A stretch of 64,000 nt of DNA from Chloranthus sessilifolius (taxonomy: Eukaryota; Streptophyta; Magnoliopsida; Chloranthales; Chloranthaceae), in assembly GCA_021018995.1 (NCBI GenBank), contig CM037596.1, forward strand, positions 86,807,184 to 86,871,183. Direction: 5' to 3'. The translations under genes and the position numbers were made by a program. The notes under the pieces are model-generated. The model saw nothing but the letters and a program-made list of their open reading frames with translations. It had not been told where the DNA came from and did not search any database. Positions 1-64,000 of this stretch are shown one piece after another. Position 1 is the first letter of the stretch. Each line of letters opens with the position of its first letter.

Positions 1-139
1 CTAGCAGTCTAGATCCTTGTTTCTCATCTGATGTGTGGTACATTTTCAGTTTTAAGCATTTGCTGCATTTTTAAATGCAAAAAATGAATCTAATCCTGTG
101 AAATACATATAGTTGGTGTTGTTGTAACAAAAGTTCCCA
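1..139. other. Non-coding flank, nothing recognised
   Basis: AT-rich sequence with no convincing open frame. It lies 5' of the small CACTA-type MITE and, with 293-833, may be intron sequence of the PP2C gene whose exon begins at 834. Confidence 0.4.
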
Positions 140-292
140 CACTACAAAAACTAAGCCTATTAGCGGCAGTTTTTTTAACAAAAAACTGCTGCTATTAGTC
201 CTGTTGCTACCAAAAATTGCCGCTATTGGTCTTGCCGCTACCAAAAATTGCCTTAACAACAAGTGCCGCTAAAACACCATATTTTTGTAGTG
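140..292. mobile_element. CACTA-type MITE, 153 bp, TSD CCA
   Basis: The element begins CACTACAAAAA and ends TTTTTGTAGTG, an 11-bp perfect terminal inverted repeat of the type used by plant CACTA (En/Spm) transposons. It is flanked on both sides by CCA (137-139 and 293-295), the 3-bp target duplication expected for this superfamily. The interior is built from short inverted words (gcggcag / ctgccgct-like). No coding capacity; it would need a transposase in trans. Confidence 0.85.
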
Positions 293-833
293 CCACATCC
301 CAATATGGGCCTACCATTAGATGAAGGTAGAGCTCGATACGGTATTATGTATTCTTGGTTTATCAGGGGCCTTGAAATGTGTAAAAACAGCTCTTGCACA
401 AATTATTAGATAAAATGGTATCTTTGCAAGCTATATCCTAGGATAATGGGCAATGCTTCCCATTAAATTGATCTTTCCATGGGGCAGAGCCAAGTAGAGG
501 CTTGGGGCAGTTGCCTCCTAAACTTAAAAAAATGATTTCAAGTTGGTATTGAAATCCCCACAAACTATCTATGGCTTTCCAATAGATTGCAATAAGTTGA
601 CTAGATCTGCCCATAGTTTTTGTCTCTCATAAGTTCAGTTCTAATCATAGATACATGTGATAAAAAATTGGAGCTTGTCTCTACTTCGCTCAACACACAC
701 TGAATATCAAATGATTTGAGCTTTTGGCATATCAATTATCAAATGTTTCCATTTTAGTTTTGACTACCGAAGCCTTTAGATTCTAATGGTGGTCAGAAAT
801 ATGACATTCTATGTTATTTGATTATCTGAGCAG
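293..833. other. Non-coding, probable intron of the PP2C fragment
   Basis: AT-rich with no coding frame. It ends in a good 3' splice-site context (pyrimidine-rich run then gagcag) directly before the PP2C exon, so it may be the preceding intron. No upstream PP2C exon was recognised in the window. Confidence 0.35.
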
Positions 834-968
834 GTATTCGATGGCCATGGTGGTTCGGATGCGGCATCATTCATTCGAAATAACATTCTTAACTTCATAG
901 TTGAAGATGCCCATTTCCCCTCTTGTGTGAAGAAAGCCATCAGGAGCACGTTCGCACCCTTATGTTAG
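834..968 (+). pseudogene. PP2C protein phosphatase exon fragment
   Basis: After an AG acceptor at 832-833 the frame reads [19 protein letters not shown] and then [19 protein letters not shown]. This is the hallmark metal-binding DGHGG motif and following helix of plant PP2C-type Ser/Thr phosphatases. The usual continuation (KADHA... then SSGTTA) is missing: after STF the frame reads APLC and stops at 966-968. No other PP2C exon is visible; the adjacent CACTA-like element starts 90 bp later. What is seen is one exon broken at its 3' part. That it derives from a once-complete host gene is inference. Confidence 0.75.
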
Positions 969-1230
969 GAAGGTGAGGACCTGACTGCACACCTAAAAGT
1001 GAAGTTTATTAGTGATCTTTATAGTTGGCATCATGGTACTTGCTTTCCGTGTTTGTGCACTACGTCAAAATGAAAAAAAAAACCACTTTTGCAATATCAA
1101 AAGAACCACTACCGAAGCAGTAGTATAATAATCCACGGTCAAAACCAATGGTTTATTATGTTAAGACAGTGGTTTATTTCGTTACTCCCACACCCAAAAA
1201 TTGACTGCTTAAAAAAACCACTGCAATGCC

Positions 1231-1240
1231 TATATAAAAG
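1231..1240 (+). promoter_or_regulatory. TATA box candidate inside the CACTA-like element
   Basis: The sequence tgccTATATAAAAGctccc has a strong plant TATA context. It is followed by a C/T-rich leader (1260-1380) of the kind seen in plant 5' UTRs. It could be the element's own promoter or a captured host promoter; no intact gene follows. Confidence 0.45.
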
Positions 1241-1377
1241 CTCCCTCGGCCGATGTTTTTTTTCTGCTCTCGATCTTTTTTTCTCTCATCTTCCCTCCCT
1301 TACCAAAGACCCTAACTATCGCCGAACACCCATTGCAAATCGACGAACTAATTCTCAATCTCAAATCGGGATCTCCA

Positions 1378-1567
1378 GATCTTCTTCTTCTCCTTCAAAG
1401 CTCTGCAAGATGACTCCATGGAAACCCTAGCTCGCCAAAAATCGAGGTTGCTCGATCTTCTGTTTCTCCTTCTTCAAATCTCTGCAAGATGACTCCATGG
1501 AAACCCTAGTTCACTGGAAATCGAGGTTACTCGATCTTCTTCTTCTCCTTCTTCAAATCTTTGCAAA
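1378..1567 (+). repeat. Direct tandem repeat, period about 76-79 bp
   Basis: A unit starting GATCTTCT-, running through gcaagatgactccatggaaa and ending cgaggttnctc begins at 1378, 1454 and 1533 (third copy partial). Periods are 76 and 79 bp. It lies in the leader-like C/T-rich part of the CACTA-like element. Confidence 0.8.
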
Positions 1568-1865
1568 GGCACCATTCCACCCCTCCAAAACCCTAATTCC
1601 TTTCTCAGTTGAATATAAGCGTAGATACTCCTTAGAAACCCTAATTCCTTTGTTGTGACTATTTTATATTAAAAAACTTTTGGTTTTACCCCTGTGGTAC
1701 AATAATTGGTTTTGAAGTTATGACACTTTTACCAGTAATCTGAGTTCACATACCTTTCAATCGATAAAGAACAATATTGCAACAGAGAGTTATAATATGC
1801 TTTGCATTGCTTTAATCTTCAAGATTTCTATGGATTAATTAGATCTTTAACATTCCTTTTGTAGG

Positions 1866-2027
1866 TATCTGATCCTGCTGTTAGTGTGTACATAGGATAT
1901 TCTCTGCATAAAGAGCCAGAGGAATATCTTGCTACTAATGGGCTTAAGAATTCAATCTAATCCATCAGATCAGCAGATGTGAAAGAGGACCTATTTGGTA
2001 ATCTTGTGCCTCGCCCTTTAAAGTGAG
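1866..2027 (+). pseudogene. Unidentified exon-like fragment
   Basis: Behind a tttgtag acceptor the frame reads VSDPAVSVYIGYSLHKEPEE and continues with YLATNGLKNSI, a stop, then SIRSADVKEDLFGNLVPRPL. The composition and splice context look like a real protein exon with one internal stop, but I do not recognise the family. It sits inside the CACTA-like element and may be captured host sequence. Confidence 0.4.
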
Positions 2028-4045
2028 ATTTTCATTCAACCCAAGTTTTTGGGATACCATTCTTTCAATGCAAGGCATTTTTATTTTGGTTTTTCTGTTA
2101 GCATTCTCCATAGTAGATCTCTTTTCTTAATTTAAGGTTTTCTTGTTTGAAAGAAAGAATTCTGCAAATTTGATCCTTTTTTTTTTGGTGGAAGCAGATT
2201 CTATACAATGAACAAAATAAATAGTTAGATATGCTTTAAGGTTATAATACCTACCCTGTATTTCCAACAGATTTGAAGAAGTTTTGTAAGTCGCTCAAAG
2301 ATCATGCTCACTTCATAGTTAGATATGCTAATCGAGTTTTGGTCCTCTGTGGAGGGATGCGATTTACATCCATTTAGGGCTATTGGCCAAAATCTTAATG
2401 TAATTATTCAAACCATTGAAATTCTTAACCTTTCAATGTACACGCTTTCTAATTGAAAGGTGGAATCTATTGAAAAATTGTGAGATATTTAGATAATTAC
2501 CCCAGGAGTATGGTCTTGACCCTACATTAGTTATTTGGTGAAACAGAATCGTGCCTGAAAATAAGTTGGTTATCTGGTTAAATGTCAAGAAGATAGCTAC
2601 ATCTGGAGATGCTATTTGACCAAGATGACGTCCATCAACAATTTACAAAGTGATGAATGGAGACAATCAGACCATGTAGCAATGTGAGGGTGCGTCGAGA
2701 GACTGAGAAACACTAAACCAGTGACTGGAGGGAGTCCTTGTACAACTGATACAACCCGAGAGCTCTCAAAAGCTCTAAAGATGTACAAAAACACAGCACA
2801 TGGGATGCCCGGTCACCACACTGCACGTCAAATCACCCATCTAAGCAACTTGTTGGCCTATTTGTTTGCTTCTTTAAGAAACATGCGAGGTAACTGATGA
2901 TGATTGACACAAATCTGCAATTTCATAAAGACACTAACAAGCCACCATGGATTACCTCTACCACTGATTCCACCTCCACACAAGCAGGACTATTAGAAGC
3001 TGGAGAAAAGGATGGATTAAAATCTACACAAAGGATAGGATCGTAAAAGTGGCTGATAATGAGTTAGCATATTTTTAGCCTCTAACTGCTGAAATTACTT
3101 GTTCTAAAAAACATGTTCTAAACTTCTGTAATAATGATAATTTGATGGTTATTTTACCTCTTAAGGGTCCATATTTATATTTTATTTGCAAACATTGCTG
3201 CTCGAAATCTTATCGAGGCATTTTTTTCAAACTATTTTTCCAGTCCATGTAAGAAAACCAGACTTTTTTCCAGACTTTTTTCCAGTCCATTTGATGGGTA
3301 AAGCTAACAATGTCATTTTTCTGACCAGTGGTATTAGATACACTCTCTCTATGATATCAACTCAATAATTGGAAGGAGAGAAACTGAACGTACTATGAAC
3401 TTAGTGTGCATCTTATATCTATCAATCTTAAAATGGATGGAAATTAAATGATACTCATATATGGATTTCTTTCAACGGGTTTTTTTTTCAAAGGGCAGCC
3501 TTACCTCTTTTCTTTTTCCAATCCTTCTCTCTCTCCCCATATTTATTTGCAGCAACAAAGAGCAGCAACTGTTCTTTTCTACTCTTCCAATCCGGTATGT
3601 GTATGTACCAGATGGTAGTTTCTGGTTTTGGTAATGTACCAGCCAAATCATTATTTTAGGTATCTTTACATTTGCATTGGTTAGCATTTAGCTATATCCA
3701 TTTTTTTTCTTGGAATTGTGTTTCGTAAGTTAATTTCTATTTTTAAAGGTTAAATTATACATATATAAGTCGTTTTAGGTTAATTTAAAAGGTAAACTGT
3801 ACATGAGTTCTCTCAATTGTATATTTAGGGATAGGACTGTCAACTACCTGAGCCAATATTGAGTCGCATCGGAGTTAGCTCTATCTCAGCTATCATACAA
3901 GCATGAGCTCTAGCCCAAGCTTTATATGCTCTACGAGCCTGGAATTTCTAGGGCATAACTGAGGCCAAGCTGTACTCAGGCCTTGTAAATTTATATTAAA
4001 TTTTTACAAGGTCACTCGCAGATTTGCCCCAACAGTGCTCTTAGA
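2028..4045. other. CACTA-like interior, no gene recognised
   Basis: Mostly AT-rich sequence without a persuasive coding frame. 2590-3060 is less AT-rich and could be further decayed exon material, but no family is recognisable. Confidence 0.35.
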
Positions 4046-4051
4046 AGAGAT

Positions 4052-4554
4052 TTGGTGCTGAAAGTGAGTGATCCATTGAAGGTGGTATCTATTGATGAAG
4101 AAGTGGAGAGGAGTGTGGGTAATAGCAAGTTTGATCCCGCCGCACCACCGCCGTTCGATTTGGCAGTGATCCGAGCCGCCATTCCAAATCATTGTTGGGT
4201 CAAGAACACATGGCGGTCGCTAAGCTATGTCATAATAGACGTTGCGGTCGTTTTAGGGTTGGCGATGGTGGCTGCTCATGTCAACAATTGGGCTGTTTGG
4301 CCTCTATAGTAGGCTGCATAGGGAACCATGTTTTGGGCTCTCTTAGTTCTTGGGCATGACTGGTAATAATAATTTCTAACTGATTTATGTTCAATTAATT
4401 ATAGATATGCTACTTTATAATTTATTGGATTTTGACTTATGTTTATATATTTTTTGGTGAGCAGTGGGCATGGTAGTTTTTCAAACGACCCAAGGCTGAA
4501 TAGTTTGGTTGGGCATTTTCATCATTCATCTATTCTTGTACCTTATCATGGCTG
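4052..4554 (+). pseudogene. FAD3-like: Omega-3 fatty-acid desaturase (FAD3-like) two-exon fragment
   Basis: The frame reads [40 protein letters not shown] and NNWAVWPL, the N-terminal part of plant omega-3 (linoleate) desaturases. After three in-frame stops (4307-4321, where YWAAQG is expected) it resumes GTMFWALLVLGHD. A GT donor at 4363 and AG acceptor at 4463-4464 flank an intron located within the first histidine box, the place where plant FAD3/7/8 genes have an intron. Exon 2 (4465 to about 4554) encodes [20 protein letters not shown] and SSILVPYHG. No ATG is seen at the start; the open frame begins at a TTG. Known enzymes make alpha-linolenate in ER or plastid membranes; this copy is a broken fragment inside a transposon, with genomic structure and so captured as DNA, not via mRNA. 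Confidence 0.85.
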
Positions 4555-5839
4555 TTATTTTCTTCTTTACTCTGTGTTTTGTTTCTATTTAGAGGAAGGA
4601 TAAAGCCAGCCTGGTACTAAGGACATGATGACTTACTTGGTCCCATAGTAGTTTGCAGCCACATAGCACCCAATCACATGATCGAGTGGCAAGTAAAGCG
4701 GCTCGATGATCATAGTTATAGTAAAATAATAAAATATATAAATCGATACGGTCGGAAAATGAATGGTAAAACCAAATGTCATTTTTTTCATTAATCTTAA
4801 GCATATTGCAAATCTGCTGTTAATCTCGTTATGCAATTTCTAGTACACTTTGTCAATTCCATGTCCAAGATTTAATCAACATTTGTCTTGTTATCACACA
4901 TCTTTATTCTGATTTTGGAGAAAAAATATTTATCACACATCTTTATTCTGATTTTGTTACTACTGAAATTCTTGTCCAATTCAATTATTTATATACCACT
5001 TCTGTCATTTGTCTACATGTGTTTCAAAAGGAGAAATTCAATTGGCTGAAGTAAGAATGTCAAATTTGTGTATGAGTGTGTGTGTGCGCGTTTCTGATGG
5101 TCTATTTTGTAGTACATATTCTGCCCTAGAAGTCAACTTTCTTATAGTGGACTAGTCGGTCTCATATGGAAAAAACATTCAATGGCAAAAAATTTGTGAA
5201 CCATTGATTTTGTGGTCGATTGATCGGTCTTATAGCAGCAGCAGGTTCACTAGACTACTAAGATAATGTCTTTAATCTAAACTTCTATTCATTTCAGAAG
5301 TTTGGATTTTGACGTGCAAAATGACAGCCGATCTCTATGTTTATGTTGTGAACTAGAAAATTTATCTGTCTAATCTTTCTTTTTTTTTATCTTGTGAACA
5401 ACGATCATCTTGAAAAATAGTATGCAATGATTAGTTTCCAATTTTTATTATTTGATTAATGATGTTCTCCTTTTGATTTCAGGCGAAGCTTTCCGATTTG
5501 AAGCTCACCTCAAACGGATCACTAGGGGTCGGGGACACTTAGCAGGAGAGGCGAAGCAAATTTTTATTATTATTTTCTTTTATTTTGAAAATGGGCCATG
5601 GGATCCTTTGATTGTTAATTCTCTTTCTTTTCTTCTTTTTGTTTGAATAAAAGGATTGGGCATGTAGAGTTTAAAATATTTGGCTGATTTGAAAGGTTGG
5701 ATCAAAGGTTGAGATGCAACCTTTTGTTTGAATAAAAGAATTGGACATCTATTTTTTTTATTAATGACATTGAATGATTTGCATTTGAGTTGAATGAATG
5801 TGTTTAAATATGAGATTAATAATTTTTTTTCTTTATATA
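4555..5839. other. CACTA-like interior, possible extra exon near 5483
   Basis: AT-rich. A short frame after a tttcag acceptor at 5477-5482 reads GEAFRFEAHLKRITRGRGHL and may be a further exon fragment; I do not recognise it. The rest holds no gene. Confidence 0.25.
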
Positions 5840-6060
5840 ATTTTTTTTAAAGCATTAAATTTTTTTTTTTTAAATTGTATAAAAAAAAGCATTAAAAAAA
5901 TTGTATAAAAAAAAGCATTAAAACAATTATATTAAAAAAAGCATTAAAAAATTACATTAAAAAAAGCATAAAAAAATATTATTAAAAAAAAAAATGCATA
6001 AAAAATCGTCGACGTAATTTAAAAAAAAAAAAAAAAAAGTATTTTTTTGTTTTTTAAAAA
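5840..6060. repeat. A-rich imperfect tandem repeat (AAAAAAGCATTAAAA units)
   Basis: Five or more imperfect copies of a roughly 22-27-bp unit (poly-A, then gcattaaaa, then ttgtatt-like) run head to tail. Low-complexity sequence near the right end of the CACTA-like element. Confidence 0.7.
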
Positions 6061-6189
6061 TTTGCATCAAAAAATCCCTGTCAAAAGCAATGGTTTTTTC
6101 CATGACTGTTAAGAGCAGTGATTGTTGAAGTTCATAAACCACTTTCTTATATAGTGGTAAAAAAAAAACCACTAGTTTTTTTACAACTG

Positions 6190-6300
6190 TTTAGGGCAGT
6201 GGTATTTTGAAGAAATCACTGTAGGCAGTGGTTTTTTGAACAAATCACTGTAGGCAGTGGTTTTTTGAACAAATCACTGTAGGCAGTGGTTTTTTTAGCT
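6190..6300. repeat. Subterminal repeats of the CACTA-like element
   Basis: The unit AAATCACTGTAGGCAGTGGT, followed by ttttttgaac, occurs three times with a period of 29-30 bp next to the right terminus. Inverted relatives (aaccactg, cagtggttt) occur at 1080-1230 near the left end. Such subterminal arrays bind the transposase in known CACTA elements. Confidence 0.7.
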
Positions 6301-6313
6301 TTTTCACGTAGTG

Positions 6314-6550
6314 TCATGGACCTTATTTGACACCCAAACTCAGTACAGAGACTTTTATGAAGAAAAAAAAATAGGTGACTTTTTAAACCAGAGATCCAAA
6401 CAGGCCCTAACTGTGCAGGCTATCTCATTCACTAATGTAATCCCTGCCCTCATTCTATCCCTCGTTCGGAGCCAATCGAATCAAGCTCATGGCTAATTCT
6501 TGAACAACTTCCATATTCATGTGCATTGGCTTCCTAACCCTTTCTGAAGA
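6314..6550. other. Flank between the CACTA-like element and the LINE target site
   Basis: No gene. With 56445 onward it forms the DNA into which the LINE inserted. Confidence 0.4.
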
Positions 6551-6565
6551 TTCTATTATTGTGTT
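6551..6565. repeat. LINE target-site duplication, left copy
   Basis: TTCTATTATTGTGTT here is identical to 56430-56444. It directly abuts the poly(T) that is the complement of the LINE poly(A) tail. Confidence 0.85.
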
Positions 6566-9129
6566 TTTTTTTTTGATAGGTAAGCTTGAGGTTGTAGGGT
6601 CCTCACCCATTTTATTAGAAGGAAGTAACATATTATAAAGAGTATAAAAAATAAACAGTAAGCTTTGACATCACCATCACCCCTATTAATCCCCACAATC
6701 ACCCTAATGCAAATTCCATGTCGTCCTCATACCGGTTTCATCCTCGGGAAGCTTTAGAGAATCTACCCGAAAAGTGACTTCTCTAATAACATTATGAGGA
6801 TTCGTCCTCTTTTGAGTGACCACATCTCTAAAGATCCGGTCATTTCTCTCTCTCTAAATAAAGGCAATGGCTGTGCAAAATGCATTTTGAATCAGATGAT
6901 CCTTCCATTCCTTCCCCTTAGCCTTTGCCATGCACCTCTTCAACTCTTCAAACATTGAAAGTTTATTAGTGTTGATTCTCAGTCTGGACTTGATGGATCT
7001 CCATATCCATTGAGCATAAACACATCCAAAAATTAAATGCTCAGTATTTTTCGAATCCGTTCAATATAAAACACACCTAGAAGGGATACTCAAGCCCATT
7101 TTGCACAGATTATCCATGGTCATGAGCTTAAAATTTATTACTTGCCATGCACAGAACGAGCACTTTGGAATATTCTCCACATTTCAAATGAAGCATTTCC
7201 AATCAACCACCACTCCTTTGGTTCTAATAGCATGCCAAGCAGATCGAAGAGAAAATTTCCCATCCCTTGCAAGTTCCCAATTCCATCTATCATTCAAATC
7301 CGCATTTGGCGCATTAATAGAACAAACATCCTTCCAAACTTCTTCCAATCTAATCGTTGAGGGATGTTGTAAGATCCACTCTCCATCTCGGGTCACATCA
7401 TTGACCAAAGTGTGTTCACCAAGACCAGAATGAAGTAGAAGTCTTTAGCTATATGTAGGAATAAGAGATTTTTCATTAACCCATAGATCAAACCAAAAGC
7501 TAGTAGTAGGCCCATTCTCTAACACTAGTCGGCAGTTTCTTAAAACGACGTCTCTGGCAGCAAGAATACCTCTCCAAGCCCAAGAAGGATCATTTGGCCA
7601 AGAACAATTCCAAATGTTTTATCTCTCAACATACTTAGCCCGCATAGCTCTAGCCCAAAGAGACTCATTTTGAACAACAGACCAAAAGAGTTTTGCTATA
7701 CCAGCCCTATTCCAATCCCTAATATTGTGGATGCCAAGACCACCCTCCTCTTTCGGTTTACAAATTTGCTTCCAACTGATGGGATGCATAGATTAGGCCA
7801 AGGACGGTCCTCTCCAAAGAAATCAACAAAAAATATTTTAAATTTCTTTAATAGTTCTCTTTGAAAGGAGAAAGGCCCCCGTCCAGTACACCTGAAAACT
7901 GCTCAAAACAGAAGCAATCAAAACAAGTCTGCCAGCATAAGATAGAAAATGCCCCTTCCAACTTTCCAATCTATTCTTAATTTTTTGAATGAGAGGACTG
8001 TACATAGAATAGGTCATTCTTGAAGAAAATAATGGAAGGCCCAAATACCGAATGGGTAAAGAACCTTCTTTGAAGTTGAGACCTTCCAGGATGTCATTTT
8101 TGGCTTGACACGCTTCACTAAATATAGTTGAACTTTTGTTGTCATTCACCATAAGTTCAGAGCAGCTATGAAAGAACTCAAGAGATTCCTTCACCACTTT
8201 TTCCAACCCAATGTTATCTTCCAAAAAGAGAAGGAAATCATCTGCAAACATAAGATGAGAGATACTAGGCCCACCTAGCAAGTTAGGGACACGAATCCTC
8301 CCTTCCTCAATCTTTTGCTCAATAATACAAGTAAATGCCTCCATTACAAGAGTAAATAATAAAGGAGACAGAGGATCACCTTGTCTAATGCCACAAGTTC
8401 ACTAAAGAAACCATGAGGGGAGCCATTAACAAAGATGAAAAAAGTGGGGGTAGTAATACATTGGGTGATCCATGCCACCCAGATGTCATCGAAGCCAATT
8501 TATCTAAGGATGTCAATAACAAAATCCCATCTCACACAGTCATAACCTTTTCGGATACCAATTTTATCACACAAAGCTTTCAACCCACTCGTGAGGTGGA
8601 ACTTTCTAACCATCTCATGAGCAAGTAAAATATTTTCCGTTATACGCCTTCCCTTCACAAAGGCGGATTGATTTGGGTTCACCAGATCCGGAAGTACCAA
8701 TGCAAGTCTATTTGAGATAATTTTTGTGATAACTTTATAGACAAAGTTGCAAAGAGCGATAGGCCTAAACTGATCAACAGTACTCACATCATTTCTTTCG
8801 GTATAAGTCTAATAAAATTAGAATTAATAGACTTTAAAAGTTTTTTCTTATGAAAGAAATATTTTACCGCACGAAAAAAGTCCTCCTTGACGATATCCCA
8901 ATAGATCTTGAAAAATTCAGCAGGAAAGCCATCAGGTCCGGGCGCCTTTCCATTCGGTGAAGCAAACACCACCTTGGTGATTTCATCAGTATAAACCGGT
9001 CGTGATAACTTTAGAGCATCTGCTAGGAGAAATTGTCTCTTAAAAGGAATGACAGGAATTAGATCATGACTGGAAGGTGTATAGATATTCTTATAGTCTT
9101 TGAACAGATAGTCTCAATCGATTTCTCGT
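6566..9129 (-). mobile_element. L1-type LINE, 3' half (RT region to poly(A))
   Basis: Minus-strand non-LTR retrotransposon. It ends at 6566 in a short A tail and is cut at 9129/9130 by the Tekay-like LTR; the missing 5' portion continues at 55734-56429. The two parts, with a 15-bp direct repeat outside both, make one 5'-truncated insertion of about 3.3 kb. Confidence 0.85.
7184..9110 (-). pseudogene. LINE reverse transcriptase ORF2 fragment
   Basis: Reading down the minus strand: GKAPGPDGFPAEFFKIYWD (about 8900-8955), then after a frame change near 8784 QFRPIALCNFVYKVITKIIS, the catalytic FADD at 8237-8248, PIRYLGLPLFSSRM and WKGHFLSYAGRLVLI, and finally a zf-RVT-like domain (RWNWELARDGKFSLRSAWHA) at 7184-7408. 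The order EN-RT-zf-RVT is that of plant L1 elements. Several frameshifts and stops make it inactive. Transcription and target-primed reverse transcription are known functions of the family. Confidence 0.85.
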
Positions 9130-11612
9130 TGCAGACCCCATTTCGCACCCGAGAACCCAGCGCCGTCGATGAGGGTGGCACTAAGGCCGAACCCCGAACG
9201 CATTACATAGCATCTCATTGCACAGCAGAAATGAAATAGAACCATACTAACTAACCATCATAACAAATAAGGAAATTAGTACTATCCCTCAAAAGTTTAA
9301 AATGACAGTTCTAATTCCATATCAATACTTATGGAAAGAGAACTGACGAGAACTACCGATAAGGACCATTCCTTACCGAAATATGGTTCACTAAAAAGAA
9401 TTAAGTTACAATTATCATCCAAATTAAGTATTTTTCACATCATCTCAAATCTCTAATCTCTCAACCTAAGGCCCGATATATTTGGCATTGCACACAGAAG
9501 ACAACCCTCAGGTGGGACTTCTTTCAGATCCTCACTAGGTGAAAGATCAGGATCCTCTCTATCTAAGATCTCTATTCCCCCGCTTTCACCTGAACCTGTG
9601 ACATTAATCGAGGAATGAGCTTCATCCAAGCTCAATAGGGAAAAACTCATAACATGCTTATTATAACATCAAACATATATCTTATGGCAAAATGAAATGA
9701 AATTGGTCATAATATATGCACCGTGTGATTATCATGGCATGAAAGACACATGCAATACTTGTTTGAAATTCATAACACATGTTCATATTTTTATTCCAAC
9801 ATATGAAAAGGAAACTTAAAAGTGCTTTACTTAAAGTATTTGAATAAGGAACTATAGCCTCAAGCCCCCGATGGAATACCCACCATCGTCGCTCATATGA
9901 ACAATTTTCACATCTATCCAAGGTCTCATAAAGTTGGACACTTCGCCGAACATATTTATGGTTATACGATAGGAGTCACAATTCACATAGCACAAAGGGT
10001 GTACGGATTGGCCGCCGTACCGGTCACGGATATCCTGCCACGTCAGTCACGATTATACCACCGCGTCGGTCAGGTATTCAGATAGAACCTTAAATCAAAG
10101 TGCATACATATAGTTTATCGCCGTGTAAAGTGATAATTATAGTTTAGCTCAAAAGTCAGAATGAAATGTGAAGATCACACACACATTCATAAATTGGAAT
10201 GAATCTCGAAGGATTCCATACTTCTTACGCAATTCAGTAACATAATGATACACATGCCTTTTCAAATTAGAGTTATAAACAAAATTCACATGATTGAATA
10301 AAAAATTGCATCATAATATAACACGCATGCTAATGTAATAAATGCACATGATATTAAGTGTTCCCTATCTCAAAATCTTAACCAGCATGTGCTCAATCCG
10401 CCGTTTGGGTTTGTCCTTCGTCACACAACACCAGGCCACCTAAACATATAAAATTCATGGTTCACACATTAGAACTATGCTAAACATATTATGACAACTC
10501 CCCTCAAAATCTCACAGTCAAAACTTAACAAAATCCCAAATCTAGCAATTTCAATTGATCGAATCCCTATTTCAATCGGTCGAACTCCTCAAAGCATATA
10601 TCACCTCTCAGTTCGATCGAACGATTCTACTTCAATAGAACGAACACAAATTTGATCGATCAAAAATAATTTTGATCGGTCGAATCCTCACAAAGCCAAA
10701 TGACTACAACATAGTTCGATCGAACGAGTCCTAATTCGGTCGATCGAAATCACATAATTCTATCGGTCGAATCCCTCAGAAGCTAAATGACACTCTACAC
10801 AGTTTGATCGAACGAATTTTGATTCGATCGGTCGAATCCTTAAAACAGGATTTTCTAAAATCTCTGTTCTATACGTTTCGCTCGATCGAGTGTGAGATTC
10901 GATCGATCAAAACACACTTCGTTTGATCGAATTTATTTCGATCGAATGAATTCCTTCAGACTTCGAATTCTTCCTACTCAAGTCCATTTCGATCGATCGA
11001 ATTAATTTTCGATCGGTCGAAATGAACATATTTCATCAGTTCTTGAGTTTTTCGCATTCTTTCTCTTTTCTTTCCCAATTCAAACCTCATTTCTTGTGAT
11101 TCCTTGATCTTAAATTGAATAAAAACCATCACTAATAAAATTTCACAATCTAAGCTTAATTTTTATACCTTGATTTCATCTGAATCCTCGAGCCTTTCTT
11201 CAAAATCGTACTAGGGTTTACCAAGCAGATAGCGGATCATTCGTCACTCCAAACCCCTAGCAGCTAGCCTCGAGAACAGATCACTCTCGTATTCAATCAC
11301 AATTAATATCCTCGATTCACCCTCTCTCCTCTTAACTTCTAATCATAGGTAATAAAGGGTATTGAATGCAAGTGATTAAGGGTATTTATTTTCCCTTTTT
11401 ACCAAGGCATAAGCTTAGGTATGACACTGCTACACCAAGGTTGGTGTATGAGGGTTCACTAACCCATAACCTAACCTACATACACAAAATCCGTTTTGTC
11501 AAATTTGATCTATAGACGTTACATAGTCCATCAGTACGGTCCTCGACGTACGAATCGTCAGGCATGCATACCGAGGCATATAGTTCATAAGTCAGAACTT
11601 AGGGACGTTACA
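9130..11612 (-). repeat. Tekay-like 3' LTR
   Basis: About 2.48 kb, homologous end to end with 53194-55733. On the minus strand it starts TGTAACGTCCC at 11612. The last roughly 90 bp differ from the other copy by an indel. It contains an array of TTCGATCGATCGAA-like motifs at about 10550-11030. Confidence 0.85.
10550..11030. repeat. Palindromic-motif array in the Tekay 3' LTR
   Basis: More than a dozen variants of the 14-bp palindrome TTCGATCGATCGAA (also TTCGATCGGTCGAA, TTCGATCGAACGA) separated by unrelated spacers. Many copies carry C-to-T or G-to-A changes, as expected for methylated CpG sites. The same motif fills 54560-55145 and an internal array at 13541-13945. Confidence 0.85.
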
Positions 11613-11625
11613 TTCTCCCTACCTT
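11613..11625 (-). promoter_or_regulatory. Tekay polypurine tract
   Basis: On the minus strand aaggtagggagaa directly precedes the LTR start TGTAACG. Preceded by aggacgaaaatttctaaggt, the usual context in Tekay/Del elements. It primes plus-strand DNA synthesis. Confidence 0.85.
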
Positions 11626-11976
11626 AGAAATTTTCGTCCTCTAAAATTGATGTAACATGCGGTGAGGCACAAGGGTGGCTTCGTAAGGCACCACACATGG
11701 CTAAACAATCTATTTCATGATGAAAATGTCATCAGACACACATAGTCCACACACAATAAATTCTAGCTAATTCCATTCAGACACAACATTGACCATAAAA
11801 ATTTTGCATACCAAAATTTAGATCATCCGGGCAACCACGCCACCATAGTTATAACAAATGCAAAGTAAACGTGGCAACCATGCCACCATAGTTAAAATTT
11901 ATACATATCTACTCCTCAAAATTAAATATCAAAAGAAAAATCTCTCAAGCTAACAAAAGTTTTTGTTTCAAACTCG

Positions 11977-13294
11977 TCATGCATCAGCCCCTCCCGCCGC
12001 TCCAGTAGGATCCACCGCATCGGTAGGATCCGTCGCATCCTCGGTCTCCTCATCGGCTTGATCCCCGCTGGCCGCCTCCTCAGGCTGTGGGTCCTCAGCG
12101 GCAACATCAGACGTAGAAGCACCAAATACTTGTGCACACATGACCGCCATCCTCTGAACATAGTTGGTAGGGTACATTGCGTGCAAAACATCCTCCACGA
12201 GTAGCTCATAGTAATCAAGGCTTTATTGAGCTGGCGATTACTCTCCTAGATGAGAGTAGCCAACGCCTCATTGGTGATCAGAGCTGCTTGATGGTCTTAC
12301 TATGGCGCACCTTGTGCAGGCTCTTCCTAAGGTTGAGGAGGGATAGGAGGTACTTGAAGAGCTGGTTGAAGGTGTGGTTTTAGCTATTGAAGGTTTTTCT
12401 CCATTGCTTGAAAGTATAAAAGACCTCAATATCGGAGGATTTAGGCTCCCGCAAAGAAACCTTGTGCACAGTGGTCGCCGAATATTCGTCAAACATTGCA
12501 GAAATAAAGCTTGCTTAAGGAATGTAATCCTCGGGCTTTTCTGTCCCTGCCAACAATTTCTTCCTCCCATGTTTTATCCCCTAAAAAATTACAGCAGCCA
12601 CATCAAACCATTTACCCTCAAAAGCGGCAAACAACGCCTCCATCAACACCCCTAATCTCTCAGTTTTATGACAAATCAGGTACAGGTTGCATTTAAAAAT
12701 GGTATCGAGCATCCACATATAGCTTGATAAGTGGGCTCGTCTAATGGCTCGACTAGGTGCAACCCGCCCTTGAGTCATTCTCTCCACTACATAAGGATGG
12801 GTCAAATTTGGAGGATTTGGGGGCAACAGATTAATTCCAGGGCCATGGTCTTCAAAACATTCCAAGGCCTTGCAGGCCATCGCATGGGTAAAAACGTATG
12901 TCTTCCCGTCGATCTTGGTGCAGATGGTGGTTGTAGGGTTAGGGCCATTAAACATGTTTTGGTAAAACAAGCGCACGAGGGGCGGGTAATAGTACGGACG
13001 GATGGGTTTTAAAAGGTTATCCAAACCGGCCTTACCCAAATAGTAAAGTACCCAAGCGTCAATGCCAGGCACATTGGGCATTTCGAATAGCGCCAGATCG
13101 ATGGTATACTCATACGCAAATCCCTTCTCGGCCCACCATTCATTTGGTTAGTCTTGTTGGGGCGCTTGAGAAGGAGTTGGTTGTTCGGCAGTGGGTTGTG
13201 GTGGAGGGTTTGGTGGTGGTTGCGAAGAACCCCCTACGGTCTTAGGCTTCTTCGATGTAGGGGTTTTAGAGGCTAATCTCGTTTTTGGAGGCAT
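11977..13294 (-). pseudogene. Tekay accessory ORF, related to the Athila accessory ORF
   Basis: Start ATG at 13294 (MPPKTRLASKTPTSKKPKT, basic and proline-rich). After one stop near 13147 the frame continues at 13081 (MPNVPGIDAWVLYYLGKAGL) with a globular region containing YYYPPLVRLFYQNMF, THAMACKALECF, and AIRRAHL...MLDTIFKCNLY...MEALFAAFEG. Stops and frame changes follow from about 12580, and an acidic tail (QPEEAASGDQADEETEDATD) ends at 11977. It resembles the 'putative plant transposon protein' type of accessory domain and aligns with the ORF at 30197-30907. It is sense relative to its host element and lies between chromodomain and 3' LTR, with its own TATA-like sequence and motif array upstream. 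Function unknown. Confidence 0.7.
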
Positions 13295-13526
13295 GATTAA
13301 AGAAGGGAGAAAATCTAGGGTTCTTTTTAATTCTCAAAGATTTAGTGCACAACTGAAATCAAAAGCTCAAAGTTAGGGATTTACCAATTTGATGAGGTTT
13401 GGATTTGATTTCTCAAAGAATCCACACGAAATCAATCAATCGTTGATCCCCCAACATGAAAACTCTCAGAAGCCCTAAGGAAACCTCCAAATTTTTCTAA
13501 AAATTTGAACTTAAAATTGCGGTTTC

Positions 13527-13537
13527 TATATATATAT
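13527..13537 (-). promoter_or_regulatory. TATA-like sequence of the Tekay accessory ORF
   Basis: An alternating TATATATATAT run lies 4 bp from the internal motif array (13541-13945) and about 235 bp upstream of the ATG at 13294 on the minus strand. It could be a mere AT microsatellite, but the position fits a promoter. Confidence 0.5.
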
Positions 13538-13540
13538 GCG

Positions 13541-13945
13541 CGATTCGATCGATTGAAATTATTTCGATTGGTCGAAATTCAACTTATAAAGAACGCGTTG
13601 CAATTTCGATTGATCGAAACTAGCTTAAATGAGACTGGGGCCCATATTTCGATCGGTCGAATTTCAGTTCGATCGATCGAAATCCAAAATTTGATCGAAC
13701 AAAAACTTTTCGATCAGTCGAACTTCTTAGGCCAATAAATTTTTTGATCGAACGAAATAAATTTTGTTCGATCGAAATCAAAATTCGATCAATCAAAAAA
13801 TAATTCGATCGAACGAATTTAACAAGCTTTAATTCACATAACATCCACTTTCTGTTAGGATATTTTGATCGGTCGATTTACATCTCGATCGCTCGAAATC
13901 ATATTCGATCGATCAAAAATAATTTTGATCGATCGAAATTATCAG
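13541..13945. repeat. Internal palindromic-motif array upstream of the Tekay accessory ORF
   Basis: About 15-18 variants of TTCGATCGATCGAA (for example ttcgatcggtcgaa, ttcgatcgatcgaaa, ttcgatcgaacgaa), the same family as in both LTRs. The array stops just before the TATA-like run and lies upstream of the accessory ATG at 13294 in its direction of transcription. It separates this gene from the end of pol (chromodomain ends at about 14090). Confidence 0.85.
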
Positions 13946-14089
13946 GAAACACACAATTGCTGTATTTTTGAATTTTCTTTCACAATTTCACACCTTAGGC
14001 TTTGAAATCACACTTCTTATTCATCATTTAACTTATTTACAAATGCATAGGGTCACAATGGACCATTACAAATCCTTTCTCTCTCCAGA

Positions 14090-14640
14090 TCACAAAAATA
14101 ATGAAGGATATTGGGCACGAATCTCAGCTTCGCGTTCCCACGTCGCTTCCTCTCTAGAGTGATTCTTCCATTGAACCAACACCAATGGAATCCATTTTGT
14201 GTGTAACACTTGTTCGGTTCGGTCTAAAATTTGCATTGGTTCCTCAATAACCGTCAGATCCCAGTAGACTTCAACTGGTGGTGCATCGAGGATATGAGTT
14301 GGGTCTCGCATGTACTTTCATAATATAAAAATGTGAAATACGTCGTGCACCCTATCAACCTGCGAGGGTAATGCAACCCTATATGCAACTTCACCCACTC
14401 TTCCTAATACCTCGAACAGTCCAATATAGCGAGGACTCAGCTTTTCACGCTTTTCGAAGCGCATCACACCCTACATTGGAGATATCTTCACAAACACATG
14501 ATCTCCCACTTGAAAGTCCATGGTCGATCGCTTAATATCCGCATAGCTCTTCTACTGACTTTGTGCCCTCTTGATTCTTTCTCGTATAATACGAACGGTC
14601 TCGGCATTTTTCCTTATGACTTTCAGTCCTAATATAAACT
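14090..14640 (-). pseudogene. Tekay integrase C-terminus and chromodomain
   Basis: Continuation of the integrase interrupted at 48823. On the minus strand: VIRKNAETVRIIRERIKRAQ, a stop, DFQVGDHVFVKISPM, a stop, EKREKLSPRYIGLFEVLGRV and YRVALPSQVDRVHDVFHI (integrase C-terminal beta-barrel region), then a chromodomain at 14090-14311 (PMQILDRTEQVLHTKWIPLV, VQWKNHSREEATWEREAEIR). Chromodomains of this clade direct integration toward modified chromatin. Broken by at least three stops. Confidence 0.85.
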
Positions 14641-15058
14641 TGTAGACACCCAAATTTGGCCCAAGGCCCGATCGAAACACCTTTCGAGAGAAGCGCATTT
14701 CCAAGCTTTTGATAGCGTGTATGGAATCCTTAGGAATCACCCTAAAGCCTTAGGAATCACCCTAGTCACCCCAGAAACCAACCCCGACCCTTAGAACCCT
14801 ATTCAAACTCTAACCTAACCTTCCCAGGCAAAGATGAGGAGGGTTGCACCAAAACTAGCTACGACCTTCTACAGTGACCAACTCTTATATCATTAAAGAG
14901 TAGAGGTCATCAGCTTTCCAACGAGCTAAGAATCGCCCCAATCAGAGGTATGTATCAGAAGATATGGCAGTCCGCACCCGGAGGGCAGAAAGGTAATTTC
15001 AAGGCAGCCCCCCAGGGGATTTGGTTCGACTATTAGTCGCGCCAGGCTATTTCTCCCC
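14641..15058 (+). repeat. Tat/Ogre 5' LTR, truncated
   Basis: Starts TGTAGACACCCAAATTTGGC like the 3' copy at 47170 and stays homologous to ttctcccca at about 15058 / 47589. The remaining 1.2 kb of LTR (palindromes, TATA) and the PBS are absent, so an internal deletion joined LTR to leader. It keeps one variant half-palindrome at about 15032-15055. Confidence 0.8.
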
Positions 15059-15442
15059 AACCCGAATCCTTGGCCCTTTCCACCTCCCAAGTTCCCCGAT
15101 CAGTGTGCATAGTGCCTTATTTAGGCCCCACCATCTCCGACACCCAATACGCCCCCACCGGTCAAGAGAAGGCAACTTCCTTTTTGGCTCATTTCGGGGG
15201 ATCGGGTCATTTGCCTTGATTTCCGTGGTTTCAATAGATCGAAAGTTCTCCTTCGATTCTTCCGAAGTGCACCAGAACCGTCGCCGCGGGTCTTGAATTA
15301 AGGTACGAGAGCCACCCGAAAAGGGAATTCCAAGGCCTTGGAACCTTTGTTTTTCAAAAAAAAAAGTTTTCATAAAATTCAAAAAAAGTATATAATCAAA
15401 ACCCAAAAAAAAATAATATATTTAGTTTGTGGTGCCGATACA
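15059..15442 (+). other. Leader between truncated LTR and gag
   Basis: No match to the 3' LTR. GC-richer first part, then an A-rich stretch directly before the gag ATG at 15443. No canonical PBS is visible next to the LTR remnant. Confidence 0.5.
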
Positions 15443-17111
15443 ATGGCATCATCTTGCGCTCCGTCGTCCAGTAGGGGAAGAAGGAGGATGATTTTTGGGC
15501 CTTATCCAAGGCACCCTTACCTGACCCGCTCCCGAAGAATGTCGTGGGTAGTGAACCCGGCCTACGCCGATCCCGACTCATCCCCGCCACGTTCTCCAAC
15601 CCACTCCCATTCGGGAGAGGTATTTTCCACCATCCCCCTCACCCAACCCCCCTTTACCGTTACCGGCCCATTTGGCGCCCCCATTTTCCCAACCGATACC
15701 CCCCAAAATATCCAAAATCCTACCCCCCATTCTCCATCGTTTGCCCAAACCATGTCCATGCCAAACCCATTTTTCCAAACCGCATCCATGCCCCAATTCC
15801 CATCATCCCCCCATAGACCCAATCCACCCACATTCACATACACTACTTCCACCCTATCCAATCCCCTGCAAGATCCCTCATCCCTTCGGGTGATGCCCAA
15901 TTATACCGGGGCCATGCCCAATTTTCCACATCCTTCCTCATCATGCCCCCCATCATCCCAAAACACATCCCCTCATCCACCCCATACACCCCCACCTACC
16001 ATGGCCATGCCCAATTATATTGGGGCCATGCCCAATTTTTCCACCACCTCCATCCCCTCTATACCCCATCCACCATCCACATCCCATCCTCCTCCCATGG
16101 CCATGATGGAGGAGATGTTCCAAGCCTACTCCTTATGGAAGGCTTCTCAAAACACCCCCTCTCCTCCACACCCCATGAACCCATCTCACACCCTAGCCAA
16201 CCTCCATGTTTCACTCCCTCATGACCCCCATCAACCTCCCATAATCCACACCATCCAAACCCCCATCACTCACATACCCCAAGGCCCATTGGCCCAAACC
16301 CCCTTTTCCCACACATCTCAGGGCCCCATGGCCCAATACCCCACCATCCATGATCCCCAGCGCCCCATGGCCCAATACCCCACTACCCATCATCTCCAAG
16401 GCCCATTGGCCCAAAACCCCATTACCCATATCCCCCAGGGCCCATTGGGCCAAACCCACCAAATCCAAACCCATCAGGGGCCTATGGTCCAAACCCACCA
16501 ATGGCCCATGGCCCAGACCCAACAGGGCCCATTGGGCTAGACCCATCAAGGGACCATGGCCCAGACCCAACAAGGCCCATCAGACCAGACCCATCAGGGC
16601 CCACAACAAGACCCATCAAGGGCCCATGGCCCAGACCCACCAAGGGCCCATGGCCCCAACTCATCAAGGGCCCATGGCCCAAACCCATCAAGGCCCATTG
16701 GGCTAGACTCACCAAGGGCCCATGGCCCAAACCTACCCAGGCCCATTGGCCCAAACCTATCCAGGGCCCATGGCCCAAACCTACCAGGGGCCCATGGCCC
16801 AAACCCATCAATGGCCTATGGCCCAAAATGACCAAGGGTTCATGACCCAAACCCAAACTCCACACTCATACCTTCCACAAAACCCCCAACACCTAACCCA
16901 ACCTTCACAGCTGGGTCAAACCCATGCCATCCCCCAAACCCAATTCCCCCATGGCCCCACACCCCAAGGCCACCCCCAAACCTTCCCTCACACCCAATGG
17001 CCCTATCCGACCCCACTTCAAAACCAAAATCCAATCACCCAACAAGCCTTTTCACACTCCCAATGGGCTCACCCAACCCCTACTCATGTCATTCCCACCC
17101 AGCCCATGTAG
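15443..17111 (+). pseudogene. Tat/Ogre gag N-terminal Pro/His/Gln-rich region
   Basis: ATG at 15443 (MASSCAPSSSRGRRRMIFGP) opens a basic then proline-rich region. From about 16270 to 16850 it is a tandem 24-bp repeat encoding octapeptides of the type GPMAQTHQ. The frame is stopped at 16538-16540 and shifts inside the repeats; the frame from 16722 continues to 17111. Such low-complexity N-terminal extensions before gag are seen in Tat/Ogre elements; function unknown. Confidence 0.65.
16270..16850 (+). repeat. 24-bp coding tandem repeat in gag
   Basis: Units of the form GGCCCATGGCCCAAACCCAT plus caag repeat about 20 or more times with variants (ggcccattggccc). One frame encodes GPMAQTHQ-like octapeptides; the other frames are also open, which gives several long spurious ORFs on both strands. 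Confidence 0.85.
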
Positions 17112-18411
17112 CAACAAGTTGAGAATCCCGTCTTCACTGCACATTACTCCGATCAGCAGTATGAAGAGGACAAGATTAAGAACAACGGGGCCTATGCTGG
17201 GGCATTAACCAGCCTCAACCCTCCACCAGTAATTGCCCCCCCTAGTAGCCCAGAGTGAAGCCCAGCTAACTATCGAGAAAGCAGCTCTCGTGTCCAAAGA
17301 ATCAGAGCAGCTGAAAGAACAGTTAGACAAAATACAAAAACAGCTGGTGAAAATGGGTGGTGCTGAAATCCACGCCACGGACTTCACAGACCTATGCCTA
17401 TTTGTTGAGGTCCCCTTGCCCCCCAAATTTAAAATGCCAGTATTCGACAAATACAATGGCACAGGCAACCCGAACGCACACCTCAAGTCCTATTGTGGGG
17501 ACATGTGCTAGTACGGGGAGGATGAAAGACTGCTAATAAAAGTCTTTCAGAAAAGCTTGACCGGACAAGCCTTGAGGTGGTTCACATCTCTTGAACCCTC
17601 GATGATGAAGACATGGAAAGATTTAGCGCATTTGTTCCAAGAGCAGTACATCTATAATACTGATATTGAACCGCGCAAGTCTGATTTGGCCCGATTGAAG
17701 CAGAATCTAAACGAGACTTTCAGTGACTACTTAGGGCGATGGAGAGAACTGGCAGCTCAAGTCAGAAATAGAATACCGGATGATGAGCAGATAGAGATGA
17801 TTTCAAAGAACACTCTGCTAGTGATCTCTGATTTTCTTGTATACCAACAGCAGTCTAGTTTTGCTGATTTGGTGAGGAATGCCAACCGCTGCGAGGATGC
17901 CATCTGGGAAGGGCGGTTGAGTAAGAATGCTTCAGGGGGCCCCAGCGGGGTCAGAAGATTTTCTGAGCAGAGGAACGAGAAGAGAAGAGGGGGCGATATC
18001 CAGAACATAGCCAACACCAGGCCCAATAATAATACTGCTCCGTTTCAATTTCAGGTAGCCCCACCAGCACCTGTTAGGCTTGAGCAGATGCAAAGAACGG
18101 GGAATGGGCAATCTTTGAGTGTACTTTTACCCCTGTTAATAGAAAAGGGATTGGTGGCTATCCGCCAACCGCAACCTCCTCCTCACCCGATCCTGAAGAA
18201 CTATGACCCAAATACCCACTGTAATTTTCATCAGGGTCCGGGTCACCCTACTGATCTCTGCTTCCCATTGAAGCACCCCATCCAAGATTTGATTAATGCC
18301 GAGAAAATCATTCCCCCTGCACCTTCTCAGCATGCTAATATTCATCAAGTGCCACTACCCCCACATCCTACCGGAGGAGCAGGTCCCAGACCCACCATCA
18401 GAATGATATAA
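17112..18411 (+). pseudogene. Tat/Ogre gag capsid region
   Basis: After a coiled-coil-like stretch (KESEQLKEQLDKIQKQLVKM) the frame reads LCLFVEVPLPPKFKMPVFDK and NGTGNPNAHLKSYC, then a stop at 17509-17511. It continues with LTGQALRWFTSLEPSMMKTW, HLFQEQYIYNTD and SDLARLKQNLNETFSDYLGR, the Retrotrans_gag core of Ogre-like elements. Downstream, NTHCNFHQGPGHPTDLCFPL (about 18210-18270) is a CHCC-type zinc-finger-like element that replaces the usual CCHC knuckle. Gag packages the RNA in virus-like particles. Confidence 0.85.
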
Positions 18412-19350
18412 GATGAGGAGGAATTCGAATTTGACCCATCCGATTATATCAGTGATCGAGAGAGTTATGTAGCACCGCTGTTAAGAAACATTGAAGAAAG
18501 GAATATAGGGGTAGTTAAACCCCTAAATTTGTCAGATTATTTCCCCAACCCGACTCCACAAATTGAACCCTTGGATCTCATGGCATACTTTCCATCGCCC
18601 ACACCCGTCAATTATGTGAATATCAATGCATACCAACCATACACCACAACCCCCATCAATTACCCGATGAGCCAATAGGACCCCAATCCTACACCAGCAC
18701 CTACCAGTTATCAATGGCCTATGCCCGCCCCATTCCAACTACCACCATACACCACAACCCCCATCAATTACCCAATAAGCCACCAAGCCCCATATCCAAC
18801 ATCCGCACCCATCAGTTATCAATGGCCCGCACCCACTCCATCACCCCCAGCTCAGCCACCGAAAAGTTCCACCACCCCGATCAATTACCTGATGGCCCAT
18901 CAGACCCGCCATCTGTCGCTGGCACCCACTGGCTATCAATGGCCTACTTTTACCTCCTTCCCTCCAATGCCACCACCCTCAAGCTCCACCACCCCCATTT
19001 GGCCCAATCTTTCCACCCAACCCACTGCCACCGGGGTGAATCAAGTATTGCCCACACCTCCTGAGACGACAGTACAAGTACCTTAAGAATCGGCAGCCAT
19101 ACCCTTCCAGCTCTCAGGACCAACCTATGATCCTCATCAGGTCCCGCTAAGCTATGAACAAACAGATGTCAATGCTGAAAGTAGCAGTAGAGAAGGGGTA
19201 GTAGATTTTGTTACCAGGTCAAGGAGGATATCAAAGCAGCCCGAAGTACTGGCAGCAGCACAGGCCCAACCCGAAGGAAAGAAAGACAGTGCGGTGAACC
19301 CTTTCGAGAAGATGAGTCGAGAACATATACTGGAGACTTAGCTGAGAAGA
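18412..19350 (+). pseudogene. Gag-protease linker, Pro/Tyr-rich repeats
   Basis: Frame 1 continues through stops (18409, 18676, 19084, 19339) with DEEEFEFDPSDYISDRESY and repeated PINYPxSxQ / SYQWPxP motifs at about 18600-18960. The motif TTPINYPMSHQ-like recurs four times with a roughly 100-bp period. It leads directly into the protease frame. Confidence 0.6.
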
Positions 19351-20658
19351 ATGTCTGCCCATATCACTGTATGGGATCTGTTGATGACGTCCCCACTCCA
19401 TTTCCAAGCATTAATGGGGGCGTTAAAAAATGCCCATGTATCACTCCAAGTTAGCCCAGATGAAGTCTGGCAGATAATTGGTCAAGTGATGGCTCCAAAT
19501 GCCATTTCATTTTCTGATGCCAACTTACCTGAAGAGGGAGGTAGCCACTCAAAATCTTTAAATATAACCGTTGAGTCCAGAAATATGATTATCCCCTTGG
19601 TACTAATCGATAATGGGTCTGCATTGAATATATGCCCGTTAAGAACCGCCACCAAGATCAGGGTTGATCCGTGCATGTTAAGGCCCACCAGAACCAGCGC
19701 TAGATGGTTTGACAATATCAGGAGAGAAATAATGAGAGAAGTTAATCTTGAGCTATTGATAGGGCCAATGACCTTTTCCATCTTGTTTCAAGTCATGGAT
19801 ATCAAATCTTCATTTAATCTATTGTTGGGGCGCCCGTGGCTACATAAAGTCGGAGCCATACCTTCCACATTGCACCAGAAACTCAAATTTGCATCTGGGC
19901 ATAAGATTATCACGATCATTGGAGAGGGGCATAGTGAGAAAGAAAAGGTTGCCAATAGCATTGAAAAACCCAATGTACTGGATGTACCACACACCGCTAA
20001 GGACGTCGACCTCCACAGTTTTGAGTATGAGGTGTCAGCTATACTCCTAGAACCCATGGAGGGCATCATGTCTAAAATGGGAGGTGGTATAGAAGCGGCA
20101 GTGACAATGCTCTAAAAGTGGGGCTATCAGAAAGGAAGGGGTCTAGGACCCAAATTACAAGGCAGAAGAGAGCCAGTTGTGGCTAAGGGACAGAAGGTAA
20201 GATTCAGGCTAGGATATAAGCCCACAGAGCAAGAGGTCCGAGAGGCCAAACAGAAAGCCAGGATCGTCGTGGCTGCAAGGGCTCGAGGAATCAACATAGA
20301 GGAGAAGCCTTGCCCTAGGCCGCACATCAGGGACTCCTTTGTCAGCGCAGGGATCGTGAAGATTGATCGAAATGGGGCAACCCATTTGACCCCACATAGA
20401 CCCATAGCCCCAGTCCATCCCACCAATCCCTAGATCTCCCTTCCCGGCTTGGAGATAGATTTGGCCGCGTTGTCCCTTTTTGAGGAATGACGGTCGGTAC
20501 CTGAACAAGCCCCCCCTGTGGTGAATCACCACAAAGCCGTGTTAACGTTTGAGGATATCATCTCAGATGAAATGGTGATTAACATGATGGAAACTGACCC
20601 CAAGGAGCCATATCAGTCAGCACCCTCCATCCAATCAGGTAAAAGAGCAACCCCTCAG
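19351..20658 (+). pseudogene. Tat/Ogre aspartic protease and G-patch
   Basis: VLIDNGSALNICPL at about 19600-19640 is the retropepsin active site in the Ogre form (DNGSA), followed by LLGRPWLHKVGAIPSTLHQK typical of the family. After a stop at 20113-20115 the frame gives GYQKGRGLGPKLQGRREPV, a G-patch, which is characteristic of Ogre-like elements. The frame then runs to a probable splice donor at 20659. Protease cuts the polyprotein; the G-patch probably binds nucleic acid. Confidence 0.8.
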
Positions 20659-21020
20659 GTACGTAACTAGGAATCTTTGCCCCAAACCCTGGAAGCAGGG
20701 AGTGGCTTAAAGTTTGGCGCTTGTTTTCCAAAAAAAAACAACCTATAAAAAGTGAGATAAGCCCTTGGCAGGCAATACCTTGCGTATATAGCAACCCGCC
20801 TTGCCAAAGGCCCGTCTTCGAAGAAAACAAAAATCTCAAAAACATAGAAGAAAATAAAAATCTCAAAAACATGGAAAAAACACAAAATCCCAAAAACATT
20901 GAAAAAATTTTAAATCCAAAAATATTATCATTTAAAATTCCAGAAAATGTCCTACAAAAGGATGCCTTAATCGAAATACCCGTCCCACATGAAATCGACC
21001 CCTTCCCTGTAGAAATATAG
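20659..21020 (+). other. Probable intron between protease and RT
   Basis: Donor CAG|GTACGTAAC at 20658/20659 and acceptor AAATATAG|GAAGAAG at 21020/21021. The upstream exon ends on a complete codon in frame 1 and the downstream exon starts a codon in frame 0, so removing these 362 nt restores one frame and drops the stops on either side (at 20668 and 21018). The segment is A-rich and repetitive. Ogre elements are known for an intron in this place. An alternative acceptor is 21012. Confidence 0.65.
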
Positions 21021-22133
21021 GAAGAAGTAGGGATCACGAGTCTGGACGAGGATGTCCCCTTCGAGGAGCACTCCAATGAGCTCCTTGACCGATTTGCCGA
21101 CTTTGAGCATGGTCCTACCCCCATTGTTGAAGAGACCGAAGACGTCAATCTAGGAACTGAGGAGGTTCCTAGGATAACCAAAATCGGAACATCACTGTCT
21201 CCTGAAGAAAGAAAAAGCATGATCTACTTCCTTCGGTCATACCAAGACGTTTTTACCTGGTCATACGAGGACATGCCTGGTCTGGATACTGATTTGGTTG
21301 AGCATGAGTTACCCCTCTACCCTCATATAAAGCCAGTCAAGCAGAAGCTAAGACGTCTCTGACCCGAGTGGATGCTGAAAGTCAAAGATGAGGTCATCAA
21401 GGAGTATGACGCGGGGTTTCTCATGGTATCCAAAAACCCGCAGTGGCTAGCCAATATCGTACTTGTGCCAAAGAAGGATGGTAAGGTCTGCATGTGCATC
21501 GATTTTTGCAATTTGAATAGAGCGAGCCCAAAGGACGATTTCCCACTTCCACACATCGACATCTTGGTTGATAACACAGCTAAGCACGGGATGCTTTCTT
21601 TTATGGATGGATTCTCAGGATACAATCAGATCAAAATGGCAGAGGTTGATCGCGAGAGGACAGCGCTCATTACCCCCTGGGGAACCTTTTGCTATCGAGT
21701 CATGCCATTCGGGTTGAAGAATGTCAGTGCAACGTACCAGAGAGCTATGACTGCACTATTTCATGACATGATACACCGAGAGATTGAAGTGTATGTCAAT
21801 GACATGATAGCCAAATCACCGGAATGAAGCGACCCTTTGGTAAACCTTCAGAAGCTGTTTGAAAGGCTGAGGAAGTATCGACTACGTCTGAATCCACAGA
21901 AGTGCGCATTTGGTGCTATGTCAGGAAAACTATTAGGATTCATCATCAGCAGGAGGGGGATTAAGGTCGACCTAATCAAAGTTAAAGCCATCACTGAAAT
22001 CCCACCGCCGTCTATCGAGAAAGAGGTTAGAGGGTTTCTAGACAGAATACAGTATATCAGTCAATTCATTACACAGCTAACTCCAATCTACACGCCAATC
22101 GTCAAGTTATTAAGGAAGAATTTGCTCGTTTAA
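21021..22133 (+). pseudogene. Tat/Ogre reverse transcriptase
   Basis: HELPLYPHIKPVKQKLRRL, a stop at 21360, then KNPQWLANIVLVPKKDGKVC, MCIDFCNLNRASPKDDFPLP, FMDGFSGYNQIKMAEVDRER, TPWGTFCYRVMPFGLKN and the palm motif YVND at 21792-21803. YVDD is expected, so a catalytic aspartate is changed to asparagine (AAT at 21798-21800). A stop at 21825 is followed by QKCAFGAMSGKLLGFIISRR and RGFLDRIQYISQFI. Inactive as it stands. Confidence 0.9.
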
Positions 22134-22680
22134 TGGAACGACGATTGTCAGGCAGCGTTTGAAAAAATCAAAAGCTACCTCCTTAATCCACCTGTTTTGG
22201 TACCACCTGAGCCAGGGAGACCACTCTTGATGTATCTCTCCACGACAGAAGTTTCGATGGGATGTGTCCTGGGGCAGCACGATGAAGCAGGAAGAAAAGA
22301 GTAGGCCATTTACTATCTGAGCAAGAAGTTTACTGATTACGAGACGTGCTATTCACATCTGGTGAAAGCATGCCTGGCTCTTGTATGGGCTACTCAAAGG
22401 CTCCGCCACTACTTGCTATCTCAGGCCGTTCTGCTTTTGGCTCGAATGGACCCATTGAAATACCTATTTGAAAAGCTAGCTCTCACTAGACGAACTACAC
22501 GATGGCAACTTTTATTATCTGAATTTGACATCACGTACGTCACTCAGAAATCGATCAAGGGGCAGGCGCTTGCTAATCATCTTGCTGATAATCCTTTACC
22601 TGACTATGAGCCGTTAAGAACTGAATTCCCAGATGAAGATATCTTGTTCATGACGGAAGACGATATGGAGGAGGTAGAAG
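22134..22680 (+). pseudogene. Tat/Ogre first RNase H domain
   Basis: WNDDCQAAFEKIKSYLLNPP, PGRPLLMYLSTTEVSMGCVL, a stop at 22303, then AIYYLSKKFTDYETCYSHL, RLRHYLLSQAVLLLARMDPL and RTTRWQLLLSEFDITYVTQK. This is the retroviral-type RNase H that follows RT in Ty3/gypsy pol. The connection to the next domain is the acidic stretch EDDMEEVEES. Confidence 0.85.
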
Positions 22681-23105
22681 AATCATGGGTAATGCACTTT
22701 GACAGGGCAGTAAATGTCAAGGGCCAAGGAGTTGGCACCATCCTGATTTCACCAAAAGGATCCCATGTACTGGTCTCTATCAAGCTCAACTTCCCTTGCA
22801 CTAACAACATGGCTGAATACGAAGCTTGCGCCGCTGGTCTGCAGGCGGCTCTCGATCTGAATGTAACTCGCCTTCGAGTATTTGGCGATTCACAATTAAT
22901 CATATGCCAGACAAGTGGCAATTGGAAGACGAAAGACGAGAAACTGATCCCCTATTATGAACACCTCGAGAATCTGATAGCTTGCTTCCAAGATGTGACT
23001 TTCTCATACGTCCCCCGGATAAGGAATCGCTTTGCCGACACATTAGCAACTTTGGCATCAATGATTGAAATTCCCTATGGTGTTGAGATGAAGCCGATCA
23101 TGTAG
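22681..23105 (+). pseudogene. Tat/Ogre second (archaeal-type) RNase H
   Basis: WVMHFDRAVNVKGQGVGTIL, NNMAEYEACAAGLQAALDLN, LRVFGDSQLIICQTSGNW and RNRFADTLATLASM supply the D-E-D-D pattern of the extra RNase H that defines the Tat lineage. The first motif reads FDRA, with glycine expected after D. It ends at a stop at 23103-23105. Confidence 0.85.
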
Positions 23106-24418
23106 AGGAATGAGCCGGCCTTTTTCCTCCAGATTGAGGAACCTATAAAGCCTGATGATGAGCCACCTTGGTTCTCAGATATCAAGAATTTCCTCGAGAC
23201 CCTAATTTTCCTAGAGGGTACATCCAAGACAGACCGAAGAACCATTCAACGTTTAGCGGCAGGTTACGTCATTTGTGGAGAATGCCTCTACAAACGATCA
23301 TACAATAACATCTAACTTAGGTGCCTTACTGAAAGTGAAGCGGTCAATATTATGAAAGAGATCCATGAGGGAATATGTGGAGCCCACGTCAGCGGTTACA
23401 TGCTCGCTAAGAAAATCCTGCGGCAAGGATACTTTTGGACCACTATGGAATCAAATTGCTGTAAACATGTTCAAAAATGCTACAAGTGTCAAGAACACTC
23501 CAGTCTAATACACGCTCCTGCCATTGATCTTCACTGCATGACCACTCCTTGGCCATTTCTACCTGGGCCCTTGACATTGTTGGAATGATTAATCCAAGCG
23601 CATCAAACAAACATCTGTTCATCCTCGTCGCCATTGAGTACTTCACCAAGTCGGTAGAAGCGGCGTCATATGCCAGCATCACGGCCAGTCACGTTGAGAA
23701 GTTTCTCAAGAACAATATTGTGTGCCGATTTGGAGTACCCAAAGATATCATGACGGACAACAGCACAAACTTTACGAATAAGCGCATTCGAGACTTCTGC
23801 GAGCAATACAAGATCAAGCACCATCGCTCATCCCCTTATCGGCCTTAAACTAATGGAGCCATAGAAGCCGCAAACAAGACAGTCATTTGCATCCTTGAGA
23901 AAATGGTCGTCACTTATCGAGATTGGAGCGAAATGCTGCCATTTTCTTTGTGGGCCTACCGAACGTCAATCCGTACCGCTATAGGGGCAACACCATTCTA
24001 CCTTGTGTATGGAACCGAGGCCGTCCTCCCGGTGGAGGTTGAAGTACCCTCACTCCGAATCATTATAGAATCAGGCTTACTCGAAGCAGAAGGAGAAAGA
24101 TCACGCTTTGATCAGCTGAACTTATTAGACGAGAAGAGACTCCTAGCCTTGTGTCACACTCAAGTTTACCAAGGGTGAATGGCACGCGCTTACAATAAAC
24201 GTGTCCGCGGTCGAGATCTGAAGGTAGGAGACACTGTGTTGAAGAAGATCTTCCCATCCCTCCACGCCGATTTGAGAGGAAAATTCAAGCCAAACTAGGA
24301 AGGACCTTACGTCATTCGACAAGTGCTGTCGGGATATGCCATCCGCCTCGCCACCATGGACGGAGATCATCTTCCTGAGCCCATCAACGTTGGATACGTT
24401 CGATGGTTCTACTCTTAG
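23106..24418 (+). pseudogene. Tat/Ogre integrase
   Basis: H2C2 zinc-binding region (HEGICGAHVSGYMLAKKILR, CCKHVQKCYKCQ) at about 23370-23490, a frameshift at about 23550-23588, core domain with LDIVGMI (first D), MTDNSTNFTNK (second D) and NGAIEAANKTV (E), separated by a stop at 23847, then PFSLWAYRTSIRTAIGATPF, and a C-terminal RRLKVGDTVLKK-like region ending at 24418. Several stops make it inactive. Confidence 0.9.
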
Positions 24419-24618
24419 TCAATCACGACAAGGTAAGTGTTGGTGAAATAGATATGTGACTGCTTAAGAACCACCCAAAAGAGGCCATCATTCCAAGCAC
24501 AGTAGCTGAAAAGCATCCCTAAAAATGATGATATCCTTTGCTACCCCCATTTGAGCCTAGGCCTTTCTTTCAATAAACCCATTCCCCCCCAAAAAATATA
24601 TATATACGTGTACATATA
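24419..24618 (+). other. Tat/Ogre post-pol spacer up to the Athila insertion
   Basis: Short non-coding stretch ending in an AT microsatellite (tatatatacgtgtacatatata) that served as the target for the Athila-like insertion. It continues at 37954. Confidence 0.6.
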
Positions 24619-24857
24619 TGTTAAGACTTGAAAAGTACCACTTTTCACCCTTAACTTAGCCTTTGACTAGACCCTTAGCCATCTAATAAATGCTTGTTAA
24701 GTGTTTTCTGTAGGTAATAAATAGCAGGGCAATAAAGCCATGAATCCTGCTAAGGAGCCTATTTTGGCATCAGAAGTCCCTCAAAAGAATGAACCATGAA
24801 TCCAGACCATAGAAGATCCTTGTGCAGCTGACAAAGCTCCAGAGGATTCAGAAAAAT

Positions 24858-25470
24858 ACACTTCGCGCAGTCCTCGCGAAGTCCCAAGACTTCTCAAACA
24901 AGTTCTCGCATAGTAGAGTGACAGAAGAGCTTCAGAAGCCTTGAGTCACGCAGCTCTCACGAAGTTTACAAGTTAAAGGTCGGGTAGCTCCTGTACAGTT
25001 CAAGAAGACCCCTCTCACCTCACGCGATTCGTTCAGAATAGCTGAGGAGAGAGAGCTTCAGAATCCTACCTCGCGCAGCTGTCGTGCAGTAGCCGCGGGA
25101 TGCAAATATCAAGAGAACCTGTCGCGCAGTTCAGAAAAGCCTCAAAGCCTTGAGAGGATCCTTGCGAAGATCCATTAAGAAGTGAAGTTCTCGCGCAGTT
25201 CTTGCGCTGTTAAAAAAGAAAGCAGTCTCGTAAAAGCCAGAATTAGCCTCGCAAAGTGAAGAAAGCTCACGTAGTTCCTGCGCTATTCACAATTATCAAT
25301 CCAACTGCACGATGCCCAACCCAGCGAGAGCTTAACTGTCTACCTCGCGACTGCTCAAAGCATCAAGAAGCTGCAACCACGCGACGCCTGAAGCTTTAAT
25401 GTTAAACTCAACCACGTGAAGACTAGAGCTGCCGCGCGACAAGTCTGGGAATCGACTGCAACCTGGCGAA
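24858..25470. repeat. CTCGCG-word array in the Athila 5' LTR
   Basis: Dozens of words such as CTCGCGCAGTTC, TCGCGAAG, CTCGCGAC with many C-to-T / G-to-A variants (ctcacgaag, cttgcgaag), consistent with decay of methylated CpG. It ends about 180 bp upstream of the LTR TATA box. Repeated in the 3' LTR (about 35645-36250), internally (29447-29635), and in the second Athila-like LTR (59330-59960). Confidence 0.85.
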
Positions 25471-25653
25471 GCTTTGAACTCTAACTTCCATCATTTTGTA
25501 GAGGACTTTTTGGGGATTTCTAGTGATTAGGGCATGCATTCCCACACTCAAATATCTATGCACGCACCCCGAGGCATCCAAGGATCATTAGTCAGCCACG
25601 TGGCATCGTTAAAATTAGGGTTTCTTAACCCTAATGTTCCGCCACACCACTGT

Positions 25654-25662
25654 CATATAAAC
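25654..25662 (+). promoter_or_regulatory. LTR TATA box (Athila-like 5' LTR)
   Basis: CATATAAAC in GC-richer context, matched in the 3' LTR by CTATATAAAC at 36433-36442. Likely start of the element RNA about 30 bp downstream. Confidence 0.6.
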
Positions 25663-27179
25663 CTAAGCCTGATTTAGGTTTAGAAGAGTAGAGACTTAGA
25701 GCGAGACTTTGAGGCAGACTTGGAGTTAGATTTTAGAGGAGGAACTCCTATCTCAGATTTTATAATTTTCTTTTCCGTTCTTGTTTTTTCGGTAACTATA
25801 AGCAGTTTCTTTTTCTTCTTTTTCTTCTCTCCATGGCCCAGCACTTGCTGGCCATGCCTTTGTATGTCTATTGAGGTTAGATTAATGGATTTTTTGTAAT
25901 AGGATTTGTACTCTTATGGGATTTGTGTATTTGTGAGCTGTTCTGTGCAAGGCTACTACCTTGTGATCCGCCATTGCTTTGGCTGTATTTCAAAGCAATG
26001 GAGGACTGATTCTAAGGACCTACTTAGATCCAAGTGACCTGTGTGTCTTGGCTATCACGGTCCTAGACAGCCTTAACCCCACCACAGGACCCACTAGATC
26101 TGAAATTCTCATGGGAGCCTGAGCTGGTAGCCTTGTGACCATGGTGGTAGCAGCAATTAACTTGTTTTGTCTTGGGCTCCGTGAGGAGGATAGCCTCTGG
26201 GATAGTCTATGACCATTTAAGTGGACAGGTTATAGCCTTAGGGTGAATCCAATCCGCCGATCCAAGATGGATCCTTCTTCCCCGAGCTTGAGCTGTTAAG
26301 CCTGGTAGGAGATTGTGCAGAGGCAGACTCCCCATATATTTGTATAGACCCGTCATCAGATGTTAGATATGATCTGGTTATGGAGATTGTAGACTTGTGA
26401 CTTGACCATTGCAGCCCCACTCAAGCAATGGATAGCTAGATCTAAGGTGGTACTCAATCTCTTGCTGGTTCTATGTGTCTGGGCTATCATGGTCCTATAC
26501 AGCCTTAGCCCCACACATAGAGCTTTAGAGGATGAGGTTCCCTATGGATTCCTTGAGCTTGTAGCCTGGATGAAGTAGTGCCTACAATGATTAATTTGTT
26601 TTGACCCATCTCTGGACTGTGGTTCCCCTATTGGATAGCCTGTGACCATTTAAGTGGACAAGTTATAACCTTAAGGGATTGGATCATGGCACAGGGATGA
26701 GTTGAATTCTTTCTCCTCTTTGGTGATAATGTAGCCATTAGACAGGATTTCCATAACATCAGATCTGAATCTGAGTTACAAAACTCCTCTTATCTAGACT
26801 CAATAACCTACTTCTCACCCTTTTATATTTATTTTCCACAATCCATCCATCTTCTCAACCCTTTCTGTAGTTAACTCATTAGACTATCTTAGAATACTTA
26901 GAATAAGTGACCTTAAACTCCCCTCCTTTTAGGACTGCCAGATCTGTAGTCAGGTCTGGAGGGACTACTAGAGATGGCTCCTTTGGAGCTGTAGATCACC
27001 TTTCCCTGTGGGACAAACTCTTACTTATCAAAACTTGCTACAAATGGACCCTGTATCTTGCAGGTCTAGTTTTTCTCAGTTGTGCTGATTCCATCCCCTG
27101 TTTTACTCTTTCTTTGATTTTAAATTATTTTTACCACCAACAAATAAAGCAAGCACACTTAGAGTTCGCAACAAGTTTT

Positions 27180-27197
27180 TGGTGCCGTTGCCGGGGA
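27180..27197 (+). promoter_or_regulatory. Primer binding site, tRNA-Asp type
   Basis: TGGTGCCGTTGCCGGGGA is complementary, with one mismatch, to the 3' end of plant tRNA-Asp. This PBS is usual in Athila elements. It lies 6 bp after the LTR end. Confidence 0.85.
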
Positions 27198-27525
27198 TAG
27201 ATGATCTATTAGTAGACCCTTAGTTTTTGTATTTTTAGTATTCTTTGTAAATGTGAATAATTGATACTGCTGATAATTTTGAATCTTTCTTGCAAATCTA
27301 GACAACAGCAGAGAAGGACATTGGACTGCATTTGGAGATTAGCTACCTCTGTTTGCAATTCTCTAACCTTTAACACTCAGTCTCGTTTCTTTGAAAATTA
27401 CATAGCAGTTGTTTAATATAGTTATAGATGTAAGTCTTCTTAAATTAGCTGTAAATTTGTTAAAAAAATTCTGAGTCAAGTGCAATGTGCCTGCAAGGAG
27501 TTGTCCCTGCTGGTGGTGTGTTTGT

Positions 27526-29061
27526 ATGCTAGGTAGGAGATCTCTTAGTCCTACTTTAGAGTCGTTCAACCCTGAGCTAGAAAGGGGTAGAAGACTGGGA
27601 AGGAACAGGCACACCACAGTAGAGCCCCCAACTAAATCTGAGACAGTAGTCATGGGTGAAGAACTCTCAAGGAGTTGAATGGTCCGGATGACTATAACTC
27701 TCCATTCAGCATTCAATTCCCTGATGTTCAAGGGAATTATGAGATTAAAACTTCAATCATCCAGATGCTGCCCTCTTTCTATGGGCTCAGCAAGGAGGAC
27801 CCTTATAAGCATATTGATCAATTTTTGGCCTTGTGCACCACTTTCAATATCGCTGGTTTGGGACCTAAGGCTACTAGGCTCAGGCTCTTTCCCTTCTTTC
27901 TGAAGGATAAGGCTAGTACCTGGTTGGCTACTCTTCCCAACAATGGCATCACTACATGGAAAGACTTGCAGACAAAGTTCCTGACAAAGTTCTTCCTTGA
28001 GACCAAAACTAGCCAGTTGAGGAAGGAGATTCTTGCTTTTGCCCAATCCTCAACTGAGGACTTTAATCAAGCCTGGGAAAGGTTTAAGGAAATGCTCAAA
28101 CAATGCCCCACTATAAGATCCCAGACTGGCAGCTTGTACAAAGCTTCTACAATGGGATTGATGAGAAAAATAGAGATATGGTTGATGCCTCTTGTGGTGG
28201 AACCTACATGCACAAGACTGCTGATGAGGCATGGGAATTGTTTGAGGTAATTAGTGAAAATACTTTTCAAAAACCATCTCTGACAAGAACTAGTCAAGAG
28301 TCTGAGTCAAAAGTGGGTCTGCTGCTTTGTCAAGAGGAAAAGTTTATGAGGTGTCTGGGAATAATGACCTGCAACTGCAGATGGCTAACCTCTCAGGGAA
28401 GTTTGACAAATTACTGACTATGATACAACCCAGAAGGGCTGCTCAAGTGGTGGAGGCATGTCTGATATGCCAGTCCCCACAGCACACAGTAGAGGAATGT
28501 CCATCTGCAGGGCAGTATCCTGAATTAGTTTTAGAACATGCTGCTGCTGCGCAATCTTATTGCCAGCAACAATCTGGTGGCTACAACAGACAACCATATG
28601 GATATCAGCACCAAAATACTGGCTACCAATGGAGAGACCACCCAAATCTGAGGTGGAGGCAAGACAACTATATGCAGCCCCAGCAGATGCTGGCCTTACC
28701 TCAAAGGCCACAGCAGCAGTTCAATCAAGGATATGCCCCTAGGCCCAATTTCTAGCACCAGCAGCAACCCCATTAGCAACAAAATCATTTAATCTTACCC
28801 CAACCTTAGCCAAGAAATACTTCTTTCGAGGACCAGGTCTTGACCTCACTATAAAACCTGAGGTCCTTGGCTCAGACTGTGAATTCTCATGGTCAGAGCA
28901 TAAAGAAGTTGGAAGAGCAGCTAGGCCAACTATCGAATGCCTTAGCTAAAAGAGAAGAGGGGAGGTTACCCAGCCAGCCAGTGGAAAATCCCAAGGGCCA
29001 ATTTTTGATTGGTGAAGGATCCTCAAACCCTGAGGGGCAGGGGGATCTTTCATTACATTGA
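27526..29061 (+). pseudogene. Athila-like gag
   Basis: Start MLGRRSLSPTLESFNPELER at 27526. After a frame change near 27670 the capsid part reads NYEIKTSIIQMLPSFYGLSK, DPYKHIDQFLALCTTFNIAG, KDKASTWLATLPNNGITTWK and FLTKFFLETKTSQLRKEI. A frameshift near 28105 leads to QLVQSFYNGIDEKNRDMVDA. A short zinc knuckle, CLICQSPQHTVEEC, is at about 28456-28500. The C-terminal part has VNSHGQSIKKLEEQLGQLSN, KREEGRLPSQPVENPKGQF, then LSLH and a stop at 29059-29061. The pol that follows gag in full Athila elements is absent. Confidence 0.88.
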
Positions 29062-29446
29062 TTCATAAATCTGTGCATGGTGTATGTTATGTATTTTAGT
29101 ATGGTTTGTTCTTTTTACTGTTTTTAGGAATTTTTAGTGTTCTTGTCAGAGTTTGAATGTATATGACCTGAATAATTCGTCTGCCTGCTTTGCTTTTGGT
29201 CCCCTTTGAATTGATGCTTTTGAAAGAATGAATGATGATTAGATTGTGTGATAATGAGAATGTTTTGAATATGAGGTTTTGATTAAATGCTTTTTGAGTA
29301 ATTGCATGATTAATTGTTGGGAAAGCATGGAGAGTCCTGTTGTGAATGAATAAGGGTGTCCCTGGATGAGAGCATTTGAGAGAATCCACCCACAAAGCAA
29401 AGGTCAAAGGCTGACTTGTGGGTGTGTGCATTTTTAACTCTGTTTA
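29062..29446 (+). other. Non-coding junction after gag
   Basis: T-rich non-coding stretch between the end of gag and the internal promoter array. Protease, RT and integrase are missing here, so the deletion or replacement junction lies in or near this segment. Confidence 0.5.
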
Positions 29447-29635
29447 AGCCGTCGCGCGGTTTTGAAGATGTGGCTTGGCTCCCTCTCACGCAGATCATAA
29501 GGAACGGCTATGCTCTCGCGCGGTTCAAACGCTGTTGTGTGAATTCCTCGCGCAGTTTGGATGAATATCCAATCTCGCGACCCACTCACTTCTATCTCGC
29601 GAGCAGAACATTTCAAAGCGCGCCAAGCCTCGCGA
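29447..29635. repeat. Internal CTCGCG-word array upstream of the accessory gene
   Basis: Words GTCGCGCGGTTT, CTCGCGCGGTTC, CTCGCGCAGTTT, CTCGCGACCC, CTCGCGAGC, CCTCGCGATC run up to the TATA box at 29638. The words are the same family as the LTR array, and here most CpGs are intact. Confidence 0.85.
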
Positions 29636-29637
29636 TC

Positions 29638-29645
29638 TATATAAT
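29638..29645 (+). promoter_or_regulatory. TATA box of the Athila accessory gene
   Basis: CGATCTATATAATC follows the last CTCGCG word by 2-3 bp. The downstream leader (C/T-rich, with cgaaaccctagc and a possible GTAAGC...TTAG leader intron at about 29870-29924) leads to the ATG at 29937 in context GTGCCATGG. This looks like an independent promoter inside the element. Confidence 0.65.
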
Positions 29646-29936
29646 CTAACCCCGCGTTGCTTTCCTTTTATGTTTTCTCTTTCCTCTCCAGCCAGCGAAA
29701 CCCTAGCTCTGACTCCCATTAATCTCTCTCCTCCAGCATCCAGTTTACAATCCATCATTCACCTTCTCATTCTGGGGATTTGTTCCTAAAGCCTCTTCCA
29801 CCAGTTGCCCCCTGCTAAGAGCTCTCACGATCTTTTGTACATCAGATTGAATAGAACCCTAACGTTTAGGGTAAGCCTCAGCTCCCAACTTTTACTTTTC
29901 ATTTTTCCAACTACACACTCTTAGCGGAGAAGTGCC

Positions 29937-32900
29937 ATGGCCCCTAAGAGCGCACATGTGAAAAGAGCAAGGGATAAGGCTCCCATTGAGCCCACTCCCA
30001 AGATAGCCAAGCCCTCTGAGGTGCCACAAAAAGGGAAGGAAGTGATTCAGGATGTGGCTGCGCTAACACCTGACTACTCCACACCCTCTGAGCTCCTGAC
30101 TCCCATTCCCTTGGAGCCTAAAGCCATTTTTGACCTCTCTTTCTTTAAAATGGAACCTTTGTCAGCCCCTGCCATTGAGTTTATCCGTAAGCTGGTTTGA
30201 CCCCACTGCTGCAAGCTACCCCTGCACTAGCCTACCCTAGACTAGTACAACTCTTTTACCAGCACATTAGGGCTAGACCAGACCATCGTGGACAGCCAGG
30301 CCTCCTCGTGTTAGTTGACAATTTTGAAATGTTACTCAACCCTGAGTTGATTGCTGAAGTAATGGGTATCCCTGCTGTCTTTAACCCCAACTGCGGATAT
30401 GGCCCCCCTCTGTGTGCCCCTATTGATACCATTGCACAAGCCCTTACCAGAGGGTTGAAGGCCACAGGGGATTCCATCAGGAGAAGAGATCTGGACCCCA
30501 AACTCTTGTTCATTGATCAAGTTCTCCGAAAGAACATATATTGTGCCGACCATCAGCAGGAGAGGAGGACCCCAATTGCTGATGCTCTCTATTCCTTCTC
30601 TTGGGGCCACGGATTCCATACTGCCGAGTTGATGTTTGAGGCCATGAAGGATATCATGGTAAAGATAGGGCACAAAAAGAAGCTCCACACTCTCCCCTAT
30701 GTAAAGCTCATCACCAAATTACTCTTGAGGGGAGGGTACAAGATACCAGTGGGGGAGTTAACTGTTGACCTCCCCCCTACCACTTTCGTAAAGCGACAAT
30801 GGGGGATCAGCGAGTCGATGGATCCCGAAGAAGAAGAAAGCTCGAGCTTACGAGAAAGGAGAGGGATTCTTTGTGAAGACCACCCCTGCTCCCAAAAAGG
30901 TGGCTAAAGCTCCTGCTCCCAAGAAGGTGGTGCAAGCTCCGGTCACTTCTGCTTCTGTAGCATTACCTCCATCCACCACACCTACCCCTCCATTCGTTTC
31001 TTTACCTCTTCCATCTCTCCCTTTCCTCTTTTATCTGCCTTTTCCATACCCTCCATTCACCTGATTCATTCTGGAGGAAAGTGTTGACCCCATGACATCC
31101 CCTACCTTCTCCCACATTGCCTCGGACACACCCCCAATTCCCCCACCATCCGAACTAAACCACAGCGGCCCTCCTTGATAACCTATCTTAAAAAGAAAAC
31201 CTCTCACACAACCCCTGCCATATCTTTACCTACCCCAACCACCCTATCATTCCCACAGACACACCACATATTGACCAACCCTTAGTCCAACCCCTCCCAA
31301 CTACATCTCCACTCACAGATCTTGACTTTAACCTCGCCACTACTTCAGGCTATCAAGCCTTCATGACTACCTTGCTTGACACCCTGCTAACACATGATAT
31401 CGCTCTCCAAGATTCCCCACTTCCTTCCCCACATCACTCACTAGACCCTCCATCTCCTCCTACAACCTTCCACCATGCCCCTACTTCCCCTTTCCAACCT
31501 CTTGCCTCTTCTTCTCACACTCCACCCCAACCAAACTCAGACACACTTACCCACATCCTTTCCCTCATACATGACATTCAGACCCAACTATCCAACACAA
31601 CACATACCCAAAACCAAATGCAGACTGACATCACCAACATCAAATCCACCCTTCAAACATTGACAAAACCACCCACCTCTGCACAACCACCTTCTACCCC
31701 ACAAATCCAGTCCCCTTCCACTTCTGCCTCCACAGTCCAACCAGACTTTCCCCCCATTGACTTAACTCCAACCCTCCCCTTCCAAGACACCATACCCCAC
31801 CATTCCTTCCCCACTCTACCTATCCTTCCCCCACTCATATTACCTCCACCCCTATTTACCCACACCTCCACCCAAACAAACCCCATTCCCCTCCCATCCA
31901 CCTTTCTCATTAACACCCCCACATTTTTCACCCCACCATTACCTTTTCGACCCTTCACCATTCCATTTTTCCCTTACCCAGAACCACCAACCTTCAGTGA
32001 CCCCCCTTCATTTACTTTCCCACCCATGTCTTCCATCCCCCCTCTTATCCTACCTCATTCCACTAACCACTCCACACAAACTGACACAGAACCTTCTCCC
32101 CCCCTCTGTCATCTAGACTTCACCACTGCAGCCCCCACTTTACCCCCACAGAACCAATCCCCTTCTACTTCTTCCATTCCCTTTCTCCCTATTTTACCAA
32201 GGCATTCCTACTACACCCCTCCTTACTTCACCCTCCTCCATGCCATGCTGGACAATGCCTATATCAAGAGGGATGTTCTCAGAGGCATGGCCCAACTTCG
32301 ACATGCCATTGAGTACCCTTTGCTGCAGAAAATGAGTGACTTGAAGCTTGCTCACAGAGAGCAGCTGCGAGATATTTCCAAGGGATGGGAGAGTATTTTG
32401 GAGACCCTCAATGTGGCGAAGGCTGCTGCTACTTACTACAAACTGAATGCGGAGATGGAGAAGGGCACTGCCCAGCTGGAGCAGAAGAGAGCCCAGATGT
32501 TTGAAAAGAAATTGCACAATACCGAGGAGATCCACAGGCTCACTAAGGGGCTTTTTGATGCCAAACTCCGTTATGCTGAAAAGCATATAGAAATTTTGCA
32601 AAAAAGGGTTGCATCGCTGTCAGGCCAACCATTTGAGGTCACCCCTTTGGCTACAGCACCCCCCGAGGCCCCACCTTCCACACCCCCCGGGCCTTCATCT
32701 TCCATTCCCCCTGCTCCTCCATCTACATCCCCTGCTCCTGCCCCTCCTACACAAGCACCTCCACCACCTCCCCCTGCTAAATCTCCTGCACCTAAGAGAA
32801 AAAGGGCTACTCTCAAGAAACCTTCTCCCTCCAAAGAGCCACAGCTGCCCAGAAAGGTAAGAAGCCTGCACCTCCATCCCCACCACCAAAGGCCACCAGA

Positions 32901-33541
32901 GCTTCTACTCAGGATGACCCCCATGGTCGGTTGCTTTCCAAAGATGAACACAGACAAGCTGCTGCAGCCCTTGGATTGGATCCCACTGCTCTTTTTCCCT
33001 CTGATTCCGATTCTGACTCTGCACCGCCTGTGGATCCAAGTGCTCCAAGTGCTCCTCCTTCTTCCGCCCCTGCTGAGCACACTTATCCTCAGCGAAGGAA
33101 AGTTACTGCCAAGAGGACTACTCGCCCAGCTACCTCTCTAAAAATTGGAAAAGAACAATCTGCCCAGTCTGAGGAGGCACCACCACTGACCCAGAAAGAT
33201 AAAGGCAAGAGCCCAGTTGTCCCTCCTGAGCTAGTAAAGGCAAAAGCTCCTCTTATTTCCCCTCCAACTCAGCAAGGGCAAGACTCAAAAGGGAAGAGCC
33301 CCAAAGGGAAGAGCCCCAAAGGAAAGAGTCCCATCAAATCCCCTGAGCCAACCACAGACAAATCTTTCGCGATCCCTCTTAAACGAAAGACTAGAAAAAT
33401 GAGGGTCAGGGCACCAACCAAGCCCAAAACTGACGCCCAAAGAAAGGAAGAGCGGGAACGAAAGAAAAAGAGGAAGAGGCTCTCCTTCAAGCGCATGCCA
33501 AGAGGATGGGCTGGGACCGATTTTGATTCAGACTCTGATTA
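29937..33541 (+). pseudogene. Athila accessory gene: conserved domain, coiled coil, basic tail
   Basis: ATG at 29937 gives MAPKSAHVKRARDKAPIEPT (basic N-terminus). A frameshift at about 30197 enters a globular region (YPRLVQLFYQHI, SIRRRDL...IDQVLRKNIY, HGFHTAELMFEAMKD) homologous to the Tekay accessory ORF. Near 30820 another frame gives PKKKKARAYEKGEGFF, an NLS-like cluster. Next come a Pro/Thr-rich stretch with a break at about 31060-31360, a coiled-coil helix at about 32240-32620 (LQKMSDLKLAHREQLRDISK, EMEKGTAQLEQKRAQMFEKK), a second proline-rich part, and after a frame change near 32900 a Lys/Arg tail (RKEERERKKKRKRLSFKRM) ending at 33541. Likely a nuclear protein; function unknown. It is not env-like: no signal or membrane segment was found. 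Confidence 0.7.
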
Positions 33542-35392
33542 GCTTGTACTTAGGATTTTTGCTGTTTATGCATTTTCTTGTTCACCTTTTGTCTTTCCTT
33601 TTGTACATTTCCCTCTTATAATAGATATTCTTCTTTTCTCATTCCTAATTTTTCGTTGTCTTTTGTCTTCTTTGTTCCCTATTATGACCTTTTCTTATGT
33701 CCTTCATATATCTGCTGCCCACACACCTTTGATCCAGTGAGGACACTGCTCCTCATAGGTTTGGGGGTGTGGCAGGCAGATCCTGCCAATGGAATAGTTA
33801 GCCTAAGTGTAGCAGAATCTTGTGAGTAATATGGAAATGGAACCATGTTCACTAGAGAATCAGAAAAATAATGAAATTTAAAATTTTTCCAGACTTTAGA
33901 CAGTATAAACTTGTAATATTTCACATTTCCATGATGAGATCACCAAGGAAACTTACTTGTATCAGCACTTACTGAATCACTAGAGAGAAAAAAAGGTAAG
34001 GACATACTTAAGAATTCAAAGGAAGACCATAACCAGTGAGGTTTGGGCCTATACAAAAATTTTTCCTTGAGGAGTGACTAAGGCAATTTCTTTTAGCTCT
34101 AAGGACTAGCTGAGTCACTATGCTCACTAGAAGTTGGGCAACTCCAAGTTGAAACAACTGACAACACTCATGAGACTTAGGAAAGGATCAAGGCCTTCTT
34201 TTGGACAGTTTGAGCCTAAATAGACCAACCTTAAGCAACTACCCTTGTCCATACTCCCTTTGAGCTTTAAATCCTAAATTTCTTCCAAATACACCTAAAT
34301 ACTTGCACCTGAACCTATGTATCTGATTTAACCTTACCCTCACTCTGAGAATTTAGAAGGTAAAGGAGAAAGAGTTGAAGATGGACTAGCTATGGTCAAC
34401 ATGAGGTGAATAAAGAAGAAGTACCTCAAATTCTGGCAGTATAGTAACTGAGAAAATGGTGGCATTTCAGAAAAGCAAAAACAAAATAAAAAGAAGAAAA
34501 ATGTATAAAAAAGAAACAAATAACAATAATGAAGAGGAGTAAGAGAGGAATCAAGAGGGAACTTTCATTGGAAAAATCGAAATCAAGAAGAGAAACTGAT
34601 CACTTCAAATCTGAAAACCTCAAAGAAGATGAAAAAGGTGAAGTCATGAATCACCTCCATCACCTACTGATTTCTCAATTTTGAACCCCTTTTCAACCTT
34701 CCATTCTTTTTAACCCACTCCATAAGCCACATTACAGCCCAGTTAAAAGCCCTTGTGATCTAAAGTTGAGTGAGCTATCATGTGAAGATTAAGATTTATC
34801 CAATCTATGGTGAGGATCTGTCAATGATGCCAGAACTTCAGAGCAATGCCTATGCTCATGTTTACAGACCCATTTGGGGGATGTAACTGCTCTTGAGCTT
34901 GAGAGAAAATGAAACCCTCAACAGTTCTTTATGAGAGTATGCCCTGGAGAGTTTTTGGTCTGATCTTGAATGCATTAGGTGTGACCTATAACCTAAATTT
35001 TGATCCAGTGATGAGCTCAGTGTTGACACTCCTGTGTAGTGTCTTTGGTGTAAACTGACTGGAAATACTGTGCTTTCATGAGAAGCTTACACTGTTTAAA
35101 TGTTTGTGCAGCCAATGTGTTTAGATTTCTTATTTTTCTACTAATGTAAAGGTGAACTAACTCTATTCCTTGACTGCTCATCTGATAAATTGCACTTTTG
35201 TTAACTGCTTCATTGAGAAGTTTGTGGGTGTCTTCACTGAAAACCCTCAGGAACTTCACTCCTCCACTAGGGATCACCTAGGGGTTTAAAAGGCATGGTA
35301 CATATGCTAAATGTATCCGTGCTCCCTACGAAAGTGGCATTTAAATTCTATAGTTGATTTAGTGTAGCTTTGCTAAGGGACTAGCAAAGATT
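33542..35392 (+). other. Athila 3' non-coding region
   Basis: About 1.85 kb with no coding frame of note. It contains a second copy of the polypurine-like sequence AGGTTTGGGGGTG at 33757-33769, 1.6 kb before the true one. Confidence 0.6.
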
Positions 35393-35405
35393 AGGTTTGG
35401 GGGTG
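35393..35405 (+). promoter_or_regulatory. Athila polypurine tract
   Basis: AGGTTTGGGGGTG immediately precedes the 3' LTR start TGTTAAG. Confidence 0.8.
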
Positions 35406-37953
35406 TGTTAAGACATGAAAAGTACCACTTTTCATCCCTTAACTTAGCCTTTGATTGGACCCTTAGCCATCTAATAAATGCTTGTTAAGTGTTTTCTATA
35501 GGTAATAAACAACAGGGCAATAAGGTCATGAATCCTGCTAAGGAGCCTGTTTTGGCACCAGAAGTCCCTCAGAAGAATGAACCATGAATCCAGACCATAG
35601 AAGAGCCTCGCACAGCTGACAAAGCTCCAGAGGATTCAGAAAAATACACTTCACGCAGTCGTCGTGAAGTCCCAAGACTTCACAAACAAGTTCTCATGCA
35701 GTAGAGTGACAGAAGAGCTTCAGAAGCCTTGAGTTGTGCAGCTCTCGCGAAGTTTAGAAGTTAAAGGTTGCGTAGCTCCCGCATAGTTCAAGAAGACCCC
35801 TCTCACCCTCGCGCAGTTTGCTCAAAACAGCTGAGGAGAGAGAGCTTCAGAATCCTACCTCACGCAGCTGTCGCGCAGTAGCCGTGAGATGCAAATATCA
35901 AGAGAACTTATCGCGCAGTTCAAAAAAGCCTCAACGCCTAGTGAAGATCCATTAAGAAGTGAACTTCTCGCACAGTTCTCGCGTTGTTCAGAAAGAAAGC
36001 AGTCTCGCGAAATCCAGAATTAGCCTTGCGAAGTGAAGTGGAAAGCTCGCGTAGTTCCTGCACTATTCACAATTATCAATCCAACTGCGCGATGTCCAAC
36101 CCAGCGAGAGCTTAACTGTCTACCTCGCGACCGCTCAAAGCATCAAGAAGCTGTAACCACGCGACGTCTGAAGCTTTAATGTTAAACTCAACCTCGCAAA
36201 GACTAGAGCTACCACGCTACAAGTCTAGGAATCGACTGCAACCTGGCGAAGCTCTGAACTCCAACTTCCATCATTCTGCAGAGGACTTTCTGGGGATTTC
36301 TAATGATTAGGGCACGCACTCCCATGCTCAAATCTCTATGCACGTGCCCCAAGGCATCCAAGGATCATTAGTCGGCCACGTGGCATCGTTAAAATTAAGG
36401 TTTCCTAACCCTAATGCGTCGCCACACCACTGCTATATAAACCGGAGCCTGGTTAAGGTTTAGAAGAGTAGAGACTTAGAGTGAGACTTTGAGGCAGACT
36501 TGGAGTTAGATTTTAGAGGAGGAACTCCTATCTCAAATTTTGTAATTTTCTTTTCCGTTCTTGTTTTTCCGGTAACTGTAAGCAATTTATTTTTCTTCTT
36601 TTTCTTCTCTCTATGGCCCAGCACTTGCTGGCCATGCCTTTGTATGTCTATTGAGGTTAGATTAATGGAGTTTTTGTAATAGGATTTGTACTCTTATGGG
36701 ATTTGTGTATTTGTGAGCTGTTCTGTGCAAGGCTGCTGCCTTGTGATCCGCCATTGCTTTGGCTGTGTTTCAAAGCAATGGAGGACTGATTCTAAGGATC
36801 CACTCAGATCCAAGTGACCTGTGTGTCTGGGCTATCACGGTCCTATACAGCCTTAGCCCCACCACAGGACCCACTAGATCTGAAATTCTCATGGGAGCCT
36901 GAGCTGGTAGCCTTGTGACCATGGTGGTAGCAGCAATTAACTTGTTTTGTCTTGGGCTCCGTGAGGAGGATAGCCTCTGGGATAGTCTGTGACCATTTAA
37001 GTGGACAGGCTATAGCCTTAGGGTGAATCCAATCCGCCGATCCAAGATGGATCCTTCTTCCCCGAGCCTGAGCTGTTAAGCCTGGTAGGAGATTGTGCAG
37101 AGGCAGACTCCTCATATATTTGTATAGACCCGCCATCAGATGTTAGATCTAATATAGTTATGGAGATTGTAGGCTTGTGACTGGACCATTGCAGCCCCAC
37201 TCAAGCAATGGACAACTAGATCTAAGGTGGTACTCAATCTCTTGTTGGTTCTATGTGTCTGGGCTATCATGGTCCTATACAGCCTTAGCCCCACACATAG
37301 AGCTTTAGAGGATGAGGTTCCCTATAGATTCCTTGAGCTTGTAGCCTGGATGAAGTAGTGCCTACAATGATTAATTTTTTTTTACCCATCTCTGGACTGT
37401 GGTTCCCCTATGGGATAGTCTGTGACCATTTAAGTGGACAGGTTATAACCTCAAGGGATTGGATCATGGCACAAGGATGAGTTGAATTCTTTCTCCTCTT
37501 TGGTGATAATGTAGCCATTGGACAGGATTTTCATAACATCAGATCTGAATCTGAGTTACAAAACTCCTCTGATCTATACTCAATAACCTACTTCTCACCC
37601 TTTTATATTTATTTTCCACAATCCATCCATCTTCTCAACCCTTTCTGTAGTTAACTCATTAGGCTATCTTAGAATACTTAGAATAAGTGACCTTAAACTC
37701 CCCTCCTTTTTGGACTGCCAGATCTGTAGTCAGGTCTGGAGGGACTACTAGAGATGGCTCCTTTGGAGCTGTAGATCACCTTTCCCTGTGGGACAAACTC
37801 TTACTTATCAAAACTTGCTACAAATGGACCCTGTATCTTGCAGGTCTAGGATTTCTTAGTTGTGCTGATTCCATCCCCTGTTTTACTCTTTCTTTAATTT
37901 TAAATTGTTTTTACCACCAATAAATAAAGCAAGCACACTGAGAGTTCACAACA
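35406..37953 (+). repeat. Athila-like 3' LTR
   Basis: About 2.55 kb, colinear with 24619-27173, including the CTCGCG-word array (about 35645-36250) and TATA box (36433-36442). Differences are mostly transitions at CpG-type sites. It ends ...TTCACAACA and is followed by the ATATA duplication. Confidence 0.9.
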
Positions 37954-39207
37954 ATATACCAAAAAAAAAGAGAAAAAAAGATGAAGTAGAGTTACTATCG
38001 AAATCTAAGAAAATCGAAAAAGCAAAACTTCAAAAAGAGATTGCTTGAAATGAAGCGAAAAGAATAAAAAAATGTAGAAGAATCATGGGGCATGTATAGT
38101 GAAACCCCCAAGGAAGAAAGTATGTTGAGAAAACTGAAGCCGCATCAAGGAAATCCTTTTAACCCAGCATACCTTCAAATCCTAACCTAACCCATGGCCA
38201 AGTTACACCCTGAAGGAAGCCCTCTTTGTAGGTTTGCAAGCAGTCATAATATCTGTTAAGTCAATATGAGCCGAGTCATGTGACGACACCAGAACCCCAT
38301 CCAGCTAGCTATGACAGAATCAACATCTATGTCATGGCTCTTGAAAAAATATATATATAATAAAATAAAAATACAAGCTCAAAGCAAGATGGACGTGGTG
38401 AAAACCCGAAAGGGTGCTACGGGTAAAAACAACGAGTTTGTGCGGACCAAGTGAAAACCCGAAAGGGCGCTTGGGGTAAGAAAGCTAAACCCATGGACGT
38501 GGTAAAAACCCGAAAGGGCGCCATGGGTAAAAAAAGGGAGGTAAAAAAAAAAAAAGAGAAAGAGAAAAAAAGGAATTGAAAAGGAAACGTTTGGACTGTT
38601 TGAGAAGATTGATGTTTGAGGACCCCTTTTCGTTACTCCTCCGGTACCCTTTTGTCCAATTGGGCCGCTCATGCTATTTCAAATCAGGTCCCGACCAGAT
38701 TTGTCTTGGTGAAACCCGCACCGTCAAACGTATGACCCAAGGCAAGGAGAAAGGTTTAACTCAATCTAAAGGGATCAATATTCCGGCCTTGGCAAATTCA
38801 GAAACTCATCCAGGTCCGACTGCAAAAAGAGGGGAGGGGTCGACCTTGCTCAAAGATGGACCCGAGGTTTCTCAAAATCTCACCCAATGATTAAGGCACA
38901 AAAAGAAAAAAAAAAAAAAAAAAAAAAAGAGAGAAAAGAGGAGATAATACATAAACCCAAAAAATAGATCTGTATAGATGTATATAACTGCCTCTTGTGT
39001 CACTTGCACCACATCTCAAAAAAAAGTCGGTGTGATGACTAGCGTGTTTTCCTTTTTACAAGTATAGAAAGAAGAAAAAACAACAACAAAAATAATATAT
39101 ATATATATAATTATACCAAAAATGTGTGTGTATCTGTAAAGGGGTTTCCTTCGCCCCTTTTTTCTGTGTATATGATCTGTGCAAAAAGTTCTGTGTGCAG
39201 GAAGGAG
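37954..39207 (+). other. Tat/Ogre 3' region: A-rich and GAAAACCCGAAAGGG repeats
   Basis: Continuation of the Tat element after the nested insertion. Low-complexity A-rich segments flank three copies of a motif GTGAAAACCCGAAAGGGCGC with gcttggg- or ccatggg-type continuations at about 38396-38420, 38450-38475 and 38495-38525. No coding frame is convincing on the plus strand. Confidence 0.55.
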
Positions 39208-40743
39208 TCAAAGGCCCAACTCGCGCTTCAAAGCGCTAATCTCAGCATAAAGATCATCCTCTCGGACATTCCTCTCAGTCAGCCAACGACCATGCAGGCT
39301 TTTGAACCTCTTCCGAGAAGAGTCGGCGTCTCCAAAAGCAACGCCCAGTGATTCTTTCAAACGGAGAACCTCGCTCTCCGCTGCGTTTGCTCTAACCCTC
39401 TTGCATGCCAAGAGTTCTTGCAGGACCCTCTTCTCATCCACCAATAGCTCGATATGGGTCCGAAGCGCCACTTCTTTCTTTGTCCAAGGGCCTCCAGTAT
39501 CAATAATCTCTGACAAATTCGGGTTGTCAGTGGCAGGCCGCTCATTCAATAGCCAGGCCTCATACTTAGGAGAAGTGCTAACTGAGTCCCCCTGCTCAAA
39601 ATCGCACATCAAGGTCGACTGTCACGTCTCCCAAAGAGCAGTAATCTGGTCTATGTCTTCAGAGGATCCCCTAGAAAAGATCAAATCATATAAGGGGGGT
39701 CTGGCATCACAAGGCACCTGCTGAGGGCAGCCAAATTGACGCAACACCCGAAATGGGAAGTAGAAGGTACTGCTGGTCAATCTGAGGAGGGTAATACCCT
39801 CATGGTCTCTAGAACAAATCACTGGGAAGGTCCGATCCAACCAAGAAAGCCTCCATGTCAGCTCAGCATCGACCAACCAAAGTCTTAGAGCCGATGTATC
39901 ACCCTGGGGGAACAAATGGCATCTACCCAAAAAACAGCGGGCCACTTCACCTCGAGCAACATAGAAGTGAGGCACGGGCCCCAAAACAGAAAAATGCTCA
40001 CCCAGCCAGACCTGGAGCAACAAGGGGCATCCCGGAAGACCCTCCACTTTGCCCAAGGCAAAAGAATCAAGGCATTGGTACAGCTCGGCAAGCATCAAAT
40101 GCATCATGGACCGGCCCGCCTCCACCTCCATCAAAATATCACAAACTGCCAATGAGAAGCTTTCTCCCCCGGTGTAGAAGAGGATTTCAGAGATGAGACC
40201 AAGGGCTAGAGCTTTCAAGTTAAAAACATTCCTAACCGGCAATTTTCGGAGACTTTTATCACCGAAAAGTTCTTTGAGGAATTTTAACGAACACCTGGCG
40301 GGCCCCCCAATGAGACTTTTCTCATACTCGGATTTCTTCAAACCTAGAGTAAGGTGAACGGATCTAGAATACCCTGGTTTAGGCATAACTCTTGCAAGGT
40401 CCCTATGAAGCTTCAGGCCAGACAGATTGGATAGCTCCTCAAGAGTTGGGGTCAACTCTCGCTTCCCAAAACGGAATACATGAAGGTTCACATCCCAGCA
40501 CGATGCGGCATCATGAAGGAGCTCCCACCGAGGAGGAATCGCTAAGAAAGAAGGAAGGCGGGATAGCCCAAGGCGCCCCAAGTCGGCGAGCTCACTCTCG
40601 TTCAAACTCCCAAACCAAGCCGCTGGGAACTTGGACCCCAAGCCCGACAAAGAGGATACATTGGCTCCGAACCCTCCACGTAAGGGACGGTTAGGAGGCG
40701 GATCCATGAACGTACAAGGATCTTTTGGGAAGATAAGAATCAA
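39208..40743 (-). pseudogene. Tat antisense accessory ORF, DUF7745-like plus coiled coil
   Basis: ATG at 40743 or, more likely, 40707 (MDPPPNRPLRGGFGANVSSL). The frame is open for about 370 codons to a single TGA at 39619-39621, then in the same frame continues to 39208. The body (HVFRFGKRELTPTLEELSNL, RKLPVRNVFNLKALALGLIS, LMEVEAGRSMMHLMLAELYQ, GCPLLLQVWLGEHF) resembles DUF7745 proteins, which are common as extra ORFs of plant Ty3/gypsy elements. The C-terminal 130 residues (IELLVDEKRVLQELLACKRV, AESEVLRLKESLGVAF) form a coiled coil. A TATA-like site and palindromes lie just upstream. It is close to intact: one stop in about 510 codons. Confidence 0.7.
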
Positions 40744-40844
40744 TGTAGGAAGATGGACCTGCCTGGGAGAAACAAGAGCTAAAAAATGCCGATCAAAGGA
40801 GCCAAGTCAAACAAAAAAGAAACAATTTCTGGGTCAATTCGGGC

Positions 40845-40851
40845 ATATAAG
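40845..40851 (-). promoter_or_regulatory. TATA-like site of the antisense DUF7745-like ORF
   Basis: On the minus strand CCTTATATGCCCGAA lies 24 bp downstream of the palindrome array and about 100 bp upstream of the ATG at 40743. A weak TATA match, but in the expected place. Confidence 0.5.
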
Positions 40852-40874
40852 GGCTCACTGCCCGCAGGCCAAAG

Positions 40875-41044
40875 CTGGAGCAACTAATAGTTGCGCCAGC
40901 ACATTGCTGCCCCTATTATTGGCCTGGCGCAACTAATAGTTGCGCCAGTGCATTTGAACCCCCATGTTGGCCTGGCGCAACTATTAATTGCGCCAGTGAA
41001 ATTTCCTTAGAACTTTAGCCTGGCGCAACTAATAGTTGCGCCAG
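40875..41044. repeat. Tat palindrome array A (4 copies, 48-bp spacing)
   Basis: Copies of a 25-bp palindrome with core GCGCAACTAATAGTTGCGC begin at 40875, 40924, 40972 and 41020. The 23-24-bp spacers differ in sequence but not in length. Directly upstream of the antisense DUF7745-like ORF. Confidence 0.92.
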
Positions 41045-41422
41045 ACTAAAACCCCCCCTCCAGCCATTTCAAGGCCGAACTGAAGAGGGGACTTCTGCCC
41101 AATTTTGTTGGTTTTTTATATATGTCAGCATTTCTGACCATCAATGATTTGTGGATTATTTTATTATGTGCAGGATTGATCCTACATTGAGGCATGCGAC
41201 CCAAAAGGCCACTTTCTAAAAAGAGTATGAAGCAGGCACATCCGGCAGAGAAACAGATTTGATACCAACCAAGCAGAGAATAAAAATCAAAGCAAGACCA
41301 TTTCCCAAATAATTATAAAAATCATCAAATTTGTCTCTCAAAAGTGCCACACCAACCATTCTCCAAATTGTTTAAAAACAGATCCCAAAATAAAATTCAA
41401 AATGCGGAAGAAAACTAATGGC
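41045..41422. other. Intergenic, between the two antisense genes
   Basis: No coding frame. It probably contains the 3' UTR and terminator of the PMD gene and the upstream boundary of palindrome array A. Confidence 0.5.
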
Positions 41423-43899
41423 CTATTCCTTGCTCGCTCCCTTAGACTTCTTGCGACGGCGAGTGGAGCTCTGATAGGTCCTCATGTCCCCCACTCTAGA
41501 CCACGCCTGCGAAATCCTGCTGAGTAGGGAACGTGACTCCTTAGTCCGCGCACGCTGCAAGGTACGGTCAAGAACAAAGTTAGTCAGGGGCCAATAATAA
41601 TGAAAAATAATGATGAGAGAGGAGTTGAGCAGCCAGGAACTCACCGTCTCCACCTCCCAAAGCTCTGCCAGATGACGATGGTACTCCGCATATTCCATAG
41701 CCGAGTTGAAGTCCTACGATACAAAATTCAATTGTTAGAACACCCCTGAAAGCATTTACCGAAGGAAACAAAAATAAAGGAGAGGAGGCTCATCTAAAAA
41801 CTCACCCCGGGGACCACCTCAGAAGGAGGAACGGGGCCGCGGCGGCAGAGAGCCGCGCCTGTCAGTCCACATCGGCACAGAGATCGGAGAGGAAGCCATC
41901 ATCCAGACGCCGAAAGGTCCCATAAGCTACAAATGGACCCCCCACCAGGGACACCCACCTAAGAGGTACCCGACGGACCTGCACCTGATGAACCCTACTT
42001 GGGGACCCGCCTCGAAGGACCCAGCACTCGAGAGGGATCTCTGACTCGGCCCACTTTCATCGTCCGAACCATCTCCCGAAGCAAACTGTGAACCAAACAA
42101 GAATCTATTCAGATAAGACTCAGGCTGAGTAAAAAGCAAAAGAGAAATTAATCCAAGCTGAGAAGAGGTTACCTTACCAAGTGGGCCCCCGAACGCAAGG
42201 AAATTAGCGCTAGGGACAAAGCGCGGCAGGATGAACCGGTAGGGGAGGCACTCGTACCAAGCATGATAATCCCCAGGCACATGGAGAGCGCAAATCGGGA
42301 ACCCATTGTTGAAAAAGGCCGCTGTCAACTCCTCAATGCTGCTAGCAGGGCTCCAAACGTCAGCCGGTGGATCCACAGGTATGGCGTAGTAGCCTTGGAA
42401 CTGATGCACCACCCTCTCCCCCAAATAGTAGCATTTGGCCCACGCTCCATAAAAGAAGACGACGCGGCAGTTATTGAAAAGGCGGGAGGCACCCACGGCT
42501 GCTCGGTCCCAGAAAGGGGACGTCAGGTATGGATCGGGGAGGATCTGCTCAAAATCAAAAGGGGACTAAATAAGCAACGCCTCAATCAAAAGAAATGCTC
42601 AAGCTGAAAGTAAACTAGGGTCGAAATTATCACCTGCTCAGGCACCATCAAATCAAGCTAGGACCTTAGGCCCATCTCCAGGAGCTTTAGGCCCACGTCG
42701 TGGCATCGGGCCTGATGCCAGTTGCTGAGAAGGGGTTAGGTGAGCACCTCTGTGAAAAGGAGTGGGCCCCCAGGGTGAAAGTGGTGGTATCCCCATACCT
42801 GAAAAAAGGGCATGGCACGAGAGCAGGTCAGCAATATAAATGGATCAATCAGAAAGGAAAAATGATGAGTAAATGATAGCGATAACAAGAGCGAAGGAGT
42901 GAAGAATTACCTCCAGAACGGCCCAAAATCCCATGGCAGACTTCGAATCCCCGGTTGTGACCTGGGATAAATTGTACATCAGCCAGGTGTATCCCGCCCC
43001 TCCCTAGTCATGCCTGGGAACATCGCCCCAATTATCTATCACACTCAACAGGGCCAGGCTGACCCGTCCCCCACTGGCATTTGTAAAAATAGTCTTGCCT
43101 AGTAGGAGTAGGAGGGTGATGCGAGCTAGAACGATCGCCCGCTCTGGCATGGTGTAAAGCACCCGATTTGGCTGGCCCAAGTCCACCAGCTCATCAGCAG
43201 AAAAGAGGGAGGTCAGCCAGGACATCTTGACCTCTGTGCCATGGGTCTGCCCACGAGGGGGATAGGCCCCGATCAACCGTATGATGTCCTCCCGGCTCGG
43301 CCCCTCCAAGGTGGATATCGGGACTCCGCCGATCCTAATGCCAGTAATCATGGCCCAATCAACGGGCGTCAGGGTCAGCTCGGCATATGACATGTGGAAC
43401 GTTATGGTCTCGGGACGGAACCACTCAATGAGGGCCTTCAAATAGGCGGCATCCGCCCTCATGGCAGGGCAGGACAAGAACTCCCCGAAGCCCACCTACT
43501 CCAACAAAACTTTCACCACGGGAGGGACATAAAGGTAGAACTCGTGGAAATCAAGCCACCCCCCGCGGAACACAATGTTGGGCAGCTCCTGCACCCAAAA
43601 TATATATATATATATACACATCAGATAGCAGAGGTGATAAAAAAAAAACTGCACAAAGGAAGGAAAGTGAACCTATCTTTTACCTTGCCCGCTATTCCGA
43701 AATTGGAGATGTGAGTGTGCTGCTGATGGAGGAGGCCGACCCGGGCAGCCTCACCCTGCATCTCGAGCCATGGGCCCGCTCTCCGCTCCACCCAGAGGAA
43801 TTGCTCTCCTCGCGGACCGTACACTATCTCGGGCCCCTCCTCGTGGCCCTCCTCGGGAATATGCTCATCACCGCCCGACATGCTAGGGCAACAAAGCAA
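41423..43899 (-). CDS. Tat antisense plant-mobile-domain (PMD) gene, seven exons, decayed
   Basis: A spliced gene on the strand opposite to gag-pol. Exon 1 43899-43684 (MSGGDEHIPEEGHEEGPEIV, VYGPRGEQFLWVE), exon 2 43588-42911 (GGWLDFHEFYLYVPPVVKV, ALIEWFRPETITFHMSYAEL, LTPVDWAMITGIRIGG), exon 3 about 42797-42640 (VWGYHHFHPGGPLLFTEVLT), exon 4 42544 to about 42185 (RLFNNCRVVFFYGAWAKCYY, RVVHQFQGYYAIPVDPP), exon 5 about 42089-41927, exons 6-7 about 41720-41423 (RISQAWSRVGDMRTYQSSTR, RRRKKSKGASKE). Each boundary has GT/AG and phase 0 where checked. The 'WFRPET.TFH....LTL.D....TG..IGG' pattern is the PMD/aminotransferase-like family, seen in host MAIN-type proteins and in transposons. At least five in-frame stops show decay. 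The basic C-terminus suggests a nuclear protein. Confidence 0.7.
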
Positions 43900-45238
43900 T
43901 CACGTTAGAACAGATCAATAATAAAGAGCCATGATATCCTATGCTGTAAAAGGGGAGGTAAGTAGGCTCACCTTTCCCCTTTCTTTTCACATATTAAAAA
44001 AAAAAAAATGAATGAGAGATACACATGCAAAAAAAAACAACAACAAAAACAACAAAAAAAAAATCCTTTTTTAGGCTGAAAACGCAAAACAAAAAAAATC
44101 TTTCCTTCAGAAAAGGATAATAAATAAAATTTTCCCTTCCTACCTTTGAAAATAAAGCAAGTTAGAAGCAAATAAAATCGCTCTTTTATCACTCTAAAAT
44201 CTTTCTTTCTGTTTAGAAAAGAAGGGGGGTCCTTCATTTTTATGTTCCTAAAATCATAAAAACAAAAAAAAATCCTTTCTTTATGCCTCTAAAAACATAA
44301 AAACAAAAAAAAAGTCTCTTTCCTTCTGTTTAGAAAACCCAAAAGACAAAAAGGTCCTCCATTTTTTATGTTCCTAAAATCATAAAAACAAAAAAAATTC
44401 CTTCCTTTATGCCTCTAAAAACATAAAAACAAAAAAAAAGTCTCTTTCCTTTTGTTTAGAAAACCCAAAAGACAAAAAGGTCCTCCATTTTTATATTCCT
44501 AAAAACATAAAAACAAAAATCCTTTCTTTATGCCTCTAAAAACAGGGAACAAAAAAAAAAATCTCCTTCTATCATGTAAAAAAGAGAGGGGGATATATAT
44601 AAAAAAAAAAAAGAGGAAAATCCTTTTCATGGACCATAAAATCAAAAAAAAAGAGAAAGAAAAAATCCTTCTTACTATAAAAAAAACAAGAAGAAGAGAG
44701 AAGGCAAACACCGAAAATCCTCCTTTTATGCCCATAAAACAAAAAAAAATCCCTCTTTTACAAAAAAACTAAAACAAAAAAATATATATTACATAGATCA
44801 ATACTTTAGTTTTTAAAAAAAAAACAAACAAAACAAAAAAAAAACATATATATTATGCATTAAAAAAAAAAAAAAAAAAAAGCATAAAACAACCAAAATA
44901 AGACACCATTCATGGAATATCATCACCATATTATAAATAAATATGCTCACAAGAAAAATAACCCATTTACCATCTAGAAATGCAAGATCATGATTATATT
45001 CGCATAAAAAAAGCAAGAAAAATCAAGAAAAAAGAGTTATAAATGATTATCTTATGAGGAAGAGGGCGTTGGTCTAGCGTAGGCCCGTGATCGATCCACA
45101 AGCGAAAAAACGGCAAAAGGCATGCTAGAGGCAGCGCAAAGGAACCCTAAGGGGGAGGGGGAATGGTTTTCGGTTTCAAAGAGGAAGAAGAGGGGGGGAG
45201 AATTCAAAATGAGGCCCCACTGCCCGAGTTCGGGCTGC
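43900..45238 (-). other. Leader of the PMD gene, A/T-rich tandem repeats
   Basis: Between the TATA box (45239) and the ATG of the PMD gene. 43980-45020 is low complexity; a unit of about 125 bp beginning GGTCCTCCATTTTTATGTTC is repeated with starts near 44228, 44353 and 44479. 45020-45230 is a C/T-rich leader on the minus strand. A leader intron is likely but not resolved. Confidence 0.55.
44228..44560. repeat. Tandem repeat, period about 125 bp
   Basis: Three head-to-tail copies (third partial) of a unit containing tcctaaaatcataaaaacaa, tgcctctaaaaacataaaaa and gtttagaaaacccaaaagac. Confidence 0.85.
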
Positions 45239-45245
45239 TTATATA
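45239..45245 (-). promoter_or_regulatory. TATA box of the antisense PMD gene
   Basis: On the minus strand GGCTGGGTATATAAGCAGCCC is a strong plant TATA context. It lies 11 bp downstream of the nearest palindrome (45257) and transcribes toward the PMD gene. Confidence 0.65.
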
Positions 45246-45256
45246 CCCAGCCAAAC

Positions 45257-45377
45257 CTAGCGCAACTAATAGTTGCGCCAGGCAAATATTTGCCTTCCTT
45301 TGGCTTGGCGCAACTAATAGTTGCGCTAGCCTATTTTGGGCCACATAATGGCCTGGCGCAACTAATAGTTGCGCCAG
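45257..45377. repeat. Tat palindrome array B (3 copies, exact 48-bp spacing)
   Basis: Same 25-bp palindrome as array A, beginning at 45257, 45305 and 45353; spacers are 23 bp and unrelated in sequence. Directly upstream of the PMD gene TATA box. Confidence 0.92.
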
Positions 45378-47156
45378 GTACTCTGGCCGGGTCATAGGCC
45401 TGGTATGGGTCAAATGGGAAGACCGGTCCCCCCACTTCCTTTTGCTTGGGTGTTCGGTCACTTCTGACCGATGGACGCGCTCCCAAGGCAGCTTTTCGGT
45501 CATCCTTCAATTTGCCCAGGAAGCCGTGCTAAAATAAGGACGGGCCAAGGTCAACAAGCACCACGGTCTTACACACAGGGAAAATCCAGAAAAATACAAT
45601 CCCCACAAGAGAGCCAGAAATATTCACGAGAAAAATCTACGTAAAACTAAAAAAAAATCCGTATAAAACTCCAAAAAAATTTGCATAAAAATCCAAAAAT
45701 TCACATAAAATAATAACTCCAAAACTCCAAAAAATTCACATAAAAATCCAAAAAATTCACATAAAATAATAACTCCAAAACTTCAAAAAATTCGCATAAA
45801 AATCCAAAAATTCACATAAAATAATAACTCCAAAATTACAAAAAAATTCACATAAGATAATAGCTTCAAAAATTAAAAAAAAAATGCCATAAAATAACAG
45901 TTGAAAAATTCAAAATTGTAGAAAAATCGCCAGCGCACAAGCATAAGGCGGTGAAACGTCAATATTTTATCAGCAATGCAGCTGTGCCACATCAAGGTCT
46001 TGAGTCGGAGGTTCGCCTCGGATCTCTGGATCCCGCCTTAAGGCAGGAGCAACGGTGTCGGTCTCGGTCAAACAATCAATGTTTCGATCAGGTCAACTCC
46101 ACCGCTAAATCTTTGCGACAAGCGCTTGGACTCATATGGACTTAAGTGCCTTAAGATTCAGATTCTCCGTTGGAAAAGGTCAATCGTTGGTTGAGACCGA
46201 CCTGGTGAGAATGAGATTGTGTCAATCGAACTATGTGCAACCATGCATTCAGAAGGGTTCATTTCCCTTTTATTTTCTACAGGCTTAAAACCTGTATGGG
46301 CAGCAGTATCCCTATAAAGTGTACGCCATGCGTATGGGTATCCATATGATGGTCATTTGTCCCCGTAAATTGTATCCGGGTGGGTCCAGGTCGGGGCTTC
46401 CATCGCCTTTCTTGTTGCTTATTGCCCTCGATGGGTGCATGATTATGCATAGTTAATTGATGATTATGATCATTGTCAACAGAGGCCAGGATTGAATGCC
46501 CCCTTTTTGAAAGGTGCCCGATATTTGGCTGGATCTGTTCAAGGAAGTTGAAACTGGATACTCTAGGTCATGCTAAGCTGAGGGATGCTTTCAAAAAATG
46601 GCACGTACCCCCAAAAAGCGTTGTGACATCTATTCACTTCATTCGGGTGGTCATGCTAAATAAACTTTGGGATCGATGGGTTCGCCCAAAGATCTCAAAC
46701 CCTGCTTTCAGTAGGGGCACCCGCGAATGATCCGATGGGGCCATCAAATGCCTTGTAGGATTGGAAGCAAACTATGGAGCCTTGCATGTGTTTACTTCGC
46801 GCCTATCTTTGAATGTGGGTCGATCACCCCTCTTACTCACGAAGCTGTTGCATTCAGAATGAATTTTAAACATCAATCACCTTCAAATCATCTTGAGAAG
46901 CGGAAGTGTTTCCCAGCTATTGGGCTTTCGCAACTCATTCCACCTCGATTATGCCCAGTAATGTCGCTAAGCGCTTGGGAACCGATTACCTCGAGAAACG
47001 AATGATTAGCATGGCACTCCAGGGATTTCATTTTCTCACCATGGTACTCACCTGATGTTTGAAGTTCATTCTGAATGCAGCAGACCCGTCAGTAATGCCT
47101 TGGGCCTCTTCGGATGTCTCTTTTCTTTGGCATATGATCATTAGTGAACGGATACC
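45378..47156 (+). other. Tat/Ogre 3' untranslated region
   Basis: 45580-45920 is an A-rich tandem repeat (unit with ttcacataaaataataactc plus caaaa). 45930-47156 has no convincing gene. It contains an inverted repeat (gcattcagaatgaattttaa at about 46851 and its complement at about 47055-47080). Confidence 0.5.
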
Positions 47157-47169
47157 AAAGAGGGGCATC
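47157..47169 (+). promoter_or_regulatory. Tat polypurine tract
   Basis: AAAGAGGGGCATC directly before the LTR start TGTAGACACC. Confidence 0.75.
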
Positions 47170-47597
47170 TGTAGACACCCAAATTTGGCCCAAGGCCCGA
47201 TCGAAACACCTTTCAAGAGAAGCGCATTTCCGAGCTTTTGATAGCATGTATGGAATCCTTAGGAATCACCCTAAAGCCTTAGGAATCACCCTAGATCCCC
47301 CAGAAACCAACCCCGACCCTTAGAACCCTTTTCAAACTCTAACCTAACCTTCCTAGGCAAAGATGAGGAGGGGTGCATCGGAGCTAGCTATGACCTTCTA
47401 CAGTGACCAACTCTTATACCATTAAAGAGTAGAGGCCGTCAGCTTTCCAACGAGCCAAGAATCGCCCCAATCGGAGGTATGTATCAGAAGATATGGCAGT
47501 CCGAACTCGGAGGGCAGGAAGGTAATTTCAAGGTGGCCCCCCCCGGGGATTTGGCTCGACTATTAGTCGCGCCAGGCTATTTCTCCCCAGAAATAGC

Positions 47598-47804
47598 CTG
47601 GTGCAACTAATAGTTGCGCCAGGCATAAATTTTGCCTGGCGCAACTATTAGTTGCGCCAGGCCAATTCTCCCAGATTTTAAGACTGGCGCAACTAATAGT
47701 TTCGCCAAGTTTAAAGGGTGGCCCCCACCCTATGAGCTAACTTCCAGCACTATTCCTCACTGTTTTACTGTGCTTTTTCCTGGCACAACTATTAGTTGTG
47801 CCAG
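47598..47804. repeat. Tat palindrome array C in the LTR (4 copies)
   Basis: The palindrome begins at 47598, 47636, 47684 and 47780; intervals 38, 48 and 96 (twice 48) bp. A variant with TCGACTATTAGTCGCGCC lies just upstream at about 47553-47576 and also in the 5' LTR remnant. It sits about 280 bp upstream of the LTR TATA box. Confidence 0.9.
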
Positions 47805-48085
47805 GCATATGAACAGTAACATTAGGTTTTTGCCCCGAATTTTGTGTTTGAGGTTTGACTTGTTGGCCACCTTAACCTTTGGGGTGTATTTTGATAGTCC
47901 TGTTGCACCCATTCCTTACCTATTTGCAACCCTCTAAGTGGCTTAAAGCCTCACCCCATCATCCACCATTAGAACCACCTTCACACCTTTCCAAGCTCTC
48001 AAAATCCTAGGAAACCTTAGATTTGAGATTACCTAATTGCTAACTCCAATTAGCATCTAAGTAGCCTCTTAACCTACCCTTTTCC

Positions 48086-48094
48086 TATAAATAG
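48086..48094 (+). promoter_or_regulatory. LTR TATA box (Tat 3' LTR)
   Basis: CCTATAAATAGAGCCCCCC is a canonical TATA context in the LTR. The 5' LTR lacks this region because of its truncation. Confidence 0.75.
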
Positions 48095-48822
48095 AGCCCC
48101 CCTCCCCTTGGTTTAGGGGTTGAAAAATTTGCTTAAGAGAGAAAGAGCTCAAAGTGAGAAGTTCTTCCTCCCTTTTGTGCACTATTTTCATCCAAATTCC
48201 AGAATTCCAAAACCTCTTTCCAAGCTTGTTATTACATCCAAAACCCTTAGCCTAGGTGTGTGTGATCCCCTAGCCTCCATCCCCTACCTCTTAGCTTTAA
48301 GTCCTAGGAGTTAGAACCCCATTTTCCACCATACGAAGCCTTCAAGAGCTTATCAAAGCAAGCCACGCAAGGCTCCTCTACGGTGCTACAAGGGCCCGAG
48401 GGCTCCGGCTCTCCCCTTTCTTCTCCTATCTCTTTCTAGCTCCCTCCATCCTCTCATTTGTGCCGTTACGGCGCCAATTTTTCGGTATGAACGGAGGGGC
48501 ACAAATAGGATTCTAAGTCCTTTTGGGCAAGAAGAAGCTATTTTCCTTGCTTCTACTTTATTTTATTGTTGGCCATTAGTAGAGACCGCGTTAAGCGAGT
48601 TGATCGGGTGCCTAACACCTTCCCGATCGATAATCGAAGCCCCTACCCAAGAGCCTTTGGTGTGGACCGGATTCAGAGCCATATTTTTAGCACTTAGGTG
48701 CTCATAAAAATGAACTAGGTATCCCAGGACACTGAAAGCTCCGGGTGGCGACTCTATAGATTTTTCATCGTTAGAGAGTGCATCGTCGCAACAGGGATAG
48801 CATCGACTCCCACGGTTGCACA

Positions 48823-49774
48823 AACCTTATCACCTGCTTCGTCCCAATTGATCGGAGACCTATACCTCTGTCCATATAGTGCTTCATACGGAGCCATCCC
48901 AATGCTCTACTAAAACCTATTATTATACGCCAATTCTATTAATGGAAGATGTTGATCCCACGATCCTTGAAAATCAATCATGCATGCTCAAAGCATATCT
49001 TCAATAATCTGATTGAGTCTCTCTGTCCGACCATCAGTCTGTGGGTGGAATGCGGAACTGAAGTCCAATCTCGTGCCCATACCTTCTTGAAATCTTTGCC
49101 AGAATATCGATGTGTACAATGGGTCACGATCGGATACAATACTTGTCGGAATACTGTGCAATCGAACAATTACTTTTAGGTACAAATCCGCCAACTTGCT
49201 TACAGTGTATGTTATGTAATAGGGCAAAAAGTGTGCCGACTTCGTTAGTCGATCCACTATTACCCATATAGCATTGTGGCATCTCAACATTCTCGGTAAT
49301 CCCACAATGAAGTCCATGGAGATGGACTCCCATTTCCATTCTGGTATTGGTAGAGGCTGGGTGTCTGTGATCCACTTTTACTTGTTGACACACCAGACAT
49401 TTCGACATGTATTCAACAATGTCCTTCTTCAATCCTCTCCACCAATAACTCTTTCATAAATCCTGGTACATCTTAGTACCACCAGGATGAATGGCGTACA
49501 TGGACTTATGAGCTTCATCCAATATGGTTTGCCATATATCAGCATTAATAGGTATGCATAATCATCCACGGAACAGTAATGATCCATCCTCTTTGATGGA
49601 AAAATCCCCATTGTCACCGGTAGTCACCCTTTGTCGAATCTTTAAGAGCTCTGTGTCTTTCATCTGAAGTTCATAAATGCGATAAAAAATAGTTGGTCTA
49701 ATTGTGAGATTTGCCAACAATACACCAGAGTCCATGACCTCTATATTTTTATCATAGAGAGAAAGGTCTTCCAA
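48823..49774 (-). pseudogene. Tekay integrase, zinc-binding and core domains
   Basis: On the minus strand: MKDTELLKIRQRVTTGDNGD (about 49650), LIYGKPYWMKLISPCTPF region, KCLVCQQVKVDHRHPA (H2C2 end, about 49395), then MDFIVGLPRMLRCHNAIWVI with DRLTKSAHFLPY, IVSDRDPLYTSIFWQRFQEG, and FHPQTDGRTERLNQIIEDML (third acidic residue), all in 48988-49317. The frame is cut at 48823 by the Tat element and resumes at 14640. Frameshifts are present near 49430-49620. Confidence 0.88.
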
Positions 49775-49939
49775 TAGTTTCCATCATCGAAGACCCATAA
49801 TGAGACTAGCTAACTGAGCCGCATTCTTCCTACTCAATGTGTCAGCCACGACATTTGCTTTACCTGGGTGATATTGTATAGTATAGTCGTAGTCCTTGAG
49901 AAATTCAATCCACCGTCGTTGCCTCATATTTAATTCTTT

Positions 49940-50329
49940 CTACATAAATAGGTACTTAAGGCTTTTGTGGTCCGTGAAGATCTCGAAGGTCTCACCATAC
50001 AAGTAATGTTTCCAAATCTTAAGCGCAAAAATTATCGCGGCTAACTCTAGATCATGCATCGGGTAGTTCTTCTCGTACTCTTTCAACTGTCTCGATCCAT
50101 AAGCTATGACCTTGGCATTTTGATTCAATACACAGCCCAAGCCACCATATGACGCATCACTATAAACAACAAAACCCCCACCACCCGATGGAATAGCCAA
50201 CACTGGAGCAGAGGTAAGCCGTTTCTTGAGTTCTTGGAAGCTCTCTTCACATTCACTGGTCCACTCAAATTTTACATTCTTTCTTGTAAATTGGGCGAGT
50301 GGTCCTGAAATCTTTGAGAATCCCTCCAC
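49940..50329 (-). pseudogene. Tekay RNase H
   Basis: [40 protein letters not shown] (first catalytic D), [20 protein letters not shown] (E) and [14 protein letters not shown] (D). Follows RT in the usual gypsy order; stops separate it from RT and from integrase. Confidence 0.9.
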
Positions 50330-50529
50330 AAATTGTCAATAATATCCAGCTAGACTGAGGAAACTGCGAATCTCCATCACAGTCTTCGGTTGCTCCCAAT
50401 CTAGTACTGCCTCAATCTTTGTCGGATCGACAGTCACGCCTGCTTCTGATATTACGTGAACGAGAAAGCTCACTTGTTCCAGCCAGAATTCACATTGACT
50501 GAGTTTGGCATATAACCGATGCTCACGTA

Positions 50530-51246
50530 GAGTCTATAATGCGATGCACAAATGATGTTCATATTCTTCTCTGGTCTTTGAATAAATAAGAATGTCGTCT
50601 ACAAACACCACTACGCATGTATCAAGGTGTTGTTTAAAGACCCGATTCATGAGGTCCATAAATAAAGCTGGTGCATTCGTCAAGTCGAAAGGCATCACTA
50701 AGAACTCGTAATGCCCGTACCTAGTCCTGAATGTCGTCTTCTGCACATCTTCGGCCTTCACCTTTAGTTGATGGTAATCGGATCTCAAATCGATCTTCGT
50801 AAAGAATTTTGCACCTTGCAACTGGTCAAACAGATCGTCGATCCTTAGTAATGGATACTTGTTCTTGATCATAAGCTTGTTTAATTGGTGGTAGTCAATG
50901 CAAAGTCTCATCGACCCGTCCTTCTTAACAAATAAGACCGGTGCTCCCTAAGAGGATACACTTGGTCTTATGAAGCCCTTATCCAACAATTCTTGCAATT
51001 ATTCCTTCAACTCTTTCAGTTCAGCCGGAGCCATTCGATAGGGAGCTTTGGAGACTGGTTTCGTGTAAATCTCCCGATCAGGTGGAAATTCGGGTAGCTC
51101 ATTGGAAACACGTCCTCAAACTCACAGGCAATCGGAATATTGGTGATAACATTCTTTATTTTCTTTTGCTCTTGAAGGAATGCTAAATACCCTTCGCACC
51201 CATTCTTCATCATCCGCCTAGCTTGTACCGCGGAGATGATCGACAC
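50530..51246 (-). pseudogene. Tekay reverse transcriptase
   Basis: CEFEDVFPMSYPNFHLIGRF at 51016-51246 leads into [59 protein letters not shown] and the catalytic [10 protein letters not shown] at about 50580-50605 with both aspartates kept. The usual PFGLTNAP has PFDLTNAP here. Stops and a frame change lie around 50912-51015. Confidence 0.9.
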
Positions 51247-51656
51247 TATCTTTCCCTTCTCACCAATAAACCGAAAGAATTTTTATTTTGGCGGATGAAA
51301 GTGACTACTTTCCGTAGGCAATCAACGGTTGCGCAATAAGTGGATAGCCAATTCATGCCAAGGAGTACATCAAGTCCTTGCATGCTCAACAAAATGAGGT
51401 CCGTTATAGTCTCTTGATACTCCACTCGAACAATGACTGATCGGCAATAGTTGTCTGCAGTTACTACACTCCCCGTAGGAACGGACATGTCCAAAATAAA
51501 ATCTAACTCCTTGGGTACAATTTTCAATTTCCTTACAAATTTTGGAGTTATATGCGAGTGGGTAGACCCTGGGTCTATCAGAACTCGTGCAACACAACGA
51601 TCACCGTCATTTTCTTGATAGAGTTGTAGTGTACTTAAATGATTTAATACATACAC
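51246..51656 (-). pseudogene. Tekay aspartic protease
   Basis: RVLIDPGSTHSHITPKFVRK has DPGSTHS where DSGATHS is typical, followed by LDFILDMSVPTGSVVTADNY and LDVLLGMNWLSTYCATVDC, the hallmark gypsy retropepsin pattern. Open frame of 136 codons; it ends at a stop at the linker to RT. Confidence 0.9.
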
Positions 51657-51757
51657 TATCGTTCAGACATACATGTCATGACCACACAATTACCAAAATG
51701 CACCTAGATCTTTCCCTATCAATGCACTTCCTTCATCTTGAAAACAAGTAAATAAAT

Positions 51758-53091
51758 TTAAGCATAAAAATTTATACCTTGAATCACGTCGTTACTCGCA
51801 CGGACATCCTCAGCTGTTACTGTAAAAGCGCGGCCTTGGACTACAGGTCTCGTAGGTTGTGTAGGCCTCTGCGCCATGGCAGTAGAAACAGTGCCCTCCT
51901 TTCTCATCTCGGGGCAGTCTCGTATCCTTTGGATTATTTTACCACATTTAAAGCATCCTCCCATGTCCCGTCTATAGTCCGACGTTTTATGCAGCTTGCC
52001 ACAACGGGCACATTTTACTTGTGGACTTGAAGATACCACTCTTGAAGATCCCTGTGTGACTAATGCCCCAGACGCCGGAGTCTGAGCAGGGCCTTCTCTG
52101 CGGAACAATCTCATAGGAGTAAGTGTATTAGACCTCTGATAACTTGTATAGACTGGTCTTGAAACTGGAGTAGGTGCTGACAACCTCAACTTTTTATTCT
52201 CCGAGTCGTAGTCACTCACTCCCCCAGACTTACCTTATTCTTCCAATCACGCCTCTTATTTATATCCCTTTATGCAACGATGGCCTTCCCCATCACGTCA
52301 GCATATGTCTCAAGCTCAAATATCGATACCCTTTCCTAAATATTTGGTCTCAGGCCTTCTTTGAATCTACTGGCCTTCATTTCTTCTGTGGCTACCAATT
52401 CTGGAGCAAACCTTGACAAACGTACAAATTCATTGTCATACTCCCGTACGGTCATGCTCCCTTGCACAAGATTTGTAAAATCCTTTTTCAATTAGTTCCT
52501 GACTTGTTTAGGGAAATACTCCTTGTTAAACACCCTTACGAACTTGGCCCATGTCCATTGGTCTTGGAGACCCTCGACTTTCCTCTTCCTTAACACCGAC
52601 TTCCACTAAGCATCGGTGTCACCTTCAAGTTAGGAGGCCCAACCAACTTTCTCATGTTCAGGGCTCTAGAGTCTCTCTAGTAACTTCTCCATCTGCTTCA
52701 ACCATTTTTCTGCTTCAAGCGGATCCGTCTGCCCCAAAAATACCGGAGGTTTCAATCTCCTGAAATCTATAAAGGATGATGGCAGCAATGCAGAAGGTGG
52801 TGGTGGTGGTGGCTGCTACTGATGACTGACATTATTGGTAGCTAACAACATCGTCTGCTTAGCCAAAAGAGCAGTCTGTTGGGTCTGCTGAGTCGTAGCA
52901 GCGGCTATGGCCTCCATAGCCCTAGCCATCCTGTCAGTAGACTCATCACGATGACCTCTCTCCACCTCATGAGGTGGTGTCTGCTCTCCTCCGGAACCCG
53001 AAGGAATATCATCAATATTCCTCACACCCCTCTGGCGACCTCCTCTAGGCCGACCTCTTCCACATTGATCTATTGGAATCTGTTACAATGA
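51758..53091 (-). pseudogene. Tekay gag
   Basis: N-terminal GRGRPRGGRQRGVRNIDDIP and RMARAMEAIAAATTQQTQQ (52816-53085), then the capsid core in a stop-ridden frame (FLGQTDPLEAEKWLKQMEKL, FVRVFNKEYFPKQVRN, FTNLVQGSMTVREYDNEFVR, LSRFAPELVATEEMKASRF), and at 51758-52219 the nucleocapsid part with CARCGKLHKTSDYRRDMGGC / CFKCGKIIQRIRDC zinc-binding residues (one histidine changed). It follows the PBS in the order expected for a Tekay-type chromovirus. Confidence 0.88.
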
Positions 53092-53178
53092 AATAAAAAT
53101 CTCATTAACAGACGGTCCCTAGTATCCAACAAAATCTCAAATCTTTAAACGGTCTAAGACTTGTCAGACATCTCTAAA

Positions 53179-53191
53179 GCCACTGATACCA
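53179..53191 (-). promoter_or_regulatory. Tekay primer binding site, initiator tRNA-Met type
   Basis: Minus strand TGGTATCAGTGGC, two bases after the LTR end; TGGTATCAGAGC is the standard tRNA-iMet PBS, so one or two changes are present. Confidence 0.8.
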
Positions 53192-54559
53192 ACTGTGATG
53201 ACCAAATTTCGACACTGCTGAAACCCAACATCTCATTGCACAGCGGAAACAAAGTAGAACCATACAAACTAACCATCATAACAAATAAGGAAACTAATAC
53301 TATCCCTCAAAAGTTCAAAATGATAGTTCTAATTCCATATGAATACTTATGAAAAGAGAACCGACGAGAACCACCGATAAGGACCATTCCTTACCGAAAT
53401 ATGATTCACCAAAAAGAGTTAAGTTACAATTATCATCCAAATTAAGTATTCTTCACATCATCTTAAATCTCTAATCTCTCAACCTAAGGCCCGATATATT
53501 TGGCATCGCACACAGAAAACAGCCCTCAGGTGGGATTTCTTCCAGATCCTCACCAGGTGAAAGATCAGGATCCACTCTATCTAAGATCTCCGTTCCCCCG
53601 CCTTCACCTGAACCTATGACATTAATTGAGGAATGAGCTTCATCCAAGCTCAATAGGAAAAAACTCATAACATGCTTGTTATAACATCAAACATATATCT
53701 GATGGCATAATAAAATAAAATTGGTCAGAACATATGCATCGTGTGATTATCATGGCATGAAAGGCACATGTAATACTTGTTTGAAATTCATAACACATTC
53801 ACATTTTTATTCCAACATATAAAAAGAAAACTTAAAAGTGCTTTATTTAAAGTATTTGAATGAGGAACTATAGCCTCAAGTCCCCCGATTGAATACCCAC
53901 CATCGTCGCTCATATGAACTATTTTCACATATATCCATGGTCTCATAAAGTTGGACACTTGGCCAAACATATTTACCGTTATACGGTAGGAGTCACAAAT
54001 CACACAGCACAAATGGTGTATGGATTGGCCGCCGTACCGGTTATGGATATCTTGTCACATCAGTCACGGTTATACCGTCGCGTCGGTCGGGTATTCACAT
54101 AGAACCTTAAATCAAAGTGCATACATATAGTTTATCGCCGTATAAAGTGATAATTATAGTTTAGCTCAAAAGTCAGAATGAAATGTGAAGATCACACACA
54201 TATATAAATTGGAATGAATCTCGAAGGATTCCATACTTCTTACGCAATTCGAAAACATAATGATACACATACCTTTTCAAATTAGAGTTATAAACAAAAT
54301 TCACATGATTGAATAAAAAATTGCATCATAATATAACACACATGCTAATGTAGTAATTGCACATAATATTAAGTGTTCCCTACCTCAAAATCTTAACCAG
54401 CATGCGCTCAATCTGCCATTTGAGTTTGTCCTTCGTCACACAACACCAGGTCACCTAAACATATAAAATCCATGGTTCACACATTAGAACTATGCTAAAC
54501 ATATTATGTCAACTCTCCTCAAAATCTCACAATCAAAACTTAACAAAATCCCAAATCTG

Positions 54560-55145
54560 GCAATTTTAATTGATCGAATCCCTATTTCGATCGATCAAAA
54601 CCCGATTTCGATCGATCGAACTCATTTCGATCGATCGAACTCCTCAAAGCATATATCACCTTTCAGTTCGATCAAATGATTTTATCATTTCAATTGAACG
54701 AATACAAATTCGATCAATCGAAAATAATTTTGATAGGTCGAATCCTCACAGAGCCAAATGATTACAACATAGTTCGATCGAACGAGTCCTAATTTGGTCG
54801 ATTGAAATCACATAATTCGATCGATCGGAACTATTTCGATCGGTTGAATCCCTTAGAAGCTAAATGACACTCTACACAGTTCGATCAAACGAATTTTGTA
54901 GAGTGTCATTTAGCTTCTAAGGGATTCGACCGATCGAAGATTTTTCGATCGGTCGAATCCTCAAAACAGGATTTTCCAAAATCTCTGTTCTATAGATTTC
55001 GATCGATCGAGTGTGAGATTCGATCGATCGAAACACACATCGTTCGATCAAAATTCATTTTGATCAAACGAATTCCTCCTGACTTAGAATTCTTCCTACT
55101 TAAGTCCATTTCGATCGATCAAATTAATTTTTGATCGGTCGAAAT
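54560..55145. repeat. Palindromic-motif array in the Tekay 5' LTR
   Basis: Same TTCGATCGATCGAA family as 10550-11030; additional copies around 54590-54640 and 54900-54955 are absent from the 3' LTR. Confidence 0.85.
54846..54927. repeat. Perfect inverted repeat, 30-bp arms, 22-bp loop
   Basis: Arms 54846-54875 and 54898-54927 are exact reverse complements (gaatcccttagaagctaaat... against ...atttagcttctaagggattc). The 3' LTR has only one arm at about 10782-10815, so the second arm arose after insertion. Confidence 0.92.
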
Positions 55146-55733
55146 GAATAGATTTTATCAGTTCTTGGTTTTTCGCATTCTTTCTCTTTTCTTTCCCAAT
55201 TCAAACCTCATTTCTTGTGATTCCTTGATCTTAAATTAAATAAAAACCATCTCTAACAAAATTTCACAATCTAAGCTTAATTTTTATACCTTGATTTCAT
55301 CCGAATCCTAGAGCCTTTCTTCAAAATCGTACTATTGTTTACCAAGCTAACAGCGGATCATTCATCGCTCCAAACCCCTAGCAGCTTGCCTCGAGAATGG
55401 ATCGCTCTCATAGTCAATTACAATTAATATCCTCGATTCACCCTTTCTCCTCTCAACTTCTAATCATAGGTAATAAAGGGTATTGAATGCAAGTGATTAA
55501 GGGTATTTATTTTCCCTTTTTACCAAGGCATAAGCTTAGGTATGACACTGCAACACTAAGGTTGGTGTACGAGGGTTCACTAACCCATAACCTAACCTAC
55601 ATACACAAAATTCGTTCCGTCGGATTTGATCTGTAGACATTACATAGTCCATCGGCACGGTCCTCAACATACGGATCGCTGGGCATGCATACCGAGGCAT
55701 ACAGTTCATAGGTCAAAACTCAGGGACGTTGCA

Positions 55734-56429
55734 TGGCTCAACAACTCTGTTCCCATCATCATCCACCATCTCATACAAATTCTTCACCACCCTTATAGTA
55801 TTGACAGTAGCATGATAAAATCTAGTGTTTCGATCTCCATCATTGATGCACTGATGACGAGATTTTTGGAAATAAAATTTCGCTTCAGAGTTTAACTCTC
55901 TGTTAAGATCAATCAATGCCGAGTTCTCTTGCTATGCTAGTTCCCCATTTAGAGGATCTCCTTGTATTAACTTCTGAATGGTTGTGACTATAGATCAGGC
56001 AATACGAACTTTGGACTGAATAGACCCAAATTCCATTCTATTCCACTCCCTAATAGCTTCTTTTACGAATTTCAATTTTTGTTGAAGACCGAACATTTCC
56101 GTACCTTCCACTGACCGTCCCCAAGCCTTAACAATGACATCCCAGAATCCACTTTGAGAAGTCCAAACTGTAAGAAATTTAAATGGTTTCGGTCCCGAAG
56201 GAACAGAGTGATGAAATCTAGTAATCAGAGCAGAGTGATCAAGAAGAGATTCCAGCAGGTAAGTACTCGACCAAAAAGTTTGGCCATAAAGTTTTTCATT
56301 GCACATTAGCCAACGCCCTATCAAGTCAATAAAGGATACGCCTACTTCTGATAGATCTATTGGTCTAAGAAAGCGAATTTCCAATAGCTCGAAGATCCCC
56401 CAACTGACAAGCTTCAAGGCTCATGTTTT
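55734..56429 (-). mobile_element. L1-type LINE, 5' part (endonuclease end)
   Basis: Continuation of the LINE at 6566-9129. The minus-strand frame at 55995-56417 ends in QQKLKFVKEAIREWNRMEFG, typical of the region after the endonuclease, preceded in another frame by VEYLPAGIS (EEP-domain end). 55734-55916 has CINDGDRNTRFYHATVN, the conserved linker before RT. Truncated at its 5' end at 56429, next to the target duplication. Confidence 0.85.
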
Positions 56430-56444
56430 TCTATTATTGTGTTA
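56430..56444. repeat. LINE target-site duplication, right copy
   Basis: TTCTATTATTGTGTT, identical to 6551-6565. Confidence 0.85.
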
Positions 56445-58960
56445 AGTCCAAACATGATCTTTATCACATGATTCAGCGCAGTCAAAGGCCACTATTTAAT
56501 TCATCAGTTTAATTTGTTGAATTATATGATAGAGATTAGTTTTTATGCCAATCCTTTGCAGTTTTACCATAACACGTGGCACGGGTGTCAAGTGTCAAGG
56601 TGTCAATAGATATTTGGCATGCCAATTTCTAAAAATTCCAATACGGCGGCACGACTTTAAGAAAAAAAAATAAATAAGTAAAACACATATAGAGAAATAT
56701 TGAAGGGAAATCTTAGAGAACCAATTGAGATATGTAATGAAAAGATTTATAGTATTATATCGTGAAATAAAAGTATATTATAGGATAAAATCGTTTTCAA
56801 CCACCCAAACCTTTTTTTAGTAGTTACTAAACTTTACAAATTAAAAAAAAATAATTATTTTATCGTTGTCAAAACGATGAGCATTATAATAATAATATAT
56901 GAATTTTCATGTATGTCTAGAAGTTTGGTGCTGCTTGAGGAATGTCCAAGTGTTGGCACGTGTGCCAAGTGCCACCAAGTATCGGTAGGGCAAAAATCTA
57001 AAAAGTAGAAGTGCCAAGGTAACACTGATCCTTTGTGTTGTAATTATTTAGATCAAACCATGGGCAATGGCCAACTTCTTGTGTGCAAGTAATTGCTCTC
57101 AACTTATCATCATTAATAGGTGTGCTTGTTGAAAAAGTTTTCTTGCCACTAGAAGTGGTGTGCAGGAAGAAAAAAGTGGAGTGTGCTTAGCGGTCCTCGA
57201 AAATATCTTATTTTAAGTGTGCTTTACAAAGTCCTAGTACATGGTTTTGTTTGGGTACAGGGGGACGAGGATCATGGGCAGTGCCGCCCCACCACCTGCT
57301 TCTCATATCCACAGCCAACATGTGAGGAGAGCCCACACCAAAAATTGGTACTTTGGAAGTCTAAGAATGAGCCCCCTTCAGTATAAATCGGCCTGGAAAA
57401 AGTATGGAGAAATCCGGCAAAATTCATCAAATTTGAGGAAAAATGGTCAAAAATTCAGGAAAATATGAAAGAAAATTTTAAAAATATGTTAATTAAAATT
57501 TTTAAAAATTGAAAATTAAAAAAAAAAAGTAGGGAACTTTTTTAGAAAAAATCAGGAAATTCAGGATTAATTCTCAAAATTTAATTTTTTTGAAAAAGTC
57601 GTGAGGAATTATAATTTTATTTTATTTTTTTCAAAAAATCGTGAAATAATTTGTGACTTTTTCATAAAGTACGAGAATTTAGTCACTAGGCATAAGAGTG
57701 AGGCCCATGCTGCTCAGAGTAGTCATTCAGCAAGTGGTTCGAGCACCAGGTGACTTAGTTCATGCGTCACTTTTTCGAACAGGTGTTATCTACTGCAAAA
57801 AATGTTATGCTTTTATCGGGTCGACAACCGCTAGTAAACCTTAACAACAACCGGTTGCGAGGTTTTTCCTGGCAGTGTTTGGCTGCCGCTACAAATAGTA
57901 ATAACGTCGGTTTACACCTTACTACGGCAGTTCAAATATACCCTTATGCATATTACCAGCACTCGCTGACCGCCAGAAAATGATAGAGGTGGTAGTTTTG
58001 TTTCAATCACTGGCAGTTCGGAACCACCGCTAAAATGTTATGTAGGCGGTTGAAACCGCTGGTAAAAAATTAATACAATCATAGTGATAAATTTCATTTT
58101 TGGTACTTTTTCGGTGGGGGTCCTTTTCGTACATTTTCTATTAATTTTGATACCTTTCAGAAAAGAATTGGGGATTAAAGATACATAGATAATATATTTA
58201 ATATTGTTATAAAAAGTTATTAAAATATATACTAAATCACTAACATATTTTAAAAAAAAAAATAAAAAAATTTTAATATAAAAAAGAAATTATCGAAAAT
58301 CTATGAAATTTTGCAAAAAATAACCAAAATTTTTTCGAAATTTCATTAGACCCCGTTTCAGCGATTTCCGTGAAAATTTGCCAAATTTCGGTGAAATTTG
58401 TCACTAAAAGAACAACACATAAAACTACTTGGTAATTTTTTTGCGCTCTTTCCAACATCGTGATTAGACCGAGAGGCCAATACCATGGATCAAAATTTCA
58501 TACGAAATTGATGTAGATTTTATGATATGTATCAGTTTTGGAGGTCAGTAGGATGATATATTAAACGTAGCAGCCCATATATATTGGTATGTATTGTCAA
58601 AATTGATATGTACAAGTTTTAGAGACGGCAGATTTGGAAAACAAAGATTTTGATCCTTGTCTAGTACCTTTCACTTCCATCACAGCAGATTGTTTCCTGC
58701 CCAAGGGCACTGAGGCATGCAATAACCATAGTGGATATTGGAAACATGTGTAATGATCCGAATTTTCTTAAATATTTTCAATGGTGTTTGAAGTGTTTTG
58801 CACTATACACGGTGTTAACGCTCCACACCATAACTTACACTACTTTTAAGAAATCTTATTTAAGTACATAACTCTTTTCTTTTTTCTTGCTCTAATCTTT
58901 TGAGAAACCTTAGTCGTCTTTTATTCTTCCCTTCTCTTAAGAAACTCTAGCTGTCACAAT
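56445..58960. other. AT-rich unassigned interval
   Basis: No gene or intact element recognised. 57400-57680 and 58130-58400 are low-complexity A/T-rich. 57780-58060 contains short inverted words (aaccgctagtaaacc / ggcggttgaaaccgctggt) and two aaaatgttatg copies reminiscent of a decayed CACTA-type MITE, but I cannot define its ends. Confidence 0.4.
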
Positions 58961-61671
58961 TGTTATTCATTGAAAAGTATCACTTTTCACCTCTTAATCT
59001 GGCCTTTGCTACACCTTGAAGCTGATTAATAACTCTTGTTTAGCATATTTTATAGTTAGCAATAATTTGTGCAGCTTATCATAAAGTTCATGCCTTTGGT
59101 GCCAAGAAGAGAGAGAATTCAAGCCAATGATGACAGCTGAACCAAAGATTGATGGAACACTATGATGGTACACACCATAGTGACTATGTTGTATGTCATG
59201 ATGGACCAAGAAAGTCCAATAGATGAGAGAACTCTGGCTGTAAGTGGAGAGAGTTGCAACAGCAGGAGCTGGATAGCAGCAGAGGAGAAAATGTGTTTTT
59301 TCGCACAGTAGAGGTGCTGCCTCGAGTGACTAAATCAATAGCAGAGCTCTCTCGCGCAGATGTTACATGCAGCACAAGGAAACTCATGAAGAATTAAATG
59401 CCTCGATGTGGGATTGCCCAGGCAGTCTCGCGCGACAATCGCGCGCCATGCCACCAACACTCAAGGACCTCGCGAAGTTCTTGCGCACTAAGCCTTCAGA
59501 AATCCAGCTCGCGAAGCTCTCATGAGGAACAAGTCTTATATCAGTCGTGCACTATCTCGCGAGGCCAATCCGCACAAAGAATAATAACAAACTCATGAAG
59601 TCCTCACGTGGTTCAAGAGGAGAGAGAGCTCCAGAATTATCCTCGAGCAACTCTCGCCGCTTATAAGTTATGCCCTCTACCTAGTGAGCTGCGTTATCCA
59701 TTTGACAAGAAGCCATGCGAGATTGGAGATCTACTGCATGAGAACCTCGCGACAGGTGATACCTAAAGCCCTACTGCGCGAGCAAAGCTGAAGCATGCAA
59801 AATTCACCTCGCGACAGCAGTGCAAGGCAAAGCAGCTGCACGATAATGCAAAGTCTACTGCGTGAACCAGGGGCCTTCCAAGCCAAATGCTACCTCGCAA
59901 GTACTCTGCAAACCGAGCGAATGAACTAAAAGAACAAAACCAGCCCTGCAAAGCTCGAGCTCTCAACAACTCAGTTTTTACTTAGGGACCTTTTGGGGAT
60001 TTCTCAAGGTCTAGGGCACATATCTCGAGGCCCTAATATCGAGGCACACATCCCAAGACATCCAAGAGTTATAACAGTGCCACATATTCTAGAAAATTAG
60101 GGTTAATCTTCTCTTAGCTAAAGCTTTAAGGACTGAGTATATAAGCTGTAAATTTAACTTAGAATTTTTATTACTCTTTCAACCTCTGTCTGTGGTGAGC
60201 TCGAGCAGATTAGGTTAGGGTTTGATCATCTCTTTTTCATTTTTTCTTCTCTCTTAGCTCAGCACTTGCTGGCTACATCCTATGTAAGCAATTAGGTTTA
60301 GTTTTATTCAGTTTTTGTAATGGGTCTTGTGACCTTTGAGATTTTGTGAAGAGCTGTTGTGCACAAGGCTGTTGGCTTGAGAAATTGCATTGTAAGTATT
60401 GTTGATCAATGGAATTTATATATTAAATGTTTATTCAATCTGTTATTTTCCTATTTGCTCATAATTTTATTCAATCTATGCATGCATTTAGGATTTGAGC
60501 TGATTTGAAATGCCCATAGAAGCTTGAGCTTGTAGCCCTGGGACCATGATGGCAGTAGCAGTTTATATGTTCCATCTCAATCCTTTTGTGGTGTGAATAA
60601 CATCTATGGATAGCCTGTGACCATTTCAGTGGACAGACTATAGCCCTAAGGTGATTCCAAGCCATAAATATGAGAATGATTCTTCTCCTCTGCACTTGAG
60701 CTTGTAGCCTTGTGAGAGGTTGTTGCATGAACAAGCTCCCCTCTACTTTACTTGACCAATATCATATGTTAGATTTGATTTTTCTGTAGTGACTGTAGAC
60801 TTGTGAGCTGAGTCATTGCAGACCTTTTCTAACAATGACCAGCTGCATTTAAAGTCCCTAAATAGCTTTTGAACTACTGTGATTTCCCCTAGTTTTTCAA
60901 GAACTATTTGCTCTCATGGATGCTTGAGCTTGTAGCCTGGCATACATGGTGTCTGTAATAGTTTTTTTGTTCTGATTTGATCCATTAGGTGGAGGGCATC
61001 TATTGGATAATCTGTGACCATTTAAGTGGACAGGTTATAGCCTTAAGATTAGTCAATTCAATTGGATCAGACCGATTTTCTAATTTAATCCATGTGGTTT
61101 GATCCTCTCTATTGGATAGCCTGTGACCATTGAAGTAGACAGGTTATAGCCTTAAGAGACAAGATTAAATCATAAGGGTTGAGTTGGATACATCTTCCTT
61201 GCAGATGTGCTTGTAGCCATCTAAGGAATTGCTGCAGAGACATCCCTAAATCTGAGTTACATAACTATTTTAACCTTAGCTTAATTGCCTACTTCCCATC
61301 ATTTTATCTTTATTTTAATACACACCATCACCGCCTTCTTCATAACCCTTTCTTTAGGATAGAACTGCACTTCATTTATCTTTCTTTAGTGATAATTTAG
61401 TGTAATTGTGACACCCAACTCCCTTTCTCTAGGATTGTCAGATCTGTAGCCAAATATGGAGGCCTACTAATATAACCCATTTTGGATTCTGGATTAATTT
61501 CTCTGTGGGACTAACTCTTACTTACTCAAAAGTTACTACAACAACCCTGTATCTTATAGGCTGTATGTATTTTTAGGTTGCTATTTTCATAACCATTTTC
61601 TTCATCTCACTCCTTTTGTTTGATTTTATTTCCACACACATAACAATAATCAGCACCTAGATTAATGATCA
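58961..61671 (+). repeat. 5' LTR of the second Athila-like element
   Basis: Starts TGTTATTCATTGAAAAGTAT, matching the start of the LTR at 24619 in the segment GAAAAGTA(C/T)CACTTTTCAC. CTCGCG-word array 59330-59960, TATA box at 60138-60147 (GTATATAAGC), and several copies of gaccatttaagtggacaggt in the 3' half. Ends near GATCA at 61671. Only one LTR is in the window, so the right boundary rests on the PBS position. Confidence 0.8.
59330..59960. repeat. CTCGCG-word array in the second Athila-like LTR
   Basis: Words such as CTCGCGCAG, CTCGCGCGAC, CTCGCGAAGTTC, CTCGCGAGG and decayed versions. Same family as in the 24619 element. Confidence 0.8.
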
Positions 61672-61680
61672 ATAAGCTTT

Positions 61681-61698
61681 TGGCGCCGTTGTCGGGGA
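61681..61698 (+). promoter_or_regulatory. Primer binding site, tRNA-Asp type
   Basis: TGGCGCCGTTGTCGGGGA matches the complement of the tRNA-Asp 3' end with one change. Confidence 0.85.
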
Positions 61699-62012
61699 TA
61701 TTGATCATTTTAGTAGACCTGAGTTGTGTTCTAATTTAGTCTATAAAATTCTTTATAGCTGTGCGTTAAATAGAATAAAAAGTACTACTAATTTTTTATG
61801 AAATTTTCATAGACTTGGACAACAGCAGCAAGCAAAAGCTAGAGCTGCAGCTGGAGTTTATCTAGCTCTGTTTGCACTTCTTTTACCCTAAAACTCAGTC
61901 TATTTATATTGAATTCCCTGTGTTTAGTTTAGCTGTAAATCTGTTAGTTGTGATTTTTGTTTGCAATTTTTTTTTGTGTGTTGTGAGCATCTTCTTTACC
62001 TACTGATTCTGT

Positions 62013-63622
62013 GTGTGTATGCTTGGTAGAAGGTCCCTAAACCCTAAGTTGGAACCTCCAAATCCTAAGGTTGAAAGGGTCCTTAGACTAAGAAACCACA
62101 CACCAGCCCCTACTGTTGAAACTGAGCCAGCTGTCATGGCTGAGGGGCAAAAAACTTTGAAGGAATATAATGCACCTGGGGATTACACTTCTCCCTTTTG
62201 CATGCAATTCCCTTCAGTTGAAGAAAACTATGAAATCAAGTCCTTCACCATTAACATGCTACCATCTTTTTATGGGCTCAGTAAGGACGATCCTTACAAG
62301 CACATTGACCAATTTTTGGCACTTTGCACTACATTCAACATTACTGGCTTGGGACTTGAAGCCACCAAACAGAGGCTTTTGCCTTTTTCCTTAAATGACA
62401 AAGCCAACACCTGGCTCTCTAAGCTCCTAACCTATTAACATCCATACATGGAGTGACCTCCAAAGCCAATTTTTGGCTAAATTCTTTCCCATGAATAAAC
62501 CAGTTAGATGAGGACAAACATATTGTCATTTACTCAGTCCTCAACTGAAGATTTTTATGAGGTATGGGAGAGATTTCAAGAAATGTTAAAATAATATCCC
62601 TACCACCAAATTTCATAGTGGCAACTGGTGCAAGTCTTTTACCAAGGAATTAATCTCAAGAGTAGGGATATGATGGATGCCTCATGTGGTGGTAGTTATC
62701 TCCACATGATAGCTAATGAGGCTTGGGAGTTGTTTGACATCATAAGGGAAAAGTCCATGTAGCAGGAGTCACTGTCTGGCAATGACAGCTACGCCCCAGC
62801 TAAATTGGTGAAAGAGTCCACCCCTAGAGGTCGAACGTATAAAGTTAAGATGCAGAGTGGATTAGAAAGGAAGGTGGACAATCTGAGTTTGAAATTTGAT
62901 AAATTGATGAATGTGATGCAGCCTGAGATGGTTAAACAAGTGGAAGAGGGATGTCTGATATGCCAATCTCCTACACATTCAATTCAAGAATGTCCATCAA
63001 CCAACAAGTTCCCTGAGTTAGTTATGGAACATGTCAATGCTGCCAAAGCATTTGGGCAGCAACCTATTGGGTATACATAGAAAAATCATCCAAATTTGAG
63101 GTAGAGACAAGACACATACCAACAACCCCAGCAGCAGCAGTTGGCAGCTCTATACAGACCTCCGTATCAATTCAACTAGGGATATGCACCAAGGCAGAAT
63201 TTTCAACTGCCTGTCCCACGGCCTAATCACTTGGTCTTGCCCCCATCACAACTCAGATCCTCTTCCTTTGAAGAGCAAATGCTGGCATCAATGTAAAATC
63301 TGGGAAATCTGACTCAAACTATAAGCTCTCATGGGCAAAATATTAAAAAAATAGAGGACTAGCTAGGTCAAATCTGTAATGCTTTGAACAAGAGAGAGGA
63401 GGGCAGGTTGAATAGTCAGCCCTTGGCAAACCCTAAAGGGCAGTACATGATTGGAGAAACATCCTCTACCCATGAGGAGGCTAATGTAATCACTACCCTA
63501 AAGAGTGGTAGGGTGGTTGATAACTTAGTGGGTGGAGCAGCTGAGGAGGTCATAGAGAGTAAAAATGAAAGAAATGTGAGTGTTGAAGAACTAAGGAATT
63601 TATTTCCTTCTGTGGAGCAGTA
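62013..63622 (+). pseudogene. Athila-like gag (second element)
   Basis: MCMLGRRSLNPKLEPPNPKV at 62013 runs into YEIKSFTINMLPSFYGLSKD and DPYKHIDQFLALCTTFNITG, stopping at 62436-62438. Degraded sequence 62440-62800 has an SYLHMIANEAWELFDIIREK-type segment. The frame at 62805-63080 has the zinc knuckle CLICQSPTHSIQEC. The tail at 63384-63623 has KREEGRLNSQPLANPKGQYM. Same order as gag at 27526-29061. Confidence 0.85.
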
Positions 63623-63689
63623 ATGGCAAAATAAAGGGGCTGATGTTGAGCCCCAACAATAAATAATAAATTAAGAAAAAATAAAAAAA

Positions 63690-64000
63690 CAAAAATTTGA
63701 CCATGATGTGGTTAGGCATGCAGCTATGGCACCAGCAGTTCCACAGCTGCCATTTCCTCATGCACTTGCCGGCCCATCTCCTTTTGATAAGGGGAATGCT
63801 CAGATGGAGGAAATGATGGAGACCTTTAAGCAGGTCAAGACCAATTTGCCCTTGTGCTTGATGCTATAAAACAGGTCCCTGCCTATGTCAAATTTTTGAA
63901 GGACCTCTGCACACAAAAGAGAAAAGCAAGGATGCAACTGTCCAAAAAGATTTTTACTGTTGAACATGTTAAATTAGTGTTGTCCATAGCCACACCTGAG
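63690..64000 (+). pseudogene. Start of Athila-like pol (gag-protease linker)
   Basis: VPQLPFPHALAGPSPFDKGN, MMETFKQVKTNLPL and, in another frame, AYVKFLKDLCTQKRKARMQL are the conserved segment that precedes the protease in Athila gag-pol. So this element keeps, at least in part, the pol region that the element at 24619 lacks. Cut by the window end. Confidence 0.75.

Follow-up and report, generated by a model that had tools for sequence, protein, structure and literature searches.

Palindromic motif arrays common to LTR and accessory-gene promoters: a possible self-recognition system in plant gypsy retrotransposons

The stretch of DNA analysed here, 64 kb in length (hereafter the window), holds a nest of retrotransposons, in which Tekay (minus strand) contains Tat (plus strand), which itself contains Athila (plus strand). 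These lineage names are presumptive and follow a first reading. Each element has a palindromic motif of its own, clustered in the LTR and then again upstream of accessory genes. A second, diverged Athila (Athila-2) extends from about position 58960 onward into L009, with both arrays present as in the first (Athila-1). The features are the following:

10550-11021, minus: Tekay 3' LTR array, 17 sites of the TTCGATCGATCGAA type with a spacing of about 20 bp (motif scan)
54565-55143, minus: Tekay 5' LTR array, 21 sites (motif scan)
13541-13945, minus: Tekay internal array, 15 sites, preceding the accessory gene (motif scan)
13525-13538, minus: Tekay TATA-like sequence (TATATATATA), between internal array and accessory gene
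12584-13294, minus: Tekay accessory gene, with its ATG at 13294 and with 12584-13147 as the longest open piece
40876-41043, minus: Tat array A, preceding antisense gene 1, with four palindromes of 23 bp at intervals of 48-49 bp
39211-40743, minus: region of Tat antisense gene 1, in-frame ATG at 40707, one in-frame stop near 39622
45258-45376, minus: Tat array B, preceding antisense gene 2, with three palindromes at 48-bp intervals
41420-43881, minus: Tat antisense gene 2, ATG at 43881, plant mobile domain in 43007-43495
47552-47803, plus: Tat 3' LTR array with five palindromes and, at about 48085, a TATA-like sequence
24862-25471, plus: Athila 5' LTR array of the CTCGCG type, TATA-like sequence at about 25655
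35607-36251, plus: Athila 3' LTR array (motif scan, shuffle test)
29447-29636, plus: Athila internal array, immediately ahead of TATATAA at about 29639
29937-30904, plus: Athila accessory gene, ATG at 29937, open piece 30191-30904
59351-59901, plus: Athila-2 LTR array of the CTCGCG type, TATA-like sequence at about 60137
L009, 3958-4312: Athila-2 internal array

To assess the arrays, we scanned the whole 64-kb window for each motif and compared the counts with 20 dinucleotide shuffles. The Tekay motif TTYGATCGRWCGAA, with up to two mismatches, was found at 54 sites (shuffled mean 1.75, maximum 4), all of them inside the three named arrays except one at 15230. The Tat 23-bp palindrome (up to four mismatches) gave 13 sites versus none in the shuffles, and the Athila motif CTCGCGMRG (up to one mismatch) 52 sites versus 12.25 (maximum 20), a signal weaker per site than those of Tekay and Tat. 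In an unbiased search for 8-mer clusters the Tekay and Tat arrays were within the strongest clusters, and the Athila arrays were absent from the list; in each of the five Athila arrays examined, the best 8-mers, with one mismatch, stood above the highest value of 20 base shuffles. The other strong 8-mer cluster, at 16.3-16.9 kb, was a tandem repeat within Tat coding sequence, and the lesser ones were for the most part A-rich repeats. Thus, the arrays described in an earlier note on this DNA are borne out, for Tekay and Tat also by the unbiased search, as is its observation that the motif is specific to each element. Exact scans for the Tat and Tekay motifs in viral contigs, and for the Tat motif in bacterial genomes, gave no match.

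The sites of the Tekay arrays were 18-23 bp apart in 11 of 16 intervals (3' LTR), 13 of 20 (5' LTR) and 10 of 14 (internal). The distance of about 25 bp or less that had been proposed between array and TATA does not apply to the LTRs, where, as judged by eye, the nearest downstream TATA-like sequence lies about 90-280 bp away. Likewise by eye, the Tat start codon proposed at 40743 is a TTG, and the ATG in frame with it lies at 40707; the ATG of gene 2 is at 43881 and not at 43899.

In the window Tat, the LTR array is visible only at the 3' LTR, since most of the 5' LTR array has been deleted; the DNA that separated LTR array and leader array is also lost. Read on the coding strand, the TATA-like site of array A is TATATG; at array B the window copy has TATATAAG where the aligned copies have TTTAAA. 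Of 20 copies of Tat gene 1, 17 had at least two upstream motifs and 18 kept TATATG, with a motif spacing of exactly 48 bp in 31 of 45 intervals. In alignments of all three Tat arrays the motif columns were 90-93% identical, compared with 69-72% for the other columns. Since most genome copies keep the gene-1 motifs and TATATG, and since motif columns exceed the other columns, a function of the arrays is indicated. The same motif at LTR and internal array, as in the window Tat, was seen in L010, L011, L012 and L021 with L022. Tat relatives have an additional array in the 5' leader with no accessory gene downstream, and the idea that an array always marks an accessory promoter was dropped on this finding.

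The agreement between LTR and internal motif holds for the window Tekay and for L054 and L055, which belong to a subfamily (Tekay-2) with a palindrome other than that of Tekay-1 at LTR and accessory promoter alike (13 and 14 sites at the two places in L054, 12 and 12 in L055). Tekay-1 motifs numbered 0 and 1 in these two copies, and the Tekay-2 accessory protein is 42-48% identical to its Tekay-1 counterpart. Among six further Tekay copies, the two motifs matched in three (L058-L060), with at least two motifs seen at both sites; one was degenerate, and one (L061) broke the rule, its internal-promoter motif differing from that in the visible part of its LTR. A TATA-like sequence lay 8-15 bp past the last motif in four of the six (L057-L060), and L056 had a triplicated promoter block and retained just three internal sites. 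One motif was shared by LTR and internal array also in the window Athila, Athila-2 and L052; directly downstream of the Athila-2 internal array a canonical TATA is not present. Arrays at both kinds of promoter were found in relatives of Tat, Tekay and Athila, in line with the interpretation of the earlier note. The co-variation of motif and protein for which it had proposed a check was seen in one subfamily pair, Tekay-1 and Tekay-2; Athila-1 and Athila-2 have a common motif class with accessory proteins just 56% identical, so the motif need not change with the protein. Among five arbitrary stretches, L051 and L052 contained Athila arrays, L050 and L053 had repeats of which none was tied to an accessory gene, and in L049 no array was found.

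Both Tat genes encode a plant mobile domain (PF10536), with Pfam scores of 49.4 bits for gene 1 (within 39625-40806) and 53 bits for gene 2, above the cutoff of 34.9. Read by eye along the minus strand, gene 2 contains four or more GT-AG introns (43683-43589, 42910-42799, 42633-42545 and 42172-42086). The proteins of Tekay (19.4 bits), Athila (29.4), Athila-2 (19.2), L013 (21.1) and L055 (16.7) matched Transposase_32 (PF20167) under its gathering score of 45 bits, for which reason those of Tekay and Athila are called only Transposase_32-like; the L054 protein had no Transposase_32 match in Pfam. Apart from these domains, Pfam scans of the accessory pieces returned just DUF7745 and chance-level matches. 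A protein database search with the Tat gene-1 and Athila proteins gave no match at E 0.001, presumably because the database is poor in plant relatives; searches of solved structures yielded nothing or chance-level matches, and both AlphaFold models were too poor for use (mean pLDDT 31 and 49, from alignments of 6 and 4 rows). The dN/dS values were 0.04-0.35 for Tat genes versus the window copy, 0.05-0.33 for Tekay-2 and 0.18 for Athila. The accessory genes are under purifying selection wherever it was measurable.

The accessory proteins of Tekay and Athila are homologous (E 6e-10), and a design with arrays at both promoters was already published in 2010 for Sireviruses, so the view of three unrelated inventions is not supported. 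According to the cited parts of Bousios et al. 2010 (PMC2829016), Sireviruses have element-specific palindrome clusters upstream of the LTR TATA and upstream of ENV, where 77 of the 79 linker copies lie, and an internal ENV promoter was suggested. The likeness, one palindrome at LTR and accessory gene, extends to the window Tekay, Tat and Athila, L054, L055, Athila-2 and L052, with L061 as the exception. However, Sireviruses are Ty1/copia elements with ENV-like genes, whereas the elements studied here are Ty3/gypsy, with Pfam matches to a chromodomain-like stretch, gypsy-type RNase H and gag domains, and carry plant mobile domain or Transposase_32-like genes. Moreover, the Tat gene pair is antisense and has introns, and the motif turns over between subfamilies at both sites.

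In the sections consulted of PMC5735166, VANC21 and VANC6 of VANDAL transposons were proven to bind motif arrays of their own element and to cause demethylation. Similarly to our arrays, those of VANDALs are family-specific, lie in non-coding parts and change between families; yet VANDALs are DNA transposons with short non-palindromic motifs, as far as Pfam scans show the protein family may be another one, and binding is proposed here. The Tat genes share their domain family with the host proteins MAIN and MAIL1 and with the gypsy-borne clades PMD-A1/A2; the excerpts used of PMC7156037, PMC5418596 and PMC9289625 report a common promoter motif in 25 of 26 genes downregulated across mutants and earlier speculation on anti-silencing use of captured domains by MULE elements, and do not mention an element-borne array for plant mobile domain proteins. 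As in Tat, an antisense accessory gene between pol and the 3' LTR occurs in Grande, with its own promoter and a nuclear protein, and in Retand, where about half of recent elements have tandem arrays in this region. Retand proteins differ in having Transposase_28, and the portions seen of PMC7264820 and PMC11963269 do not mention an LTR-matching motif at the accessory promoter.

The presence of the same palindrome at accessory promoter and LTR suggests that each element makes a protein recognising its own DNA. Each lineage would encode a nuclear accessory protein (plant mobile domain in Tat, Transposase_32-like in Tekay and Athila), read from a promoter of its own, which would bind the family-specific palindrome clustered at element promoters, probably as a dimer or cooperatively, and LTR and accessory gene would be activated or de-silenced in an autoregulatory loop. 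The identity of the binder, its place in the nucleus and its effect, activation or anti-silencing, are all inferred here. Binding of the arrays by a nuclear factor that the element itself encodes, with activation or de-silencing of both promoters as the result, is the likeliest reading, and we give it an even chance. This interpretation, put forward in the earlier note, is partly supported, namely by the arrays at both promoter types, the selection on the accessory genes, the motif conservation above the flanks and the joint motif change at LTR and accessory promoter between the two Tekay subfamilies; its separate inventions are lost. The effect of host plant mobile domain proteins on genes with a common promoter motif, in the papers cited above as far as consulted, is in its favour; the Tat leader array, the L061 mismatch, the three internal sites of L056, the motif class common to Athila-1 and Athila-2 and the three of 20 Tat gene-1 copies with fewer than two motifs speak against it. 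More tentatively, and at somewhat below even probability, self-recognition may be general to several plant gypsy lineages. An accessory DNA-binding factor, drawn from one of two protein families, would then be matched by a palindromic array at every promoter of the element; factor and array would change in step from subfamily to subfamily and form a counterpart of VANC for self-activation or anti-silencing.

Alternatively, host transcription factors may bind the arrays, one recruited enhancer serving both promoters while the accessory protein has another role. Repeated LTR motifs bound by host factors occur in Tnt1 and other plant elements, and the leader array and L061 need no matched protein. 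However, two Tekay subfamilies in one genome differ jointly at both sites, and the Tat palindrome, at 23 bp, exceeds most host factor sites; we regard this explanation as rather unlikely. It does gain from the Sirevirus motifs, whose database matches were mainly stress-related host sites in the cited parts of PMC2829016. The arrays could also be chromatin or DNA-structure elements (CpG islands, insulators, hairpins or siRNA targets) with no dedicated protein, in line with the palindromic motifs, with the CpG content of Athila, close to the expected level inside the arrays (o/e 1.10 and 0.94) and depleted elsewhere (0.17 and 0.07), and with CpG islands adjoining Sirevirus arrays (PMC2829016, same parts). 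The Tat arrays, however, are not CpG-rich (o/e 0.56-0.81), for which reason CpG retention was dropped as a feature common to Tekay, Tat and Athila, and a CpG island requires neither sequence specificity nor motifs spaced exactly, at 48 or about 20 bp. We find this explanation improbable. A passive origin, in which functionless repeats spread by duplication in tandem and by gene conversion linking the LTR with the internal promoter, is disfavoured as very improbable: duplication (a 49-bp tandem unit at 40875, 84% matches; the L056 block) and deletion (the lost Tat stretch) are seen, but each of the three Tat arrays shows higher identity in its motifs than in the flanks, and the position relative to the gene is preserved in most copies tested.

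Under the self-recognition reading, every accessory protein gains a specific candidate target in the arrays, including the products of the retrotransposon-borne plant mobile domain genes, to which the literature, as far as consulted, assigns no known function. Tekay-1 and Tekay-2, with homologous proteins and different palindromes, would provide a clean specificity test for self-directed, sequence-specific regulators in LTR retrotransposons. The accessory gene families are abundant in the genome; for two of these families a first look gave 12675 and 40792 candidates.

In the window we located three nested LTR retrotransposons and the beginning of a fourth element:

Tekay-type element, minus strand, with LTRs at about 9.2-11.6 and 53.2-55.7 kb: outermost of the three
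Tat-type element, 14641 to 48822, plus strand: nested within Tekay
Athila-type element, about 24.6-38.0 kb, plus strand: nested within Tat
Second, diverged Athila (Athila-2), start about 58960: extends past the window end into the adjoining stretch L009

The lineage names are those of the earlier note; the Pfam matches (integrase, reverse transcriptase, RNase H, protease, gag and a chromodomain-like stretch) were consistent with them. In Tat, the gag-side reading frame (16255-16855) carried Pro/Gly-rich tandem repeats of 24 and 39 bp, similar ones being present in the fetched stretches L023, L026 and L027, and long A/T-rich tandem repeats occupied the leader of gene 2 (44030-44560) and the region separating array B from the 3' LTR (45631-45915).

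The earlier note had described motif arrays in the LTR and before the accessory gene of each of the three elements, and chance is ruled out as their source. In the window the Tekay 14-mer had 54 sites where shuffled sequence gave a mean of 1.75; for the Tat 23-mer the count was 13 versus none in the shuffles, and for the Athila core motif 52 versus 12.25. The Tekay and Tat arrays also ranked among the strongest clusters in an unbiased 8-mer search. Tekay sites were spaced by about 20 bp in LTR and internal arrays alike, with 11/16, 10/14 and 13/20 spacings of 18-23 bp in three arrays. The palindromic motifs, together with this Tekay spacing of close to two helical turns, suggest a dimeric or cooperative binder. 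Tat spacing was about 48 bp in arrays A and B (upstream of antisense genes 1 and 2) and less regular in the window LTR.

The Tat 23-mer occurred exactly 8901 times in the genome of 2.17 Gb (reversed control, 0). Among the 100 places listed, 11 sites (19 stretches) were picked by motif spacing, so that the presence of the motif there is no independent evidence and only its arrangement is informative. Arrays A, B and LTR were found together with both genes at four sites (L010, L011, L012, and L021 with L022), and one site (L013 with L014) had the LTR array and B without A. At six sites (L015, L017, L019, L023, L025, L027) the LTR array was accompanied by a second one 0.8-1.1 kb past the LTR end, which in L025 sits in the leader before gag. 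In the window Tat the stretch from the first LTR motif to the leader array was lost (at 15045-15060; compare L025:8594-8760), as though motif copies had recombined with each other. For a second, independent sample, 20 copies of gene 1 were selected on protein similarity alone, at ranks distributed across 110 scored hits. At least two upstream motifs were present in 17 of them, which bears out the internal arrays in Tat relatives; 16 had an exact motif, 18 had TATATG upstream, and 31 of 45 motif intervals were exactly 48 bp. L041 had no upstream motif, and L032 and L040 had one each.

For the window Tat against its copies, dN/dS was 0.17-0.35 in one piece of gene 1, 0.13-0.18 in another, and 0.10-0.18 in an exon of gene 2 (dS 0.30-0.85 for both gene-1 pieces and this gene-2 exon); another gene-2 exon gave 0.04-0.11 at a partly saturated dS of 0.55-2.5. 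Between copies, the closest pair (L010, L022) reached 0.62. Short Tat alignments were made from sets of 5, 6 and 7 stretches. Residues agreed in 565/616, 690/745 and 1516/1679 comparisons at motif columns and in 2009/2822, 1610/2247 and 2536/3688 at the remaining columns, a contrast somewhat inflated by the selection of motif columns for likeness to the motif.

Plant mobile domains exceeded the Pfam cutoff in both Tat antisense genes; the Tekay and Athila sense accessory genes resembled Transposase_32 below it. The Tekay and Athila proteins matched each other (E 6e-10, 25% identity over 151 residues); thus, at least two of the three accessory genes are related. Tat gene 2 had at least four GT-AG introns, read by eye, on the antisense strand. 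GT or AG was kept in 39 of the 40 best-matching splice-site words from five copies, these having been searched over the whole of each locus, with two poor matches. Since sense genomic RNA would preserve such introns through retrotransposition, transcription from an antisense promoter of its own is the simplest reading.

A copy of a second Tekay subfamily, Tekay-2, was contained in L013, which had been fetched for Tat; this copy had AATCGATTAATCGATT in its LTR, and its own internal promoter was deleted. Tandem pairs of AATCGATTAATCGATT numbered 629 in the genome (reversed control, 0); L054 was selected for two such pairs 3.3 kb apart and L055 for two nearby pairs 10 kb apart. AATCGATTAATCGATT occurred 14 and 12 times upstream of their accessory genes and 13 and 12 times in their LTRs, with 0 and 1 motifs of Tekay-1, the window subfamily. 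Directly past the internal array, L054 had TATATATATAAAA and L055 no clear TATA. Identity of their accessory proteins to the Tekay-1 protein was 46 and 42% for two pieces of L054 and 48% for L055, and dN/dS between these genes was 0.05-0.33, with dS up to 2.0.

Six Tekay-1 copies were taken, spread by rank, out of 150 scored hits. Four (L057-L060) had 9-14 upstream motifs followed by TATATATA 8-15 bp beyond the last; the visible LTR parts held 4, 6 and 2 sites in L058, L059 and L060, and the stretch fetched for L057 contained no LTR array. In L056 the promoter block was triplicated, with three sites upstream and another three in the LTR. The sixth, L061, weighs most against a strict match of LTR and internal motifs: about 420-760 bp upstream of its accessory match, in place of the usual array, it carried a third palindrome built from GCGTATAATT half-sites (15; shuffles averaged 1.37, with a maximum of 6), and the visible part of its LTR had three Tekay-1-like sites. 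Promoter exchange or ongoing turnover could explain this mismatch.

The Athila-2 accessory protein was 56% identical to that of the first Athila, and CTCGCG arrays were kept at both the LTR and the internal site, as also in L052; the motif class is thus unchanged despite the changed protein. The co-variation of array with accessory protein that the earlier note proposed to look for was seen in one subfamily pair, Tekay-1 and Tekay-2, which differ at both places together. CpG inside the Athila arrays was at expectation (98 vs 89 and 59 vs 63). Beyond the two arrays, both window Athila elements (25521-35600; 60001-64000 with L009) were almost CpG-free (81 vs 466 and 35 vs 529 expected; o/e 0.17 and 0.07), below expectation for coding DNA. 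Tekay arrays were CpG-rich (o/e 2.4 and 3.1) and Tat arrays were not (0.56-0.81).

Two works reportedly deal with palindromes in Sirevirus LTRs and with modules of plant mobile domains and DNA motifs. It is possible that a host factor, instead of an element-encoded one, recognises the arrays. Judged from sequence, the motif common to LTR and accessory promoter is best explained by a putative array-recognising factor carried by the element: a factor moving with the element would lead to the sharing of the motif, its conservation over the flanks and the joint change at both sites in Tekay-2. The candidate for this element-borne factor is the element's own accessory protein, which may act in activation, anti-silencing or repression. 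Earlier papers already present the same architecture in Sireviruses (2010; PMC2829016), plant mobile domains within gypsy elements and the suggestion that captured ones serve anti-silencing (PMC7156037, PMC5418596, PMC9289625), and antisense accessory genes driven by a promoter of their own (PMC7264820, PMC11963269). In the literature searched, which covered few subscription journals, we came across no description of gypsy elements whose LTR and accessory promoter carry matching arrays, nor of any turnover of motifs linked to these accessory proteins.

Words resembling AAATTCGA and TCGCTCAA were also seen to cluster in an arbitrary stretch (L053:7082-7370 and L053:5642-5793); no accessory gene match accompanied them in L053, and they are possibly another promoter array.
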